Assembly (NCBI RefSeq): GCF_000688375.1
Contig: NZ_JIAF01000003.1
Coordinates: 1 to 64,000 of the forward strand
Direction: 5' to 3'
DNA length: 64,000 nucleotides
Source: Prevotella sp. HUN102
Lineage (GTDB): Bacteria > Bacteroidota > Bacteroidia > Bacteroidales > Bacteroidaceae
Made by a program: the position numbers and the translations under genes. Shown here piece by piece: positions 1-64,000 of the stretch. The notes below the pieces were generated by a model. The model saw only the letters and a program-made list of their open reading frames with translations. It made no database searches and was not told the origin of the DNA. Positions within the stretch are counted from its first letter, which is position 1. The number at the start of each line of letters is the position of its first letter.

Positions 1-629
1 AGACCGAACTGGAGCAGTTGGGTGCAGAAGTATGTGTATTGGAGTTTGATGTCCGCAACCGTGAAGCTGCCAAAAAGGCCGTGGAAAGTCTTACAGGAAA
101 GTGGGCAAAGATAGATGTACTCGTGAACAACGCCGGTCTTGCGCTCGGGTTAGATCCTGAATACAACGGCGACTTCGAGGATTGGGACATAATGATTGAT
201 ACCAACGTCAAGGGCTTGCTCACTATGACACGCTATATCGTACCGGGAATGGTGGAACGCAACCACGGTCACGTAATCAACATCGGCTCCGTAGCAGGCG
301 ATGCAGCCTACGCAAACGGCAATGTATATTGTGCCACGAAAGCTGCCGTGAAGACCATAACAGACGGACTTCGTATCGACGTTGCCGATACTGCCATCCG
401 TGTTACCAACGTTAAGCCCGGTCTCGTTCAAACCAACTTCTCAAACACCCGTTTCCACGGCGATGACGAACGTGCAGAAAACGTATATAAAGGTATCAAA
501 CCTCTGACCGGCGACGACATTGCCGACGTAACATTCTATGCAGCAAGCGCTCCCGAACACGTACAAATTGCAGAAGTGCTCGTATTGGCTACACATCAAG
601 CAAGTGGAAGTGTCATTATGAGGAAATAA
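1..629 (+). CDS. SDR-family NAD(P)-dependent oxidoreductase (YdfG-like), 5' end outside window
   Basis: The reading frame is open from base 3, so the start codon and the N-terminal nucleotide-binding Gly motif lie upstream of the window. The visible part has the SDR NNAG motif (VNNAGLALG), the catalytic Tyr-x3-Lys (YCATKAAV) and the PG motif after it (VKPGLVQTNFS). The C-terminal part, with FHGDDERAENVY and a final VIMRK, resembles E. coli YdfG, an NADP-dependent 3-hydroxy acid dehydrogenase acting on serine or 3-hydroxypropionate-like substrates in the cytoplasm. Family assignment is firm; the substrate is inference. It is the only plus-strand gene in the first 26 kb. Confidence 0.9.
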   Translation, partial: TELEQLGAEVCVLEFDVRNREAAKKAVESLTGKWAKIDVLVNNAGLALGLDPEYNGDFEDWDIMIDTNVKGLLTMTRYIVPGMVERNHGHVINIGSVAGDAAYANGNVYCATKAAVKTITDGLRIDVADTAIRVTNVKPGLVQTNFSNTRFHGDDERAENVYKGIKPLTGDDIADVTFYAASAPEHVQIAEVLVLATHQASGSVIMRK

Positions 630-960
630 TGGGAAATGTTAAATGGGAGATGGGAGATGGGAAATGAGAAAAGGAGAAAAGGAGAAAAAGTTAAGCATAG
701 ATTATACTTTTGCACGGAAAGTGGCTGATGGTAACGACACAGCTCAGCACTATTAGCCTTCCCTACCTCACCATAGTTTAATAAATTTTGCGTACACATT
801 TTACACCCGTACAAGAAATAAAGATTTTCCATTTTACATCTCACTTTTCACGTTTCCCATCTAACATTTCCCATCTCACATTTAACATTTCACGTTTCCC
901 ATTTAACATCTCCCATCTTCCATTTCACATTCAAAAACCTCACATCTCCTACTCATCCTT
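630..960. repeat. Low-complexity GGGAGATGGGAAATG-type repeats in inverted blocks
   Basis: Directly after the SDR stop codon (about 630-685) come units such as AAATGGGAGATGGGAGATGG. About 150 bp further on (about 830-930) the complementary units CCCATCTCCCATTTAACATT and variants follow, so the two blocks can pair. The second block runs into the 3' end of the RteC-like gene and supplies its last codons. No gene is seen between the blocks. Such degenerate repeats often vary in copy number; any function is unknown. Confidence 0.7.
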
Positions 961-1388
961 TTCCGTTTGATATCCAGTTTCATCGGGTCTTTCACGGCTT
1001 CGTGCTGCATCAAATAGAGGTAACGTTCCGTAATGCTGCACACACGCACATTCTTTCTGTCGGCCAGATGCGAGTAGACTACGGCAGGTGCTTTCGGAGG
1101 AACCACATTCAGCACGTGGAAAATGCTGTTCACGATAGCTCCGAAGCCTAATGGCACACCCCGCTCATTGCGCAAGGCCTGCGTTTCCCACACCGAATGA
1201 CAGAGTTCCACCAAGTCGCACTTCGTTCCTTTCCATACCAAACCTTCCTCCGGACTGCGTTTTATCAGATTCCTGAAGTCAGCCACCACGGTTTCCAACA
1301 TTCTTTCACGGCACATTCTCTGCATTTCCTTCTCGTTCACTTCAGAATCTCTTACGCTTTTCATCTCGTTTTCAATAATTGTGTTCAT
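903..1388 (-). CDS. RteC-like domain protein
   Basis: This is a 161-residue cytoplasmic protein. Residues about 50-130 follow the pattern of the RteC C-terminal domain: a GTKCDLVEL helix start, then a region ending in ADRKNVRVCSITERYLYLM, comparable to the R-x-R-K...FL-x-x-L end of RteC. RteC proteins are helical regulators, best known for controlling excision of Bacteroides conjugative transposons, but many stand-alone copies of unknown role exist in Bacteroidetes chromosomes. The last residues (EMEDGRC) are encoded inside the low-complexity repeat, so the C-terminus may have been altered by it. The family assignment is from memory of the pattern and is moderate. Confidence 0.55.
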   Translation of the reverse strand: MNTIIENEMKSVRDSEVNEKEMQRMCRERMLETVVADFRNLIKRSPEEGLVWKGTKCDLVELCHSVWETQALRNERGVPLGFGAIVNSIFHVLNVVPPKAPAVVYSHLADRKNVRVCSITERYLYLMQHEAVKDPMKLDIKRKRMSRRCEVFECEMEDGRC

Positions 1389-1633
1389 TGCAAATCATTT
1401 AGGCAAATAAGTCTTTCGATTCCTGACAACGGGCAGCACAGTATCTAAGACTATTCGGTTAATTCAATAGATTAAATCAGACTCATAATTAAGAGCACCT
1501 ACATCCTCCCGTTACGTTTGCAAAGATAAACGCAGCGGCTGCACTATATGTTCAATCTTGAGAAAATATTAGTTAAATAGAAACGAACCGATGAAAAGCA
1601 AAAATCTTTAATCCGAGGCAGAAATAATATAAC

Positions 1634-1735
1634 AATCTCTCACAGATGCCACAGAATCACAGATATTCTCTCTTAGCTCCCAAACACAGAGAAGGTAAAA
1701 AGAATATTTGTGATCCTGTGAGTCTATGAGAGATT
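1634..1735. repeat. Dispersed palindromic repeat, family A (copy 1)
   Basis: It begins AATCTCTCACAGAT and ends ATGAGAGATT, so the ends are inverted repeats. The interior carries ACACAGAGAAGG. Related copies lie at 7544-7630, 18313-18397, 19557-19597 and 19803-20023. The rest of the gap (1389-1762) shows nothing gene-like. Confidence 0.7.
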
Positions 1736-1762
1736 AAGCCAAAGATAGCGAAACACAGAAAC

Positions 1763-3068
<1,306 letters not shown>

Positions 3069-3145
3069 AATGGGGATAAATGATTGAATTTAAAAGGAAT
3101 ACACACAAACAAGCGGGCTGACAAAGCAGAAGCAAAGCAGCACAC

Positions 3146-4357
3146 CTATTCTATTTCTTCCACGTGCGTGTTGGGCACCTCGCGTTCTTTCAGCATCTGG
3201 TCCAAACTCTTGAAGGTATAGGCAGCCTTGTCCTTAACCATCGTAGTCTTGAAACGTTCGCGCAGTTCCATCAGTTTCTGAATCGCCAACGGATAGGTTT
3301 CGGCATTGATGCGCACCGCCATATCCTTAGCATTCTGCGGAGCAAACTCGAAATAAGTAATCAGCATCTGCTGGAACTGCAGCCGCTGACGCTCGTTCAT
3401 CTCTTCGAGCTGCGCATTCATCTTGTCCTTCGCCTTGTAGATAATGAAGATGAGTTCGTCGGTTCGCCACCACGCTGCCCGTGGTCGTATTTCTTTTCGT
3501 ATTCAAAGTAGCAATCGCAATAGCCCTTGTCGGCCAGTTCCTTGAGTTCCTGCAATGCAGGGTCGAGCACGCGCCGGCAGAAGTCGGAGAATTTCTTGTA
3601 GTTGTTCTCCAGTCGCAGCATCTTCCTGAATTCCAGAGTCTTGATTACCGTGCGTCCTTTTTCCACCCACGATTCGATGAACATATAAATGCGCTGCGTA
3701 TAGCGGTTCTTGCAGGCAAACACAATCTGCTTGCCGAGTCTGTGATAGCCGAAATCGAGCGATACAAGGCGTTCTGCCACGCTTTGGTCGAGCTTCAGGA
3801 TGGCATATTTGTTATAGGAACGGTCTTCGGGAATATAAACGTCGCAGAGGTTCGTCGCCTTCGTGTACTTTCGTCCCTCACTTCGTCTTGTAGGGTATTT
3901 CCACCGGGATGGCAGCAAGCATCTTCAGCGAGTTGCGCAACTGCGGATAATGGTTCGGATCCACGCCAAGCTCCTTGAACGGCAGCTTGATAGGCATACG
4001 GCCGTCCTCGTCCAGTTCGTCGGTCTTGAAGAGATCGAGCTGTGGATTCCGCTTGTTGTTGAGGATTCCGTGAAGAATCTGCTGAAGATTTTCAACGATG
4101 GAAACGAGGATGCGCACCTGAATGAGCGAATAGTCGTGGCGCATCATCGTAACGGCGATGGGCTGCAAGAGCCACGTTTCTTCCTCAATCGGTATCAGTT
4201 CGTCCGATATTCCGCGCTTTACCGGAGCTTTCTTGGCCTTCGCTCCTTTCTTGCGCGTGGTGGCTTTCTTCGTTGCCGAAGCCGTTTTCTTGGTCGCAGC
4301 CGTGGCTCTCTTCGCTGTCGGTGCAGCTTTCTTCTTTGTTTTTTCGGTCGTTGCCAT
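3146..4357 (-). pseudogene. Rep_3-type replication initiation protein, broken by two frameshifts
   Basis: Three overlapping pieces in different frames make one protein of about 400 residues. The N-terminus is a Lys/Ala/Thr-rich, histone-like tail of about 55 residues (repeats of TKKTASATKKATTRKKGAK type), followed by DELIPIEEETWLLQPIAVTM and a winged-helix initiator region. The first shift is near 3880-3918, where VEIPYKT should continue as SEGRKYTKATNLCDVY. The second is near 3465, where GGEP should continue as DELIFIIYKAKDKMNAQLEE. Rep_3 proteins start plasmid replication, but many Bacteroidetes chromosomes carry such a gene with no known role. It lies next to another frameshifted gene. Confidence 0.75.
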
Positions 4358-4517
4358 AAAACGATTTTATATTAAGACTACAAAGATAAACAAAGTTTTT
4401 CGGATTCGGGCGATTGTTGGCGACAAAAATAATCGCAGTTGTCGCATAGATGGAAAAGCAAAGGCGGTTCTTCGCCTGCATCATTCTACGGATTGCGCCG
4501 TCTCTGCCCAATCGGTG

Positions 4518-5330
4518 TCAGAGCTTTTCGCCGCAATGCGAACAGTATCTGTCTCCTTTCTCCACCCGTTCGCCACACCTCGGGCATTCATTGTCCACCA
4601 CTTTCCTGTTTGTTTCGTCGATAATCGTTGCCGAAACAATGCCCGTAGGCACGGCGATGATGGTGTAGCCGAGCAGCATAACGAACGCCGACAACACCTT
4701 GCCAACGCCTGTAACGGGCGTAATGTCGCCATAGCCCACGGTTGTCATCGTTACTATCGCCCAGTAGATGCTCGTGCCGATGCTGCTGAAATTGGGATTC
4801 ACGCCGCTTTCCACCATAAACATCAGCGTGCCGATGATGGTAACGAGGATGAGAACGAAGAAGAAATAAACCAAAATCTTGTTCAGACTCTTGCGAATGG
4901 ATGCAAGCAGCAGATAGCCCTCATTGATGAACGTGAAGAGTTTGAAGACCCGGAATATACGCAGAAAGCGAAACACACGCAAGATAATCATATAGCCGAG
5001 ACTCGGGAAGAACACGCCGAGATAGGAAGGAAGAATGGCGAGCAGGTCTACGATGCCGAAAAAACTGAGCATATAGTCGCGTTTGCGTGGCGAACAATAC
5101 ACTCTGGCTATGTATTCCAATGTGAAAAGCACCGTAAACAATTCCTGTGCAATGGTCAGTCCGTCCTTTATTCCGGGCAGAAGTGTGTCCACGCTCTTCA
5201 CGAACGAGACGATAAGGCTTACCAGAATGGCGAAGATAAGCCATTCGTCAAAGAGTTTTCCACGCTTTGTGTCAGACTCGAATATGATTTCGTAGAGCTG
5301 TTCTTTCTGCAACCAGTCGGGTAGTTTCAT
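4518..5330 (-). CDS. Voltage-gated-type potassium channel (ion transporter) with C-terminal zinc ribbon
   Basis: The 270-residue protein has the six-helix layout of voltage-gated channels in the inner membrane. An S4-like helix near residues 115-135 (ILRVFRFLRIFRVFKLF) carries Arg at every third position, and the pore loop near residue 195 contains the K+ selectivity filter TMTTVGYGD. After S6 comes a short cytoplasmic tail with two CxxC pairs (CPRCGERVEKGDRYCSHCG), a small zinc ribbon replacing the usual coiled coil. Expected role: K+ flux and membrane-potential control. It is monocistronic, 188 bp downstream of nothing related. Confidence 0.93.
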   Translation of the reverse strand: MKLPDWLQKEQLYEIIFESDTKRGKLFDEWLIFAILVSLIVSFVKSVDTLLPGIKDGLTIAQELFTVLFTLEYIARVYCSPRKRDYMLSFFGIVDLLAILPSYLGVFFPSLGYMIILRVFRFLRIFRVFKLFTFINEGYLLLASIRKSLNKILVYFFFVLILVTIIGTLMFMVESGVNPNFSSIGTSIYWAIVTMTTVGYGDITPVTGVGKVLSAFVMLLGYTIIAVPTGIVSATIIDETNRKVVDNECPRCGERVEKGDRYCSHCGEKL

Positions 5331-5402
5331 TCTTCTGCCAAGTTTGTTTAATTACAAAGGGATTTGCGTTGCGAAGAGAGTAGAAGGAGACTACACAAAC
5401 AA

Positions 5403-5535
5403 ACCCGTCCACTCATCGACTTGCAAACTCATCTCCTCGTAAACTTATCTTCTTGTCGCCTTGTCCACTCGTAAACTTGTTTCCTCGTCTCCTCGTTCAC
5501 TCGTCCACTTGTAAACTCTTCCCCTCGTCCACTCA
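5403..5535. repeat. Degenerate tandem repeat, CTCGTCCACTTGTAAACT-type units
   Basis: About ten imperfect units built from CTCGT, CCACT and TGTAAACT follow each other between the K+ channel gene and the 3' end of the glucosaminidase gene. Spacing is irregular and there are no unique spacers, so it is not a CRISPR array. It ends at the glucosaminidase stop codon. Confidence 0.7.
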
Positions 5536-6480
5536 TCAATAAATCCTAACCTTGTCGCCCACTCGCAATCCGTCCTCAGCCAACTTACGGTTTTTCTTCA
5601 CGAGGCTCTTGAGCCTTATGCCGTATTTCTGGGCAATATCGTAAAGACTTTCCGAATTGCCCACAACGTGCGGACACTTCTTGAACTGCTTCGGCGCACG
5701 CTTCTGCTTCTTCTTCAGCCAGATGATTTCGCCCGGATTCAGCCTGTCGCCCACCTTGCGCTCGTTGTATGTCGCCAATTTCCGCGCACTGATATTAAAT
5801 TCCTTGCCGAGGCTCTTGAACGTATCGCCCTGACGCACATTGATATAGCAGTTTTCATTGAATATCTTCGGCACGTGCGCATTACTGTCGTAAGCCGTCT
5901 CGGGCTGCTGCCGCTGCACCACAGGATTCTCGTTGCACGCCTGTGGACGACGCCCTTTCGACGTTGCCTTGTCGTATTCATAGAGCTTGTAGACCTCTAT
6001 AATGTCAATAAGTTTCTGGGCATACACGGGGTTGGTGGCATATCCGGCACGCTTCAGTCCGTGTGCCCAGCCCTGGTAGTCGGTTCTTGAGAGCCGGAAA
6101 AGACTGCTGTAACGCTGCCTGCCGCTGAGAAACCGGGAGTGGTCCTCATAGCTTTCTATCACGCTGTCGTAGGCACGGAAACACTCTCCCCGAAGGTCGT
6201 CGTCGTGGTAGATGGTTCGTCCCTCCCATCCGTGGCATTTTATTCCGAAATGGTTGTTGCCCTTCAGTGCCAGTTCGCTCTGCCCTGCCCCGCTTTCCAG
6301 CACGCCCTGCGCAAGCGTGATGCTCGCCGGGATGCCATACTTGAGCATCTCTTCGATAGCCATATCCTTATACCGGTCGAAATAATCCTGAAAGCGTTGG
6401 TTCCACTTCAGCTTTGGCGCGGCAAATGCCGAGCAAAACACGAGGAGAGTGGAACATAAAATAAGCGTAAATCGTTTCAT
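5536..6480 (-). CDS. Glucosaminidase (FlgJ/LytG-like) with LysM domains
   Basis: I chose the ATG at 6480 because it begins a clear signal peptide (MKRFTLILCSTLLVFCSAFA). An in-frame start 57 bp upstream adds residues that do not fit. The mature 314-residue precursor has a glucosaminidase domain (residues about 30-180: ITLAQGVLESGAGQSELA with the catalytic Glu, then NNHFGIKCH and GWAHGLKRAGYATNPVYAQK). Two LysM repeats follow, near residues 222-270 (INVRQGDTFKSLGKEFNIS) and 285-314 (HVVGNSESLYDIAQKYGI). It should cleave N-acetylglucosaminyl bonds in peptidoglycan in the periplasm or at the cell surface, with LysM for wall binding. Confidence 0.93.
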   Translation of the reverse strand: MKRFTLILCSTLLVFCSAFAAPKLKWNQRFQDYFDRYKDMAIEEMLKYGIPASITLAQGVLESGAGQSELALKGNNHFGIKCHGWEGRTIYHDDDLRGECFRAYDSVIESYEDHSRFLSGRQRYSSLFRLSRTDYQGWAHGLKRAGYATNPVYAQKLIDIIEVYKLYEYDKATSKGRRPQACNENPVVQRQQPETAYDSNAHVPKIFNENCYINVRQGDTFKSLGKEFNISARKLATYNERKVGDRLNPGEIIWLKKKQKRAPKQFKKCPHVVGNSESLYDIAQKYGIRLKSLVKKNRKLAEDGLRVGDKVRIY

Positions 6481-6690
6481 CAAGAGCGAAAATATGTGAA
6501 CCAACTGCAAATATAATGTATTTGAACGGAAGTCCAAAACATAAATACTTAAAAAACTTCAATTCAAAGATTATCAAATACAATCTATGAGGAACAGCTT
6601 ATGCGTGTTTCTTCGCTTTTCCTTACTGCCAAACACGCTCTATGGAGAAAAATGTCGCAGCACTATGTGCTTCCTAAATAGGCAAAAAAA

Positions 6691-6724
6691 GAGCAGAAGA
6701 AAACACGCTCATTTTCTTCTGCTC
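6691..6724 (-). terminator. Rho-independent terminator after the lipoprotein gene
   Basis: GAGCAGAAGAAAA (6691-6703) and its exact complement TTTTCTTCTGCTC (6712-6724) form a 13-bp stem with an 8-nt loop. On the minus strand a run of seven T follows. It lies just past the stop codon of the lipoprotein gene. Confidence 0.9.
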
Positions 6725-6730
6725 AATAAG

Positions 6731-7162
6731 TTAATAATTGATTACATACATCAATGAAATATCCTTATTTTGATCTTCCCTTTTAAATACAAAAGGACCA
6801 TTATTCTTACTGACCTCAATCCTTGCGTGGAACCGACTGTTATCGTTAGGGTCTTCACTATGGCACGATAAAATTGCATTGTATCCTTTCTTTACAGGAC
6901 CGAAGATAGCTTGCCATCTTGATGTCGTTCCTTCAGGCATTTCCGTAATCTTATTGCCACGACCCGTTGTTACATTAATCTCTTTTACACTTTTGGGATT
7001 ATCTGACGTGCAAGTTACTTCATAACGAATATAATATTCATCCTTTGACACTTCTACTTCCGGCTGTGGTTTCTCTTTCTCACTAACCCCATCATCGTCA
7101 GAAGAACAAGCACAGCAACATAATGCAATAGCAATGATTGCAAACAAATTAACTATTTTCAT
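6731..7162 (-). CDS. Small secreted lipoprotein, unknown function
   Basis: The preferred start at 7162 gives MKIVNLFAIIAIALCCCACS, a lipoprotein signal peptide. A lipobox Cys is followed by SSDDDG, acidic residues typical of Bacteroidetes lipoproteins, some of which are exported to the surface. The remaining roughly 120 residues (EYYIRYEVTCTSDNPKSV, then EINVTTGRG) look like a single beta-sandwich domain; I do not recognise the family. The gene stands alone with a strong terminator just downstream. Confidence 0.8.
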   Translation of the reverse strand: MKIVNLFAIIAIALCCCACSSDDDGVSEKEKPQPEVEVSKDEYYIRYEVTCTSDNPKSVKEINVTTGRGNKITEMPEGTTSRWQAIFGPVKKGYNAILSCHSEDPNDNSRFHARIEVSKNNGPFVFKREDQNKDISLMYVINY

Positions 7163-7543
7163 ATTACTCCTCATTTATCTAAATTTAATAGTTCTAATTG
7201 AAGTATGCACTCAGTTTCGATGAACAAAATTAGTGAACTTGTCAAACATAAACGACTAAAGGCTGACTTTTTCCTAACTTTATCATTATTTAACACTATA
7301 AAAATATTCAAAGGAATTGTATCTATCAGTTGGAAATCAGATACTTATTATCATTGAATAAGGCCTAACTCTCTAATTCATAGTACTTAAAGAAACATAA
7401 AATTCCTACTTATAAAGCAAAATTACATAATAAATCAAAAAAGAAAAGGAGGCTGCAACTGTCGGCAAGAACAGATTGATAGGGCATAGATTGTCTTGTG
7501 CGAATGAGCACTGCAGCCCGAATATCCAATCGTTTTTCATCAG

Positions 7544-7630
7544 GCATCTGTGCCATCCTTGAAGGCTTTGCCTTCTCTGTGTTCGGGAAAGTAGGCGTAA
7601 ATCTGTGGATCTGAGAAATCTGTGAGAGAG
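7544..7630. repeat. Dispersed repeat family A (copy 2)
   Basis: Contains CCATCCTTGAAGGCTTTGCC and TTCTCTGTG, shared with the long copy at 19803-20023, and ends AAATCTGTGAGAGAG like the other copies. It lies in the 7163-7958 gap, which holds no supported gene. Confidence 0.7.
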
Positions 7631-7708
7631 ACTTGACATTTCATTCAAGCCAATTTATAAATAATTGATTTACAACAAATTAAGAACCATCACAAAATTA
7701 AATTTCAA

Positions 7709-7793
7709 TCTTCGTAAAAACGCATTCCGTTTTTCGCAAGATTGCCTTGCATTTTTGCGAAGATTGCAACGCATTCTTCGCACGCTTGGAAAC
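7709..7793. repeat. Dispersed repeat family B (copy 1)
   Basis: About 85 bp made of alternating TTCGCA/TGCGAA units around GCATT or GCAA (for example TTTTTGCGAAGATTGCAACG), ending CTTCGCACGCTTGG. Two related copies end CTTCGCACGTTTG at 14497-14577 and 19642-19723. It can fold into a multi-armed hairpin. Confidence 0.7.
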
Positions 7794-7958
7794 AAGGGTA
7801 AATCAACTATCAGAATTGGGAATGAGAAAGCAGATAAATCGCTCACAAATACCACGGAAATACTGCAAAATCGGGGGGATTTATCTTTTCTTGTGCTTAA
7901 TTCAGTCTGTTGCAGGGAAATTGCTGAACGAGGAAATTTTCTGTATTTGCTTTCCGAG

Positions 7959-8549
7959 TTATTCAAAGGAAAGTTTCTTCAGCCGTGTGCGCAGCTCCTC
8001 TGCCTGACTCTGGCGTATGGAAAGGGTAATTTCGCAGGTGTTGTCGAACTTCTGGTCGATGATGCGTGGATTCATATCCTTCACTATCTTCATCACGTCG
8101 TTCATCATTGGGTAGGTAAAGGAATAGTGTATGCGTTCCTCCACGAATTTTTCTTCCGTCTCGGTATGCTCCAAGGCATCTTCCGTGGCACTCCTGTATG
8201 CCACAATCAAGCCGCCGGTGCCGAGGTTCACGCCTCCGTAGTAGCGAATCACGCAGACGAGCACATCCGTCAGTTCGGCACTGACGAGTTGCCCGAGGAT
8301 AGGTCTGCCGGCAGTCGATGAAGGTTCGCCGTCATCGTTCATCCGGAAGTCTTCGCCCTGCGCACCCAAACGGTAGGCATAGCAGCAATGGCGCGCGTCG
8401 TAGTATTTCTTTTTGTAGCCCTTGACGATTTCCTGTGCCTCGTCGGCAGTTTCTATATGATGCACAAAGGCGAGGAATTTACTCCTTTTCTCGGAGTAAA
8501 ATCCCTCGCCAATGATATTCTTTTTTACAGTCTTGTATTTATCTGTCAT
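7959..8549 (-). CDS. YigZ/IMPACT-family protein
   Basis: At 196 residues it has normal family length. The N-terminal UPF0029 domain shows the signature RYYGGVNLGTGGLIVAYRSA near residues 103-122, preceded by DDGEPSSTAGRPIL. A short C-terminal DUF1949-type domain follows. IMPACT-family proteins bind translation components in eukaryotes; bacterial YigZ has no settled function. It is 39 bp downstream of the DUF1015 gene and may be cotranscribed. Confidence 0.93.
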   Translation of the reverse strand: MTDKYKTVKKNIIGEGFYSEKRSKFLAFVHHIETADEAQEIVKGYKKKYYDARHCCYAYRLGAQGEDFRMNDDGEPSSTAGRPILGQLVSAELTDVLVCVIRYYGGVNLGTGGLIVAYRSATEDALEHTETEEKFVEERIHYSFTYPMMNDVMKIVKDMNPRIIDQKFDNTCEITLSIRQSQAEELRTRLKKLSFE

Positions 8550-8588
8550 CTTTCTGTATGGAAGTGGCTCACGAATGAGCCACCACGA

Positions 8589-9836
8589 TTATGAAAGCTT
8601 ATGGATAACGAGTCCTGAGCGCAGTTTAGGCTCGAACCAAGTAGCCTTTGGAGGCATAATCTTGCCGCTGTCGGCAATATCCATAATCTGCTGCATACTT
8701 ACAGGGTAGAGAGCCAAAGCTGCTCTCATCTCGCCACTGTCTACACGCTTCTTCAATTCTTCCAAACCACGGAGACCGCCTACGAAGTCGATACGGTCGC
8801 TTGAACGGAGGTCTTTGATTTCGAGAAGTTCGTCGAGAATCAAACGGCTTGAGATGTCTACGTCCAACACACCGATTGGGTCGCTGTTGTCGTATGTGCC
8901 TTCCTTAGCCACGAGACTGTACCATTCGCCGTCGAGATAGAGTGAGAACTCGTGCAACTTAGCCGGCTTGTAGAGAGCTGCGCCCTTCTTCTCTACGATG
9001 AAGTTCTTGTCAAGAGCCTTCAGGAATTCTTCTGAGCTCATACCGTTCAAGTCCTTTACCACACGGTTGTAGTCGAGAATTGTCAGTTCTGAAGCCTGGA
9101 AGCAAACTGCCATAAAGTAGTTGTACTCCTCCTCGCCCGTATGGTTAGGATTAGCCTTAGCCTTCTCGCCACCTACGAGACCGGCAGCAGCCGAACGATG
9201 GTGTCCGTCAGCAATATAGAGGCTTGGCATCTTTGCGAACTCTTCCGTGATAGTCTTGATGTCCTTATCGTCAGATACTACCCAAAGCTGATGACGGAAA
9301 CCGTCGATAGGAGCGATGAAGTCGTATTCCGGAGCTGTTGCAGCATAGCGGGAAGTGATTTCCTTCAATGTAGCGTTGTCTGGATAAGCGAAGAACACAG
9401 GCTCGATGTTGGCGTTGTTCACGCGGACGTGCTTCATACGGTCTTCTTCCTTGTCGCGGCGTGTCAGCTCGTGCTTCTTGATAACGCCATTAACGTAGTC
9501 CTGACAAGCAGCACCTACAACGATACCGTACTGTGTCTTGTTGTTCATTGTCTGAGCATAGATGTAATACTGCTCCTTCTCGTCCTGAACCAACCAACCC
9601 TTGTCTTGGAACATCTGGAAGTTTTCGGCTGCCTTTTCGTAAACACGTGGGTCGTATTCACTTGTTCCTTCTGGGAAGTCGATTTCAGGTTTGATGATTC
9701 TATACAAGCTCTTTTCGTTGCCCTTAGCTTCTTCTCTTGCCTCTTCAGAGTTCAATACGTCGTAAGGACGGCTTTCAACTTGTTCTACAAACTCCTTTGG
9801 AGGACGAACGCCCTTGAATGGTTTAATAATTGCCAT
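8589..9836 (-). CDS. DUF1015 family protein
   Basis: The 415-residue protein begins MAIIKPFKGVRPPKEFVEQV and has the family core IADGHHRSAAA near residue 207, plus YFMAVCFQASELTILDYNR. DUF1015 proteins are often encoded beside serA and serC, as here; a role linked to serine or phosphoserine metabolism is suggested by context, not demonstrated in this sequence. It lies 86 bp downstream of serA on the same strand. Confidence 0.93.
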   Translation of the reverse strand: MAIIKPFKGVRPPKEFVEQVESRPYDVLNSEEAREEAKGNEKSLYRIIKPEIDFPEGTSEYDPRVYEKAAENFQMFQDKGWLVQDEKEQYYIYAQTMNNKTQYGIVVGAACQDYVNGVIKKHELTRRDKEEDRMKHVRVNNANIEPVFFAYPDNATLKEITSRYAATAPEYDFIAPIDGFRHQLWVVSDDKDIKTITEEFAKMPSLYIADGHHRSAAAGLVGGEKAKANPNHTGEEEYNYFMAVCFQASELTILDYNRVVKDLNGMSSEEFLKALDKNFIVEKKGAALYKPAKLHEFSLYLDGEWYSLVAKEGTYDNSDPIGVLDVDISSRLILDELLEIKDLRSSDRIDFVGGLRGLEELKKRVDSGEMRAALALYPVSMQQIMDIADSGKIMPPKATWFEPKLRSGLVIHKLS

Positions 9837-9922
9837 AATATTAAATTAAAAAACCGCAGACTCCCAAGGCTTGTGCCTTGTGTGGCATAGTTCCTGACAA
9901 TCTACGGCTATTAGGTGTATGA

Positions 9923-10840
9923 TTATTTGTTTACTTGGAATTTTGTATCGCCGGTAGCAAAGAATGCGTTAATCTGCTTTGCTGCTGCAATACCTGCATT
10001 GATGTTAGCTTCTGCTGTCTGAGCACCCATCTTCTTAGGTGTTGTGAAGTAACGGCCCTCGAACTTAGCGAACTCTTCGTCAGCATCCGGCTTGATGTCG
10101 GTAACGAACTTGAGGTCTTCGCGTTCAGCAAGCAGCTTGATGAGTTCTTCCTCGTTGATAACTTCCTTGCGGGCTGTGTTTACGAGGATACCACCCTTCT
10201 TCATCTTGTTCACGAGTGCATAGTTGATGCTCTGCTTTGTTTCAGGAGTTGCAGGAATGTGCAATGAAACGATGTCGCAGGTCTCGAACAGTGCTTCCTG
10301 AGTATCAACAGCGATTGCGCCGCCCTTCTCAATAACGTCCTTTGGACAGAATGCGTCGTAAGCATAAACTTCCATACCGAAGCCCTTAGCAATGCGTGCT
10401 ACGTTGCGGCCTACGTTACCGAAAGCGAGCAAACCGATCTTCTTGCCCATCAATTCAGAACCACTCTTGCCGTTGTAGAAGTTACGAACAGCAAACACGA
10501 GCATACCCATTACAAGCTCTGCCACAGCGTTTGAGTTCTGACCCGGTGTGTTTTCAGCAACTACCTTGTGAGCAGTAGCAGCAGCGAGGTCGATATTGTC
10601 GAAACCTGCACCTGCACGTACTACGATCTGCAACTTTGCAGCTGCATCGAGAACTTCTGCATCAGCCTTGTCTGAACGGATAATCAATGCGTCTGCATCC
10701 TTAACTGCGTCGAGCAATTGTGCTTTTTCTGTATATTTTTCGAGCAATGCAAGTTCGTGGCCTGCACCTTCAATTTCTTTTCTGATACCTTCAACAGCAG
10801 CTGCTGCAAAAGGCTTTTCTGTTGCAACTAAAACTTTCAT
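9923..10840 (-). CDS. serA: D-3-phosphoglycerate dehydrogenase, short form without ACT domain
   Basis: It oxidises 3-phosphoglycerate to 3-phosphohydroxypyruvate, the first step of serine synthesis. The 305 residues cover only the two core domains: the substrate half with VVRAGAGFDNIDL near residue 73, and the NAD-binding half with LLAFGNVGRNVARIAKGFGM. There is no ACT or intervening regulatory domain, so allosteric serine feedback is not expected. The usual catalytic His segment (TPHIGA in the E. coli-type enzyme) reads TTPKKMGAQT, with Lys in its place, which fits the K-type short PGDHs. It sits between serC and DUF1015, suggesting an operon. Confidence 0.93.
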   Translation of the reverse strand: MKVLVATEKPFAAAAVEGIRKEIEGAGHELALLEKYTEKAQLLDAVKDADALIIRSDKADAEVLDAAAKLQIVVRAGAGFDNIDLAAATAHKVVAENTPGQNSNAVAELVMGMLVFAVRNFYNGKSGSELMGKKIGLLAFGNVGRNVARIAKGFGMEVYAYDAFCPKDVIEKGGAIAVDTQEALFETCDIVSLHIPATPETKQSINYALVNKMKKGGILVNTARKEVINEEELIKLLAEREDLKFVTDIKPDADEEFAKFEGRYFTTPKKMGAQTAEANINAGIAAAKQINAFFATGDTKFQVNK

Positions 10841-10913
10841 AGTAATAAATTTTAAATACAGGTTACACGGATATGGTGTTTTATCCCATTCCGTGCAACC
10901 TGATATGGTTTAA

Positions 10914-11984
10914 TTAATGATTTGCCTCGAATTCCTTCATTACGTCTACAAGTGCCTGAACGCCTTCTACTGTCTGAGCGTTGTAGCAGCTTGCACGGAA
11001 ACCACCAACGTCGCGGTGTCCCTTGATACCAACCATACCCTTAGATGTAGCATAGTCGAAGAATTCCTGCTGCAAGTCAGCATACTCGTCGTTGAGTACG
11101 AAGCAGATGTTCATATAAGAACGGTCTTCTGCGTCCTGAACGGTAGCACGGAACAGCTTGTTGCGGTCGATTTCGCCGTAGAGCAAGTCAGCACGCTCCT
11201 TAGCAATCTTAGCCATTGCTTCAACACCACCCTGAGCCTTAACCCAACGGAGGTTCTCCAATGCTGTGTAGATAGGCACTACTGGAGGAGTGTTGAACAT
11301 AGAACCCTTAGAAACGTGTGTACGGTAGTCGAGCATTGTAGGAATCTGACGTGTAACCTTGCCGAGAGCATCGTCCTTAACGATAACGAATGTTACGCCG
11401 GCCATAGAAAGATTCTTCTGTGCACCACCGTAGATCATATCGTACTTAGCAACATCAACCGGACGGCTCAGGAAGTCTGATGACATATCGCCGATGAGAC
11501 GAACCTTTGTATCCAAGTCGTAACGCATTTCAGTACCATAGATAGTGTTGTTGCTTGTTACGTGCAAGTAGTCCAAGTCTTCTGGCACTTCAAAGCCCTT
11601 AGGAATGTATGAGAAGTTCTTGTCAGCTGAAGTAGCAACTTCAACAACTTCACCGAACAACTTAGCTTCCTTCATTGCCTTCTTAGCCCAAACACCTGTG
11701 TTGAGGTAACCAGCCTTCTTTTCCAAGAAGTTGTAAGGAACCATACAGAATTCCAAAGAAGCACCACCACCGAGGAAGAGTACTGAATAGCCTTCAGGAA
11801 TGTTCAACAACTCCTTAATCAAAGCTACTGCCTCATCAACTACCGGCTGGAAATCCTTTGCTCTGTGGCTGATTTCTGCCAAAGAAAGACCACTACCATT
11901 AAAATCTAAAATCTGCTGTGCAGTTTTTTCAATCACTTCACGGGGAAGAATGCAAGGACCTGCATTAAAGTTAATCTTCTTCAT
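10914..11984 (-). CDS. serC: Phosphoserine aminotransferase
   Basis: It converts 3-phosphohydroxypyruvate and glutamate to phosphoserine and 2-oxoglutarate, using [23 protein letters not shown] is the family N-terminus, GGGASLEF the phosphate-binding turn, and [10 protein letters not shown] holds the PLP-binding Lys near residue 195. Length (356 residues) is normal. An extra Met codon lies directly upstream at 11987. The gene is 73 bp upstream of serA, so substrate passes between neighbours encoded in one likely operon. Confidence 0.96.
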
Positions 11985-12192
11985 CATGACATTAAAATTT
12001 TTAAGTTTATGTATATTTATTAATGTTATCTTACCAAAGTGTAACCACTCACATAGTATATGTTTGCGAAATTACGGTTTATATTTGACACTTGCAAATT
12101 TTTAACGATATTTTAATATACTTATTTCGTTTCGCTCTGTTTTTACACGTGATGGCACACGCCTGTGTTTGACTTTCAACTTGTAAGTTCCA

Positions 12193-13503
12193 CTATCGTA
12201 TTTCCTCCACGACGGTGTTAAGTCCTTTTATTTTCTCTCCTTTCGTCAGTTTCAGAACCTGTAAAATTTTCGTTCGTGAAACGGCAACGTAGGTAAAACG
12301 GGGCATAACATCAATTTTACCGATGTCTGAAGACGCTAATCCTCCCTTCTTGCAGAGGTAGCCTACGATGTCGCCTTTCGAGATTTTATCGTTCTTTCCC
12401 TTACCTATATATAAGGTAGCCATCGTGGGTTGTTTTATCTCGGGCAGACTTTCGGGCAGCGAGAAACTTTCCGTTTCCTGTTCCACATATTCCGGAATCT
12501 GTTCTTCCGGCCCGAGAATGAAATAGGAATTGCCCTCCTTGTCCCATCGTGCCGTTCTTCCCACACGATGAACGTACTCGTCTTTGCTTTCGGGCAAATG
12601 ATAATGGATGATGCTGTCTACATCGGGTATGTCCAGACCACGCGCACCCAAATTCGTGCTGACGAGGATGTTTGCCGAACCGTTGGCAAAACGATAGAGT
12701 GCAGCCTCGCGTTCCTTCTGCTCCAAACCACCGTGGAAGAGCGAAACTCCGAAACCTTTCTCTTGCAAATAGGTTGCCGTGCGAACCACTGCGTCCCGAT
12801 AGTTCAGGAAAACAATGCTGCTCTTCTCGCCTAAATACAGCAAGAGGTTGGAAAGGCTCTCCAATTTGTCCTTCGATTCGCTTTTCAACTGGAAGAACCG
12901 GATTCTGTTCCGATTTCCACCCTCCGAACTTCTGTAATCTATTCTTTCGGACTTCTGCAATCTTACGAATTTCGGTATGGACTCGGCTTCCGTTGCGGAA
13001 AGGAGGATACGGTGGCGCACCGTCGGCAACTTGCCCACCACTTGCTCCATTTCGTTCTGGAAACCCATTTCAAGACACTTGTCGAACTCGTCGATAACGA
13101 GCCATTGCACGCTCTCCGTACCGAAGTTTCCTTTATCCAGATGGTCGTTCAGCCTGCCGGGAGTGGCAAACAGAATCTGCGGCTTCGTCTCGCGGAGTAT
13201 TCTGTGCTCGTCCATCGTGGGCCTGCCGCCATACAGTGCCATCGCCCTGATGCCGCACTTCATATCCGTAACCACCTGCGCCGACTGCTTTGCCAGTTCT
13301 CTTCCCGGCACGAGCACGATTGCCTGAACCTCTTCCTTCGACTTATCCATCAGACAAGCAAGCGGAATCAGGTACGCATAAGTCTTTCCCGTACCCGTGG
13401 GAGAGAGCACCACAACGTCCTTGTCGGAATGCAAGATGGCTTCCGACGATGCTTCCTGCATCGGGTTCAGTTCTATACCGAGTGTATCTAATATTTTATC
13501 CAT
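12193..13503 (-). CDS. DEAD-box RNA helicase (DbpA-like)
   Basis: This 436-residue protein has all core motifs: Q-motif region (LNPMQEASSEAI), Walker A (LSPTGTGKTYAY), motif Ia (VPGREL), motif II as DEFD rather than DEAD (VIDEFDKCLEMGF), SAT (LLSATEAE), and HRVGRTARWD. The C-terminal 70 residues (TLYIGKGKNDKISKGDIVGY, then VSRTKILQVL) match the DbpA-type RNA-binding domain, which in E. coli targets 23S rRNA during ribosome assembly. Its first 8 bases overlap the end of the ISAon1 remnant reading frame, and its 5' end is duplicated at 14219-14346. Confidence 0.93.
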   Translation of the reverse strand: MDKILDTLGIELNPMQEASSEAILHSDKDVVVLSPTGTGKTYAYLIPLACLMDKSKEEVQAIVLVPGRELAKQSAQVVTDMKCGIRAMALYGGRPTMDEHRILRETKPQILFATPGRLNDHLDKGNFGTESVQWLVIDEFDKCLEMGFQNEMEQVVGKLPTVRHRILLSATEAESIPKFVRLQKSERIDYRSSEGGNRNRIRFFQLKSESKDKLESLSNLLLYLGEKSSIVFLNYRDAVVRTATYLQEKGFGVSLFHGGLEQKEREAALYRFANGSANILVSTNLGARGLDIPDVDSIIHYHLPESKDEYVHRVGRTARWDKEGNSYFILGPEEQIPEYVEQETESFSLPESLPEIKQPTMATLYIGKGKNDKISKGDIVGYLCKKGGLASSDIGKIDVMPRFTYVAVSRTKILQVLKLTKGEKIKGLNTVVEEIR

Positions 13504-13789
13504 CCGTCGGTTGAATTAAGTTTATAAACTGCTCCTTATGGTCGCGAATCGGGAAGTCCGTTACCGAGCACTCCTCTGTAAAGCCATTAGGCTTGAGGTC
13601 ATGCCACACCTTGCCACGGTTGTCGAGTTCCTTGAGATGGATATGCAGGTTCACAATCTCCTGTCCTGTCTCATCTTTCTTACCAGTGTGTTCCTCAACC
13701 TTTGTTACGTCAAAGAAGTCAAGAATACCTTTGGGAAGCAAATAGCTCACAAAGGTTCTGTAATCGAACGAAGAAGTTTTCTTTGCCAT
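13496..13789 (-). pseudogene. ISAon1-family transposase, N-terminal region only
   Basis: From the Met at 13789 (MAKKTSSFDYRTFVSYLLPK) the 97 residues match the ISAon1-type N-terminal transposase module: GILDFFDV, LKPNGFTEE and VTDFPIRDHKE, which normally precedes LHLRRRRW and then the separate DDE catalytic part. Here the protein ends at the start of the helicase gene and no catalytic domain follows, so it is a remnant or a stand-alone module. The helicase 5' segment occurs on both sides of it. Confidence 0.7.
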
Positions 13790-13923
13790 GGTGCAAAGGT
13801 AATACTTCATCTGCACATAGCAAAACTTCTATTGAGCAAATTCTACAACATTGTGGATAAAGACATACACGGACTATTGAAACTGCGCCGATAAAAATTT
13901 AATGATGGCGATTAATAATAAAC

Positions 13924-13953
13924 CAAGCTGCACCAATAGAGATTGGTACAGCT
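13924..13953 (-). terminator. Terminator hairpin after the 63-residue membrane protein gene
   Basis: AAGCTGCACCAAT and ATTGGTACAGCTT pair around loop AGAG with one mismatch. On the minus strand TTTATTATTAAT follows. It lies 11 bp past the stop of the small gene at 13965, which supports that gene being real. Confidence 0.75.
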
Positions 13954-13964
13954 TGTCATCAAAT

Positions 13965-14156
13965 TCAGCCGATATATTTATCCTGGAGAATAAGGAGTCC
14001 CCGAATGAATATTACGACTAATATTGCCTTAATAAGGTCATCTATAAAGGAAATGGGTAAGCTTCTTAGAATATCTATTAATATAAAACCTAAAAAATAC
14101 AGGATCCCACAACCTAAATCTTTAAGTACTTGACTTTTAAGTTTCTCTAATTTCAT
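13965..14156 (-). CDS. Small membrane protein, unknown
   Basis: The 63-residue product starts with a charged amphipathic stretch (MKLEKLKSQVLKDLG) and then has two hydrophobic helices (GILYFLGFILIDIL and IKAILVVIFIRGLLIL). I do not recognise a family. A terminator lies just downstream. It occupies the insert between the two copies of the helicase 5' segment, so it may have arrived with the ISAon1 fragment. Confidence 0.5.
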   Translation of the reverse strand: MKLEKLKSQVLKDLGCGILYFLGFILIDILRSLPISFIDDLIKAILVVIFIRGLLILQDKYIG

Positions 14157-14218
14157 TTAGCAATTAAGGGTTTCCAGTACAGATGACTGTTTACTGTTGT
14201 TGATGTAACCTTGATAAG

Positions 14219-14346
14219 ACCACCACGTCCTTGTCGGAATGCAAGATGGCTTCCGACGATGCTTCCTGCATCGGGGTCAGTTCTATACCGAGCGTATCTA
14301 ATATTTTATCCATATCTGTTCGTTGAATTAAGTTTATAAATTGCTG
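14219..14346 (-). repeat. Duplicated 5' end of the DEAD-box helicase gene
   Basis: This stretch is a near-identical copy of 13409-13529, offset by about 810 bp: both contain GCAAGATGGCTTCCGACGAT and CTAATATTTTATCCAT, then GTTGAATTAAGTTTATAAA upstream of the start codon. It encodes only the first 30 or so helicase codons and then loses similarity. With the original it brackets the ISAon1 remnant and the 63-residue gene as a direct repeat. Confidence 0.9.
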
Positions 14347-14496
14347 ACAGCAGAAACGGCATCTGTCTTTGATTTATTCCAATCCAACAGGACGGCAATG
14401 CGCTGATGCAGACAATTCCGATACAAAGTTCGGAAAAATCTTCCGAATCTACAAACAATCCGTACAAATCAATCATCAAAAAGACAGTTTTCAATT

Positions 14497-14577
14497 GTGC
14501 GAAGAACGCAGCATAATCTTCGCATACTTGTCGTGCGTTCTTACGAAGAATGCCGTGCAATCTTCGCACGTTTGCAG
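14497..14577. repeat. Dispersed repeat family B (copy 2)
   Basis: Runs of TGCGAAGAACGCA, ATCTTCGCATAC and TTACGAAGAATGC, ending CAATCTTCGCACGTTTG, as in the copy at 19642-19723. The rest of the 14157-14707 gap contains only this and the helicase 5' duplicate. Confidence 0.7.
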
Positions 14578-14707
14578 AACACCCTACAAACGACTGATTT
14601 ACAAATACTTACAAAACTCAAAACTTCCCACACCTTCTATCTGCTGCAAATGTCTCTCTGATGGTTTATCTGCAAATTGCCGGGCAGAGAATTATTCTTT
14701 GCCGATG

Positions 14708-17251
14708 TTACAGGTCGAATATGATTTTTGCCATAAATTCGCGCGGGCGCAATGTATAGGAAACGAAGGAGTTTATGTTGCTCTCGATAAAGTATTGATT
14801 GTAATGCGTGTTGTTCAGCAGATTCCGACAGGAAAGCTGATACTCAACAGACTTTGTTCTGTAAGAGGCATACGCTCCCAAGAGGAAATTGCTGCTCATC
14901 GTCTTCATAGGAGAGTGATAGATGGAGCTTTTCACACCTATCTCCCACTTTGCCCACGGGAAAAACGTTGCCGAAATCCGGTGCTTGTAATAGGAGATGC
15001 GCGTACTCTGCCATTCGGAAGGTCCCGCAGGCATCTGCTTGCTGACGTGCAGCGCGGAACTCAACTCGAAAGAGAAGCCACGGAAGGGCTGCGATGCCAT
15101 TTTCAGACTGGCATCAACGGTGTTCAAATGCCAGTCCTCCAGTTCGTCTTTATGCAGAAGCGTGTAGTCGCTCCGCCCGAACGAAACCTCTGCGCCGATG
15201 GTGGTCCTGCCCCAATAGAGGGAATGGGAGGCAAAGAGGCTGCACTCGTAGGTGTTGGCATTGCTGCGATGCGCCGTGGGCGTGCTGAGATAGACATTGT
15301 TGAGCAGATGATTCTGGAAAACCATCTCATTGTGCCGGTGCATCCATAGCGTAGAGATTCCGGCAAACAGCTGCTTGATGGGCTGCTTGAAGGATAGAGA
15401 CAGGTTCAGCAGATGATAGCCTGCATCGGTTATCTGTCCTCCGTAGCTCCGCTGCGTGCGATAGGAAGTGAAAACCGGCGTACGGAAAACCGTCAGCAGC
15501 GAGCGGGAGCTTTCCGAATAGTTGTAGTTCAGCTTGAGCTGGAAGAACTTGTTCAGGGCATACTGGGCAAAGACGGAGGGCTGGAGCGACACTCTGGCGC
15601 GGCTCTCTCCGTCGTAATAGCGCAATGCCGTGTTGAACTTGGCAGACAGGCTGAGCTTCAGGCTGCTGCGTTCGTAGCTCACGGAGGGCGTCAGGTAGAA
15701 ATCATACTGCTGATATTTCTCCGTAGTGTCGGCTCTCAAACCGAGAATCTGCATTCGCTGCAACAGTGCGGAAAAGCCCGTTTGGGCATTCAGGCTGAAA
15801 CGCTTCAGACGTTTGCGGTACGAAACGTTGTCCTTGTGTTGGAAAGTGTAGATGTTGTGTCTTTCCGTTCCGTCCAGAACGGTAAGCAGCCGTTCGGGCA
15901 GATAAGCATAGGTGGTGGCGGAAGACAGCCCCCACTTCCCACCCGAGGAATTGGTCTTGATGAGGTTGAACTCCTCCGTGGCATACATCTTTCTCGGACG
16001 CACACTCTGCGTGATTTCCCTGCCGTTCAAAAGGGTTGTACCGACGGAATGGTTGAAATCGAGCGAGCCGTAGAGGTTGTTCGTAAGATAGAGTTTGTCG
16101 GTATTCACCTTGTAGCTTATCTCGCCGTTGAACCTGTTTTGGGTGGTAGAAACCGAGTTTTCCTCTATCGTTTTCTCGGCGTCGATGTCCGTGTATGAGG
16201 TTTCCGAATACTGGTCTGCCCTCTCCCTGTTCCATAGATAGTCTGCCTGAATGCGCAGGTCGTTTCCCCTCTTGGTCTTGAAGAGCTGATTGGTGGCAAT
16301 AAGGTGCGATGTGTTGAAGTAGGTTTGCTCCTGTCCGATGTCCGGAACGTCCATTCCTATCACTCCTACCAGCCCCCTCGGGCGGCTGAACTCCCTTGTA
16401 AGGGAAGCCAGATCTCTCACTTCCACGGCAATTTCCTTGCCCGAATTGTTGCATTTGTACATCGAGAGGTTCTGCATTTTTCTGCCAAAGAGCATCCCCA
16501 TCAGCTTCCCGTCGTATAGAATTTTGTCTGCGCCGTGGGCGTCCTGCACGCCGACGCCGCTCTCCACCACGCCCGTCCACGTGTTTTTAGCATCGTCCTT
16601 GAGCACGATGTTGAGTGCGGCCTGATCCGAGAAGTCCACGCCTCGGAGCGATTTCACCTCCTGATGGTTCTCAATTACCTCCACATTCTTTACCTTGTCT
16701 GCCTTCAGGTTCTCGCTTGCCTGTGCGTATTTGCCTCCCATCAGATCCATTCCTTCGATGTAGAACTTGCTGATGGCCTTGCCCTCATAGCTTATCTGGC
16801 CGTTTTCAGCCACTTGCAGTCCCGGCATTTTCTTTATCACGTCGGCAATGCTGCGGTCCTGTCCCTGCTTGAACATCGACACATCATAGACCAAAGTATC
16901 GCCACGCTCCTTTATTTTGTCGGGACGCACCTTCACTTCCTGCAACACGATAGAGGTTTTCTCCAGCACAACGGTTCGGGATGAGGAGAAATCCGAGAGG
17001 GGCAAGCTCTTCTTGGCATAGCCCAGACAGGTGAACACAATCTGTGCGCCACGCTTCTCTGCGTCGTCGATGGAGAATTTTCCATCCGTGGAGGTATAGG
17101 TGTAGGCAACGGTCTTGCCTGCGCCGTCGTAGACAACGACACTGGCTGCATCTATTCCTTTCTTTTTGGAATCGACCACCCTTCCCTCGTAGGTCTGGGC
17201 GTGCAGACAAGAGGGCAACAGGGCGAGCAGAAGAATGATAAGTGTGCGCAT
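14708..17251 (-). CDS. TonB-dependent outer membrane beta-barrel receptor
   Basis: An 847-residue precursor with signal peptide MRTLIILLLALLPSCLHAQT. A carboxypeptidase-regulatory-like domain follows (residues about 20-100: YEGRVVDSKKKGIDAASVVV), then a plug domain (about 115-215: ERGDTLVYDVSMFKQGQDRS, VIKKMPGLQV, KFYIEGMDLMGGKYAQASEN), and a long beta-barrel ending LRPREFMAKIIFDL. Such proteins import ligands across the outer membrane using TonB energy; some members in this subfamily may lack a TonB box. Its substrate is unknown. Two GLPGLI genes lie just upstream in the same direction (15-bp gap), a common pairing in Bacteroidetes, so joint function at the envelope is likely. Confidence 0.9.
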   Translation of the reverse strand: MRTLIILLLALLPSCLHAQTYEGRVVDSKKKGIDAASVVVYDGAGKTVAYTYTSTDGKFSIDDAEKRGAQIVFTCLGYAKKSLPLSDFSSSRTVVLEKTSIVLQEVKVRPDKIKERGDTLVYDVSMFKQGQDRSIADVIKKMPGLQVAENGQISYEGKAISKFYIEGMDLMGGKYAQASENLKADKVKNVEVIENHQEVKSLRGVDFSDQAALNIVLKDDAKNTWTGVVESGVGVQDAHGADKILYDGKLMGMLFGRKMQNLSMYKCNNSGKEIAVEVRDLASLTREFSRPRGLVGVIGMDVPDIGQEQTYFNTSHLIATNQLFKTKRGNDLRIQADYLWNRERADQYSETSYTDIDAEKTIEENSVSTTQNRFNGEISYKVNTDKLYLTNNLYGSLDFNHSVGTTLLNGREITQSVRPRKMYATEEFNLIKTNSSGGKWGLSSATTYAYLPERLLTVLDGTERHNIYTFQHKDNVSYRKRLKRFSLNAQTGFSALLQRMQILGLRADTTEKYQQYDFYLTPSVSYERSSLKLSLSAKFNTALRYYDGESRARVSLQPSVFAQYALNKFFQLKLNYNYSESSRSLLTVFRTPVFTSYRTQRSYGGQITDAGYHLLNLSLSFKQPIKQLFAGISTLWMHRHNEMVFQNHLLNNVYLSTPTAHRSNANTYECSLFASHSLYWGRTTIGAEVSFGRSDYTLLHKDELEDWHLNTVDASLKMASQPFRGFSFELSSALHVSKQMPAGPSEWQSTRISYYKHRISATFFPWAKWEIGVKSSIYHSPMKTMSSNFLLGAYASYRTKSVEYQLSCRNLLNNTHYNQYFIESNINSFVSYTLRPREFMAKIIFDL

Positions 17252-17266
17252 AAGCAGATGAAAATG

Positions 17267-18100
17267 TTATTCCTTGTCTTCCGGCATCTTCTCCATATAG
17301 GTTCGTTTTATCGTTGGAAGTTCTTCAGAAGACTTTCCGTTTCCATCTTCCACAACGATAACATCGCTTACGCTGACTGTGGCAAGTCCCAATTTCCGCA
17401 AGGCGTAGTTCACGGGGTCTGCCGCTTGAAGGCGCAGCTGCTTCTGATATTCCGCATTGGTACACTTCACATAGTCTTTCGTGCTTATCTTCCAAGGCGC
17501 AGTATGGGTCTGTTCGATGCCCACACACGAGAACTTGAAAAAGTTGTCGGCATCGTTGGCAGCCATAATCAGCCCGGGCAGCCCGCCAAATTTCCAAGGA
17601 CCATAGGGCAAGGAGAGTTCTTCGGCAAACCATACAGTCCACTGGCGGCCTGCGTAGTTGGCAACAGCCTTCTTGCAAAGATAGCCGTTCACGGTCATTG
17701 TGTCGTCGTCTGCGATTTTCCAGTCGATTTTTGGCAGTTTCTCCTTGTAATAGAATTTGTCCGGAGCATTTGTGATGAAGGTCAGTTCATCGCTTGCTCT
17801 GTTCGTGAAAATCTTGTAAGCAGCCCCACGCTTCGTGGATTCCATCTCCTCAAGGATTTCATCCACATTTCCACCTTGCTTTACCGTAACGTCACCAGCA
17901 CTTCCGTAAACGCTGTAAAACTGTGATTTACCATCAGCCGTAATGTCCAAATTCAGCAAATCGTTGTAGGTTTGTGTCTTGGTATTGATATCTTGCAGTT
18001 CATAGACAAAGCGAAATACCTGCAAGCTGTCCGACTGGGCAAACGCCAACTGGGCTACGATGGACAGAGCCACGATGATGCAAACTTTTATCTTTTTCAT
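17267..18100 (-). CDS. GLPGLI family protein (copy 1)
   Basis: Starting at the Met at 18100 gives a signal peptide (MKKIKVCIIVALSIVAQLAFA) and a 277-residue exported protein. The family motif GLPGLIMAA stands near residue 170, after YAGRQWTVWFAEELSLPYGP. GLPGLI proteins are periplasmic or outer-membrane-associated, of unknown biochemical role, and are often encoded beside TonB-dependent receptors as here. Most of the sequence repeats in the gene at 18511, from which it differs by scattered substitutions. A -7 box lies about 70 bp upstream. Confidence 0.92.
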   Translation of the reverse strand: MKKIKVCIIVALSIVAQLAFAQSDSLQVFRFVYELQDINTKTQTYNDLLNLDITADGKSQFYSVYGSAGDVTVKQGGNVDEILEEMESTKRGAAYKIFTNRASDELTFITNAPDKFYYKEKLPKIDWKIADDDTMTVNGYLCKKAVANYAGRQWTVWFAEELSLPYGPWKFGGLPGLIMAANDADNFFKFSCVGIEQTHTAPWKISTKDYVKCTNAEYQKQLRLQAADPVNYALRKLGLATVSVSDVIVVEDGNGKSSEELPTIKRTYMEKMPEDKE

Positions 18101-18169
18101 TGTATGAAATATTAAGTTACTCGTTATGAAATGGAAACTTAGTTTTCCTAAAAGTATTATATAGTATTG

Positions 18170-18177
18170 CAAAAGTA
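18170..18177 (-). promoter_or_regulatory. -7 box upstream of GLPGLI copy 1
   Basis: On the minus strand this reads TACTTTTG, an exact match to the Bacteroidetes TAnnTTTG element, about 70 bp upstream of the start codon. No convincing -33 TTTG was found at the usual spacing. The same element precedes copy 2. Confidence 0.55.
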
Positions 18178-18312
18178 TAGAAAAACATTGAAATAACCAT
18201 AGATTTCGTTGCTTATTTTTGATAACAACAGAAAATTATCGGAATTGGGGATAAATCTGAACTTGGAAATACAGGACTGCACTAATCATATTGAGCCAGC
18301 TTGCAATTTATT

Positions 18313-18397
18313 CGCTCACAGATTGTACGGATGCACAGATAATCGTTTTAGCAACAGAGAAGAAAATCTGTGCATCTGCAAAATCTGTGAGAGAAAG
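18313..18397. repeat. Dispersed repeat family A (copy 3)
   Basis: CGCTCACAGATTGTACGGAT on the left and GCAAAATCTGTGAGAGAAA on the right are inverted, with GCACAGAT/ATCTGTGC inside. The remaining 18101-18510 gap is the promoter region of copy 1 and sequence shared with the region upstream of copy 2. Confidence 0.75.
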
Positions 18398-18510
18398 CCC
18401 TTGCCATCTTATCTCCAATTCGGGTAAGACTATCAACTAAGGGCAAGCCTGTCAAGGCATTTTTAAAGCATAGACGAAATGCCAAACGTGCGCATAGGCA
18501 GACGAAAAGG

Positions 18511-19344
18511 CTATTCCTTGTCTTCCGGCATCTTCTCCATATAGGTTCGTTCTATCTTCGGAAGCCCCTCAGAATCCTTTCCGTTTCTATTGCTTACAAC
18601 GATAAAGTCGCTCGCGCTGATTGTGGGAAGTCCCTTTTGCCGCAAGGAGTAGTTCACGGGGTCTGCCGCTTGCAGGCGCAACTGCTTCTGAAGTTCCGCA
18701 TTGGTGCATTTCACATAGTCCTTCGTGCTCATATTCCAAGGCGCAGTACGGGTCTGTTCGATACCTACACACGAGAACTTGAAATAGTTATCGGCATCGT
18801 GGGCAACCATAATCAGCCCCGGCAAACCATTGAGTTTCCAAGGGCCATAGGGCAGCGAAAGTTCTTCAGCAAACCATACAGTCCACTGGCGGCCTCCGTA
18901 GTTGGCAACAGCCTTCTTGCAAAGATAGCCGTTCACGGTCATTGTATCTCCGTCTGCGATTTTCCAGTCAATATTCGGCAGTTTCTCCTTGTAATAGAAG
19001 TTATCCGGACTCGTTGTGATGTAAGTCAGTTCTCCGTCTGCCCTGCTCGTGAGAATCTTGTAAAGAGCACCTTTCTTAGTCGATGCCATCTTCGCAATCA
19101 TCTCCTCTACACTTCCACCCTCATTTATTATCTCAGCGTCTGAAATTCTGTAAACGCTGTAAAATAGTGATTTACCGTCTGCCGTAATATCCAAATTCAG
19201 CAGATCGTTGTAGGTTCGATTCTTATAATTGGCGTCTTGCAGCTCATAAACAAAGCGGAATACCTGCAAGCTGTCCGACTGGGCAAATGCCAACTTGGCA
19301 AAAACGGACAAGGCAATGATGATGCAAACTTTTATCTTTTTCAT
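18511..19344 (-). CDS. GLPGLI family protein (copy 2, tandem duplicate)
   Basis: From the Met at 19344: signal peptide MKKIKVCIIIALSVFAKLAF, then a protein colinear with copy 1, including GPWKLNGLPGLIMVAHDADN and the shared final TYMEKMPEDKE. Length is the same (277 residues). Differences gather in residues 60-100 and in the last 25 before the end. The duplication includes the promoter and about 160 bp of upstream non-coding sequence. Whether the two proteins have separate partners cannot be told. Confidence 0.92.
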   Translation of the reverse strand: MKKIKVCIIIALSVFAKLAFAQSDSLQVFRFVYELQDANYKNRTYNDLLNLDITADGKSLFYSVYRISDAEIINEGGSVEEMIAKMASTKKGALYKILTSRADGELTYITTSPDNFYYKEKLPNIDWKIADGDTMTVNGYLCKKAVANYGGRQWTVWFAEELSLPYGPWKLNGLPGLIMVAHDADNYFKFSCVGIEQTRTAPWNMSTKDYVKCTNAELQKQLRLQAADPVNYSLRQKGLPTISASDFIVVSNRNGKDSEGLPKIERTYMEKMPEDKE

Positions 19345-19412
19345 TGTATGAAATATTAGATTGTTCGTTATGAAATGAAAACTTAGTTTTCCTAAAAGTA
19401 TTATTAGTATTG

Positions 19413-19420
19413 CAAAAGTA
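19413..19420 (-). promoter_or_regulatory. -7 box upstream of GLPGLI copy 2
   Basis: TACTTTTG on the minus strand, in the same position and context as for copy 1, part of the duplicated segment. Confidence 0.55.
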
Positions 19421-19556
19421 TAGAAAAACATTGAAATAGACATAGATTTCGTTGCTTATTTTTGATAGCAGCAGAAAATTATCAGAATTTGGGATAAATC
19501 TGAATTTGAAAATACAAGGCTGCGCTAATCATATTGAGCCAACTTGCAATTTATTC

Positions 19557-19597
19557 GCTCACAGATTGCACGGATGCACAGATAATCGTTTTCGCCA
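19557..19597. repeat. Dispersed repeat family A (copy 4, left half)
   Basis: CGCTCACAGATTGCACGGAT and GCACAGATAATCGTTTTCGC match the left half of copy 3; the right half is missing and the sequence runs on to a family B copy. Confidence 0.7.
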
Positions 19598-19641
19598 CGC
19601 AGCCATACCTGAATCCAGACCGATTTCCACCGATTTGCAAG

Positions 19642-19723
19642 TATGCGAAAAATGCAGCGCATTCTTCGCAAAAACGCACTGCATTCTTGCGAAGAATGGA
19701 ATGCAATCTTCGCACGTTTGGAA
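19642..19723. repeat. Dispersed repeat family B (copy 3)
   Basis: ATGCGAAAAATGCAGCGCAT, TTCTTCGCAAAAACGCA-type units and a final CAATCTTCGCACGTTTGG. It sits between two family A copies in the 19345-20136 gap. Confidence 0.7.
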
Positions 19724-19802
19724 AGAGGAGAAATAATGACTGATTATCAGATGGTTACAAGAGGGTAAACAAACAAGAAAACGAAAGAAAAATTGAAAAG
19801 GT

Positions 19803-20023
19803 TCTCTCACAGATTTCGCAGATGCACAGATTTAAGTCTGCGCTTCCAAACACAGAGAAGGCAAAGCCTTCAAAGAGAACACAGATGCTCAATAAAGCAC
19901 GAATTGGGCATTTAGCCGACAATAGACGTTCATCAAAGAAAATCTGTGCCATCCTTGAAGGCTTTGCCTTCTCTGTGGCGAAAACGATAATCTGTGCATC
20001 TGTTCCATCCGTGAGAGATAAGG
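19803..20023. repeat. Dispersed repeat family A (copy 5, long form)
   Basis: The longest copy, about 220 bp. The outer ends CTCTCACAGATT and CATCCGTGAGAGA are inverted, and inside CAGAGAAGGCAAAGCCTTCA faces TTGAAGGCTTTGCCTTCTCT. The whole forms a long imperfect stem. No ORF of note lies inside, so a MITE-like or structured-RNA nature is possible. Confidence 0.75.
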
Positions 20024-20063
20024 CTGCGAGACGGTTCATTAATTATTAAAGCAACCCTATAAT

Positions 20064-20092
20064 CCTGAGTTCGAATTTATCCCGAATTCAGG
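20064..20092 (-). terminator. Hairpin at the end of the gyrA-TPR operon
   Basis: CCTGAGTTCG and CGAATTCAGG pair with one mismatch around a 9-nt loop, about 45 bp past the stop codon of the last TPR gene. The T-run is weak, so termination is a modest inference. Confidence 0.45.
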
Positions 20093-20136
20093 CAATCTAT
20101 TCAGTTTCCTTGTCTGTTTCTGAAACTCTGACCTAA

Positions 20137-21336
20137 TCATCCGTTGGTGTTCCGAAGTTTGTCTATCGCGTCAAACTCCTTGCCCATATTGAGATTAAGG
20201 TAGATGGTGTATAAAGGTGCAAACCATTTATCCTTTTCCTGTGGCGCAAGGCTACGGTACTTCTCGAGATACGGCAGTGCTTTTTCGTAGAACTGGCTTA
20301 TCCTGCCACGCTTTGCACGCCTGTGCTGCGACTTTTCCAGCTCGATGGCCTGATCGAAGTACGCCAGTCCCATATTGAAATGGGCATCGGCATTCTCGGG
20401 ATTCTGTTCCAACAGCTTGGAGCACAGCTCTATACATTCATCGTATCGGGCAAGGTTCAGGAGTACCGTGCTCTTTGTGAGACGGAAGAGGACGCTCGTG
20501 GAGTCGGCTTCCAAAGCCTTGTTGCAGACCACCAGCGCAGAATCGTACATCCGGTTCTGCGAATAATACTCCACGAGCCGGGGGAAGAAGAAAGCAAAAT
20601 TCGGATATTCCTCGAATCCTTTCTGCAATGCCCTCACGTATCTTACCGTGTCCTTGTTCAGCAGAAAAGCCTCTGCCTCGTACTGCCGCACGAAGTTGAG
20701 CATCGAGGAATCGCGCTCGGCGAGATTCATATACTTGAGAATCTTCTCGGCATTCTCCATCTTGTAGCCGCAATACATCGACCAATAGGCTGCGTGGGGC
20801 ATCAGAGCGTCGTCTTTCTCGAAATTGAATGCGGCGAAGAGGGGTTCTCTGTCGCTCCTGATGTAGGTGTCGAAATAATCGTAGGCGGCAGCATAGTCGT
20901 TCCTGTGAATCTGATAGACGCCTCCGTTGAAGAGGTTCGGACGGATGGAAGCAAGATATTCCGAATGCCTTTCCCTGTACTTGGGGTTCACTCTCCCTGT
21001 CGCATCGGGCTTTGTGTCGATGGAGTCGAAGGCCGCCATCGTTTCGTAGAGTCTCTTTGTGACGGAGAAAAATTCTGCCGTGTCCGATTTCTGCTTGAGA
21101 TATATCTTTTCGTTCGCCTTTGCATACTGGCGTTCGAGCGACTGGCAGAGTATCAGCCATATCTTCGTGTTCTCCCTGTTGGCAGAATCTTTCAGCAATG
21201 CACGCATACTCTGTTCTGCCGATGCGAGGTCTTTTCCGGTTTTTATCTGGTCGCGCGCAGCGGCAATTTGTTTCTTCTGAGCGAAAAGAAACAGGGGGAA
21301 GAACAGTAAAATGTAAAGTAATAATCTCTTTTTCAA
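20137..21336 (-). CDS. Secreted tetratricopeptide-repeat protein (third TPR gene after gyrA)
   Basis: 399 residues with signal peptide MKKRLLLYILLFFPLFLFAQ. TPR units are recognisable in the C-terminal half, for example LLNLARYDECIELCSKLLEQ and NADAHFNMGLAYFDQAIEL. It is related to the two genes upstream (shared KPDATGRVNPKYRE / NGKVKTKFVE / KGKVKPKFSG segments and a final PLYTIYLNLNMG-like end) but diverged. Its start is one base from the preceding stop. Such exported TPR proteins probably scaffold envelope complexes; no function is established. Confidence 0.85.
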   Translation of the reverse strand: MKKRLLLYILLFFPLFLFAQKKQIAAARDQIKTGKDLASAEQSMRALLKDSANRENTKIWLILCQSLERQYAKANEKIYLKQKSDTAEFFSVTKRLYETMAAFDSIDTKPDATGRVNPKYRERHSEYLASIRPNLFNGGVYQIHRNDYAAAYDYFDTYIRSDREPLFAAFNFEKDDALMPHAAYWSMYCGYKMENAEKILKYMNLAERDSSMLNFVRQYEAEAFLLNKDTVRYVRALQKGFEEYPNFAFFFPRLVEYYSQNRMYDSALVVCNKALEADSTSVLFRLTKSTVLLNLARYDECIELCSKLLEQNPENADAHFNMGLAYFDQAIELEKSQHRRAKRGRISQFYEKALPYLEKYRSLAPQEKDKWFAPLYTIYLNLNMGKEFDAIDKLRNTNG

Positions 21337-21337
21337 A

Positions 21338-22450
21338 CTAATCCTTGTATTTTGACACCAACGGTTCCAGTTCGCCGGCCTTGATTTTGTCTTCGAGAAT
21401 GGTGTAAATCATATATAAGGGATTTACCCAGTCCACTTTGTTTCGTCTCGGGTCCTTTGCCCTGACACGCTCGAGATAGGTGCGCGCTTCGGCAAAAATA
21501 TCCTTATACTCGTTTTCGGACGTAAACTCGCCCTTATGTTTCTTCTCTGCCACAAGGTTTCTGGCGTCTATGCCCTTCATATTGAGGCACACGCCGATGT
21601 TGAAGGCCACGGGAATGCTCGAGGGGTCAATCTCATCGGCAGCCTTGTAGGCCTCTATCGCCTCGTCCCAACGCTTGGCGTTCATTGCGATTTCGCCTTT
21701 CAGAATCCACGGAATGGGCTTGTTGTAGTTCTCCTCGAGCTGTTTGTCTACGAAGCTCTCAAGGTTGAAGCGCGGCGAAGGATACTGATAGAACTTCATC
21801 ACCCACGAGAAATAGGTATCGTTAGTAGGGTCCGACTCGTACAGTCGTGTGAGCACTTTCAGGTATCGCAGCGAATCCTCGGTGGTAATCATCTGCGCAC
21901 TCATACATTGCGCCTTTATTTCAGCCGCCTCAACGGCAGACTCGTCGTAGCGCAGTGCCGTGCTTGCATATTCGTCGGCCTTGTAATAGCTTCTGGCTTT
22001 CAGATGATAGTAGGAGAGATAATAGGCTGCCGTGCCGCTCTCGTCGGGTATTCCCATTACCAACGGACTGTTTCTCAATTCGAGATACTGCTCAAAGGCA
22101 TCCATTCCTTCCTGTCTCGTGTATTCTTTCTTGGCAAGATACAGACCTGCATCAATGAGCATCGGGTAGAGCCTGACCATACGGAGACTGTTCTTCTCCA
22201 CGAATTTGGTCTTTACTTTTCCATTACGGGTAGGCATTCTGTCGTATTCGTCGCACTGAACAGACAAGTTCACTCCTTCTATCACCGCACGATAGAAGGC
22301 CACGGAATCCCTATTCGAATGATGGCTGACCTTATTGCAGGCCTCAGCGGCAAGATGGTTCAGCTCCTGTGCTTTCTTTCTGCTGTCCTGAGCTTTGAGA
22401 GGTTGGAGAATGAAAACAAGCAGCAATATGAAGAAAAAAGATTTACGCAT
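21338..22450 (-). CDS. Secreted tetratricopeptide-repeat protein (second TPR gene after gyrA)
   Basis: 370 residues with signal peptide MRKSFFFILLLVFILQPLKA. It contains a TPR unit at about residues 255-290 (WDEAIEAYKAADEIDPSSIP, VAFNIGVCLNMKG) and ends NPLYMIYTILEDK, like its neighbours. It lies between two paralogs, consistent with old gene duplication. Role unknown. Confidence 0.85.
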   Translation of the reverse strand: MRKSFFFILLLVFILQPLKAQDSRKKAQELNHLAAEACNKVSHHSNRDSVAFYRAVIEGVNLSVQCDEYDRMPTRNGKVKTKFVEKNSLRMVRLYPMLIDAGLYLAKKEYTRQEGMDAFEQYLELRNSPLVMGIPDESGTAAYYLSYYHLKARSYYKADEYASTALRYDESAVEAAEIKAQCMSAQMITTEDSLRYLKVLTRLYESDPTNDTYFSWVMKFYQYPSPRFNLESFVDKQLEENYNKPIPWILKGEIAMNAKRWDEAIEAYKAADEIDPSSIPVAFNIGVCLNMKGIDARNLVAEKKHKGEFTSENEYKDIFAEARTYLERVRAKDPRRNKVDWVNPLYMIYTILEDKIKAGELEPLVSKYKD

Positions 22451-22518
22451 ACACCATATTATATATAAAAGCCCCCTTCTCTGGGCACAACTGCGCCAAA
22501 GAAGGGGGATAGGTATGA

Positions 22519-23778
22519 TTAGTTTGCACCTGCGTCTGCACCTGCTGCCATTGTTTCAGGGGCATCAGGACCCTTTACAAAGTAGTAGGCATTGTAGAGA
22601 GGATAAGCCCAGAAAGCCTTCTTCTCCTTCAGGATGTCGAGCTTCTTGGCTGCCTCAAGGTAGACAATCGCTTCCTTGTAAACTACATTGAACTGCTCGC
22701 GTGCCGCTGCTGAGAGCGTACCCTTCACAGCGTTTACGCGGTCCTGTGCGCGGTAGAAGAGGCACTGACCGATAGAGCCGTTGATTTCGATTTTCGCATT
22801 GTCGTCCTTGGCGTAAGGAAGTGCCTTCTTGAAAGCGTCGGCCGCAGCTTCGTAATTCTTCTTCTGGCTCTCGAACTGACCCTTCATCACGAGTCCGGCG
22901 TAGCTGTTAGGATTCTGTGCAAGGAGATCGCTGACGAACTTGTCGGCCTTGTCCTGCATACCCAGCGCACTGTAAGTAGCTGTCATAGTCTGGAAAACAG
23001 CGTCGTTGTCCTTGTCCTGATTGTAGATTACTTCGAGCTTCTTTGCATAATCAACGGAATCCTGACGGGTCTTCAGCTGAGAACCAAGAATAGCCAACTG
23101 CACCTGCTGAGCTTCCTTGGCACGGTCAGGGTTCTGCAAAGCGTACTTCACATACTTCTCTGCCATAGCGTAATCCTTGAACTGATAGGCATACAGCGTA
23201 GCGAAGTATGCAATCTCGCCCAAATTCTGGTCCTGTGCCTTGTCAAACTTGGCAAACATAGGATAGTCTGCTGATTCAACGTACTGTGCCAGATACTTGT
23301 AGGCATTCTTGTCGTCCTTGGCATTCTGATAGAAGATACCTCCGTTGATAAGATGAGGACGGAGAGAGTACAACTGGTCTACAATGCCAGAGAACTTAGG
23401 CTTTACCTTTCCCTTGGCGTTTGGCATATTGTCAAACTCAATCGCCTGAGCACCTGCGTCGAAAGCCTGACCTACCGCCTCATAGAGTCCCTTTTCATCA
23501 ACCTGCTTTGATGGTTCCTTGCCCATCTGCTTCTGGGTTTCGTTCTCAATCTGGGCAGCCTGCTCGGCATTTACCTTCTTCATTGCCAGTTCAAAGAGCT
23601 TGTTGTAGGCCTTTGCCTTTTCGGCATTGTCGGCAAGCTGTGCCAAACTTGACTTTACCAATGCTGAAGCCTCTGTGTAGGTCTGCGCCTTCAAGATAGC
23701 CTTCAATGGTTCGCTGTCGCCAGCAAATGCAGCCGATGTACTTAGTAGCATCAATGCTGCGAACATTAACTTTTTCAT
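22519..23778 (-). CDS. Secreted tetratricopeptide-repeat protein (first TPR gene after gyrA)
   Basis: 419 residues with signal peptide MKKLMFAALMLLSTSAAFAG. TPR-like helices near residues 240-330 (QTMTATYSALGMQDKADKFV, NYEAAADAFKKALPYAKDDN) and the conserved end AFWAYPLYNAYYFVKG. It is 101 bp downstream of gyrA on the same strand, an arrangement common in this phylum. Codon use is clean and the start has no competitor. Confidence 0.88.
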   Translation of the reverse strand: MKKLMFAALMLLSTSAAFAGDSEPLKAILKAQTYTEASALVKSSLAQLADNAEKAKAYNKLFELAMKKVNAEQAAQIENETQKQMGKEPSKQVDEKGLYEAVGQAFDAGAQAIEFDNMPNAKGKVKPKFSGIVDQLYSLRPHLINGGIFYQNAKDDKNAYKYLAQYVESADYPMFAKFDKAQDQNLGEIAYFATLYAYQFKDYAMAEKYVKYALQNPDRAKEAQQVQLAILGSQLKTRQDSVDYAKKLEVIYNQDKDNDAVFQTMTATYSALGMQDKADKFVSDLLAQNPNSYAGLVMKGQFESQKKNYEAAADAFKKALPYAKDDNAKIEINGSIGQCLFYRAQDRVNAVKGTLSAAAREQFNVVYKEAIVYLEAAKKLDILKEKKAFWAYPLYNAYYFVKGPDAPETMAAGADAGAN

Positions 23779-23879
23779 TTCAGTTATTTTTAAAAGGTTT
23801 ATTAATCTCGTGAATTATGTTTGTTTGACTATAAACGTGAGAATCGGCTTAATATTTTAAATGAACTTTTTTATTTCCA

Positions 23880-26504
23880 TTATTCAAAATCCACCGATGG
23901 AGTTATGGTCTCGGGAGTCTCGTCGTCCGACTCCTTTTCCTCGTCTGCGACGTTCTCTGTGTTGTTTGAAAGCCCGTTCTGGAAGTTTTCATTAGATTTT
24001 GTCCATTGCGCACGGCCTTCTTCCTCAACCTGCTCTTCGAGTTCGGCACTCATTACCTTGCAAACGGAAGCGATAACATCGTTCTTCTTTGCGAGGTTGA
24101 TAAGGCGCACGCCCTGTGTGGCACGTCCCATCACGCGGCATTCCGATACTGCGAGACGGATGACGATGCCGCTCTGGTTGATAATCATCAGGTCGTTGTC
24201 GTCGGTTACGTTCTTGATGGCCACGAGCCTGCCAGTCTTTTCGGTTATGTTCAGGGTCTTCACACCCTTTCCGCCACGGTTGGTAAGGCGATAGTCCTCC
24301 ACCATAGAGCGTTTGCCGTAGCCTTCTTCCGAAACCACCATCACAGTTTCCTTCTCCGGATCGTTTACAACAATCATTCCCACAACCTCGTCTGCGCCGT
24401 CGTCGTCGAGACGCATACCACGGACACCGGTTGAAACACGTCCCATCGTGCGAATCTTGTCTTCGTGGAAGCGGCAGGCGCGTCCGTTTCTGTCGGCAAT
24501 GATGAGTTCGTTGCTGCCGTTGGTCAGACGCACGTCCACCACCTCGTCGCCCTCGGTAATATTGATGGCTATCACGCCATTTGTTCGTGGACGGGAGTAG
24601 GCACGCAGCGAGGTCTTCTTCACGATACCCTTCTTCGTAACGAATACCACGTAGTGGCTGTCAATGAACTCTTCATCGTCCAAGCCTCGGATTCGGAGGA
24701 AAGCATTCACGCTGTCGTCTGCATCGAGTGCCAGCATATTCTGAATAGCACGTCCCTTGGAGGTCTTGTCGCCTTCTGGAATATCGTAACACTTCATCCA
24801 GAAGCAGCGTCCCTTCCGAGTGAAGAAGAGCATAGTCTGGTGCATCGTTGCGGGATAGATGAACTCCGTAAAGTCCTTGTCGCGGGTCTTTGCACCCTTT
24901 GAGCCTACGCCTCCGCGAGCCTGTTCCTTGAAATCGGCAAGCGGCGTGCGCTTGATGTAGCCCAGATGGCTGATGGTAATCACTACCGGGTCGTTTGGAT
25001 AGAAGTCTTCAGCGTTGAACTCGTGTTCGTCGGGAATGATTTCCGTGCGACGCTCATCGCCGTACTTTTCCTTAACCTCGAGCAGTTCTGCCTTCATCAC
25101 TTCCTTGCAACGCTCCGGATTGTCGAGCACTTCCTGCAAATCCTTGATGGTCTGCATCAGCTCGTCGTATTCGGCGTGCAACTGGTCCATACGGAGACCC
25201 GTTAATTGCGACAGACGCATATCCACGATGGCCTTGGACTGCAATTCATCCAGCTCGAAACGCTTCTCCAGATTGGTCTGCGCTTCGGCAGGGGTCTTGC
25301 TTGCACGGATGATATGCACCACCTCGTCAATGTTGTCGCAGGCTATCAGCAAGCCTTCGAGAATGTGGGCGCGCTCCTGTGCCTTCTTCAAGTCGAACTT
25401 TGTGCGACGGATGGTTACGTCGTGGCGATGCTCAACGAAATACTTGATGCACTCCTGAAGGCTCAGCAAGCGTGGCCTTCCGTTTACGAGCGCAATGCAG
25501 TTCACGGAGAACGAGCTTTGCAAAGCCGTCATCTTGAAGAGCTTGTTCAGTATGATGTTGGCGTTGGTGTCGCGTTTCAGGTCTACCACGATGCGCATAC
25601 CCTGTCGGCCGGTCTCGTCGTTCACGTTTGAGATGCCGTCCAATCGGCCTTCCTTTACCAAGTCGGCAATGTATTCAATCAACTGCTGCTTATTTACGCC
25701 GTAAGGTATCTCGGTTACGACAATCTTGTCGTGCTGGTCGTCGCTTTCAATTTCGGCCTTGGCACGCATTACCACGCGTCCCCTACCCGTTTCGTAAGCG
25801 TCCTTCACGCCCTGCAATCCGTAGATGTAAGCACCCGTAGGGAAGTCTGGAGCAGGGATATACTGCATCAGTTCCTCAACCGTGATTTCCGGATTGTCGA
25901 TGTATGCGCAGCAGCCGTCGAGCACCTCGCCCAGATTGTGGGTAGGCATATTCGTTGCCATACCTACGGCGATACCGTTGCCACCGTTTACAAGCAGGTT
26001 GGGAATCTTTGTCGGCATCACCGCCGGCTCTTTCAATGTGTCGTCGAAGTTGTTTACCATATTCACGGTATCCTTCTCGATGTCGTCCATCACGTGCTCG
26101 CCCATCTTTGCCAGACGGCACTCTGTGTAACGCATCGCAGCCGGCGAGTCGCCGTCCACCGAACCGAAGTTACCTTGTCCGTCCACGAGCTTGTAGCGCA
26201 TATTCCACTCCTGTCCCATACGCACCAGTGCGCCGTAGACAGAAGAGTCGCCGTGAGGATGGTACTTACCGAGCACTTCACCCACAACGCGCGCGCATTT
26301 CTTATAGGGTTGGTTGCTGAAGTTGCCGATACCACGCATACCGAAAAGGATGCGGCGGTGCACCGGCTTGAAACCGTCGCGAACATCGGGAAGCGCACGA
26401 GCCACAATCACCGACATGGAATAGTCGATGTAAGAGCTTTTCATCTCTTCCTCAATGTTGATTTTCAAGATACGGTCTTGATCAATAGTCTGATTTTCGT
26501 CCAT
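23880..26504 (-). CDS. gyrA: DNA gyrase subunit A
   Basis: The breakage-reunion subunit of gyrase (with GyrB) introduces negative supercoils. In 874 residues I see the winged-helix region with YHPHGDSSVYGALVRMGQEW (residues 81-100), the catalytic Tyr at about residue 126 (AAMRYTECRLA), and six C-terminal beta-pinwheel repeats with the GyrA box NRGGKG near residue 745. The quinolone-determining Ser (E. coli Ser83) is kept at residue 87; the position of E. coli Asp87 is Gly91. An acidic C-terminal tail follows. It heads a likely operon with three TPR genes. Confidence 0.98.
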   Translation of the reverse strand: MDENQTIDQDRILKINIEEEMKSSYIDYSMSVIVARALPDVRDGFKPVHRRILFGMRGIGNFSNQPYKKCARVVGEVLGKYHPHGDSSVYGALVRMGQEWNMRYKLVDGQGNFGSVDGDSPAAMRYTECRLAKMGEHVMDDIEKDTVNMVNNFDDTLKEPAVMPTKIPNLLVNGGNGIAVGMATNMPTHNLGEVLDGCCAYIDNPEITVEELMQYIPAPDFPTGAYIYGLQGVKDAYETGRGRVVMRAKAEIESDDQHDKIVVTEIPYGVNKQQLIEYIADLVKEGRLDGISNVNDETGRQGMRIVVDLKRDTNANIILNKLFKMTALQSSFSVNCIALVNGRPRLLSLQECIKYFVEHRHDVTIRRTKFDLKKAQERAHILEGLLIACDNIDEVVHIIRASKTPAEAQTNLEKRFELDELQSKAIVDMRLSQLTGLRMDQLHAEYDELMQTIKDLQEVLDNPERCKEVMKAELLEVKEKYGDERRTEIIPDEHEFNAEDFYPNDPVVITISHLGYIKRTPLADFKEQARGGVGSKGAKTRDKDFTEFIYPATMHQTMLFFTRKGRCFWMKCYDIPEGDKTSKGRAIQNMLALDADDSVNAFLRIRGLDDEEFIDSHYVVFVTKKGIVKKTSLRAYSRPRTNGVIAINITEGDEVVDVRLTNGSNELIIADRNGRACRFHEDKIRTMGRVSTGVRGMRLDDDGADEVVGMIVVNDPEKETVMVVSEEGYGKRSMVEDYRLTNRGGKGVKTLNITEKTGRLVAIKNVTDDNDLMIINQSGIVIRLAVSECRVMGRATQGVRLINLAKKNDVIASVCKVMSAELEEQVEEEGRAQWTKSNENFQNGLSNNTENVADEEKESDDETPETITPSVDFE

Positions 26505-26808
26505 TATATATGTATATTAATTCTATTCCTTTAAAACACAGCTCTCTGCACAGCCTCTTTTTCGTAAAAAATCGCTTAAAATGCCCTTTATTTTCGATTT
26601 AAGCCGTTTTGCAATACTTTTCAAGGTGTAAAATTACAAAAATAAAATGACACTCAAACAGCTCAGAGCGAAAAAGATTGGCATTTTAAGGAAAGTTATA
26701 AGGATGGGGAAAAAGGTGGATTCCATAAGCACCAACGCCTCATTGTTAAAAAATGTTTTTCAGATAAAAATATTTCACTAACCTTTTTCGCATTCCACAA
26801 AAAATATC

Positions 26809-26816
26809 TATCTTTG
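26809..26816 (+). promoter_or_regulatory. -7 box of tRNA-Ser promoter
   Basis: TATCTTTG matches TAnnTTTG and lies 48 bp upstream of the tRNA. A T-rich CCTTTTTCG stands about 20 bp before it at the -33 position. The rest of the 26505-26863 gap shows no gene; an AT-rich tract at 26637-26644 (TATTTTTG on the minus strand) could be the gyrA -7 box. Confidence 0.6.
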
Positions 26817-26863
26817 CACTCGCTTTCGGAAAGGAAGCAGGATCGCATAAACGATACCTCTTT

Positions 26864-26948
26864 GGAGAGATGGTAGAGTGGTCGATTACAGCAGTCTTGA
26901 AAACTGCCGCACTGAGAGGTGCCGGGGGTTCGAATCCCTCTCTCTCCG
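26864..26948 (+). tRNA. tRNA-Ser (anticodon TGA)
   Basis: Acceptor stem GGAGAGA pairs with TCTCTCC; the anticodon loop CTTGAAA gives TGA; a long variable arm (class II) and T-loop TTCGAAT follow. CCA is not encoded. The 3' end is the integration site of the mobile element: the last bases from CCTCTC onward recur at 42713-42725. Confidence 0.95.
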
Positions 26949-26949
26949 C
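26937..26949. other. attL: 3' end of tRNA-Ser, 13-bp core
   Basis: CCTCTCTCTCCGC at the tRNA 3' end is repeated exactly at 42713-42725. Together they flank the integrase-bearing element, so this is the restored chromosomal side of the target. Confidence 0.8.
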
Positions 26950-26956
26950 AAACAAG

Positions 26957-26988
26957 GGTGTAAATCAACGGGTTACGTGATTTACACC
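26957..26988. other. Hairpin at the left end of the IME
   Basis: GGTGTAAATC and GATTTACACC are perfect inverted repeats directly inside attL, followed by ATTACACCCAAA. This may be a terminator for the tRNA transcript or an integrase/excisionase site; the sequence does not decide. Confidence 0.6.
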
Positions 26989-27077
26989 TTTTATTACACC
27001 CAAAAAGTTTCTCGGTATTTCTTGTATGTTTTTTGTATCTGCTCATCAACCATGGTTTCGCTGGCAAACAACGCCTC

Positions 27078-27308
27078 ATGCCATTCTTCAACCGATCCAA
27101 CAAACCCGACCTTATCCTTGCCATCCAGTCGGCAGGAGTGTCAAGAGGACGCAGCGGCTTCCGCAAGGACAAGTCAGGCGAGAAGGTCGCCGAATCGGTA
27201 GAAGACCTCCTCGAACACCACACCGACGCTTTCGACACCCTCTACATCGGCTGCGAAAAGTTCCCCGTCCACGACATCGTAAATGTACCTGTAAGTGGTG
27301 TGATGTAA
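27078..27308 (+). CDS. Orphan small gene or gene fragment, GC-rich, unknown
   Basis: The ATG at 27078 gives 76 residues beginning MPFFNRSNKPDLILAIQSAG, with VAESVEDLLEHHTDAFDTLY and a final VHDIVNVPVSGVM. I do not recognise the family. The reading frame is followed by a strong terminator and its base composition is clearly more GC-rich than the neighbouring element genes, so it is likely a real coding sequence or the preserved 3' part of one, perhaps chromosomal in origin. An upstream in-frame TTG at 27033 would add 15 residues. Confidence 0.4.
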   Translation: MPFFNRSNKPDLILAIQSAGVSRGRSGFRKDKSGEKVAESVEDLLEHHTDAFDTLYIGCEKFPVHDIVNVPVSGVM

Positions 27309-27325
27309 GCAACACTTTGTTTATC

Positions 27326-27360
27326 AAAACGGCAAGAAACTTACCATTCTTGCCGTTTTT
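27326..27360 (+). terminator. Rho-independent terminator
   Basis: AAAACGGCAAGAA and TTCTTGCCGTTTT pair perfectly (13 bp) around an 8-nt loop, ending in a T-run. It closes the orphan gene and separates it from the restriction-modification operon. Confidence 0.9.
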
Positions 27361-27426
27361 CTTATTCTTTTTTGCGCATTTGATTTATTTCAGCTCGTAA
27401 TAGTTCCGACTTTCAGAGAAAAACGC

Positions 27427-27434
27427 TATCTTTG
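27427..27434 (+). promoter_or_regulatory. -7 box of the restriction-modification operon
   Basis: TATCTTTG, exact TAnnTTTG match, 24 bp upstream of the HTH gene start, so the leader is short. Confidence 0.6.
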
Positions 27435-27457
27435 CATTAAAAGCAAATCTTTTGACA

Positions 27458-27652
27458 ATGAAGTTAAATCTAAATAGAATAAAAGTTGTGCTGATAGAAC
27501 ACAACAAAACAGGCAAATGGCTATCAGAAGAGTTGGGGGTAAACCCTGCTACTGTTTCTAAATGGTGTACCAACACCACTCAGCCAGACTTGTACACGTT
27601 AAAGAAAATGGCGGAGTTGTTACAAATAGATATAAAGGAGCTGATAAAATAA
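27458..27652 (+). CDS. XRE-family HTH regulator, probable controller of the R-M operon
   Basis: 64 residues, almost wholly one helix-turn-helix: GKWLSEELGVNPATVSKWCT is the binding core and QPDLYTLKKMAELLQIDIKE the closing helices. The ATG at 27458 is preferred over an upstream TTG because it places the promoter 24 bp away. Its size and place before the methylase genes fit restriction-modification controller proteins, which delay the nuclease until methylation is set. That role is inferred. Confidence 0.85.
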   Translation: MKLNLNRIKVVLIEHNKTGKWLSEELGVNPATVSKWCTNTTQPDLYTLKKMAELLQIDIKELIK

Positions 27653-27665
27653 TACGATTCAGGCA

Positions 27666-29039
27666 ATGAAGAAATCAAACATAAGTCTCAAACTCATAGA
27701 ATTAAGAAAGGCTAAAAAACTTTCATTAAATTCCGTATGTAAAGAGACTGGAATATCTATAGATGTACTTAAAGATATTGAGTCAAGTAAAGTCACTCCT
27801 TCGTGGGAACAAGTAAGAGAACTTGCCACCATATACGATTTTAGCGACGAATATCTGATATGTCTGCTGATTAGTGATGCAGCTGTCAAAATAGACATGA
27901 ATGATATAGACACATCATGTTTAGTGGCAGAATCGCCTACTCAATATGGTCAACTTAGCCTGTTCGGCTATGAGGAATCATCGTTATACAAGCCATTTGG
28001 CTTAGAAAGCCGTAGATACATAGGCAACAAAACGAAGCTAACCGACTGGATAATGTACGTTATCCATACAGAAGCTCCAGATGCTAAGACTTTTTGCGAC
28101 ATCTTTGCCGGAACTGGTTCTGTTGCAAACCAAGCATTGAACACGTATAGCAAGGTCATCATAAACGATTTTCTTATTTCGAACAACACCATTTATAAAG
28201 GTTTTTTCGGGAAAGGAGAATGGGATAAGCAGAAGTTGTTTGACATTCTGGATTACTATAATTCAATTGATCCCGATTCGATAAGCGACAACTGGTTTTC
28301 CACAAACTATGGTGATAAATACTTTGCCATGAAAGTTGCCAAACTTATTGGTTTTATCAGACAGGATATTGAGGATAAGAAAAGTGAACTTACCGAGAAA
28401 GAATATAGCATCTTATTGGCATCTCTAATTTATAGCATTGACAGACTTGCAAACACCGTGGGACATTTCGATGCTTATATTAAGAAGAAGATTAACTATC
28501 AGCCCTTAAAGATGAGACTGATACAAGCAAAAAGTTGCTCAAACATAGAGATACATAAAGAGGATGCGAACCAATTAGCAAGGACTGTTTCGGCTGATGT
28601 TGTATATATGGACCCACCATATAACTCACGTCAGTATTGCAGATTCTACCATGTTTACGAAACTTTGATTAAGTGGGATGAACCAGAACTTTTTGGAGTA
28701 GCACTAAAGCCTGCTCCCGAAAACATGAGTGCATATTGTACGTCTAAAGCATATAGCTATTTCGAAGATATGGTTATGTCTTTAGATGCGAAATATTTGG
28801 TGGTCTCGTATAACAACACATATAACTCAAAAAGCAATTCCTCTGAGAATAAAATTCGACTAAGCCAAATCAAATACTTGCTTGATTGTTGCGGAACAAC
28901 AACCGTATATGAACATAAGCACCAAGCATTCAATGCTGGCAAGACAGAGTTTGAAGACCATAAGGAATTTTTGTTCGTTACAAAAGTGGACAATGAAAAA
29001 AGAAGTAAATCGTTCTCCTCTCTTCTACGTTGGAGATAA
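27666..29039 (+). CDS. D12-class N6-adenine DNA methyltransferase with N-terminal HTH
   Basis: 457 residues. Residues about 1-65 form an XRE helix-turn-helix (LRKAKKLSLNSVCKETGISI). The catalytic part begins RRYIGNKTKLTDWI, has the SAM-binding FCDIFAGTGSVANQA (about residue 140) and the catalytic DPPYNSRQY (about residue 317). It should methylate one strand of the asymmetric recognition site of the nuclease encoded downstream. The fused HTH suggests it also represses its own operon, as for some 5mC methylases; this is inference. It overlaps the next gene by 47 bp. Confidence 0.9.
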   Translation: MKKSNISLKLIELRKAKKLSLNSVCKETGISIDVLKDIESSKVTPSWEQVRELATIYDFSDEYLICLLISDAAVKIDMNDIDTSCLVAESPTQYGQLSLFGYEESSLYKPFGLESRRYIGNKTKLTDWIMYVIHTEAPDAKTFCDIFAGTGSVANQALNTYSKVIINDFLISNNTIYKGFFGKGEWDKQKLFDILDYYNSIDPDSISDNWFSTNYGDKYFAMKVAKLIGFIRQDIEDKKSELTEKEYSILLASLIYSIDRLANTVGHFDAYIKKKINYQPLKMRLIQAKSCSNIEIHKEDANQLARTVSADVVYMDPPYNSRQYCRFYHVYETLIKWDEPELFGVALKPAPENMSAYCTSKAYSYFEDMVMSLDAKYLVVSYNNTYNSKSNSSENKIRLSQIKYLLDCCGTTTVYEHKHQAFNAGKTEFEDHKEFLFVTKVDNEKRSKSFSSLLRWR

Positions 29040-29898
29040 ATATAAGTTGATAAGTGAAATAAAAACATATTTCCCTCAATCCATAAATAGGTTCATTGAG
29101 CCGTTTGTGGGTGGAGGGTCTGTGTTTCTTAATATTGATGCAGAAGAATTCCTTTTGAACGATATTGACACAAATGTTATAGATATACATAAGTTCCTTT
29201 GTAGTTATAGCAAGAAGCCTAATGTATTCTTTGACAAACTCTTTACGTTGATTCAGAGTTATGGATTGTCATGCTCATACAAGGAAGATGTCATCCCCGT
29301 ATCATTGAAAAAAAAATTCGTTAAAACATACTTTGCAAAGTATAACAAAGACAAATATATACAATTACGTTCAGACTATAACGATTCTGACCGCACAGAT
29401 ATGTTGATGTTATATGCTCTTCTTATATATGGTTTTAACCACATGATAAGGTTTAATGGCAAGAACGATTTTAATCTCCCAGTTGGAAATGTTGACTTTA
29501 ACCAGAACGCATACAATGCTTTGGTGAGATACTTTTCACTAACACAGGCAAAGAAGCCAAAGTGGAAGAGTATGGATTTCCGTAGATTTTTTTCTCGCAT
29601 AACTTGGCGAGAGGGAGATTTCGTATACCTTGACCCACCTTATCTTATAACCTTTAGTGAGTATAATAAATTGTGGAACGAAGATACAGAGCAAAGTTTA
29701 CTTGCTTTACTTGATGAAATGTCAGGTAAAGGTATTAAATTCGCAATATCTAATGTAACACACTATAAAGGACGTACAAATGAGTTGTTTCTCGAATGGG
29801 CTAAGAAATATAATACTCACTCAATAAAAAGTAATTATATTAGCTTCCACGATAACACCATTAAGTCTTTCAATGAAGTATTAATAACAAATTACTGA
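28993..29898 (+). CDS. Dam-type D12-class N6-adenine DNA methyltransferase
   Basis: I place the start at 28993 (MKKEVNRSPLFYVGDKYKLI), where the family N-terminus begins; the frame is open further upstream inside the previous gene. Motifs: RFIEPFVGGGSVFLNI (SAM binding, about residue 32) and VYLDPPYLITF (catalytic, about residue 215). At 301 residues it is the size of Dam-like GATC enzymes. Together with the preceding methylase it would protect both strands of an asymmetric site such as GGATC. Confidence 0.92.
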   Translation: MKKEVNRSPLFYVGDKYKLISEIKTYFPQSINRFIEPFVGGGSVFLNIDAEEFLLNDIDTNVIDIHKFLCSYSKKPNVFFDKLFTLIQSYGLSCSYKEDVIPVSLKKKFVKTYFAKYNKDKYIQLRSDYNDSDRTDMLMLYALLIYGFNHMIRFNGKNDFNLPVGNVDFNQNAYNALVRYFSLTQAKKPKWKSMDFRRFFSRITWREGDFVYLDPPYLITFSEYNKLWNEDTEQSLLALLDEMSGKGIKFAISNVTHYKGRTNELFLEWAKKYNTHSIKSNYISFHDNTIKSFNEVLITNY

Positions 29899-29899
29899 T

Positions 29900-31513
29900 A
29901 TGCCAAGACTGTCTGAATACAAACCGCTCCTTTACACAACAACCGTACGCAACCCCGAACGGTATAAGGACTTTATACATCTGTTGAAAAAGTTCGATGG
30001 TCAAATTCTGACCGCTGATATTGTTGAACAATTTGAAAGAGAAACTTTCAAATGTGGACTTTATCGTCCAGTAAAACGTATTCCCGAATCTGCAAAGCAG
30101 AAGTGGGGTAATACGTCACCAGGAGATTTTGGTGAATACGCTCTTACCGATGAAGAAACCAAAGCCATTTTTGATGGTAATGATCCTCGTATTCACACAG
30201 ATATCAAAGGTCATAAAGAAGCTGGATTCGAAAGAGGTTGGGAAAGCCGATTTGAAACACAGTTCAAGTTACTGAAAGTTCTTGGATTCGTCTATTATAA
30301 CATGGGCGAACGTATTGAATTTTCAGAGACTGGTAATTTCCTTGCAGATACAGTTTCTATTACATACGATGACAACGGCACAGTTAATCGTGAGATTGTC
30401 AAACCTCAGAATGAGCAAATCGCCTTTATGCAAGCTTTTGCTAAACAGCAACGCTGTAATCCATTCATTAGAGAACTCAATGACAATATTCCACTTATCT
30501 TGTTGCTGCAAGTTATTCGTCTGTTGAATAGTGACCCTCAGTATAACAATTGCGGTATTTCATACAAAGAGATACCATTGCTCCTCTTTTGGAAGAATAA
30601 CGATGCTAATGCTTTGTATCAAAGAATTAAACAACTGCGAGAAGAGTATGGATATTCTCCATCGCCAGAGGTTATCAATGATATTTGTGTTGATGAAATT
30701 CTTGGTGGGTTTAAAGCGTTTAAGCTAAAGTCCGTTGTGTCTGAATACCCTGATGACTTTGTTCGCAAAATGCGAATGACAGGTCTTATCTCATTTCGTG
30801 GAGGTGGTAGATTCATCGACATCAACCACAATGAAGATGAAAAGATAGATTATATCATCTCGACATATTCTCATTATCAGAAATACGAGGAAGAAAGAAG
30901 CTATTTTGACTATATGGCTTCTGTTGACAAGGAATTACTTAACATTGAGGGTGTTGTCGTTTCGAAGAACGAAGCAGCAATAAAACTCACAGAGTGGACG
31001 CGTGTATATAACTGGGACGCAATAAAGGTCGAATTAGACCATCTCGCTAAGCGCACCTCGTCTAAGGATGAGACTTTGAAGTTTATTGATGCTCCATCGC
31101 GTCTTGAGTTCCTTACCGCCCTTGCCATCAAAACTCAGCTGCCACATGTAGAAGTTATTCCAAACTTCCCAATTGATGACACAGGACTTCCAACTTCGAC
31201 GGCGGGAGGAGGTGTTGGCGACATTGAATGCGTAGAAGCTCCTAACGCAATCCTTGTGGAAGTCACGATGGCACAAGGACGGACACAAACCATGATGGAG
31301 GTATGGCCTATTGAACGACACTTGGTTGAATTCAAGGAAAAATACCAAGTACCGTCTCAGTGTGTGTTTGTCGCTCCCTCAATATTCAATGATACAGTAA
31401 GACAAATGGAGTTCGTTAAGTTCACAAACAACCTCATAATCCGTCCATACAAGATTGATGATTTCGTGTGGTATTTGGAGACCTCTCGAACATTGTATAA
31501 ACAGACAGTATAA
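29900..31513 (+). CDS. AlwI-family type II restriction endonuclease
   Basis: 537 residues starting MPRLSEYKPLLYTTTVRNPE, the RE_AlwI family beginning, and ending in a domain with DDTGLPTSTAGGGVGDIECV followed by AILVEVTMAQGRTQTMMEVW, which supplies the acidic and Glu-x-Thr catalytic residues of a PD-(D/E)xK fold. The family includes nucleases cutting outside GGATC or GAGTC sites. Two adenine methylases upstream fit an asymmetric target containing adenine on both strands. The start codon is one base after the preceding stop, so translation is coupled. Confidence 0.85.
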   Translation: MPRLSEYKPLLYTTTVRNPERYKDFIHLLKKFDGQILTADIVEQFERETFKCGLYRPVKRIPESAKQKWGNTSPGDFGEYALTDEETKAIFDGNDPRIHTDIKGHKEAGFERGWESRFETQFKLLKVLGFVYYNMGERIEFSETGNFLADTVSITYDDNGTVNREIVKPQNEQIAFMQAFAKQQRCNPFIRELNDNIPLILLLQVIRLLNSDPQYNNCGISYKEIPLLLFWKNNDANALYQRIKQLREEYGYSPSPEVINDICVDEILGGFKAFKLKSVVSEYPDDFVRKMRMTGLISFRGGGRFIDINHNEDEKIDYIISTYSHYQKYEEERSYFDYMASVDKELLNIEGVVVSKNEAAIKLTEWTRVYNWDAIKVELDHLAKRTSSKDETLKFIDAPSRLEFLTALAIKTQLPHVEVIPNFPIDDTGLPTSTAGGGVGDIECVEAPNAILVEVTMAQGRTQTMMEVWPIERHLVEFKEKYQVPSQCVFVAPSIFNDTVRQMEFVKFTNNLIIRPYKIDDFVWYLETSRTLYKQTV

Positions 31514-31535
31514 TTAAATTCCATACAACAACACT

Positions 31536-32765
31536 ATGCAAATAGAACGGTTAAAAGATATAATCCAGTCAGCCAATATGAATTTTCTATTTGGCTCTGG
31601 TTTGTCGCGTCCATATCTCTCTACTCTTGGAGAAATAGAGACATGGCTTACAGACTTGAACACAAGACCAGGCTTGAACGACGTTGAAAGAGATACATTA
31701 CGCTGTTCTATTATCAATGAGTATTTACAAGGTGTCATACTTCCAAACCTTCAAGAAAAAATCAACGACGATTTAAAGGGGTATTATGACGAAACAATTG
31801 ATAACTATGCCAGTTTCCTGCACAATATAGGTATCCTTTTACTACAAAGGCGCATGAACTTGTGTCACAAAACAGCAAACTTGTTTACAACCAACATCGA
31901 CATGTTAATTGAAGCCGCTGTTAGGAAAACAAAACTGGAATTTAATGATGGATTTGCAGGAAGAAAACCTGCAATCTTTGACGAAGGAAATTTTTCAAAG
32001 ATGCAATCAAAGGTTTCTATGCATCTTCAAAAGTTTCATGAAATTCCTACGGTCAACTATATCAAACTGCACGGATCAATAAATTGGAAATATGACGAGG
32101 CGATAGTTGCTGATGATGACTTAGACACTGTTAAAAAGGTGATGGATGCATTTGTATCCATCCCTTTCTTACTGAATGTGAGAAGTGAGAAGCAGAAAAT
32201 CGCGAAAGAGAAAGGTGGACAGAGCCCGCTTTCTCCTTCAGACATAATGTCACATTTAATTTCTGAATTAAAAAAACATCTAAAAGATAATGAAATAGAC
32301 CATTCATTATATTTGTCTGCGCTCAAAGCATATTCGGAAATCATAATGGTTAATCCAACAAAGAGTAAATTCCGTGAAACCGTAATGGATTTACCATTTT
32401 ATGAGCTAATGAGATTATTTTCTAATGAGCTTGAAAAGCCAAATACGATTCTATTTGTGGGTGGATTTTCCTTTGCAGACGAACACTTGTCTAAAATCAC
32501 TTTAAGAGCTGCAAATAACAATCCAACTCTACTGATAGTTGTCTTTGCCTACCAGCAAGCTGATAAAGTTCTTATTGAAAAGAATTTAAACATTGAAGAA
32601 GGTTGTCAGAACGGAAATATCTGTGTGTTGTGTCCTGAAGAATACAAGGAATGTTACTCTCAGATGAATGATATGAAAATTGATAACATCGATAGTTTGA
32701 AACATTTTGACTTAGCTTCAATTGATAAGTTTGTTTTTCAACCAATTGTTAGTTCCGTTTCATAA
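31536..32765 (+). CDS. SIR2-family protein of a SIR2-HerA defence pair
   Basis: 409 residues. Nucleotide-binding SIR2 signatures: NFLFGSGLSRPYL (residues about 15-27), TTNIDMLIEAA (about 127), and KLHGSINW (about 178) with the catalytic His. LFVGGFSFADEHLSKI comes later. In SIR2-HerA systems, the SIR2 subunit is an NADase that depletes NAD+ on phage infection, in complex with a HerA ATPase. The next gene, 8 bp downstream, encodes such an ATPase. Function in this strain is inference from the pair. Confidence 0.88.
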   Translation: MQIERLKDIIQSANMNFLFGSGLSRPYLSTLGEIETWLTDLNTRPGLNDVERDTLRCSIINEYLQGVILPNLQEKINDDLKGYYDETIDNYASFLHNIGILLLQRRMNLCHKTANLFTTNIDMLIEAAVRKTKLEFNDGFAGRKPAIFDEGNFSKMQSKVSMHLQKFHEIPTVNYIKLHGSINWKYDEAIVADDDLDTVKKVMDAFVSIPFLLNVRSEKQKIAKEKGGQSPLSPSDIMSHLISELKKHLKDNEIDHSLYLSALKAYSEIIMVNPTKSKFRETVMDLPFYELMRLFSNELEKPNTILFVGGFSFADEHLSKITLRAANNNPTLLIVVFAYQQADKVLIEKNLNIEEGCQNGNICVLCPEEYKECYSQMNDMKIDNIDSLKHFDLASIDKFVFQPIVSSVS

Positions 32766-32772
32766 TAGTACA

Positions 32773-34626
32773 ATGATGCAAAACAGCAGTTTAGATTCAA
32801 TTCTGCGTATTGGAGAGGTTTGGTCTGTTGATGGTCGAAGCGTAAGAATAAAAGTTGATGAGAATAAAAATGTATCTCATCTTCTTTACTGTGGTACTGT
32901 CATAAAAAATGTATCAGTTGGAGGTTTTGTGAAAATTTCCAAGGGCTACGTTCGTATTATTGCAAAGGTGGAAGGAGAACGGATAGCACTTGATAAGGAT
33001 ATTGATGAAGTATATCATTCTGGTCAAGATGTTTTAAGACGATATCTTGACGTTAAGCTACTTGGATATATTGATTGCAACAAGTATTATCAGGGAATAA
33101 AAGAGATGCCTTTGGTTGGCAACGAGTGTTCACTGATTGTTAAAACAGAATTCGAGTTAATACATAGTTTTGTGTCAGATAAGTCAAAAGCAATATGTAT
33201 AGGTTCACTCTTGCTTGATGATGAACAAAATATAAACTTTGATATAAATGAACTCTTCGGAAGTCATATTGGTATCTTTGGCAATACTGGTAGTGGAAAG
33301 TCATATACATTAGCAAAAATCTACCACCAGCTATTTGAAAAGGTTCAAAACTATCATTCTTTCAGCAAAAATGCCAAGTTCTTATTGTTCGATTTCAATG
33401 GCGAGTATTCAGGAAAAAATACAATTACCAAAGAAAAAACTATTTTTAAGTTGAGTACTTCGGTTGCCGTTGAGAATACAAATCGAATTCCAATCTCACA
33501 ATCTGAGATTGCCAAACCTGAGCTATTATCAATTTTGGCGAGTGCAACAGATAAAACTCAGCAACCATTCATCAAAAGGACTTTGCAACTCAGAGAATAC
33601 ATACAGAAAGCAGACAATGCATTAGATGCATTTCGAGGATTACTGAAGAAGGCTATTCGTGACACCCTAAAAATAGAAGATGGTGTTAAAGGCAATATCC
33701 TTCTAAGTTATCTATGTCAAATGTTAGAAAAGAACAAGGAAGAACATTTAGATTTACATGAGGGAATTGGATTTCATTCAGGCCAACATTGTTTTCTTGT
33801 AGAGGTTGCTGGGCGAATGGTGTATATGCATGATGCCGGATCAGAAAATATTTTGCCAAACTTACCTCTCTACAAATCTGCCGATGACTATAATTTTAGC
33901 GACAACTTTATTGCTGAGTTCATTGACTATATGTATTTGCAGTTGATTCTTGATGTCAATTCCAATCGAGCAATCAATGAACATATAGCTCCTGCAATAA
34001 ACAAATTACGTGGAACGCAAAAAAGTTTTGATAAGATTTTCAATATCACAAATGATGAAAATGATAATCTATTTGATAAATCAAGTTTTGTTGTCATTGA
34101 TATGAACTCTTGCAATACAGACATGAAAAAACTTGTTCCTCTAATAATTTCACTTGAAGTGTATAGAAAGCAAAAGGAGAAAAAAGCAGGAGCAAAAGAA
34201 TCACTGAATATAATAATAGATGAAGCACATAACATTCTTTCTTATGAATCAACACGCGAAAGTGAGACTTGGAAGGATTACCGCTTAGAGGTGTTTGAAG
34301 AAATCATCAAAGAAGGACGTAAATTTGCAGTTTTCATGACACTTGCAAGTCAACGACCGTCAGATATTTCTCATACTATTATATCGCAACTTCACAACTA
34401 TTTTATTCATAGACTTGTAAATCAAAGGGACATTGATATGATAGCGAACCATGTTTCGTACCTTGATAAATTATCTGTTGAACAACTTCCTGTCCTGCCA
34501 CAAGGAGGTTGTGTGGTTGCAGGTGTTATGACTCAATTGCCAGTAATAATACAAGTTGCACCATTAAATAAGGAAGTTGCACCAAACAGTAGCACGATAA
34601 AATTAGTTGAAAGTTGGATGTCATAG
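32773..34626 (+). CDS. HerA-type DNA-translocating ATPase (DUF87) of a SIR2-HerA pair
   Basis: From the ATG at 32773 there are 617 residues. The first 80 resemble the HerA beta-barrel (IGEVWSVDGRSVRIKVDENK). Walker A is FGNTGSGKSYTLAK near residue 170, Walker B IIIDEAHN near residue 480, and ASQRPSDISHTIISQLHNYF follows, which is the HerA/FtsK-like sensor and arginine-finger region. HerA forms hexameric rings. With the SIR2 gene just upstream it makes a known anti-phage architecture. A further in-frame ATG lies inside the SIR2 gene but lacks similarity. Confidence 0.9.
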   Translation: MMQNSSLDSILRIGEVWSVDGRSVRIKVDENKNVSHLLYCGTVIKNVSVGGFVKISKGYVRIIAKVEGERIALDKDIDEVYHSGQDVLRRYLDVKLLGYIDCNKYYQGIKEMPLVGNECSLIVKTEFELIHSFVSDKSKAICIGSLLLDDEQNINFDINELFGSHIGIFGNTGSGKSYTLAKIYHQLFEKVQNYHSFSKNAKFLLFDFNGEYSGKNTITKEKTIFKLSTSVAVENTNRIPISQSEIAKPELLSILASATDKTQQPFIKRTLQLREYIQKADNALDAFRGLLKKAIRDTLKIEDGVKGNILLSYLCQMLEKNKEEHLDLHEGIGFHSGQHCFLVEVAGRMVYMHDAGSENILPNLPLYKSADDYNFSDNFIAEFIDYMYLQLILDVNSNRAINEHIAPAINKLRGTQKSFDKIFNITNDENDNLFDKSSFVVIDMNSCNTDMKKLVPLIISLEVYRKQKEKKAGAKESLNIIIDEAHNILSYESTRESETWKDYRLEVFEEIIKEGRKFAVFMTLASQRPSDISHTIISQLHNYFIHRLVNQRDIDMIANHVSYLDKLSVEQLPVLPQGGCVVAGVMTQLPVIIQVAPLNKEVAPNSSTIKLVESWMS

Positions 34627-34655
34627 CGTTTGTACGCAATTATTAACTTCATATT

Positions 34656-34700
34656 AAAGCAGACTTTGGATCCGCCCAGTGCAGAACCAAGGTCTGCTTT
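34656..34700 (+). terminator. Terminator after the SIR2-HerA operon
   Basis: AAAGCAGACTTTGG and CCAAGGTCTGCTTT pair with one mismatch around a 17-nt loop; CTTTTTAT follows. Confidence 0.85.
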
Positions 34701-34703
34701 CTT

Positions 34704-35262
34704 TTTATCGATAGTTGCTTTGCTATGGCGGACACCTTCGCCCAGTGGTTGGCTATCGCCCATTGTCAATATGCCCGAGGGAGGAGGGAATGCGCCACCG
34801 TTTGGGGCTTGAAGCGGTAGGTGTAATCGACCTCGTGCAGTGGTTGGCGGTTGCTGGTATTCGTGCTTGCTGTGGGGCTACGACCGTGCAGCTTTGCCGT
34901 GGTGATGAACGGAGTCAAAGATTGTTCTTACGAGGGAGAGGGCTTGCTGAAAGGAAATGAGGGACTGAATTTTGCGAACAGAGGCTTATTTTCCCTTTAC
35001 AAAGTTAGGTTGCTACCCTTGGTGAAAAATTAGACACGATTTCCTCTCAATATTTTTATAGATCTACACCTGTCTATGATCTAATGTACATGTAAGAGAA
35101 AATTACTAACACAGTCATAATGATTACTTACAAACGGTATTTTGCCCGATATTGTTCACTTTATGAGTATGGTTTAAGTGTTTTTGATAGTCTCTGATTT
35201 CCCTATTTTCTCTTATATTTCCCGCCATATCCCTTTCACTTGGTAGAACATTAAAAGCCCTC
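34704..35262. other. Long intergenic stretch of the IME
   Basis: No supported gene. The part 34720-34960 is unusually GC-rich and holds CAGTGGTTGG twice (in CCCAGTGGTTGGCTATCG and GCAGTGGTTGGCGGTTG). A TAACTTTG box on the minus strand lies at 35000-35007. The 35010-35260 part is AT-rich and looks like a regulatory or replication region ahead of the DUF3853 gene. Confidence 0.5.
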
Positions 35263-35270
35263 TAATTTTG
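35263..35270 (+). promoter_or_regulatory. -7 box upstream of the DUF3853-repA operon
   Basis: TAATTTTG matches TAnnTTTG, 67 bp upstream of the DUF3853 start. Confidence 0.55.
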
Positions 35271-35336
35271 CATCGTCAGAGCTGACTGAATGCCCTATGC
35301 ACAAGGGCAAGTTATTCATTTCAAAACAATTGAATT

Positions 35337-35645
35337 ATGACGATAAACGAATTACTGGACAAGCCTGTTTGGCAGATGACTGGTGAAGAATTGCTTTTCC
35401 TTGCACGACACGGCAATATGTCCACGAATGGAGAAACGGCAAAGGCTTCCTCCAAAGAGAAAAAGCAGTATGTGTACGGCTTGGCAGGCATCGCACGACT
35501 TTTTGGCTGCAGTCTGCCAACGGCTAATCGCATCAAGCAGAGTGGTAAAATCAATCGTGCCATTACGCAGGTGGGGCGCAAGATTATCGTTGATGCCGAT
35601 CTTGCGCTGGAATTGGCAGGGCGAAAGACAGGAAGACGAGGATGA
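35337..35645 (+). CDS. DUF3853 family protein, MerR/excisionase-like HTH
   Basis: 102 residues. The C-terminal half is a helix-turn-helix typical of excisionase-like proteins: YGLAGIARLFGCSLPTANRI, then INRAITQVGRKIIVDADLAL. DUF3853 genes regularly precede the RepA-like ATPase in Bacteroidetes mobilizable elements. Its stop overlaps the next start by 4 bp (coupled translation). Role probably regulatory or in excision; this is inference. Confidence 0.85.
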   Translation: MTINELLDKPVWQMTGEELLFLARHGNMSTNGETAKASSKEKKQYVYGLAGIARLFGCSLPTANRIKQSGKINRAITQVGRKIIVDADLALELAGRKTGRRG

Positions 35646-36685
35646 ACACGACTGATTATGAAAACATATGGAAAAAGTCGCTCATTCATGTAACCGATGA
35701 GTTTACGCTTCCTCCTGTTGTACTACAAGCAGGTGAAGCTATTATTGGCACACTGGGGAACTTCAGTGTATCGACAGGTAAGGCGAAAGCTAAGAAGACT
35801 TTCAATGTGAGTGCCATCGTTGCAGCAGCCCTTGTCAATGGGCAGGTACTGGAGTATAAGGCTTCGTTTCCCGAAAGCAAGCGCACCATACTTTACTTTG
35901 ACACAGAGCAAAGTCCTTATCATTGCCAACTGGTGATGCAACGCATTCTGCGATTGGCAGAATTGCCAATTGATAGAGAACCTGAGCATTTGAAGTTCAG
36001 CCACCTCAGAGCCATTGCTGACCCAAACGAACGTAGAGAAATCATCCGCTATGCAATTTACAACACGCCCAATGTGGGGTTGGTGGTTATTGATGGCATT
36101 CGTGATTTGATGCTTGACATCAACAACTCAACGGAAGCAACCAAGTTGGTAGGTGATCTAATGCAGTGGACAAGTGAACAGAATATCCATATTCAGACCG
36201 TGCTTCACCTCAACAAGGGCGACGATAACGCACGTGGACATATTGGGACGGAACTCAACAACAAGGCAGAAACAGTTCTTCAAATCACGAGGGATAACAC
36301 TATGCCTGAACGCAGTATTGTTGCGCCCTCCATCATCCGCTCCAAACCCTTTGACAAATTTGCTTTTCAGCTCAAGGAAATGGAAGATGAGGTGTGTGTT
36401 CCCGAAATCGACACTTCCTACACGGATGCAGATTGCAAGTCCCACCGCCATTCTTACCACGAACTAAGCGACACGGAACATCGAAAAGTATTGACTCAAG
36501 CCTTTTCTTCACGTGAAGTCTTGCCCTATGGCGAACTTATCTTGTCGCTCAAAAAAGCTTATGTGGAGATTATAGGGCAATCTTATGGGCAAACCAAGCT
36601 CAAAGAACTTCTGCAATTTCTACTCAATAAAGGTATACTGATTAAGGAAGAACGAGGGAAATATCGGCTCTGTAGAGATGATTGA
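35642..36685 (+). CDS. RepA-like AAA (AAA_25) ATPase of the mobilizable element
   Basis: 347 residues. An atypical P-loop region with VSTGKAKAKKTFNVSAIVAA near residue 40, Walker B LVVIDGIRDLML near residue 145, and QTVLHLNKGDDNARGHIGTE near residue 190. The C-terminal 90 residues hold a helical, possibly winged region. This resembles the hexameric replicative helicases of the RepA/DnaB-like type that small elements use with a cognate primase, here the next gene but one position apart by a repeat region. Confidence 0.85.
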   Translation: MNTTDYENIWKKSLIHVTDEFTLPPVVLQAGEAIIGTLGNFSVSTGKAKAKKTFNVSAIVAAALVNGQVLEYKASFPESKRTILYFDTEQSPYHCQLVMQRILRLAELPIDREPEHLKFSHLRAIADPNERREIIRYAIYNTPNVGLVVIDGIRDLMLDINNSTEATKLVGDLMQWTSEQNIHIQTVLHLNKGDDNARGHIGTELNNKAETVLQITRDNTMPERSIVAPSIIRSKPFDKFAFQLKEMEDEVCVPEIDTSYTDADCKSHRHSYHELSDTEHRKVLTQAFSSREVLPYGELILSLKKAYVEIIGQSYGQTKLKELLQFLLNKGILIKEERGKYRLCRDD

Positions 36686-36696
36686 CCCTAAAAACA

Positions 36697-36814
36697 TTGG
36701 TCGGTCGGACACAGGCTATATATACCTGAACCAATCCGACCAAAGAGAAACGAGTTTGGTCGGTCGCAAATGGGTGCCTATAGTGTACGACCGTCCGACC
36801 AAACAAGAATCAAC
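36697..36814. repeat. Two 59-bp tandem units, each with a TTGGTCGG/CCGACCAA inverted pair
   Basis: TTGGTCGG occurs at 36697-36704 and 36756-36763; its complement CCGACCAA at 36736-36743 and 36795-36802. Both members repeat at exactly 59 bp. The region lies between the helicase and primase genes and may be an iteron origin or an operator. A weak open frame crosses it and ends inside the primase gene; I do not call it. Confidence 0.7.
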
Positions 36815-36871
36815 CATCCTCCAAAAGAAAAAGGCTGGGGCAAATTCATTTCAACTTAAAACAACATCACA

Positions 36872-37762
36872 ATGGAAATACAACACATCAAGCATATCGC
36901 TATCACCGATTATTTGCAACAACAGGGCTATGCGCCAGCACAAGTACAAGGCATTCACTATTGGTACTACTCTCCGCTGTGCAATGAACGCACACCATCC
37001 TTCAAAGTCAATACAGAGCGTAACCAGTGGTACGACTTCGGTTCGGGCGAACATGGTGACATCATCGACCTTGTATGCGCTTTACATCGTTGCACTATCA
37101 GCGGAGCCATCAGGCTTTTGAGTGGTGCTAAACAAGTAGCGCATCAAGAATTTTCTTTTGGCGGTAAGAGAAAATTCTCTGAGCGCAAGTTGGAAATCCT
37201 CTCAGCACAACCGCTTTCCAATCCTAATTTGCTTCGCTATCTCACAGCGCGTTACATTCCCCTTACTGTAGCCAATTCCTACTGCTCGGAAGTTCTATTC
37301 CAAAACATGAAACGGACATACTATGCAATTGGATTTGCAAACGATGCTTTGGGATGGGAAATCCGCAATATGTATTTCAAAGGATGTATCGCTCCGAAGG
37401 CTATTACAACGATTAAAAGAGGAACCGACCGCCTACAAATCTTTGAGGGATTTATGGATTTTCTTTCGTGGCAAACGCTAAATCCTTCTTCAACTTGCGA
37501 TACCATAGTTCTTAATTCTTTGGCTCTTTTGCCACGCATTCAAGAGAAGATAAAAAGCTACAAGCAAGTTGAGAGTTTTCTAGACAATGATGATGCTGGA
37601 CGAAAATCGTTTGAAGTTTTGAAGCATTTTTGTCCATCTATCATAGACGGTTCTGTTCGCTATCGAACTCACAAAGATATCAATGAATGGCTCGTTGCTC
37701 AATCCAAAGTGAAAGAGAAACAGCCGTTATTACTGACCACGAAACGTGGCATCAGAAGATAG
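36872..37762 (+). CDS. Toprim/CHC2-type DNA primase
   Basis: 296 residues. The N-terminal part resembles a CHC2 primase zinc-finger fold (WYYSPLCNERTPSFKVNTE and QWYDFGSGEHGDIIDLVCAL), though the canonical Cys/His set is incomplete. The C-terminal part (residues about 175-260) is Toprim-like: FEGFMDFLSWQTL holds the conserved Glu and FLDNDDAGRKSFEVLK the Asp-x-Asp. It should make primers for replication of the element after transfer. Confidence 0.85.
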   Translation: MEIQHIKHIAITDYLQQQGYAPAQVQGIHYWYYSPLCNERTPSFKVNTERNQWYDFGSGEHGDIIDLVCALHRCTISGAIRLLSGAKQVAHQEFSFGGKRKFSERKLEILSAQPLSNPNLLRYLTARYIPLTVANSYCSEVLFQNMKRTYYAIGFANDALGWEIRNMYFKGCIAPKAITTIKRGTDRLQIFEGFMDFLSWQTLNPSSTCDTIVLNSLALLPRIQEKIKSYKQVESFLDNDDAGRKSFEVLKHFCPSIIDGSVRYRTHKDINEWLVAQSKVKEKQPLLLTTKRGIRR

Positions 37763-37812
37763 TGTTTATCTGGGAAGCAAGTTTGTGTTTTGAGTATCTC
37801 AAAACCTACTTG

Positions 37813-37828
37813 CTCCCACCACTGGGAG
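37813..37828. other. Candidate oriT hairpin upstream of mobC
   Basis: CTCCCA and TGGGAG pair around CCAC in the 100-bp gap just before mobC and the relaxase, the usual place for the transfer origin of such elements. No nick site can be read from sequence alone. Confidence 0.4.
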
Positions 37829-37864
37829 GTAAAAATCCCGTTGGTCTCATCAAAAAATAAAAAT

Positions 37865-38212
37865 ATGGAACAGAAGAATAAAGGTGGGCGACCCACCAAG
37901 ACTTTATCAGAGAAACGAAGATACCAAGTGCTTCTTCGGCTTAATACGATGGAGTACTACACCTTGCAGGGCAAAGCACGAGAAGCCTCTATCACTCGTA
38001 CTGAGTTTTTACGTCGGCTCATTACAAAAGCCGAGGTTAAGGCACGCATCAAACCTGGAGAGATGCAACTCATCCGCACAGTTTCAGGTATGGCAAACAA
38101 TCTCAATCAGATAGCCCATCGACTCAATGCCTTTGGCATTTATGCCCTCAATGAAGACTTGAATGCACTCAAAGTCCTCATTCATGAACTCATCAAACGC
38201 TTGAAACCATGA
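37865..38212 (+). CDS. mobC: MobC-type relaxosome accessory protein
   Basis: 115 residues from the ATG at 37865. A basic ribbon-helix-helix-like N-terminus (NKGGRPTKTLSEKRRYQVLL) is followed by the MobC signature MANNLNQIAHRLNAFGIYAL near residues 80-100. It binds oriT with the relaxase and helps strand opening. The stop overlaps the relaxase start by 4 bp. Confidence 0.9.
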   Translation: MEQKNKGGRPTKTLSEKRRYQVLLRLNTMEYYTLQGKAREASITRTEFLRRLITKAEVKARIKPGEMQLIRTVSGMANNLNQIAHRLNAFGIYALNEDLNALKVLIHELIKRLKP

Positions 38213-39132
38213 TAGCCAAGATTATTAAAGGAACAAGCTTTAGTGGAGTTATCAGTTATATGCTTAGCAAGCGTGAAGGTAAAGCCAAGATCTTACAAGC
38301 TAATGGAGTGCGCAGTTCTTTACCAAATGACGTTGCACACGACTTTAACTTGCAAGCCTCTATGCGTCCAAGTGTACAGAAACCAGTTTGTCATACCATA
38401 CTTTCATTCTCAGCACATGATTCAGCACGACTGACAGATGACAAAATGGTGAAGATTGCCAACGAATATCTTCATGAAATGGGCTATGGCGACACGCAGA
38501 GCCTTATCGTAAGGCACAGCGACCGCCAGCATCCACACTTGCATATTTGTATCAACCGCATCGGCAATGATGGCAAGACCATCAGCGACCGCAATGAGAA
38601 ATACCGTTCCACAAAGATTTGCCGAGAGCTGACTGAACGCTATGGCTTGACCATTGGAGAGGGGAAGAATACGGTAAATCGCCACCGACTGCGAGGTGAA
38701 GACAAGTTGCGCTATGAGATATTCGATGCTATCAAAATAGTATTAACTCAATCGCTGAACTGGAAAAACTTTGTCTCAGGTTTAGAACAACAGAGTATTG
38801 CCACTCGTTTCAAGACGAAAGGCAATACCAATGTAGTGCAAGGAATCATCTTTGAAAAAGACGGTTGCAGTTTCAGTGGGTCAAAGATAGACCGTTCCTG
38901 TTCTTTCTCGCGCCTCAATGCAGAGATAGAGCGAAACATCCAGCAAGCGCAACAGCATCGCTCGAGAGAGTCGATGGCACATTCGATAGATGAAAGCGGA
39001 TTTGCAAGTGACTTATCTGATGCGCTTGGCGAAGTCTTTACGATGCCGATGCCAAGCGGAGGCGTAGATGTTGATGAACTCCGCTTTCAAAAGAAACTTC
39101 GAAATAGAGCTAAACGCAAACGTAGAATTTAA
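38209..39132 (+). CDS. Relaxase (MobP-type mobilization nuclease)
   Basis: 307 residues starting MIAKIIKGTSFSGVISYMLS. The metal-binding motif is HPHLHICINRIGNDG (about residue 107), and HDFNLQASMRPSVQKPVCHT comes before it. The catalytic Tyr is expected near the N-terminus (ISYML, residue 17). It nicks oriT and pilots the strand through a helper conjugation channel. The C-terminus is short and ends in basic residues (KKLRNRAKRKRRI). Confidence 0.92.
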   Translation: MIAKIIKGTSFSGVISYMLSKREGKAKILQANGVRSSLPNDVAHDFNLQASMRPSVQKPVCHTILSFSAHDSARLTDDKMVKIANEYLHEMGYGDTQSLIVRHSDRQHPHLHICINRIGNDGKTISDRNEKYRSTKICRELTERYGLTIGEGKNTVNRHRLRGEDKLRYEIFDAIKIVLTQSLNWKNFVSGLEQQSIATRFKTKGNTNVVQGIIFEKDGCSFSGSKIDRSCSFSRLNAEIERNIQQAQQHRSRESMAHSIDESGFASDLSDALGEVFTMPMPSGGVDVDELRFQKKLRNRAKRKRRI

Positions 39133-39153
39133 TCACCTTAAAATGACAAATGT

Positions 39154-39813
39154 ATGAACAACGAAATAGCACCTGTTCTCGATATGCTCGAAGAACTTAA
39201 ACAAGAATGTAAAGTCATCACTAAGGCGCAAGCAGAACTGCGTACCACGCTTGCAGAGCAACCTGCTAACACAAATGCAGAGCGTACCACAACACAAGAG
39301 ACCGTGCAAATTCATCTTTCCAAAGAAACGCTAGCCAAAATCAAGGAGCACCAACTTTTTGTTTTGGAGGCACTATCAGAGTCGAGTAAGAAGCTTGACC
39401 CAAAGTTTGAAGCTTTGCACCAGCTCATCAGCAAGCAACAAAAGCCTGTAGAATATAAGAACTACTCGCTATTTGCAAGCATTCAATTAGCCGAGCGTAT
39501 GCTGCTTTTATTGGTTTGTGGGCTGGTCATGGTGAGTTGTTGGTTCTTCGGTATGGGAGCCAACAAGCTGCAAACAGCCTCTGATTACGACCTCCGCTAC
39601 CGCTATCTGCGCATGCAAGGCAAAGCCACCAAAAAAGATTTTGACTACCTTGACAGCATTTTTATCACACATCGTAATCCCAAAGCCATCCAGCAAATGC
39701 AGCAGAAGGTTATTGATTATGAACAAGCCCTGCAACGGCAAGCAGAGTTGTTGTTGCAACAAGAACGTATCAAACAGGAACAAAGAAAACTTAAGAGGCA
39801 GTTGAGAAAATAG
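39154..39813 (+). CDS. Coiled-coil membrane protein of the mobilization operon, unknown
   Basis: 219 residues: a helical N-terminal half (DMLEELKQECKVITKAQAEL), one transmembrane segment near residues 112-130 (MLLLLVCGLVMVSCWFFGM) and a C-terminal coiled coil rich in Gln, Glu and Lys (QRQAELLLQQERIKQEQRKL). It follows the relaxase by 21 bp. Similar proteins accompany relaxases in this type of element, and linking the relaxosome to the membrane is a plausible but untested role. Confidence 0.75.
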   Translation: MNNEIAPVLDMLEELKQECKVITKAQAELRTTLAEQPANTNAERTTTQETVQIHLSKETLAKIKEHQLFVLEALSESSKKLDPKFEALHQLISKQQKPVEYKNYSLFASIQLAERMLLLLVCGLVMVSCWFFGMGANKLQTASDYDLRYRYLRMQGKATKKDFDYLDSIFITHRNPKAIQQMQQKVIDYEQALQRQAELLLQQERIKQEQRKLKRQLRK

Positions 39814-39816
39814 CAA

Positions 39817-39855
39817 ACACTCCAAGAAATTGTTTAGTATAGTTTCTTGGAGTGT
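39817..39855 (+). terminator. Terminator after the mobilization operon
   Basis: ACACTCCAAGAAA and TTTCTTGGAGTGT form a perfect 13-bp stem starting 4 bp past the stop codon; a weak T-rich tail follows. Confidence 0.85.
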
Positions 39856-39967
39856 CTTCGTTTAGTAGTTAGTTTTTATGCTTGTAGGTAAACTAATAGT
39901 TTACTACTGAGTAAAAAATTAAACCTTTAATCCTCTTTTTGATTAATTGCTAACGAATATAGATATT

Positions 39968-41251
39968 TCATCTTTCGCTATCTTGCTCTATTATCTTCGA
40001 CAACTCTTCCTCAACTTCTTCCACCGTAGGCAGAGCCGACTTCAAATCATCAGGTATAGCCTTTGTCAGTTGATAATCACTGACACCAATAGGTTGATCA
40101 TAGCCAGAAAGAGCATATTGTGCCACCACTTTATCTCCGCCATTGCAGAGGAGCAAGCCAATGGTCTTATTGTCTTGCTCGCCACGTAGGGTGTCATCTA
40201 CAACATTGATGTAAAAGTTCAGTTGCCCCATATATTCAGGCTTGAAAGGTGTGGCTTTGAGTTCGACAACAACGTATGCATGTAGTTGGATGTTATAGAG
40301 AATGAGGTCGGCATAGAAATCAGAATCGCCTACTTCAAAATGCTTCTGCTGTGCCACAAATGCAAAGCCACTGCCCATTTCCAAAAGATATTTGGTGATA
40401 TGAGATACCAATTGTTGTTCAAGGTCTCGTTCTGCCATTTTATCTGTTTGCCCCATCAAATCAAAGATATAAGGGTCTTTCATCAGATAGTTGGCAAGGT
40501 CGCTTTGCGGTTTGGGCAATCGTGCCGAGAAGTTACTCACTTTCTTTGCCGTGACCTGTCGAGCGAAAAGATTGGTCTCAATCTGCACCTGCAGAACATT
40601 GCGACTCCATCCATTAGCAACTGCTTGCGAAATGTACCAATAGCACTCGCCCAATGGAAGCTTACTATTAAGCAGAATTACATGGCTCGCCCAGTTGGTG
40701 CGAACTATGGCAGAATGCTTGAAGATTTCCTCTATCTGACTGATGTCGCAGTGATAGATTGCTGACAATGTTTCAGTAACTTCTTCTAATTGTGCAACAG
40801 GCTGTTGCGTAATTGTATTCGATTGATTTTCTGTGGCTTGAATTAGTGCAACAGGTTGTTGCACAATTTGATTGAGTTCGTTTGTCAGACTTAAAACCTT
40901 CTCTACAGTAGGAGTTGTAAGTAAGCTATCTATCCTGTCCATCTCTTTCAGCACTTCCAACGGATAAGCACTGGCAAACTGGCACATATAGAAGATATTT
41001 CTGCGAGAATACCCTTTCTTATCTGGATATTTTGAGCGTATCGCCTTGGATAGGTTGTCAATCACTTTGCTTCCCCAACCTTCTTTCTTTTGGAGATAGA
41101 GAATAAAATGTCCCACTTTCCAATAGTGGAAAAGCATGTCTGCGTTTGCAGAGGCTATTAAGCGTACTTGTGTATGCTCAAGATCAGTACCGATGGCTCG
41201 TACAACGGGATTTAAATCTTGGTGATCTGTTTTATTTATTTCTTGGCTCAT
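39968..41251 (-). CDS. DUF1016 (YhcG-like) PDDEXK nuclease
   Basis: 427 residues. The N-terminal DUF1016 domain (LFHYWKVGHFILYLQKKEGW, then SYRRNIFYMCQ-like YSRRNIFYMCQFASAYP) is followed by a linker in which QQPVA occurs twice, and by the C-terminal nuclease with GDSDFYADLILYN and YVVVELKATPFKPEYMGQLN (Asp and Glu-x-Lys of PD-(D/E)xK). YhcG-type nucleases are linked to mobile DNA and recombination, and some act in defence. It faces the mobilization operon and is 12 bp after the integrase on the same strand. Confidence 0.9.
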   Translation of the reverse strand: MSQEINKTDHQDLNPVVRAIGTDLEHTQVRLIASANADMLFHYWKVGHFILYLQKKEGWGSKVIDNLSKAIRSKYPDKKGYSRRNIFYMCQFASAYPLEVLKEMDRIDSLLTTPTVEKVLSLTNELNQIVQQPVALIQATENQSNTITQQPVAQLEEVTETLSAIYHCDISQIEEIFKHSAIVRTNWASHVILLNSKLPLGECYWYISQAVANGWSRNVLQVQIETNLFARQVTAKKVSNFSARLPKPQSDLANYLMKDPYIFDLMGQTDKMAERDLEQQLVSHITKYLLEMGSGFAFVAQQKHFEVGDSDFYADLILYNIQLHAYVVVELKATPFKPEYMGQLNFYINVVDDTLRGEQDNKTIGLLLCNGGDKVVAQYALSGYDQPIGVSDYQLTKAIPDDLKSALPTVEEVEEELSKIIEQDSER

Positions 41252-41263
41252 ATCGTTTTAGCG

Positions 41264-42553
41264 TTATAACTGATTGAATTTACTCATGGCATTCGCTTTG
41301 ATGTCGTCTGCAATGTCTATGTATGGCTTCATAGCCTTGTAATCACTATGCCCTGTCCATTTCATCACAACTTGCGGAGGAATTCCCAATGCAAGGGCAT
41401 TACAGATGAATGTTCTACGACCAGCATGTGTGCCGAGTAGGGCATACTTTGGGGTAACCTCATCAATGCGCTCATTACCTCTGTAATAAGTTTGGCGTAC
41501 TGGTTCATCGATACCTGCCAATTCTGCCAGTTCTTTGAGATAATCATTCATTTTCTGATTGGTAATGATAGGCAACACCTTATCATCTTCAAATGCCACG
41601 TCCTTGTATTTGTCAAGTATCGCTTTGCTGTGGTTGTTCAGTTCGATAATCAAACTATCAGAAGTCTTGATAGTTGTAACCTCTATGTGGCCGCCCTTTA
41701 TATCACTTCTGCGAAGATTGAACACGTCGGAATAACGCAAACCTGTGAAGCATTGAAATAGAAAAACATCACGCACTCGGTCTAAGGCTTGCTTGGTAGT
41801 AGGTATTTCGAACTCTCGGAGTTTGTTCAGTTCCTCCCATGTGAGGAAAATGATTTTCTTCTGTGTACTTTTAAGTTTGGGCTTATAGCTGTCATAGGCA
41901 TTGTTCTGATGCACACCTTTCTTGAATGCCCAGCGTAAAAACCATTTCAAGAAACTAAGTTGCTTGCCTATGGTAGAATTACGCATTTCCTTTACATCAC
42001 GGAGATAAGTAACATAATTATTCAGCCCCCTCTCATCAAAGAAATCAAATGTAAGTTCATCTCGAAAGTTCATCAGATGATTTTTCACCGCAGCAAACTT
42101 CTCGTAGGTGGAATCCGTCCAATCATTTTGCCGTCCACAATCTCGCACAAATTCATCAAACACTTTGTAAAAAGTGTTAGGCATTGATTTTCTCGGTTTG
42201 ACTTCTTCCTCAATAGGTTTGTGCAGCGCATTGAATGCCTCTTTTATTTGTTCCTGTGTGGGCATTATTTCTTCCACTTCAAACTTCTTGAAGATGTCCT
42301 GTATTTCTGTATAGTAGCCCAAGAGTGAAGCATTGATTTCAGAAGCCGATTGTTTCAGTTTGTTGCTACAACCATTCTTTACACGTTGCTTATCTGCATC
42401 CCACTTGGCAGCATCGATGCGATAGCCTGTCGTGAACTCAATCCGCTTGGAAGCGAAATTGACACGCATACGGATAGGCACATTCTCAACAATGAGAACA
42501 CCGTCCTTCTTCCTACTTTCCAACGTGAAGATAATGTTTCGTTTGATGTTCAT
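41264..42553 (-). CDS. Tyrosine recombinase, integrase of the tRNA-Ser element
   Basis: 429 residues from MNIKRNIIFTLESRKKDGVL. It has an arm-binding N-terminal domain, a SAM-like core-binding domain (residues about 120-215) and the catalytic domain: Arg in FTGLRYSDVFNLR, HAGRRTFICNALALGI (His-x-x-Arg), WTGHSDYKAMKPY with the last His and the nucleophilic Tyr. An upstream in-frame ATG at 42595 would cover the arm-site-like repeats and is less likely. It lies 160 bp from attR, as usual for tRNA-targeting integrases. Confidence 0.93.
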   Translation of the reverse strand: MNIKRNIIFTLESRKKDGVLIVENVPIRMRVNFASKRIEFTTGYRIDAAKWDADKQRVKNGCSNKLKQSASEINASLLGYYTEIQDIFKKFEVEEIMPTQEQIKEAFNALHKPIEEEVKPRKSMPNTFYKVFDEFVRDCGRQNDWTDSTYEKFAAVKNHLMNFRDELTFDFFDERGLNNYVTYLRDVKEMRNSTIGKQLSFLKWFLRWAFKKGVHQNNAYDSYKPKLKSTQKKIIFLTWEELNKLREFEIPTTKQALDRVRDVFLFQCFTGLRYSDVFNLRRSDIKGGHIEVTTIKTSDSLIIELNNHSKAILDKYKDVAFEDDKVLPIITNQKMNDYLKELAELAGIDEPVRQTYYRGNERIDEVTPKYALLGTHAGRRTFICNALALGIPPQVVMKWTGHSDYKAMKPYIDIADDIKANAMSKFNQL

Positions 42554-42712
42554 GCTTTTGGGTGTATAGATTTCTGCACCCAAAATTACACCCAAATTTT
42601 GATATTACCAAAGATTTTCCATGAAATCTTATTTTATTAACATTCTGTATAAATCTCTATTATACAACAGATTGAACATTTATGATACTATTTGAAGGTT
42701 CAAGAGAAAGAG

Positions 42713-42725
42713 CCTCTCTCTCCGC
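42713..42725. other. attR: second copy of the tRNA-Ser 13-bp core
   Basis: CCTCTCTCTCCGC, identical to 26937-26949. It is preceded by the integrase gene and followed by sequence leading to a second integrase. Confidence 0.8.
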
Positions 42726-42783
42726 TGATAGGCTTCAGAAGGACTTCACAAAGGTCGTCAAAACAGCCTTCAAAAAGCAGATA

Positions 42784-42818
42784 ATCGTTGTAAAATCAAG
42801 GTTTTACAACGATTTTTT
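42784..42818. terminator. Strong hairpin with T-run between the two elements
   Basis: ATCGTTGTAAAA and TTTTACAACGAT pair perfectly (12 bp) around a 6-nt loop, then TTTTTT. It reads as a terminator on the plus strand. Confidence 0.8.
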
Positions 42819-42840
42819 CTTTGTATATACCTCCATTGCC

Positions 42841-42964
42841 TGACGGCATAACCCTATGTTTTGACGGTCATCTTTCGGTCAATTTCTGCTACACATACTG
42901 CTACACAAAAATTGCAGCAGCAAAAAATGTAGCAGTGACGGTATTCTGAATACCATATTGACGG
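42841..42964. promoter_or_regulatory. Cluster of TGACGG and GCTACACA repeats (candidate integrase arm sites)
   Basis: TGACGG occurs four times in the same direction (42841, 42862, 42936, 42959), in pairs spaced 21 and 23 bp. GCTACACA occurs at 42888 and 42900 (12-bp period) and again at 43015, with the inverse TGTAGC at 42928. Such clusters next to a conjugative transposon integrase usually bind Int or excision factors. Confidence 0.55.
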
Positions 42965-42997
42965 CATCAACTCTTTCTTTTTCAACGTATTAAGTAT

Positions 42998-43005
42998 TAA
43001 CTTTG
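42998..43005 (+). promoter_or_regulatory. -7 box of the ICE integrase gene
   Basis: TAACTTTG fits TAnnTTTG, 33 bp upstream of the start codon, with TTTC about 20 bp before it at the -33 position. Confidence 0.6.
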
Positions 43006-43037
43006 CAGCCGAGTGCTACACAAAAGAAAGATGCATT

Positions 43038-44264
43038 ATGAGAACAAATTTCAAGGTGTCCTTCTACCTACGCTCAAACTATGAGAACAAAGAAGGAAAG
43101 TCGCCTGTAATGCTCCGGGTATTCCTTAACGGAGAGATGGCTAATTTCGGATCTACGAAAATCTTCGTGGACAAGACTGTATGGAACAATGCCACAAGCC
43201 GGCTCAAAGGCCGGACGGCTGAAGCCTTATCCGCCAATGCCGCATTGGACTCTATTTCTGCTACACTGAATAACATCTATCACAAATTTGAGGACGACCC
43301 CTCCCTGTCATTGGAGAAAATCCGCTCGTTTTTTGTGGGGAAAGACAGGGAGTATACAACTTTTCTCCCTGTATTCGACAGGTTCAACGAAGATGTCAGA
43401 CAGCGTGTAGGACATACCATCAGCAAGGACAGCCTTCAGAAATACAGTGTTTTGAGAAGACATTTCTCAGAGTTCCTTATCCATAAATATGGAAGAAAGG
43501 ATATAGGACTTACAGAGTTTACGCCATCCGTGGTACAGGATTTTGAGTTGTATCTAAGCACGGTGGCAGGCTGCGCTTACAATACATCGGTCAAAAAAAT
43601 GAAGGCACTCAAGACCGTAACCATCTATGCGCAAAAACGTGGTTATCTTCTTCACGACCCCTTCCTCAATCACCGTTTTCACCTGGAGCCTGTCAATCGC
43701 GGCTTTCTCACGGACGAGGAAATCATGAAAATAGCCAACAAGGAATTGGACATCCACCGCTTGGAACTGGTAAGGGACGTTTTCATATTCTCCTGCTTCA
43801 CGGGACTGGCATATATAGATGTAGCCAATCTCACACCAGACAACATCGTTACGCTCGATGACAAGCAGTGGATTATGACCAAAAGACAGAAGACCAGCGT
43901 GGAGACAAATGTACTCTTGCTGGATATACCCAAGAGTATCATCGCCAAGTACAGCCACAAGACCTATCGGGACGGCAAACTGTTTCCCATATTAACGAAT
44001 CAGAAAACCAACGCATATTTGAAGGAAATTGCCGATATTTGTGGCATCAAGAAGAATCTGACCTTCCATCTTGCCCGCCATACATTCGCCACAATGTCAC
44101 TGAGCAAGGGCGTTCCGATGGAAAGCGTGTCGAAGATGCTGGGGCATACCAATATCAAGACCACACAAATATATGCCCGAATTACGAATAAAAAGATAGA
44201 GCATGACATGGAGCAACTCGCCGACAAACTCGGCAAGTTCAACAAGGCAATGGGAATCCGATAA
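43038..44264 (+). CDS. Tyrosine recombinase, integrase of the conjugative transposon
   Basis: 408 residues: arm-binding domain (FKVSFYLRSNYENKEGKSPV), SAM-like domain (residues about 110-215), catalytic domain with HLARHTFATMSLSKGV (His-x-x-Arg), LGHTNIKTTQIYARI (His and Tyr nucleophile). Where most tyrosine recombinases have the first catalytic Arg, this one reads FTGLAYIDVANL, with Ala. IntDOT of CTnDOT also lacks that Arg, so this points to the same recombinase class, which tolerates mismatched crossover regions. Confidence 0.93.
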   Translation: MRTNFKVSFYLRSNYENKEGKSPVMLRVFLNGEMANFGSTKIFVDKTVWNNATSRLKGRTAEALSANAALDSISATLNNIYHKFEDDPSLSLEKIRSFFVGKDREYTTFLPVFDRFNEDVRQRVGHTISKDSLQKYSVLRRHFSEFLIHKYGRKDIGLTEFTPSVVQDFELYLSTVAGCAYNTSVKKMKALKTVTIYAQKRGYLLHDPFLNHRFHLEPVNRGFLTDEEIMKIANKELDIHRLELVRDVFIFSCFTGLAYIDVANLTPDNIVTLDDKQWIMTKRQKTSVETNVLLLDIPKSIIAKYSHKTYRDGKLFPILTNQKTNAYLKEIADICGIKKNLTFHLARHTFATMSLSKGVPMESVSKMLGHTNIKTTQIYARITNKKIEHDMEQLADKLGKFNKAMGIR

Positions 44265-44296
44265 CAAATAATGTATAACCCTAAAATAAAAAAATT

Positions 44297-44764
44297 ATGG
44301 AAACGACAAAGAAAGAACTTTCCTTCTTCCGTCTGAAGTTGGAGAACTACCTCAGTGAGCATTTCCCTGAAATGCTGAGTGACAAACCATTCATAACGGC
44401 AAGAGCCGATGATGCCCTTACCACTTACTGCGATGCAGTGGCACAAGGATTCTCGCATCCCGAAGCGGAGACAATGGCAAGCGAGGTGCTGCATCGAGGA
44501 CTGCATTTCTCCAAGTACGATACGCTTGTTTCCGTGCTGGAGAATGAGTTTGAGAAGGAACTTCCCTCCCCACTCCCCGAAAGGCTTTCCCCGATACTTC
44601 TGAAGAACAAGGCTGTACAAAGCGTTTTCGGCAAATATGATCTTACGGACGACTTCGGCACAAGTCCGGAGTATGAGAAACTTTACACCGAACTGACAGG
44701 GACAATCGTTCTGCTCATCGAGGTCAATGGTCTGCCAACGATAGACGGTGAGAACATAACTTGA
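44297..44764 (+). CDS. DUF1896 family protein
   Basis: 155 residues; the signature is the internal FSHPEAETMASEVLHRGLHF and FSKYDTLVSVLENEFEKELP. DUF1896 genes are regular passengers of Bacteroidetes conjugative transposons near the integrase. Cytoplasmic, function unknown. It starts 32 bp after the integrase stop. Confidence 0.88.
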   Translation: METTKKELSFFRLKLENYLSEHFPEMLSDKPFITARADDALTTYCDAVAQGFSHPEAETMASEVLHRGLHFSKYDTLVSVLENEFEKELPSPLPERLSPILLKNKAVQSVFGKYDLTDDFGTSPEYEKLYTELTGTIVLLIEVNGLPTIDGENIT

Positions 44765-44903
44765 AATAACACCATCGGGAGCTTTTGTAGTGTCAAGAGC
44801 CAAGATACACGCTCCACTCCACACGCCAAGAGTTCTGCAAACACTTGCCTTTGTGTAGTCTGCGCATCTTGTTATCGCTCTTGAACTATTAAAAGCCCCG
44901 ATT

Positions 44904-45251
44904 ATGAATACAATCATCATGAATCAAGACGTTCACACACCTGCCTTCATCAAGGCAGACGCATCGAACAAGACCGACAGGAACAGGCAGCAGCCTACTT
45001 CTCCCAAGCAAGTCCGCCGCTTCGGTTGGACACGCTTCATCGAACCCGTCCTTCTGCTTTCCCTTGTCATCGGTGCAGTTTACCTTATCTCAAAGATGGT
45101 AACGCCGCAAGTCGTAACTGCCGTGTCAGTCATTGCAAGTTTTCTGATCCTGCGCTTTATAGTCCGGGTAATCCTGAAAGTGACATTTACACTTCTGAAC
45201 TTTCTTTTCTGGCTGGCGATACTCTGCGCCATACTGATCTGCGTGCTTTGA
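44904..45251 (+). CDS. Small membrane protein, unknown
   Basis: 115 residues with about 50 hydrophilic N-terminal residues (KTDRNRQQPTSPKQVRRFGW) and then two or three membrane helices (FIEPVLLLSLVIGAVYLI; VSVIASFLILRFIVRVIL; FLFWLAILCAILICVL). I do not recognise a family. A hairpin spans its stop codon. A second Met at 44919 is also possible as start. Confidence 0.65.
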   Translation: MNTIIMNQDVHTPAFIKADASNKTDRNRQQPTSPKQVRRFGWTRFIEPVLLLSLVIGAVYLISKMVTPQVVTAVSVIASFLILRFIVRVILKVTFTLLNFLFWLAILCAILICVL

Positions 45252-45260
45252 GAAGCACGC
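45241..45260 (+). terminator. Hairpin spanning the stop codon of the small membrane gene
   Basis: GCGTGCTT and AAGCACGC pair perfectly around TGAG, so the stop codon lies in the loop region. There is no T-run behind it. Confidence 0.6.
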
Positions 45261-45288
45261 TCCTATAAAACTTTCACACTATTTCATG

Positions 45289-45328
45289 AGGTGGTTATCT
45301 CGCTTTTTGCAGATAGCCACCTTTTTTG
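45289..45328 (+). terminator. Rho-independent terminator
   Basis: AGGTGGTTATCT and AGATAGCCACCT pair (12 bp, one G-T) around CGCTTTTTGC, followed by TTTTTT. The remaining 45329-45602 stretch holds no supported gene. Confidence 0.85.
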
Positions 45329-45602
45329 TTTTCCATTTCAGGCGTTGCACTTTCGCTTCTCTTCCACGGCTCCACAATATGCGATGTCGCAAGACGGGCT
45401 GTTCCCTTTTTATCCGCAAAGGTAGTACGGGGTATTGTGGCTTTCCCAAGGTCGATGCCTTCGGTTTGTCTGAAAAATCTCCATCCCTGCGGGTAGTATT
45501 TTTCGCCAAAACCTTGTGCAAGCCTTCCCCCGCTACCTCGTGTATTGCTACAAAAAGGAATCAGCATACTCCGATCTTTGGACGCATAAAAAAAATGTCG
45601 CT

Positions 45603-46025
45603 ATGGATAAGCAGAAAGTAAACATAACATCTTCGATGAAGAAAAAAGGATATAGCTCCTCCTCTCATTACCGCATTAACTCTGTGGTTGGACAAAGTGA
45701 GCAAGTGTTGGCAACCAAGTTCGTGCAATGGGACGTGAACCCATTGGAGAGCCTTTCAAACAGCAAGGTGTACCTCCTGCGTGCGAAACTCAATCGTGGC
45801 GAGCGTATGAGCCGTGAGGAAAAGGACTGGCTTTGCGAAGCGGTGAACTCAAACACCTACTTCCGTACAGCCGTTCCCTTGCAAGGTTGGCGATTTTACT
45901 TTTTCGATGTGCTGAAAAAATACATTGTCAGTCAGTATGGAAGGTGGCCAGAGTATTACGCACCCGACAGAACAAGCCTAAGAGCCTACCTATATGGACG
46001 CATCAATCAGATTGTGGAATTGTAA
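45603..46025 (+). CDS. Hypothetical protein of the ICE
   Basis: 140 residues from the ATG at 45603 (MDKQKVNITSSMKKKGYSSS). It contains NRGERMSREEKDWLCEAVNS and VPLQGWRFYFFDVLKKYIVS. I do not recognise a function, but the arrangement suggests a conserved ICE passenger: 60 bp on lies the PcfK-like remnant. No signal peptide or membrane helix. Confidence 0.7.
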   Translation: MDKQKVNITSSMKKKGYSSSSHYRINSVVGQSEQVLATKFVQWDVNPLESLSNSKVYLLRAKLNRGERMSREEKDWLCEAVNSNTYFRTAVPLQGWRFYFFDVLKKYIVSQYGRWPEYYAPDRTSLRAYLYGRINQIVEL

Positions 46026-46086
46026 ATCGGCGGACGAAGTGAAAGCCAAATTCCCAAGTATTAACAACATCAAAACATATACGACT

Positions 46087-46176
46087 ATGAAAGGAACAGA
46101 ACATTTCACACGGACAATAGCCGAGTATCTCAACGTACGGGCTATGACAGCAGTTATACTCAATACCTTTTGGTGA
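46087..46176 (+). pseudogene. PcfK-like protein, N-terminal remnant
   Basis: Only about 29 residues remain: MKGTEHFTRTIAEYLNVRAM, the typical PcfK-like N-terminus, then an unrelated AVILNTFW and a stop. Full PcfK-like proteins in these ICEs have about 140 residues. The break marks the left edge of the AT-rich foreign cassette. Confidence 0.65.
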
Positions 46177-46307
46177 TAGTTATCCAACTTACTGGATAGT
46201 GATAATATAGAAAGGTGGAATGGTGTTTTTGTGGAGTTAGATATAAAGAAAAATAGAGTTTGGAATAGCTTAAGGGAGAATTAGCTGAAAAGGAGGGAAA
46301 AGAGATA

Positions 46308-46347
46308 AAGAGTGAGGATGTGTCCATTATGACACACCCTCACTCTT
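46308..46347 (-). terminator. Bidirectional-looking terminator at the end of the SPFH cassette
   Basis: AAGAGTGAGGATGTGTC and GACACACCCTCACTCTT pair (17 bp, one mismatch) around CATTAT. On the minus strand T-rich sequence follows. It lies 60 bp past the zinc-ribbon gene's stop. Confidence 0.85.
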
Positions 46348-46409
46348 CAATAACTATGTATATGCCCTCTGTATGTAAAATAAAAACTTAGTGCGTGTGA
46401 ATGAGCATT

Positions 46410-47453
46410 TTAATACTTATCTTTATATGGGGTATTCTCATAACCTTTGCGATTGAGCATAGCAACCCATCTGTCAAGCAATTTCTTTCCTTGTGATTTG
46501 AAAATCTTAATGTTGCCAAAATGCTTAACGAATGTAGGACTTATTGAATAATAAGCTTTTATAAACAAACTTCCATACCACGTTTCGTCAAGGGTGAAGT
46601 CTCTAAATCGACGAAGCGTCCAAACCTCTGGACAGTCATATGAGCCATAAACGGCAGTTGCGATATAGCAGGCAGATGTATCAACATTGGGATTTACATA
46701 TGAGGAATCATACTTCCTTATTTTGTCACCGTATGAGTTGATGATATTGATGTTTCCAGTTTTGTCCTGGAGATATTTTACATATTCTTTATGAATACCA
46801 ATGCCACCCTTCCAGCCTTGAATCGAAATATCTGAATATTTACTCTCAAACTTTGTCTCTACTTCATCACCAAAGTTATACATTATCTGTGCTGATGCAG
46901 CTGCATTGTTACAATACTCTTGGATATAATTGTGTTGAATACTAGAATCAATGCCTTCATAGTGATTCTTTGCAGCATTAAACAACATAGAGGAAATCAT
47001 AGTGTTTCTTAACGAAATCTCTGTCAACGCCGCCTTTTGTAGAATCTCATCATTCTCATTATCTTTTATGAGTTGTATTACTGACGATTGGCAGTTTGCC
47101 ATATCAGAAGCGGCAGACCAAATCTCAGCAATCTTACACCCCATTGATTTGAAATAAACGACATAATAGTTTGCCTCCCAGCTGCTAGGATCCTTAATGA
47201 GTATCATGTCGTAGTACTTGGTCGCATTTTCGCTGTTATCAGCGTCCTTGGCTCTACGAGCGATTTCATAAAGGTTTTTTAGTTCGTCTGAAGTGTCAAC
47301 TTTTACAGTACCTTTTACATCGACGGTTCCTTCAACCATCATTTTCTTGGCTTCTTCTACGGTATATTTTGTACCGCACGACTGGCAAACAAAAACACCA
47401 CCGTCTTTTACCAAGTCTTGGCTGCCACACATTTCACATTGTAATGCTTTCAT
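46410..47453 (-). CDS. Zinc-ribbon protein with C-terminal CFI-box-like domain
   Basis: 347 residues. The N-terminus is a TFIIB-like zinc ribbon with two Cys pairs (CEMCGSQDLVKDGGVFVCQSC). Residues about 60-110 look TPR-like (NSENATKYYDMILIKDPSSW). The C-terminal domain CYIATAVYGSYDCPEVWTLR, RFRDFTLDETWYG, IKAYYSISPTFVKHFG matches the CFI-box pattern. Function unknown. It follows the SPFH gene by 36 bp and probably acts with it. The base composition is AT-rich compared with the ICE backbone. Confidence 0.75.
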   Translation of the reverse strand: MKALQCEMCGSQDLVKDGGVFVCQSCGTKYTVEEAKKMMVEGTVDVKGTVKVDTSDELKNLYEIARRAKDADNSENATKYYDMILIKDPSSWEANYYVVYFKSMGCKIAEIWSAASDMANCQSSVIQLIKDNENDEILQKAALTEISLRNTMISSMLFNAAKNHYEGIDSSIQHNYIQEYCNNAAASAQIMYNFGDEVETKFESKYSDISIQGWKGGIGIHKEYVKYLQDKTGNINIINSYGDKIRKYDSSYVNPNVDTSACYIATAVYGSYDCPEVWTLRRFRDFTLDETWYGSLFIKAYYSISPTFVKHFGNIKIFKSQGKKLLDRWVAMLNRKGYENTPYKDKY

Positions 47454-47489
47454 GCTTTTATTCTTTATGTTTAATACTTGTTCTATTGT

Positions 47490-48590
47490 TTACACAGGAA
47501 TTGGAGGAGGACAATCATTGTTGTCTAATGCTGTAAACTCTGAAAATGTATTCAGAGGCAGCCAGTCGGTCATACCTTTCTTCCATGCTAACAGATTTAA
47601 GACGTTAGAATCTTGTACTATTGCTTCCTTTATCTGCTGTTCATTATAGGGACCTTTTTGCTTACCATCAATAGCAAGGAAATATGAGACACTTATTGGT
47701 ATTGGAGGTGGGACATTACCCTTGTTGGGCGTCAACGAATCCCCCATTTGCTTACCCATATTAAGCGATGCACCTAGTCCTAATCCTGCATTGATGAATG
47801 CCGCGCCAGTGCCACTCTCGTTTTCCGCAGCCTTATCCATCACATCGAAAGAACGTTCCATCTTATAGTTTTCGTGACCAGTAATCTTCAGCCTTGCTGA
47901 GAGATTTTTGGCTCTTTTTATTTCATTCAAGCTGGAGTCGTCCTCTGGTATGTTAATTGAGATGATATTGAACAGCATTATTTCAACACCATATTCAGCA
48001 AAGAACGGCAACAGTTCTTTTTGACAATATGCTGAAATCTCTTGCAGGCGTGTTGGTATTTCCAATACAGAGATTCGATCAATAACTATTTTCTGAGAAA
48101 TAATACTAGTTAGTTTTGTCAAGAGTAAGCCACGAAAATATCTTTGCAACTGTTCCTCGTTGAAATTGGGCATATTGCCAATAAGGGTAAATAGAAATTT
48201 TTCTGGATCTCTTATTTTGAATCCATACTGTCCATGGGCACGAACAGGAACTATAATATCATATTTAGGATCTTCAAGTTGTATTGGCGTTTCTGTACCC
48301 CATTTAAGGCTCAAATGCTGAAGCAGGTTAACAAACCAAACGTCAGCCTGAAATGGGGAATCACTACCAAATGGTAAGTTGACAATCTTGTTCAGTAGTG
48401 GAATATTGTTGGTTTTCAGCGTATAAGTACCATCTGTGAACTTATCACATACAGAACCACCTTTAACAAAGAATGCTACTTGCCCGGGATAAACAACGAG
48501 TTGTGATCCCCACCGTAAATCACACGAAGGGAACTTGTGGACTATGACACCTTCCTGTTGTTCATATTTTACAATGTCAATTATAGCCAT
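47490..48590 (-). CDS. SPFH-domain protein with C-terminal GYF_2 (DUF4339) domain
   Basis: 366 residues. The SPFH part covers about residues 20-230 (GSQLVVYPGQVAFFVKGGSV; RDPEKFLFTLIGNMPNFNEE; LPFFAEYGVEIMLFNIISIN) and resembles the bacterial YdjI/virion-core-like group. A Gly-rich linker follows (AFINAGLGLGASLNMGKQMG) and a GYF_2 domain at about 300-355 (YFLAIDGKQKGPYNEQQIKE, LAWKKGMTDWLPL). Such proteins gather at membranes and take part in envelope stress or membrane organisation; a defence role is possible but not shown. A palindrome array lies 80 bp upstream. Confidence 0.88.
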   Translation of the reverse strand: MAIIDIVKYEQQEGVIVHKFPSCDLRWGSQLVVYPGQVAFFVKGGSVCDKFTDGTYTLKTNNIPLLNKIVNLPFGSDSPFQADVWFVNLLQHLSLKWGTETPIQLEDPKYDIIVPVRAHGQYGFKIRDPEKFLFTLIGNMPNFNEEQLQRYFRGLLLTKLTSIISQKIVIDRISVLEIPTRLQEISAYCQKELLPFFAEYGVEIMLFNIISINIPEDDSSLNEIKRAKNLSARLKITGHENYKMERSFDVMDKAAENESGTGAAFINAGLGLGASLNMGKQMGDSLTPNKGNVPPPIPISVSYFLAIDGKQKGPYNEQQIKEAIVQDSNVLNLLAWKKGMTDWLPLNTFSEFTALDNNDCPPPIPV

Positions 48591-48670
48591 ATTATACTTT
48601 ATTTCAATAGTTACCTAATATCTTTCAAATAAGAATTTATCCTAAAAATAAGAGTGTTACCTATATTCTT

Positions 48671-48742
48671 CTCAAAATTGTCTTATAAGACTTTTCAAAT
48701 TCTCTTATAGGACAATTTTAATTCTCTTATAAGACAATTTCC
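48671..48742. repeat. TCTTATAAGA palindrome array, copy A
   Basis: Three imperfect 18-20-bp palindromes in a row: GTCTTATAAGAC (perfect, 48680-48691), TTCTCTTATAGGACAATT, and ATTCTCTTATAAGACAATT. The whole of about 72 bp recurs, with about five differences, in inverted orientation at 63817-63890. It lies upstream of the SPFH gene and downstream of the HU gene. Confidence 0.9.
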
Positions 48743-48857
48743 TTACTTTTATAACACCTGATTATCAACGAGTTATGGAAGTACATTTTTGCCCAGTAAA
48801 AACAACGGAAACGGTGCGTGAAACAATAGTGCTCCACGCACCGAAACAATGTCTGTC

Positions 48858-49310
48858 CTATGGAAGATTCTCTTCTCCGCCACTCGTTCCGGAAGAATCG
48901 TCGGAAGCATTGACGATGTCTTCCTGAGGAGCAAAGTCGAGAAGGCGGACATCGAGCGTGTCGCGCATCGTCGTACTCTTGGTGAACTGCACATTCACCT
49001 GCTTGATGAGCTGTGCGCCCTTCTTCTTGGCTTCGGCTGCCGTCTCCACGCCCTGCGATTTCAGCGTCAGGCGGAACGAGCCCAAGTCGCCGAGCCGCAC
49101 GGTGTTGCCTGCCTCCAAAGCCTCTATGACCTCGTATTGCAGCGCATCCAAGACGGCTTTCACGTCGGCACTCGAAACCGTGGAACGCTTCTCCACACGC
49201 TTTACTATCTGCGCAAGTGTCATCGGTGTGGTCGGTGCCATCTGCGGATAATACTTCACTTCGTTCTTTTTAAGCGGATTCTTCTTCGCTTGGATTACAT
49301 ACTTAATCAT
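48858..49310 (-). CDS. HU-family DNA-binding protein (long form)
   Basis: 150 residues. The HU/IHF fold covers about residues 28-125: MTLAQIVKRVEKRSTVSSAD, VIEALEAGNTVRLGDLGSFR, and a basic region VQFTKSTTMRDTLDVRL. The N-terminal basic extension and the acidic/Ser-rich tail (NASDDSSGTSGGEENLP) are typical of Bacteroidetes HU-HIG proteins. It is the last gene on the minus strand after the tra operon and may bend DNA during excision or transfer. Confidence 0.9.
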   Translation of the reverse strand: MIKYVIQAKKNPLKKNEVKYYPQMAPTTPMTLAQIVKRVEKRSTVSSADVKAVLDALQYEVIEALEAGNTVRLGDLGSFRLTLKSQGVETAAEAKKKGAQLIKQVNVQFTKSTTMRDTLDVRLLDFAPQEDIVNASDDSSGTSGGEENLP

Positions 49311-49404
49311 AAGCCATTACTTTAAGGGGTTGATGAATTATCGCAAAGATAGTGATTTTATTTCATAAATGCAATAAAAGGCGAGAACTTTCTGCTAAGA
49401 GAGT

Positions 49405-49941
49405 TTATTTTTCATATACGGAACAACCATAATATAGGGAATAAGGCAAAGCGTTTAGCCGTTCGCATCGTTCAAGGCTTTGGTTACTACTGTGGCGGAC
49501 TTTTCCTTTGTCCTCTGCTTTTTCATTATTGAAACTGAAGGTCAGCTGCTGCATCTTACCGAAACTGTCCTCCACGTACACGTCAATCGTCTGGCGGTCG
49601 GTGGAGAGCGAGGTGTAATACAGGCGGAACACATCCTTGGTGAGCGGATAGCGGTCGTTGGGCTTGAATACCGTGCCGTTGTCCATCTTCAATGTTCCCT
49701 TGCCGTCGGGCTGGAAGTAGCGGATAGTGTAGTGTGTGTCGGCAAATTCGCCCCCTCGTTTGAGGGTGCAGCGTATCTCTGCCGTCTGTCCCTTGATGAT
49801 GTCTTTCTGAACGGGCATCGTCTCGATGGTGAACGGATAAGACTGCTCCACATCTAGCTCCCTATCACAAGCAGATAGACAAAACACGGAAAGGGCAAGC
49901 ACGCCCATTACCCATATCGAACTTAAAATCTTCTTTTTCAT
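49405..49941 (-). CDS. traQ: Conjugative transposon protein TraQ (DUF3872)
   Basis: 178 residues with a lipoprotein-like signal (LSVFCLSACDRELDVEQSYP) and an Ig-like domain (FTIETMPVQKDIIKGQTAEI, ADTHYTIRYFQPDGKGTLKM). After the usual FSFNNEKAEDKGK end about 28 further residues follow (RHSSNQSLERCERLNALPYS), which I do not recognise from the family; this may be a read-through or an altered 3' end. It probably acts in the outer-membrane part of the transfer apparatus. It directly follows traO; no traP primase gene lies between or after. Confidence 0.88.
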   Translation of the reverse strand: MKKKILSSIWVMGVLALSVFCLSACDRELDVEQSYPFTIETMPVQKDIIKGQTAEIRCTLKRGGEFADTHYTIRYFQPDGKGTLKMDNGTVFKPNDRYPLTKDVFRLYYTSLSTDRQTIDVYVEDSFGKMQQLTFSFNNEKAEDKGKVRHSSNQSLERCERLNALPYSLYYGCSVYEK

Positions 49942-49953
49942 TTTTCTTCTTGC

Positions 49954-50535
49954 TTAAAAATTAAACCTAAGCCCTGCCGAGAGTGCAGGACGGAAATGAT
50001 GTATGTCCGTTCCAAAGAGGAAACGCCCTTGTGCCTTGACGAGAAACAGAAGTCTGTCCGTGAGGAACACCTCCACCGAGCCATGCACGGCACCACCATA
50101 GACAAAGCGTGAGCGGTCGAACAACGTAGCCCCATCGGGCAGCAGCTTCTTGTCCTCATTCAATTCCTCGTAACCGCCCAATGCGGATATGCCAGCATAA
50201 AGAAACACGTTCTTGCCATTGTCGGAGAGTATCGGGTGCATATAGCCCACCTGCAAAAGCGCATCTTTGAGCTTTACGCCATAATCCCTATACGGCATAT
50301 TCTGCTGTTCATACTCAACTCCTACAAAGGAGTAGTTCTCTCGTTTCAAGTAACGGGTAAGCGATACCCCAACACCGAAGTTATCCTTGGCAAAGAACTT
50401 TTCTCCTTTGATAAGGGGAACGCTGCCCATGACTTCCATTCCTTTCTGTTTGGGTATCAGCCGTTGGGCGTGCGATGGCAGACTGAAAGTCATTGCCACC
50501 GCCACGCAAACCGATAAAATGAGTTTCTTCTTCAT
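49954..50535 (-). CDS. traO: Conjugative transposon protein TraO
   Basis: From the Met at 50535 the 193-residue protein has signal peptide MKKKLILSVCVAVAMTFSLP and an outer-membrane beta-barrel-like body with alternating residues (RENYSFVGVEYEQQNMPYRD, LQVGYMHPILSDNGKNVFLY) ending in Phe (SAGLRFNF), as outer-membrane proteins do. In Bacteroidetes ICEs TraO is always between TraN and TraP/TraQ and is thought to be part of the outer-membrane complex. Confidence 0.92.
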   Translation of the reverse strand: MKKKLILSVCVAVAMTFSLPSHAQRLIPKQKGMEVMGSVPLIKGEKFFAKDNFGVGVSLTRYLKRENYSFVGVEYEQQNMPYRDYGVKLKDALLQVGYMHPILSDNGKNVFLYAGISALGGYEELNEDKKLLPDGATLFDRSRFVYGGAVHGSVEVFLTDRLLFLVKAQGRFLFGTDIHHFRPALSAGLRFNF

Positions 50536-50540
50536 AGCAC

Positions 50541-51497
50541 CTACCATTTGAGTTTGAGGTTGTCAATCTTCTTGGCGAGCAACAGGTCTTCCTGCTCGAC
50601 ATAAAAGGTCAGCGTGCACCCTCCGTTTCGCTCGTAGAGCGTTACCTCTAATTGCTTGTCCTCCGAGAGAGCAAACTGTTCCAACACAAACACGGAATGC
50701 TCGCTATCCTTACCCTTTACCTGCATCACCTGATGGTAGGCACGCAGGGGCTGAAGTACCTGTTCCTGTATGGCGGTGCGCTTTGCCACCTTCTTATCCA
50801 CTACCTTGAACGTGATGAAATCGACCGAGTACGGCATGTTCGTGCCGTTTTCCATACGAGTGTGGAAATACAGCAAGCCGTTATGGGCATACAAGCCACG
50901 GAGCAGGAACTTCATGCCGAACTGCTGCGTACCGATATGCTTGATGGTGCGTTTGTCATTCTGATAGATGGTCTGCATCATCAGCTTTACCAAGACGGGC
51001 GACTCGTTGCCGAGTTCCTTGAAATAGATGTCGGCACGGTTGCTCGGCAATCGTCCTTCTGTTGTAGAGAGAAAATCTTTCATCTCCACGCTGAGCTTCT
51101 CCGGCTCGTCGGCATATTTTACGTTAAAGGCGTAAAACGAGCCGTCTTCGCAAATAACGCTCATATTGGTCTCCGTTTCAAAGTCCTTGACGGCAGCCTT
51201 CACGCGCAGTACGTTCTCCGCATCCTCCGCCTTACCTGCAATGATGTTCTGTGAACCCAAGTCCACATAGCGAACGGCAGAGGGGAAGATGAGATGCACG
51301 GTCTTGTCGAAGGTAACGTCCAAACCGTAAGGCAGGACGACACGCCCATTAGGAATGGCACGGCTCATGCCTTGAAAGAGTTCGCCCGAAGAGAGAGGAC
51401 GATTAGGCATAAGCGGTGTGCCGTTGTTGATGTCTTGTGCAGTGGCTGTCGCTCCCATCGTAGCGAGCAAAGCCATTGATAAAATAAGTTTCTTCAT
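50541..51497 (-). CDS. traN: Conjugative transposon protein TraN (DUF4138)
   Basis: 318 residues with signal peptide MKKLILSMALLATMGATATA. The DUF4138 body contains VTFDKTVHLIFPSAVRYVDL near residue 62, SQNIIAGKAEDAENVLRVKA, and NGLLYFHTRMENGTNMPYSV near residue 200. By position and domain it is the VirB9-like outer-membrane core component. It is 5 bp from traO, and 48 bp after traM. Confidence 0.93.
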   Translation of the reverse strand: MKKLILSMALLATMGATATAQDINNGTPLMPNRPLSSGELFQGMSRAIPNGRVVLPYGLDVTFDKTVHLIFPSAVRYVDLGSQNIIAGKAEDAENVLRVKAAVKDFETETNMSVICEDGSFYAFNVKYADEPEKLSVEMKDFLSTTEGRLPSNRADIYFKELGNESPVLVKLMMQTIYQNDKRTIKHIGTQQFGMKFLLRGLYAHNGLLYFHTRMENGTNMPYSVDFITFKVVDKKVAKRTAIQEQVLQPLRAYHQVMQVKGKDSEHSVFVLEQFALSEDKQLEVTLYERNGGCTLTFYVEQEDLLLAKKIDNLKLKW

Positions 51498-51545
51498 TGT
51501 TGCTGTTGATTTGATGTTATTGTTTTACTTCTCATTCTTGATTGT

Positions 51546-52814
51546 TTATTTGGTCTGCACCAAGAAAAGGCGGTAGCCTCCTTTGAGCGTTACCTTGACG
51601 GTACGCAGTTTCTTCTGAAGAAGTTGGCTCGCTCCCTGCATCACACCACGAGCCGCCTCGGAGATAATCTGGTCCTTGGCGGAGGAAGCGAAGGTGAATG
51701 ATGTCCCCATCGAGCCACCAATGTTCGCCCCGACCTCTTTGAGCGCGCCCAAGTCCTCCGAACCGGGGATATACACACCCTCCTGTCCGTCCGTGTCGTA
51801 AGCCGAGAGTTTGACGGCTATGATATGACCGTCCACCTCAATACTTTTGATAAGCAGTCGCATACGGTTGCCCTCAATCTTGGCAGATGCAATCAGTCGG
51901 CTCTGCCGTGGAATATGCAGTCCCTGCACCTTGGCAGTCTCCAGCAGGCGGAGTACCACATTGTCGCCCTCCTTGAGCGTGGTTGTCCTGTCTACCACCA
52001 CTTTGAGCGTGTTGCGTATCGTGGGAGCAGCCGTACTCGTGAGCGAATGGAAGCCCATGTTGCGTGCCTTCGTGCCATACTCTGCAATAAAGTCCGCATC
52101 GCTCATCGGCTGACTGAGTGAGGACACCACCTGCCTTCGTTCTGCCAGGACCTCCATTGCGGGCGTACCGGTTGATGCGGTCTGATTTCTCTCGGCATCA
52201 TTGGATGGTATTTCATTGTCCTTCCCGTCCGAAAAGGCATTGCCCAAGGACGGTAGTTTGGCAGATGTACCCGGCAGATACTTCGCTGCCATCTGATAAC
52301 TCTTTTCCATCAGGGCAAGCTGTCGTTTCTCCTCATCCTCTTCCTTGTAGCTCTGTTGGGACAATTCCTTTTTGAGGTTGTCAATCTCCTGTCTCATTGC
52401 CTCACGTTCCTCCTCGTGTGGATCGGGAGCGTAAAAGGAATTAAGCAGACGGTTGTTCTCCTCATAGCGTCGCATGGAGCTTTCTATCTTTGCCGTGGAA
52501 GCGGCTGTTTCGGCACGTTCCGTTTCCGTTGGAGTCGTATTTTCGGTGAAGTAGTCGGACAGTCTCCCCATCTCCTCGCGGGTCTGCTCCTCCTGTTCAG
52601 CTTTGTTGCCCAGTTCATAGGCTTTGAGCTTGTTCTCCGTGAGTTTTTCGGTCGTAGCCTGCGGGATGCTGTCGTTCAAGCCTTGCTCGGCAGCGGTCTT
52701 GTCCTTGCCCGACGGGGCGAAGATGAACCACATCGAGAGGGCGAAGAGCAGTCCCAGTCCTCCGAAGACCAAGCCTTTCTTCATTTGTTCTTTCTGTTTA
52801 TTATCCATTTTCAT
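51546..52814 (-). CDS. traM: Conjugative transposon protein TraM
   Basis: 422 residues. One N-terminal membrane helix (GLVFGGLGLLFALSMWFIF), a long periplasmic, coiled-coil/proline-poor region (EEREAMRQEIDNLKKELSQQ) and a C-terminal VirB10-like domain (ESVEVDGHIIAVKLSAYDTD-like IKSIEVDGHIIAVKLSAYDT, EGVYIPGSEDLGALKEVGAN). It should span the periplasm and link inner and outer parts of the channel. The start could also be the second Met at 52808. It overlaps traL by 14 bp. Confidence 0.93.
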   Translation of the reverse strand: MKMDNKQKEQMKKGLVFGGLGLLFALSMWFIFAPSGKDKTAAEQGLNDSIPQATTEKLTENKLKAYELGNKAEQEEQTREEMGRLSDYFTENTTPTETERAETAASTAKIESSMRRYEENNRLLNSFYAPDPHEEEREAMRQEIDNLKKELSQQSYKEEDEEKRQLALMEKSYQMAAKYLPGTSAKLPSLGNAFSDGKDNEIPSNDAERNQTASTGTPAMEVLAERRQVVSSLSQPMSDADFIAEYGTKARNMGFHSLTSTAAPTIRNTLKVVVDRTTTLKEGDNVVLRLLETAKVQGLHIPRQSRLIASAKIEGNRMRLLIKSIEVDGHIIAVKLSAYDTDGQEGVYIPGSEDLGALKEVGANIGGSMGTSFTFASSAKDQIISEAARGVMQGASQLLQKKLRTVKVTLKGGYRLFLVQTK

Positions 52815-53100
52815 TGATTGTTTGATGATATTGTAGGTAATAATTGCCCTGTAACTCGTGCAAGGTGCTGTCCGTCCGAATGGGACTATCCAGAAGTCTT
52901 CCCTTTGGTATAGACAGTCTATCCTTCTGAGGCAGGAAAAACTGTGCTATCATCCAAAGACAGCAGATGAGATAGACAAAACTCAGCCCATAGACGACAG
53001 CCTTGCGCTGTCTTATCGTGAGCCTCTCGCACCGATGGCGGAGCCAAAGGTGCAGCCTCAGGTAGTGGCGAGAGAGCAGATGGTTTCCTTTCCTTGCCAT
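52801..53100 (-). CDS. traL: Conjugative transposon protein TraL (DUF3989)
   Basis: 99 residues: a basic N-terminus (GNHLLSRHYLRLHLWLRHRC), one membrane helix (VVYGLSFVYLICCLWMIAQF) and a short periplasmic tail (LSIPKGRLLDSPIRTDSTLH). It lies between traK (4 bp) and traM (overlap). Probable small accessory protein of the inner-membrane complex. Confidence 0.9.
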   Translation of the reverse strand: MARKGNHLLSRHYLRLHLWLRHRCERLTIRQRKAVVYGLSFVYLICCLWMIAQFFLPQKDRLSIPKGRLLDSPIRTDSTLHELQGNYYLQYHQTINENG

Positions 53101-53104
53101 AGCC

Positions 53105-53728
53105 TTATCGTTTATAGGTTTGAATGTCCTGGTTCTGTCTTACAAGGAACTGCTCCATAAGAAAACCTTGCGGATTGTTGTCCGAGCGGACAGAGTTCTG
53201 CAGTGTGCAGGTCGTGACAAGACTTCGCTCCGTGACGTTGCTCTGACGGACGATGAACATCCGGGCATAGGTCGTTACCTCGTAAGGATAAGCGTTGAAG
53301 TTGCAACGGATGGAGTCCACCTCTATGCGCTGATTGACATTGCCCGATATGGCACGGTTGTAGTACCCTTTCTCCGCCAAGTCCTTGTAGTAGTTGAAAG
53401 CCGACTTGTCGCACAGCAGGAAGGCACGCTCCATGTTCTTCTCTATGGCATCCTTGTCGGGCGCAATGGTGAAGAACAGTTCGTGAAAGCGACGCACATG
53501 CTCACGGGCCTCCACGGGGCGGTTCCTGCTTGCATCCTGACTGAGGGCAAGCATGAGCGACTTGCCTTGGTCGAGCACATAGATTTTCTCCCGTTGCTCC
53601 TTGGCGAAGCTGTATGAGGCATAGACGGCATAACCGCTCACTGCCACGCACACGATGGCGAAGACAAAGGCGTAGAGCCGTATCTGCCTGAATGAGGTTT
53701 CGATATTGGTGAGTGATTTGAATTCCAT
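53105..53728 (-). CDS. traK: Conjugative transposon protein TraK
   Basis: 207 residues with one N-terminal membrane helix (IRLYAFVFAIVCVAVSGYAV) and a VirB8-like periplasmic domain (FAKEQREKIYVLDQGKSLML; VREHVRRFHELFFTIAP-like REHVRRFHELFFTIAP; ALLCDKSAFNYYKDLAEKGY-like segment). It ends with QFLVRQNQDIQTYKR. VirB8-like proteins nucleate the inner-membrane platform. Confidence 0.93.
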   Translation of the reverse strand: MEFKSLTNIETSFRQIRLYAFVFAIVCVAVSGYAVYASYSFAKEQREKIYVLDQGKSLMLALSQDASRNRPVEAREHVRRFHELFFTIAPDKDAIEKNMERAFLLCDKSAFNYYKDLAEKGYYNRAISGNVNQRIEVDSIRCNFNAYPYEVTTYARMFIVRQSNVTERSLVTTCTLQNSVRSDNNPQGFLMEQFLVRQNQDIQTYKR

Positions 53729-53761
53729 AGTTCAATTTTCATTTTATTTATTTTCTGATTC

Positions 53762-54799
53762 CTATTTTCCCTTGAACAGCCTGCCCTTGATACGTCCGCC
53801 CACGTTGCCGATGGCTGCACCTGCCCCACCTGCCAGGTACTTGCCGCCCGTGTATGCACCTTGTGCGCCACGCTGTGCGGTCTGGTTGACATTGCGACCG
53901 TAGGAGCCGATACCGCCTCCGGCTTCGATAATCCAGCCTGCCACGGTCGGCACACAGAAGTAACCCACGATGCCGATGAGGAAGAAGACGATGTAGTACC
54001 ACGTCCCCGAATCGGGCAGGTAGTTCGGGTCGCTGAGTGCCTCGATGTCCTTCTGAACCATCAGCGTCTGTATCTTGGTAAGAAGTGCCGTGAGAATACT
54101 GCTGACAGGCAACCATAGATAGACCGAGATATACCGTGAGAACCAAGCCGTGAGCGAACCCGAAAGCCCGTCCCACACGGCAATGCCGAAGACGACGGGA
54201 CCGAGTATCGAAAGGACGATAAGGATAAAGGTGCGCAGCGTGTCGATGATAAGCCCAGAGGCATGGAACAGCAGTTCCATCAGGTCGTGGACGAGTTTCA
54301 TGAACCATTGCTTGGTCTGATAGGCGGCACGCTCGGCGTACATCCCCGCAATCGTCACGGCATCCTCCGGACCGATGATGCCCATCTCCTCTATCTTCTG
54401 GTCGAATTTCTCGTTCGATACAAGATAGGCAGTCTCAGGATTTTTGAGATAGGCTTCCTCCTGCAACTTGTTTCTCTTGGCAGTCAGCTCCGCCAAGCTG
54501 CTCTCCTGCTTGTGTACCATCATCTCCGTACCCTGTACCACGGGCGAGAGCACGGCGTTCATCGTTCCCAGCACGATAGTCGGGAAGAACATGATGCAGA
54601 AGCCCAAGACAAAGGGACGGAGCAGCGGGAACACGTCGATTGCCTCGGCACGGGCGATGGAAGCCCACACCCGAAGGGCGATGTAGAAGAGTGCGCCCAA
54701 GCCCGCTATCCCCTTGGCAATACCCGTCATCTCTGAGCATAGCGGCATCATCTCGTCATAGGTGGAGCGTAAAAGCTCGTGTAAACTGGCAAAATCCAT
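53762..54799 (-). CDS. traJ: Conjugative transposon protein TraJ
   Basis: 345 residues with several membrane helices (GIAGLGALFYIALRVWASIA, VLGFCIMFFPTIVLGTMNAV, TFILIVLSILGPVVFGIAVW, YYIVFFLIGIVGYFCVPTVA) and a Gly-rich C-terminus (AGGGIGSYGRNVNQTAQRGA). This is the VirB6-like polytopic inner-membrane channel component. It follows traI by 49 bp. Confidence 0.93.
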   Translation of the reverse strand: MDFASLHELLRSTYDEMMPLCSEMTGIAKGIAGLGALFYIALRVWASIARAEAIDVFPLLRPFVLGFCIMFFPTIVLGTMNAVLSPVVQGTEMMVHKQESSLAELTAKRNKLQEEAYLKNPETAYLVSNEKFDQKIEEMGIIGPEDAVTIAGMYAERAAYQTKQWFMKLVHDLMELLFHASGLIIDTLRTFILIVLSILGPVVFGIAVWDGLSGSLTAWFSRYISVYLWLPVSSILTALLTKIQTLMVQKDIEALSDPNYLPDSGTWYYIVFFLIGIVGYFCVPTVAGWIIEAGGGIGSYGRNVNQTAQRGAQGAYTGGKYLAGGAGAAIGNVGGRIKGRLFKGK

Positions 54800-54848
54800 A
54801 AGCGAATCTGTTTGGTGAATGTTGTTTCTGTTACGTCAGCCTATGGAA

Positions 54849-55481
54849 TTACCAATACCTGCTTGCCGTGTTGCCGTAGAGCGCCTTGACGGAGGCGAGG
54901 TCATTCTTCTCCCTCGCACGGACATAGCTCACGGAGATGTTCTTCCTTGTGTAGTACGACACGAGCGAGCGGTATTCGCGCAGTGTTGTATAGATGCGGT
55001 CAATCGCCTGCATGCGCTCGTGGTCGTTCATGGAAAACACGCCCGACTTGGCAACGGACTTGAGTTCCTTCAGACTCTCACCGCTCTGCTCCAATAGCTT
55101 GGTGTAGCCCGAAGCCATCGCAGCAAGCTCGGAAGGACGGAAGTTCCTGTCCGAGAGCATTTTCTTATAGGAGGTAACGTAAATCTCCGAGATGTCGCCC
55201 ACCATGAGGATGCACTCCTTGACCTTGTAGGCATCACCGATGAGGTTGTTCACCTTCTTCAAGGCATCGTAATACTTCTTGGTGTCGTTGTAGAGTTTCT
55301 CCACCTCCTTGAATCCGTCCAAGGTATTTTTTACTGTCTTCGAGGCGGTGGCAATCTCCTTCACCGTATTGGCAATGTTGCCGGCGAAGTTGCCCGGATC
55401 ATAGACCGTCCACTGTGCGTGGGCTTTGCCATTCATAAAAAGAACGGCACTCATCATCAGCATTAAAACTTTCTTTTTCAT
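54849..55481 (-). CDS. traI: Conjugative transposon protein TraI (DUF4141)
   Basis: The start at 55481 gives signal peptide MKKKVLMLMMSAVLFMNGKA and QWTVYDPGNFAGNIANTVKE, the family beginning; the frame is open for another 108 bp upstream, through the GACGTCAT repeats, without similarity. The 210-residue body is helical (DGFKEVEKLYNDTKKYYDAL), like VirB5 proteins, and should sit at the pilus tip or periplasm. A traH gene is not seen beside it. Confidence 0.93.
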   Translation of the reverse strand: MKKKVLMLMMSAVLFMNGKAHAQWTVYDPGNFAGNIANTVKEIATASKTVKNTLDGFKEVEKLYNDTKKYYDALKKVNNLIGDAYKVKECILMVGDISEIYVTSYKKMLSDRNFRPSELAAMASGYTKLLEQSGESLKELKSVAKSGVFSMNDHERMQAIDRIYTTLREYRSLVSYYTRKNISVSYVRAREKNDLASVKALYGNTASRYW

Positions 55482-55530
55482 TTTGCAAATTGATTTTTGC
55501 GTGGATACAATGCCGCTTGACTCGCTTGGG

Positions 55531-55595
55531 AAAATATGACGTCTGTTTTCTTGAAAGATGACGTCATATTTTCGAGGATATGATGTCATATTTTC
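55531..55595. promoter_or_regulatory. GACGTCATATTTTC repeats between traG and traI
   Basis: ATGACGTCATATTTTC (55558-55573) and ATGATGTCATATTTTC (55580-55595) are direct repeats 22 bp apart; AAAATATGACGTC (55531-55543) is the same in inverted orientation. ATGACGTCAT is a perfect palindrome. The site lies about 50 bp upstream of traI in the only sizeable gap within the tra operon, so it may be an operator for the traI-traQ half. Confidence 0.6.
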
Positions 55596-55623
55596 AAGCT
55601 TATTGTATTACGCGGTTAAACTT

Positions 55624-58128
55624 TCATTGATTTCTTTTCTCTTTGGCAAGCTGGCGGATAGCCGTCTCGATGTCGCCACCGAGCTGTGCAGCCTTGTCCA
55701 TCACCTCCACCTTTTCTGTTTCCTCGGTGGTATAGGTCAGGTATTCCTCCATGCTCACTTCCGTGGCATAGACGGCACTCTGCATACCACCCAAGCCAAT
55801 CCATACTTCCTTGTAAAGTCGGTTCGGGTCGTTGTTCTGGTTGATGGAGAGGATTTGGCTCTTTTCCTTTTCCGACAAGCCGAGCATCGCCTGTATGCCG
55901 TCGAACTTGGTCATATATTTGCGCTGGTCGAGCAGTATCTTGCAGTCGGAGTTGTTGATGATGCTCTCCTTGACGATGGGTGACTGGATGATGTCGTCCA
56001 CCTCCTGAGTCACGACAATAGCCTCGCCGAAATACTTTCTGACGGTCTTGTAGAGATATTTTATATAGTCCGCCATGTTTGCCGAGGCAATCGCCTTCCA
56101 CGCTTCCTCAATGAGTATCATCTTTCGGATACCTTTCAAGCGTCGCATCTTGTTGATGAAGGCTTCCATGATGATAATCGTGACTACGGGGAACAGGTCT
56201 TTGTTGTCCTTCACTTGGTCAATCTCAAAGACAATAAAGCGTTTGGAGAGCAGGTCGATGTTCTTGTCCGAGTTCAAGAGGAAATCGTAACGACCACCTT
56301 TATAATATTGCTTGAGCGTCGTTAAAAGGTTGTTAATATTAAAGTCCGAGAGCGTTACCTCGATGTCCCGCTTCCGCATATCCTCCCGATAGACATCCCT
56401 CAGATACTCGTAAAAGGTATTGAAGCAGGGAACGACGGTACGATCCGTCCTGATCAGTTCGATATAGGCACCCACGGCAGAACCGAGTTCGCCTGCTTCT
56501 GTCTTGGTGATATGCTCGTCGGCACTCTTCCAGAGGGTCAATAAGAGCGTGCAGATGCTTTCTCGCTTCTCTACATCGAAGACATAATCGTCCGTGTAGA
56601 ATGGATTGAAAGAAATGGGGCTTTCGTCCGTATAGGTGAAGTACACCCCATCTTCTCCCTTGGTCTTGCGGTGGATAAGCTCACACAAGCCCTGATATGA
56701 GTTACCCGTATCGACCAAGAGGACGTGCGCCCCCTGCTCGTAATACTGGCGTACCATGTGGTTGGTGAAGAAACTCTTGCCACTGCCCGAAGGACCGAGA
56801 ATGAACTTGTTGCGGTTGGTAATCACTCCCTTTTTCATCGGCAGGTCGGAAATATCCAAATGAATAGGCTTTCCCGAAAGACGGTCAGCCATCTTGATCC
56901 CGAAGGGAGAGAGCGAGTCCTTGTAGTTCGTCTCAGCGGTGAAGAAGCAGAGAGCCGGCTCGATGAAGGTATAGAACGACTCTTCCGCAGGGAAATCGGC
57001 TGCATTGCCGGGAATACCCGCCCAATAGAGCGTTGCCGCGTCAATGGTGTTGTGGCGTGGTCGGCACTCCATCAGGGCAAGGGCACTGCCTACGTCATTC
57101 TTGACAGTGCGCAGTTCCTCCTTGTCGCTGCTCCATGCCAGCACATTGAAATGCGCACGGATGGAGGTCAGCCCTTGTGAGTGGGCGATGTTGAGATACT
57201 CCTGTATCCACTCCTCGTTAATCTGATTGGAACGGGAATAACGTGCCAGCGAGTGCATGTTCCTTGCCTGCCTTTCGAAGCGTTCAAGATTGGCGTCGCT
57301 GTCCTCGATGAAGATGTACTGGTTATAGATATGGTTGCACGGCAGCATCAGGCCCACGGGAGCGGCAAAGGACAGACGGCAGTCGCTTCGGTCGGTGGAG
57401 AGCCGTTCATACCGACTGTCCGTACTGACCGTGGTCGGCAGGTCGTCCGTGTCTGAGAGCGTGTGCAGACAAAGCATATTGTCGCCCACACGCACAAGGT
57501 CGGCACCCAGGCGGATGTCCTCCAGCGAGGCGTGTCCTTCTTCCGAGAGGGAGAAATAACGGTCAAGCAAACCGCCTTTTTCCTTTGTGCCTACCAATTC
57601 TTCTTCCGTCATGCGGGTAATCCTTATCTGCTCCGTCTCGTTGATGATACGCTCGAACTGATCGACGGCTTCCATGAACTTCATGACCTCGTCCTTATTG
57701 GTAATTTCCTTGGGCAGCAGGTGTCCACGGCAGAGCGCAGAAAAGTTGCTCTGCTGTGCCATGCGCTGTTTGTTGGTTTTGGTCAGGAACAGGTAAACGC
57801 TGTGGTGCAGGTAAGGGCGCTCATTAAAGTGTCTCTCCGATGCACGGGCAAGGAAACTCAATCCACCCTCGGAGAGTTTACCTTGATAGTCCTCCTTGAT
57901 GAACCAATCCTGCTTATGTACGATACTGTAATCGGGCAGCACCTTGATGGCCTTGTGCCAAGCCGAGTGTATCGCCTCGTACTCGGTGGAGGTAACGGTA
58001 AAGAGTTCGGGAAGCTCCACACGGAAAGCCACCGTGATGTCCGCATCCTTGCTCACCATGCACCCCTGCTCGACGGAGAGCAGCGGGAATTTCGATTCCA
58101 AGGTCGTTATCTTACTGTTGTTTCTCAT
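55624..58128 (-). CDS. traG: Conjugation ATPase TraG (VirB4-like)
   Basis: 834 residues. Walker A is FILGPSGSGKSFFTNHMVRQ near residue 440, Walker B KMILIEEAWKAIASANMADY near residue 675, and EIDQVKDNKDLFPVVTIIIM precedes it. The N-terminal region (LESKFPLLSVEQGCMVSKDA) is the TraG-specific domain. This ATPase powers substrate and pilus assembly at the inner membrane. Its start overlaps the traF stop by 4 bp. Confidence 0.97.
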   Translation of the reverse strand: MRNNSKITTLESKFPLLSVEQGCMVSKDADITVAFRVELPELFTVTSTEYEAIHSAWHKAIKVLPDYSIVHKQDWFIKEDYQGKLSEGGLSFLARASERHFNERPYLHHSVYLFLTKTNKQRMAQQSNFSALCRGHLLPKEITNKDEVMKFMEAVDQFERIINETEQIRITRMTEEELVGTKEKGGLLDRYFSLSEEGHASLEDIRLGADLVRVGDNMLCLHTLSDTDDLPTTVSTDSRYERLSTDRSDCRLSFAAPVGLMLPCNHIYNQYIFIEDSDANLERFERQARNMHSLARYSRSNQINEEWIQEYLNIAHSQGLTSIRAHFNVLAWSSDKEELRTVKNDVGSALALMECRPRHNTIDAATLYWAGIPGNAADFPAEESFYTFIEPALCFFTAETNYKDSLSPFGIKMADRLSGKPIHLDISDLPMKKGVITNRNKFILGPSGSGKSFFTNHMVRQYYEQGAHVLLVDTGNSYQGLCELIHRKTKGEDGVYFTYTDESPISFNPFYTDDYVFDVEKRESICTLLLTLWKSADEHITKTEAGELGSAVGAYIELIRTDRTVVPCFNTFYEYLRDVYREDMRKRDIEVTLSDFNINNLLTTLKQYYKGGRYDFLLNSDKNIDLLSKRFIVFEIDQVKDNKDLFPVVTIIIMEAFINKMRRLKGIRKMILIEEAWKAIASANMADYIKYLYKTVRKYFGEAIVVTQEVDDIIQSPIVKESIINNSDCKILLDQRKYMTKFDGIQAMLGLSEKEKSQILSINQNNDPNRLYKEVWIGLGGMQSAVYATEVSMEEYLTYTTEETEKVEVMDKAAQLGGDIETAIRQLAKEKRNQ

Positions 58129-58460
58129 TGCTTCTTTCTTTTGGGTTGAAGGTTACGGATAAGGTGAAAGACCGTCCGGCGGTTCACAAGGTAGCGTGGG
58201 TGCATACGCACCGCCCCCTGCTTCATCAGCCCATACTGCCCGTACTTTCGGTTCATGGAGAACGTTTGCCACACCACGAGGGTGGCACCCACTACGCCTA
58301 TGACCAGACAGGCAATCTGACTGATGCCGCAGAGATAGAGCACGACCACGAGGATGAAGACGGCAAGCAAGCCTCCCGCAAAGAGGAAGAGGTACTGCGC
58401 CTTCAAACCCTTGAATTCCACCGTCCGACCTATACCCTTGTTGATTTCCCACTCAGCCAT
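58125..58460 (-). CDS. traF: Conjugative transposon protein TraF (DUF4133)
   Basis: 111 residues from the Met at 58460 (MAEWEINKGIGRTVEFKGLK, the family start). Two membrane helices (YLFLFAGGLLAVFILVVVLY; IACLVIGVVGATLVVWQTFS) and a basic tail (HLIRNLQPKRKKQ). VirB3-like partner of TraG. It lies between traE (2-bp gap) and traG (4-bp overlap). Confidence 0.95.
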   Translation of the reverse strand: MAEWEINKGIGRTVEFKGLKAQYLFLFAGGLLAVFILVVVLYLCGISQIACLVIGVVGATLVVWQTFSMNRKYGQYGLMKQGAVRMHPRYLVNRRTVFHLIRNLQPKRKKQ

Positions 58461-58462
58461 TG

Positions 58463-58768
58463 TTACAGGAAGAAGGAACGCAGGATGGTTGCTGCCACGA
58501 TGAGGAAGATACACGCACCGAACCAAGAGGCGGCGGTCTTGCTCGTGTCGGGGGCGCCACTAGAGAACTTGTTATAGACTTTTATTCCTCCAATCAAGCC
58601 CACCACGGCACCGATGGCATAGATGAGTTTTGTACCCGGGTCAAAGTAGGATGTTACCATCTTGGTGGCTTCGTTGATACCCGCCATGCCGTTGCCCTGT
58701 GCGTAGGCTCCTGCGGTGGCGGCAGCCATCAGGAGCAGCATCATTGTGATTTTCTTTCTGTTGTTCAT
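58463..58768 (-). CDS. traE: Conjugative transposon protein TraE (DUF4134)
   Basis: 101 residues with signal peptide MNNRKKITMMLLLMAAATAG and two helices (AIGAVVGLIGGIKVYNKFSS; WFGACIFLIVAATILRSFFL). By size and layout it is the VirB2-like pilin. The NGMAGINEATKMVTSYFDPG segment is the family signature. Confidence 0.95.
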   Translation of the reverse strand: MNNRKKITMMLLLMAAATAGAYAQGNGMAGINEATKMVTSYFDPGTKLIYAIGAVVGLIGGIKVYNKFSSGAPDTSKTAASWFGACIFLIVAATILRSFFL

Positions 58769-58921
58769 TGTTCTTTTATTTTAAGTTATTAAACGAATTG
58801 TCTTCTTTTTGGTGGAGGTGGTAAGGGGCGGCTCGGTTTTATCGTATGACAGATATTGGTTGATTGTTTTACTTTTTGAGCCACCCCCGCATCACTCCAG
58901 ATATGAACAAAAACATTAGTC

Positions 58922-59659
58922 TTACAGATAGTATGACAGTGGACGGTCTCCCATATCATCAGCTACCGTCTTCATATTGTCAGAAGGCTCTTTACTGGAA
59001 GTGTCAATTGAGGACAGTTCTTCTCCTTCCTCTACTCTTCGGATCTTATTCAGCAGAATGGACTGCTCACCCTGCATCTTGGCGACATACTCCTTGTACT
59101 TCTCCATAAAGTCCGTGCCTTTAAGTTGCCCGACAAATTGCTTGACTTCGGCATCATCTACCTCTTCGCTGTTCTTTCGCCAGTTTCTCATACGACCTAA
59201 GTCACGTGCGAGGATATATTGACTGGATACCTCGCCATCTTCAGGGGCGGATTCAATGGGCAGGCTCAGTTCCTCGCGAGCAACCTCGTTTTCGTCCTCT
59301 TTTTCCATCTCGTAGCTAACCTCCATCTCGTTGTCCTTTTCTTTCTGAAGTTCGGTATTCTCGGAGATTTCCTGTGCAAAATTATTGATATTCTGCTCTG
59401 GATTTTCGGATGGGGAAGATGCAGGAACTTGCGGGATGGAAAGGGAAAACGGACGACTTCTACCGACAAGTTCAAACTCTGTCCCTGCTTCTTTTTCATG
59501 TACTTTCACCCCCTTTTCCTTAGATTGCCCATATTCCTTTCGGGACATTTTTACAATATCGAGAGGAGACACGAACCGCATATAGAAATACAGTATGCCG
59601 AGTAATAGCCATACGGCTATGAGCAGCAGTATAAAAGAGAAAAGTATCGTCTCCATCAT
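58922..59659 (-). CDS. TraD-position hypothetical membrane protein
   Basis: 245 residues: one N-terminal membrane helix (FILLLIAVWLLLGILYFYMR), then SRKEYGQSKEKGVKVHEKEA and a long acidic region rich in Glu and Asn (NNFAQEISENTELQKEKDNE, EDENEVAREELSLPIESAPE), ending PLSYYL. This is the usual gene before traE in this ICE group. No enzymatic motif. It overlaps the next upstream gene by 4 bp. Confidence 0.75.
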   Translation of the reverse strand: MMETILFSFILLLIAVWLLLGILYFYMRFVSPLDIVKMSRKEYGQSKEKGVKVHEKEAGTEFELVGRSRPFSLSIPQVPASSPSENPEQNINNFAQEISENTELQKEKDNEMEVSYEMEKEDENEVAREELSLPIESAPEDGEVSSQYILARDLGRMRNWRKNSEEVDDAEVKQFVGQLKGTDFMEKYKEYVAKMQGEQSILLNKIRRVEEGEELSSIDTSSKEPSDNMKTVADDMGDRPLSYYL

Positions 59660-60144
59660 AAGTTCAATGTTTTGTATCGCTTACATGCCGAAGCAGCTTC
59701 GTTCAACAAGTCCTCATTGGCACGGAGATGCCATGTGAGAATATTCTCGATATAGGCAGTAAGGGTCGCATCCGACTTTGTTTCCCAAAGGACATTGCGC
59801 AGCATCTGAAGTATCTCCCGATTGATGGTAAAGCCTGACTTTGCACTCTGGGGTGTAGGCTTGAAATACATGGATTCATAAAGATGCCATGCGTCTTCCT
59901 GTGGCTTTGGGACCGATATTGGGGTACGAAAATTATCTCGGATGGTATTTCCCCTTCCATCGTTCTCCACATGGTTTGCCGGCTTATGGAGCGATAGCAA
60001 GTCGTCTGTATCACAAGCCTGTGTCGTGTCATTCATCGGTCTCTTTGTTTTTTGATATAACACCATTACATAAGAGCAGAATGCCACTGTGACGGCAATG
60101 TTGAAAAACACGAGCGATAGGATAATTACGTTAGTCGTTGTCAT
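59656..60144 (-). CDS. DUF3408 family protein (TraC/TraD-like), with membrane anchor
   Basis: 162 residues. An N-terminal membrane helix (IILSLVFFNIAVTVAFCSYV) precedes the DUF3408 domain at about residues 85-160 (INREILQMLRNVLWETKSDA, YIENILTWHLRANEDLLNEA), a ribbon-helix-helix-like fold. The domain is clearly paralogous to that of the next upstream gene, which lacks the anchor. Probable DNA-binding accessory protein of transfer. Confidence 0.8.
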   Translation of the reverse strand: MTTTNVIILSLVFFNIAVTVAFCSYVMVLYQKTKRPMNDTTQACDTDDLLSLHKPANHVENDGRGNTIRDNFRTPISVPKPQEDAWHLYESMYFKPTPQSAKSGFTINREILQMLRNVLWETKSDATLTAYIENILTWHLRANEDLLNEAASACKRYKTLNL

Positions 60145-60155
60145 GATTCTATGTT

Positions 60156-60677
60156 TTATAATGTTATGGTTGTCTTGCGTCTTTGCTTTGCAGCCGCACT
60201 GTTGAGCAGTTCCAGATGTTCACGCAGGTGTTCCCGAAGAATGTTGTCTATATATGCGGCTATGGAAACACGCTCCCCCAAATCCTGTAACACGTTGCGC
60301 AGATTTTGCAGCGTTTCCAGATTAATGGAAAAGGCTGTCCGCATTTGGGAACGGACGGGATGAAAGTACAGGGAACGGTAGTCCTCAATGGAAAGAGGTG
60401 CCCTGTCGGGCTTTTCCATTCTCGGCTTCTTTTCTCTTTTCAACTCCCTATCCCTTGTCTCCACGGTTTCCCCCTCGGCTTCATCAACATATTCCTCTTT
60501 TGTGGTCTTTGCCTCTTTCGGGTGTTTCCCCTCCTCTCGTGATGTTTCAGGCAAAGGCGCGGCTTCTGGCGGATCGAAAGAGTTGGGAGTCGTTGCAGGT
60601 TCCACAACGACATTGTCCTCTGCCATTTTCTTCAGCTTGCTTTCCAGCTGCTGCTTTCTTTCCTCAATCGTTGCCAT
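60156..60677 (-). CDS. DUF3408 family protein (TraB/TraC-like)
   Basis: 173 residues: a coiled, charged N-terminus (ERKQQLESKLKKMAEDNVVV, VEPATTPNSFDPPEAAPLPE) and the DUF3408 domain at about 95-165 (INLETLQNLRNVLQDLGERV, YIDNILREHLREHLELLNSA). These proteins accompany TraA and probably bind DNA near the transfer origin. It overlaps the traA stop by 14 bp. Confidence 0.88.
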   Translation of the reverse strand: MATIEERKQQLESKLKKMAEDNVVVEPATTPNSFDPPEAAPLPETSREEGKHPKEAKTTKEEYVDEAEGETVETRDRELKREKKPRMEKPDRAPLSIEDYRSLYFHPVRSQMRTAFSINLETLQNLRNVLQDLGERVSIAAYIDNILREHLREHLELLNSAAAKQRRKTTITL

Positions 60678-61467
60678 TTTCTGATGTCGTTTTTAGTTTG
60701 AGACGTCGTGTCAGGTCGGAGACAAGTTCGTCCACTCCTGTGCCAATCCTCAATCCCTTTACGGGAGGCTGATAGGTGGAGCGAAACACTCCTCGCAGCC
60801 CGTATGTGGAAAGTTCGTGGGAGAAGCGGTGCATGGCATATACATAGCTGGGCAGGAGCGTGATTTGTTGCTCGTTGATGAACTTAGTGTATTCATCGAT
60901 GATGACGTTCTTTACTCTTCTGTCCACCTTGTTCCAAAACAGTATGATGTCCTTTATCCGGGAATCAGACATCGAAACTCCGATGTCCGTGATGGTCTTG
61001 GCGTATGCCAGACATGAAACCAGCGACTGAATGTCGGCTTCAATCGGAGAAAGAATATAGTCCATCTGAAGGGACAGCTCCATCAACTCAGAGGTCCCTG
61101 CATGACCGGGGAAGTCGAACACGACCACTTGAAACTCCTCGTCGTGGAGTCTCTCAATATAGTTACGGGCGGTTTTGATTGCATCGCCGGGAGCGGACTT
61201 GTAAATTCTGTATGCTTTTTTACCGAATGCCTGAAAATACGCTTCCATCGACTTTGACAGTTCCTCGTTTTCCTGAATGACTCTCTTCTCGCGCTCCCTG
61301 AGTTTGTGAAAGGAATCCTGCGACAAGTCGCAGTCCATCACGAAGAGATTGACATCCTTCTCATAGAAAAGGATGCTACTTATGATTTCGGCAAGCGTAC
61401 TTTTTCCGACTCCTCCCTTTTGCGAGGAGAACCCCAGAAAGAGGGGGCGTTGTTGTTTGTTCTCCAT
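60664..61467 (-). CDS. traA: ParA-family ATPase TraA
   Basis: 267 residues with the deviant Walker A SSQKGGVGKSTLAEIISSIL near residue 14, Walker A' VFDFPGHAGTSEL near residue 116 and a central helical insert. ParA-type ATPases position DNA or proteins in the cell; the first gene of the tra operon in these ICEs always codes for one. It probably works with the DUF3408 proteins. It begins the minus-strand tra operon, diverging from mobA across 586 bp. Confidence 0.95.
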   Translation of the reverse strand: MENKQQRPLFLGFSSQKGGVGKSTLAEIISSILFYEKDVNLFVMDCDLSQDSFHKLREREKRVIQENEELSKSMEAYFQAFGKKAYRIYKSAPGDAIKTARNYIERLHDEEFQVVVFDFPGHAGTSELMELSLQMDYILSPIEADIQSLVSCLAYAKTITDIGVSMSDSRIKDIILFWNKVDRRVKNVIIDEYTKFINEQQITLLPSYVYAMHRFSHELSTYGLRGVFRSTYQPPVKGLRIGTGVDELVSDLTRRLKLKTTSENGND

Positions 61468-61858
61468 AATGATAATTTCTTAGTTCATATTATTTGTCTA
61501 TTTAATGTTTGGATGTACTATCATTATCAAGAATCATCTGCAGACAGTTTGCTCTGACTACGTATGGTTCATGCAATAGTCCCAAAGGACGATTTCGAGT
61601 TCTTACAATCAGTTGTACTGACAATAGTTTGTCATGACAATAAATTGTTATGAATAGGCATTGTTCCTTCTTGTCATCTTTGGTGCAAGCCAACGGTAAT
61701 ATGATACATCTTTTGCTTGTGTCATCATACCATTGCCAGCTCGTTCTGACTGCAAAATAAAAGATATTTCGACTGATTTTATTATACCGATGAAGTACTG
61801 GGAAATGAAAGGAAAAAGAGTGAATATCGCTGATAATGAGATATTTGAAAATCCGCTG

Positions 61859-61866
61859 TAACTTTG
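61859..61866 (+). promoter_or_regulatory. -7 box upstream of mobA
   Basis: TAACTTTG fits TAnnTTTG on the plus strand, 187 bp upstream of mobA and just before the oriT-like hairpin. No TTTG with the standard spacing is seen. The rest of 61468-61850 shows no supported gene; it is AT-rich and contains short TTGTCATGACAATA-type inverted pieces near 61625. Confidence 0.45.
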
Positions 61867-61953
61867 CAGGCGGATAGGGAACATGGAGGTGAACTATCCG
61901 AAGCTGACACCCTTACAGGTGGATGCTTCATTCGCATCATCTCTTGATATTGG

Positions 61954-62004
61954 CAAGGTGTGTCTTTGTAACACAAACCGCAGTTTGTACCACAAAGACC
62001 CTTG
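61954..62004. other. Candidate oriT: long imperfect hairpin upstream of mobA
   Basis: CAAGGTGTGTCTTTGT on the left and ACAAAGACCCTTG on the right are inverted repeats; inside them ACACAAAC and GTTTGT pair around CGCA. The position, 50 bp upstream of the mobA-relaxase genes and between the diverging tra and mob operons, is where these ICEs keep oriT. The nick site is not readable. Confidence 0.6.
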
Positions 62005-62053
62005 CTTCGGTGCGAGGGAATAATCACTCCAAAGTCGTAATTAAGAAAACAGA

Positions 62054-62473
62054 ATGGATATGAATAAGAAAGAGGAACATCGTTCAGAGCGGAAACGGGT
62101 AGACAAGCCCCGTTGGGACAACTGGCATGTACGGCTGCCCAACCCGAAAGACCAGCAGAGAGCGATAGATTTGTTTCAGCGTTCGGGAGCAGAAACCAAG
62201 TCGGATTTTGTGCGCGGACGTATTCTTGGAGAGAGTTTTAAGGTTATCACGGTGGATAAATCCGCCGTGGAATACTATCGGAAACTCTCCGAACTAATTG
62301 TTCAAATCCATAAAATTGGCGTGCTGTACAACCAGACCGTGCGTGCCATCAACAGCTATCACAGCGTGAAGACCGCACAAATTCTGCTTGAAAAGTTGGA
62401 GAAATTGTCTGCTCAAATTATTACGTTACAACAGAGAGCCATCCAACTGACCGAACAATTTGATAACAGATAA
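62054..62473 (+). CDS. mobA: Mobilization protein MobA (relaxosome accessory)
   Basis: 139 residues: a basic N-terminus (KKEEHRSERKRVDKPRWDNW), RLPNPKDQQRAIDLFQRSGA, and the MobC-like signature LSELIVQIHKIGVLYNQTVR near residue 80, as in ribbon-helix-helix nicking accessory proteins. It is six bases from mobB. Confidence 0.93.
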   Translation: MDMNKKEEHRSERKRVDKPRWDNWHVRLPNPKDQQRAIDLFQRSGAETKSDFVRGRILGESFKVITVDKSAVEYYRKLSELIVQIHKIGVLYNQTVRAINSYHSVKTAQILLEKLEKLSAQIITLQQRAIQLTEQFDNR

Positions 62474-62479
62474 GCGAGT

Positions 62480-63760
62480 ATGATTGCCAAAATTTCAGCT
62501 ACTGAAAATCTCGGAGGGGCGTTGGGCTACAACTTCAAGAAGGTGGAGCGTGACGAGGCATCCGTTCTATGCGTAAATGAATTAAGGAAAGCCTTTGACG
62601 GTACTTACCGAATGGATAAGGTGCTTAGCGATATGCAGAAGGATATCCCGGAGAAGTGTCGAACAAAAAAAGCGGTGTTCCATTGCTCGCTCAATCCGCA
62701 CCCGGACGAGAAACTCTCTGATGAACTTCTTGTGCAGATTGCCAAGGAGTATATGGAGGCACTCGGCTACGGCAAGCAACCCTATATCGTGTTCAAGCAT
62801 AACGACATCGCCCGTGAGCATGTACATATCGTGTCGCTTCGGGTGGATAGTAATAGAAGAAAAATCAATGACCGCTTCGAGAAGCGAAGGAGCAAGCAGA
62901 TTACCGATGCACTGGAAAGAAAGTATAACCTTATCCCAAGTTCAAAGGTTAGCGAGCAAGCCGTAACAGAAACGCCCAAAGTGGATATTGATAGAGGAAA
63001 CATCAAGGAGCAGGTGGCAAGTGCCCTCCGCATGGTGCTGAAGCATTATCGCTTCTGTTCCTTGGGCGAACTGAACGCTATCCTTTCCGCATACAATCTT
63101 GCCGTGGAAGAAGTAAAGACGGAGTTTAGGGGAAAGAAATACGACGGACTTGTATATGTCCCGATAGATGATAAAGGTAACAAAGCAAGCACACCCATCC
63201 ATGCCTCAGACATCGGTCGTGGTATGGGCTATACTGCCGTACAGAATAAGGTGCAGAAATCGAAGCAAGCCATCAAACCACTGATACCAACCATTAGAAG
63301 GAAAGTATTGGAAGTTATGTGTACTTCTCCTGATACAGAAGAAAAACTCCGACAAAGATTGGAGGAACAGGGTTTGCGTGTGGTAATTCGCAAGAACGGA
63401 AGCGGACGTATCTATGGCATTACCTTCATTGATGACAAAGAGGGCATTGCTCTCAATGGCTCACGGTTGGGCAAGGGGTATGCCGCCAATGTTTTTAATG
63501 CCTATTTCTCCAATTCTACCCATAACCCATTCTTGGACGAAACATTGTATGGCAGTCCGTCTGTCCGTTTGGAACCATCGACAACCGTTCAACCCTCGCA
63601 ACAGAATACAGAGGAAGAAGACAACCTCATCGATGAACTTATCGAGGATATGGTGGGCGAGTCATTCGGAACGATGGGCAACGATGATTGGAAGGAAGTG
63701 GCATGGCAGCGTAAACTCCGCAAACTAAGTAAGGTTAATCTCAAACGAAGAAAGCGGTAA
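62480..63760 (+). CDS. mobB: Relaxase MobB
   Basis: 426 residues starting MIAKISATENLGGALGYNFK, where the Tyr in GYN is the likely catalytic residue. The metal-binding motif is REHVHIVSLRVD near residue 113. The C-terminal part has KEGIALNGSRLGKGYAANVF, a relaxase tail domain. It nicks the oriT and leads the strand to the coupling protein. Unlike the relaxase of the IME next door (same fold, 307 residues) it has a long C-terminal region. Confidence 0.95.
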   Translation: MIAKISATENLGGALGYNFKKVERDEASVLCVNELRKAFDGTYRMDKVLSDMQKDIPEKCRTKKAVFHCSLNPHPDEKLSDELLVQIAKEYMEALGYGKQPYIVFKHNDIAREHVHIVSLRVDSNRRKINDRFEKRRSKQITDALERKYNLIPSSKVSEQAVTETPKVDIDRGNIKEQVASALRMVLKHYRFCSLGELNAILSAYNLAVEEVKTEFRGKKYDGLVYVPIDDKGNKASTPIHASDIGRGMGYTAVQNKVQKSKQAIKPLIPTIRRKVLEVMCTSPDTEEKLRQRLEEQGLRVVIRKNGSGRIYGITFIDDKEGIALNGSRLGKGYAANVFNAYFSNSTHNPFLDETLYGSPSVRLEPSTTVQPSQQNTEEEDNLIDELIEDMVGESFGTMGNDDWKEVAWQRKLRKLSKVNLKRRKR

Positions 63761-63816
63761 TTCTCTCGTTCAAACGGCAATCAAAGAGTATTCTAACACA
63801 ATATAAATCACCTATG

Positions 63817-63890
63817 GAAAATTGTCTTATAGGAGAATAAAAATTGTCCTATAAGACAATTTGAAAAGTCTTATAAGACAATTTTAGAGA
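63817..63890. repeat. TCTTATAAGA palindrome array, copy B
   Basis: Inverted counterpart of 48671-48742. It has GTCTTATAAGAC at 63868-63879, ATTGTCCTATAAGACAAT and ATTGTCTTATAGGAGAAT. It ends 26 bp upstream of the coupling protein gene start, in the same relation to its gene as copy A has to the SPFH gene. Confidence 0.9.
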
Positions 63891-63915
63891 TAAGGGTAGA
63901 TAATAAAAATATGTT

Positions 63916-64000
63916 ATGGCACAGGAAGACGATTTAAGGGCATTGGGTAAAGTCATGGACTTTATGCGGGGTATATCGGTGATATTCCTTCTGATTAACT
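63916..64000 (+). CDS. Type IV coupling protein (MobC/TraG-like T4CP), 3' end outside window
   Basis: Only 28 residues are visible: MAQEDDLRALGKVMDFMRGI then SVIFLLIN, the start of a first membrane helix. This matches the N-terminus of the coupling proteins (also called MobC in these elements) that follow mobB and bring the relaxase-DNA complex to the channel. Identity rests on this start and the position. Confidence 0.75.
   Translation, partial: MAQEDDLRALGKVMDFMRGISVIFLLIN

Follow-up and report, generated by a model that had tools for sequence, protein, structure and literature searches.

The two arrays of palindromes that bracket the tra-mob block of a conjugative element in Prevotella sp. 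HUN102 are, on comparative sequence grounds, probably not a working pair; they appear to be separate copies of a short repeat that accompanies one type of DNA-bending (HU) gene in Prevotella-like bacteria. The array is most likely a DNA site, with the linked HU-HIG protein as the best candidate for its binder. We put the probability that a HU-HIG protein and its array, acting as protein and DNA site, best explain both copies in the window (the whole 64,000-nucleotide stretch of DNA that was analysed) at about one half. A testable association, that of a HU-HIG clade and a 22-bp palindrome array travelling together, takes the place of the story of a bracketing pair.

The arrays and the HU-HIG unit

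Both arrays are made up of three 22-bp palindromic units in 67 nt, they lie 15 kb apart and they are inverted relative to each other. Array 1 (48674..48740, minus strand) has cores at 48681-48690, 48703-48712 and 48725-48734, with TCTTATAAGA, TCCTATAAGA and TCTTATAAGA as the minus-strand cores, and array 2 (63819..63885, plus strand) has cores at 63825-63834, 63847-63856 and 63869-63878, the spacing being 22 bp in each. The presence of two inverted three-palindrome arrays, as described in the initial annotation, is borne out, with six near-palindromes of three or fewer mismatches observed against 0.48 expected, a number that none of 100 shuffles reached, and with arms (48674-48740 and 63819-63885) that are 96% complementary. 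The arms differ at 3 of 67 nt and not at about five positions as had been estimated. It also holds that each array directly precedes a gene start, with the same relative orientation at both places, the SPFH start at 48590 being 83 bp from array 1 and the coupling protein ATG at 63916 being 30 bp from array 2. The genome has a third array as well, which lies between sufC and sufD and is not part of the element.

Array 1 forms the 3' part of a larger unit that runs from HU-HIG gene through hairpin, leader and array to tail. The gene, which was overlooked in the initial annotation, ends 117 bp from array 1 on the side opposite SPFH and encodes a HU-HIG DNA-binding protein of 150 aa (48858..49310, minus strand; PF18291 E=1e-27, PF00216 E=1.6e-09), placed in the PF18291 family by 97.1 bits against a curated cut-off of 26.2; the genome has 13 HU-HIG-like genes. 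The hairpin GGTGCGTG...CACGCACC and the T-rich stretch after it (48813..48842, minus strand) are presumed to form the terminator of the HU gene, and a similar hairpin is found 3' of HU at two other loci (L030 and L032). The leader (48741..48812, minus strand) is common to HU-linked and many orphan copies and carries the motif TAACTCGTTGATAATCA at 48759-48775, which alone occurs at 8 places in its own genome, only 2 of them at arrays, and is thus not diagnostic. The tail after array 1 (GAGAAGAATATAGG..., 48650..48673, minus strand) is weakly conserved. Beyond array 1 lies the gene of a SPFH/Band 7 protein with a GYF_2 domain (47490..48590, minus strand; PF13421, PF14237), for which there was no PADLOC match, and the conserved tra genes end, ahead of the HU unit, with traQ (49405..49941, minus strand; PF12988).

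Array 2 is an orphan copy between the mobB relaxase gene (62480..63760, plus strand; PF03432) and the start of the coupling-protein gene (63916..64000, plus strand), which runs past the window end and which we take to be of the TraG/MobC type. The element has Pfam matches to TraQ, DUF3408, MobC_2 and Relaxase and a gene order as in related loci, that is the usual order of tra block, MobC-like MobA, relaxase MobB and coupling gene. We presume it to be a CTnDOT-like Bacteroidales conjugative element.

The repeat in other genomes

Sequence comparison has shown a repeat that is linked to this HU clade, dispersed and variable in unit number. Close relatives of the window HU were found in 10 of 298 genomes when at most 13 candidates per genome were scored. 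Among the 23 close HU copies that were examined, 22 have at least one palindromic unit downstream and 20 have at least two, the exceptions being L124, which has no array, and L120 (a broken HU) and L131, with one unit each; one genome (G142) has 15 close copies on full scoring, 13 of which entered this count. Two Tannerella forsythia arrays (L009 and L019) are also preceded by a near full-length HU. Relics of HU remain before single-unit arrays, comprising residues 1-38 or 1-36 in G468 and G522, and residues 96-134 lie beside an array in G497. Arrays apart from HU occur in at least 7 of the 10 HU-bearing genomes, and any array at all in at least 10 of the 288 genomes with no close HU (E<=1e-6; hand tally). 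The two differ by Fisher's test with p=5.5e-8, kinship being ignored, and the counts are lower bounds, at most 9 candidates having been scored per genome; the HU-array model was itself derived partly from the genomes used in this test.

A close full-length HU is absent from 12 array-bearing genomes (G017, G083 and the ten of the tally), with short close fragments in some. As intact three-unit arrays are found in G017, G083 and G290, where the best HU-like proteins are just 31-38% identical, a close HU is not necessary for an array to be retained, and this counts against the preferred model. The family has from one to five 22-bp units, mostly three, and copies at unrelated sites have about 150 bp in common, comprising leader, array and tail. 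Unit number varies even at one site, sufC-sufD, with three units in P. jejuni (L012) and one in G026. Oriented by unit content, the copies show a strand bias with respect to the gene on their left, but orientation by the leader reverses several of them (sufC-sufD, L010, L011, L015), so that no general claim on orientation is made. A search of a plasmid collection with window positions 48600-48800 gave no match, viral contigs gave 0 matches to one exact repeat pattern, and the literal repeat strings were not found in the open-licence literature. Searches of that literature, which misses most papers in subscription journals, gave no description of the HU-array link.

An array is present in 3 of the 57 mobB/coupling-gene gaps that were examined. 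Array 2 differs at 1 of 67 positions from the arrays at the same spot in the two other elements (G017:C44, L065; G431:C2, L274), whilst array 1 is identical over 67/67 nt to a HU-linked array in another genome (L032). As each is nearer to arrays elsewhere (0 and 1/67) than to its partner (3/67), the comparison has shown them as apparently independent arrivals, copy 1 with HU after traQ and copy 2 as an orphan. Array identity among the three elements is 67/68, 67/68 and 68/68, compared with 72-84% for the 75 bp flank on the mobB side. On the coupling-gene side, identity to the window is 89% and 96% over the 74-75 nt that can be compared, and L065 and L274 are 68% identical to each other, a value that may reflect misalignment; flank comparisons resting on 6-13 aligned bases were left out. 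The array is thus more conserved than the mobB-side flank, with a less clear contrast toward the coupling gene. Identity among arrays could also come from recent spread or gene conversion, a point against reading them as DNA sites.

Readings of the arrays

That the inverted pair acts as a pair, either by allowing the 15-kb tra-mob block to invert or as a shared operator or centromere, is suggested by the inverted and highly complementary arms around the block, yet we consider it very improbable. MobB and the coupling gene are kept in related elements, whereas 54 of the 57 gaps have no array, and 29 of 30 traQ loci have neither HU nor array, the window being the sole locus that has them; absence of the arrays with the flanking genes conserved is the pattern that the initial annotation had named as counting against its proposal. 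The closer matches of each array elsewhere and the third copy outside the element also speak against a pair. Inversion would part mobB from the coupling gene, but the start of the coupling gene follows mobB in 57/57 gaps. A centromere-like site for TraA is unlikely from the distribution of the two, with TraA homologues (48-81% identical) in elements that have no array at the mobB/coupling-gene position; TraA is present in the elements of G434:C3, G431:C1, G003:C17 and G276:C20, where the array is the HU-attached one. Nor is an operator of the downstream gene general, as past other HU-linked arrays the next gene points either way. These comparisons led to rejection of the arrays as a substrate for inversion, as a pair of shared operators and as a centromere for TraA, and of the functions first proposed it is the general idea of a protein-binding DNA site that survives, as a candidate. 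As a caution, inverted repeats that look alike and flank transfer genes may be insertions, unrelated to each other, of a repeat found throughout the genome.

A selfish or inert intergenic repeat of the MITE or REP kind, moved by transposase or recombination, with no function for the element and with HU as passenger or former cargo, has a real but less than even chance of being the correct account. It would explain the shared stretch at unrelated sites, the 15 close HU copies of one genome, the stops in some HU frames, the varying unit number at sufC-sufD, the persistence of arrays in genomes without close HU, and the other, unrelated palindromes that occupy the same intergenic spots in other loci. 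Against this, neither terminal inverted repeats nor target duplications could be clearly made out by eye at filled and empty sites, the sites at mobB/coupling gene and sufC-sufD being too diverged for ends to be placed by eye and the outer arms pairing imperfectly, and the array is conserved above leader, tail and mobB-side flank. The array might instead act as a tandem hairpin in transcripts, either past HU or in the mobB/coupling-gene interval, for example as terminator, attenuator or RNase-resistant block. The units are able to self-pair, there is a terminator-like hairpin on the HU side of the unit, and in P. gingivalis a 77-bp repeat region is reported to give an antisense RNA (PMC8757827). 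However, covariation for three local hairpins or for one long hairpin was reached by 85/500 and 72/500 shuffles, the commonest departure from the unit, TCCTATAAGA (22/69 units), produces a C-A mismatch when the strand is read in the HU direction, and no long T-run is found 3' of the array in either window copy. With both structures within the range of shuffles a structured RNA was rejected, and a role in transcripts is improbable. For five loci Rfam gave nothing above gathering score and two sub-threshold matches, none at the array.

The reading as a DNA site is preferred because hairpin covariation does not exceed shuffles, and because of the conservation of the array, the HU linkage, the relics, the co-occurrence and the precedent of the HU protein PG0121. 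The full form of the repeat would be a HU-HIG gene, a terminator-like hairpin, a leader of about 70 bp, one to five 22-bp palindromes and a short tail. The array would serve as a DNA target in which successive dyads, one per unit, are set two helical turns apart, and a dimeric protein could assemble on it side by side; the likeliest candidate is the HU-HIG protein of the unit, or else a relative from the host. Such a nucleoprotein knot would bend or insulate the DNA between adjoining transcription units, and orphan copies may be remnants of HU units or arrays that have spread alone. DNA binding by HU proteins usually shows little sequence specificity, which counts against the model. We know of no target for HU-HIG-like proteins, and a linked candidate makes the question of their target testable. 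It is rather unlikely, if conceivable, that the whole forms a mobile protein plus landing pad, in which the HU-HIG gene spreads with its own palindrome target, seeds orphans in conjugative elements as well as in the genome, and marks a loading spot for defence genes. Four elements lack the segment from traG up to the start of traM and have the unit in its place, next to SIR2, restriction-modification or PLD genes. If this were true, HU-HIG proteins would include sequence-specific organisers of mobile-element cargo.

Comparison with known systems

The mobB/coupling-gene gap is also occupied by other intergenic palindromes of Bacteroidales, such as CTCCCCTCC..GGAGGGG, labelled here REP-like, which is found there in 24/57 loci; it is of other sequence, G+C rich and forms a single hairpin, unlike the array. 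The BrickBuilt minisatellite MITE of P. gingivalis resembles the array in having tandem 22-23 nt units within a dispersed repeat of an oral Bacteroidales, but its terminal inverted repeats are reported to resemble those of ISPg elements (PMC4596501). Identity with BrickBuilt was rejected, its reported 23-nt unit AGAYCATARTATCCTCTCRTRTG being unrelated to array units of the AAATTGTCTTATAAGA type. PINSR of the P. intermedia group (188 bp) is likewise intergenic and of similar total length, occurs in oral Prevotella and is reported without terminal inverted repeats (PMC4755523); P. falsenii and P. disiens, positive for PINSR by PCR, have arrays found here. P. intermedia has 177-184 copies of it, whereas arrays number a handful per genome, and in a comparison by description only, the passages on PINSR mention no HU or 22-bp array.

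A likeness in kind is seen with PG0121 and the 77-bp repeat of the K-antigen locus in P. gingivalis, an oral member of the Bacteroidales in which a HU-family gene and a long inverted repeat are again genetically tied (PMC3969353, PMC8757827). The window unit is dispersed in many genomes, unlike that system, the two being compared by description and not by sequence. The PG0121 protein is about 10 kDa and is encoded at the far end of a 19-kb operon, whereas in the window a 150-aa HU-HIG protein is encoded about 120 bp from a tandem 22-bp array. PG0121 is reported to have preferred the 77-bp inverted repeat over a 77-mer control in binding (PMC3969353).

Two arrays and their independent arrival

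Two palindrome arrays are found in the window, each with three TCTTATAAGA-type cores at a spacing of 22 bp. Array 1 (arm 48674-48740, cores 48681-48734) lies beside an SPFH gene (47490-48590, minus strand) that starts 83 bp beyond it, and array 2 (arm 63819-63885, cores 63825-63878) lies between mobB and the coupling-protein gene, which starts 30 bp beyond the array, at 63916 on the plus strand. The arms are 67 nt each with 96% complementarity, and with six near-palindromes against 0.48 expected, and none of 100 shuffles reaching six, chance is ruled out as their origin. The arrays and the adjoining gene starts are as the initial annotation described them, with 3 differences between the arms. 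It missed a third array, in the sufC-sufD gap outside the conjugative element, which makes three places in the genome of Prevotella sp. HUN102, and also an HU-HIG gene of 150 aa (48858-49310, minus strand; PF18291, E=1e-27) 117 bp from array 1, on the side away from the SPFH gene. This gene is followed at its 3' side by a terminator-like hairpin (48813-48842) and then a leader with TAACTCGTTGATAATCA, which together with the array and a tail make up what is here called the HU unit.

The arrays had been proposed to be a pair bracketing the tra-mob block, a proposal that did not hold when homologous loci were compared, as each copy is nearer to arrays elsewhere. Over 67 nt array 1 has no difference from an HU-linked array in another genome (L032), array 2 has one difference from each of two arrays in other mobB/coupling gaps (L065 in G017, L274 in G431:C2), and the two window arrays differ from each other at 3 positions; in wider windows of 78 nt the corresponding differences are 7, 6 and 12. 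Downstream of traQ the HU gene and array occur in one of 30 homologous loci, the window itself. The array is present in 3 of the 57 (30 + 27) mobB/coupling gaps examined, 11 of which (L263-L273) have relaxases only 41-42% identical; the three are the window, L274 and L164 of G513, where the array has two units and the neighbouring mobB is broken. This demonstrates that the two copies arrived independently, and opposite-oriented copies of an HU-linked array merely happen to flank the tra-mob block.

Array scans added four further mobB/coupling gaps with the array, two in G017, one in P. oulorum and one in Alloprevotella Lung230. The P. oulorum locus (L038) has a PF03432 relaxase that is 40% identical to that of the window, and the DNA of L061 and L066 is 87-88% identical to L038, thus the array is found in the same gap of a second relaxase group. 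An unrelated G+C-rich palindrome, CTCCCCTCC..GGAGGGG, is present in 24 of the 57 gaps (among L138-L163 and L275-L289), so the gap seems to be a place where palindromic repeats land.

A dispersed repeat linked to HU

The array is demonstrably dispersed. When one genome per species was scanned for the pattern, 30 stretches came up, distributed over Prevotella, Alloprevotella, Hoylesella, Tannerella, Phocaeicola abscessus and one Bacteroides MAG. The exact two-unit pattern occurs in 5 of 100 genus genomes and 5 of 301 family-sample genomes (own genome in both), some of them with several copies, and a sequence-model search placed arrays in at least 38 of 298 genomes at E<=0.01, many of these matches being weak. 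Non-orthologous copies have about 150 bp in common, comprising leader, array and tail. Most arrays have three units, others one (L290, L291, L302), two or four, and the number is seen to vary at a single site, with three against one at sufC-sufD (L012, L200) and three against two at the mobB/coupling gap (L065, L297); such variation is a possible typing marker. Of the sufC-sufD gaps located, 19 of 29 are 24 bp or less, and in some Prevotella the gap holds other inverted-repeat inserts (L202, L214, L216, L217). A different hairpin array, TGCGAAGAATGCAG..CTTCGCA, likewise follows the leader motif TAACTNNNTGATNATCA, which is also found inside a repeat with GAGACCTCTGCA ends within the same genome (L089, L090, L093, L094).

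Linkage to HU is evident from copies close to the HU-HIG of the window (E<=1e-30, identity >=65%), which a search of 298 genomes located in 10. There are at least 23 copies, 13 of those listed being in Alloprevotella tannerae (G142), where full scoring gave 15 similar genes (13 inspected). Downstream of the 23 copies examined, at least one unit is found in 22 and at least two in 20, the exceptions being L124 (none), L131 (one) and L120 (one, the HU having two stops). Around those close HU genes of G142 whose surroundings were read (among L123, L125-L136) there are additional, diverged 22-bp units as well as CAACCCTAAGGGGTTG repeats. The other 12 HU-like genes of Prevotella sp. HUN102 are only 26-42% identical to that of the window.

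Arrays away from HU occur in at least seven of the ten HU-bearing genomes (G000, G003, G142, G213, G431, G447, G486), and any array (E<=1e-6) in at least 10 of the 288 without close HU (G010, G026, G128, G173, G290, G462, G468, G497, G499, G513), a co-occurrence with Fisher p=5.5e-8 from a hand tally that ignores kinship. Counting against the link, no close full-length HU was found in the latter ten genomes or in G017 and G083, their HU-like proteins being at most 38% identical, short fragments aside. HU fragments adjoin arrays in G468, G522 and G497, thus some orphan arrays at least are leftovers of HU units; stops also interrupt several HU frames. Among 26 presumed orphan windows HU was present in three, being near full-length ahead of the Tannerella forsythia arrays L009 and L019 and downstream of the array in L011, with no relics found in the other 23 (for L024 the sequence upstream was shorter than 100 bp).

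In four elements (G434, G431, G003, G276; L227:4521-8755, L228:5504-9840, L229:6347-9381, L230:2995-6315) the HU unit is found at the point where the stretch from traG to the start of traM is absent, with 0-180 residues left of the 834-aa traG product; the tra block of the window is complete. Defence-type genes lie beside HU and array in these elements, SIR2 (PDC-S25) and type II restriction-modification twice each, PDC-S42 and PLD once each, and the unit may draw in genes of this kind or may simply lie in a hot spot for cargo. The SPFH/GYF_2 and zinc-ribbon-like genes beyond array 1 (46410-48590), the zinc-ribbon match being weak and below the Pfam cut-off, are likely cargo too, with no PADLOC match to either.

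Conservation and possible mode of action

Conservation of the array is clear in a 23-row alignment, where its columns are much better conserved than leader and tail. At the mobB/coupling site the window array matches L065 or L274 at 67 of 68 positions, and these match each other at 68 of 68. Towards mobB the identity falls to 72-84% over 75 bp, and the mobB 3' ends of window and L274 are 80% identical; towards the coupling gene, however, the window is 89% identical to L065 and 96% to L274 over the 74-75 nt that can be compared, which leaves a clear contrast on only one of the two sides. For two hairpin structures no covariation beyond that of shuffles was found, the score being reached by 85 and 72 of 500, and the commonest departure, TCCTATAAGA, in 22 of 69 units, disrupts one pair on the HU-direction strand, which together fit a DNA target better than RNA.

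The palindrome array is a real repeat, a described function for which was not found in the literature searched. Each 22-bp unit may be a dyad site with the next unit two turns away, so that dimers would line up on one face of the DNA along the array, the linked HU-HIG protein being the best candidate for these dimers. HU proteins usually bind DNA with poor specificity, which argues against this mechanism, as does the keeping of arrays in genomes without close HU. A precedent is the HU protein PG0121 of P. gingivalis (PMC3969353, PMC8757827), which in binding preferred a 77-bp inverted repeat to a 77-mer control, with little discrimination between structures, and which the later paper proposed to act with an antisense RNA in antitermination.
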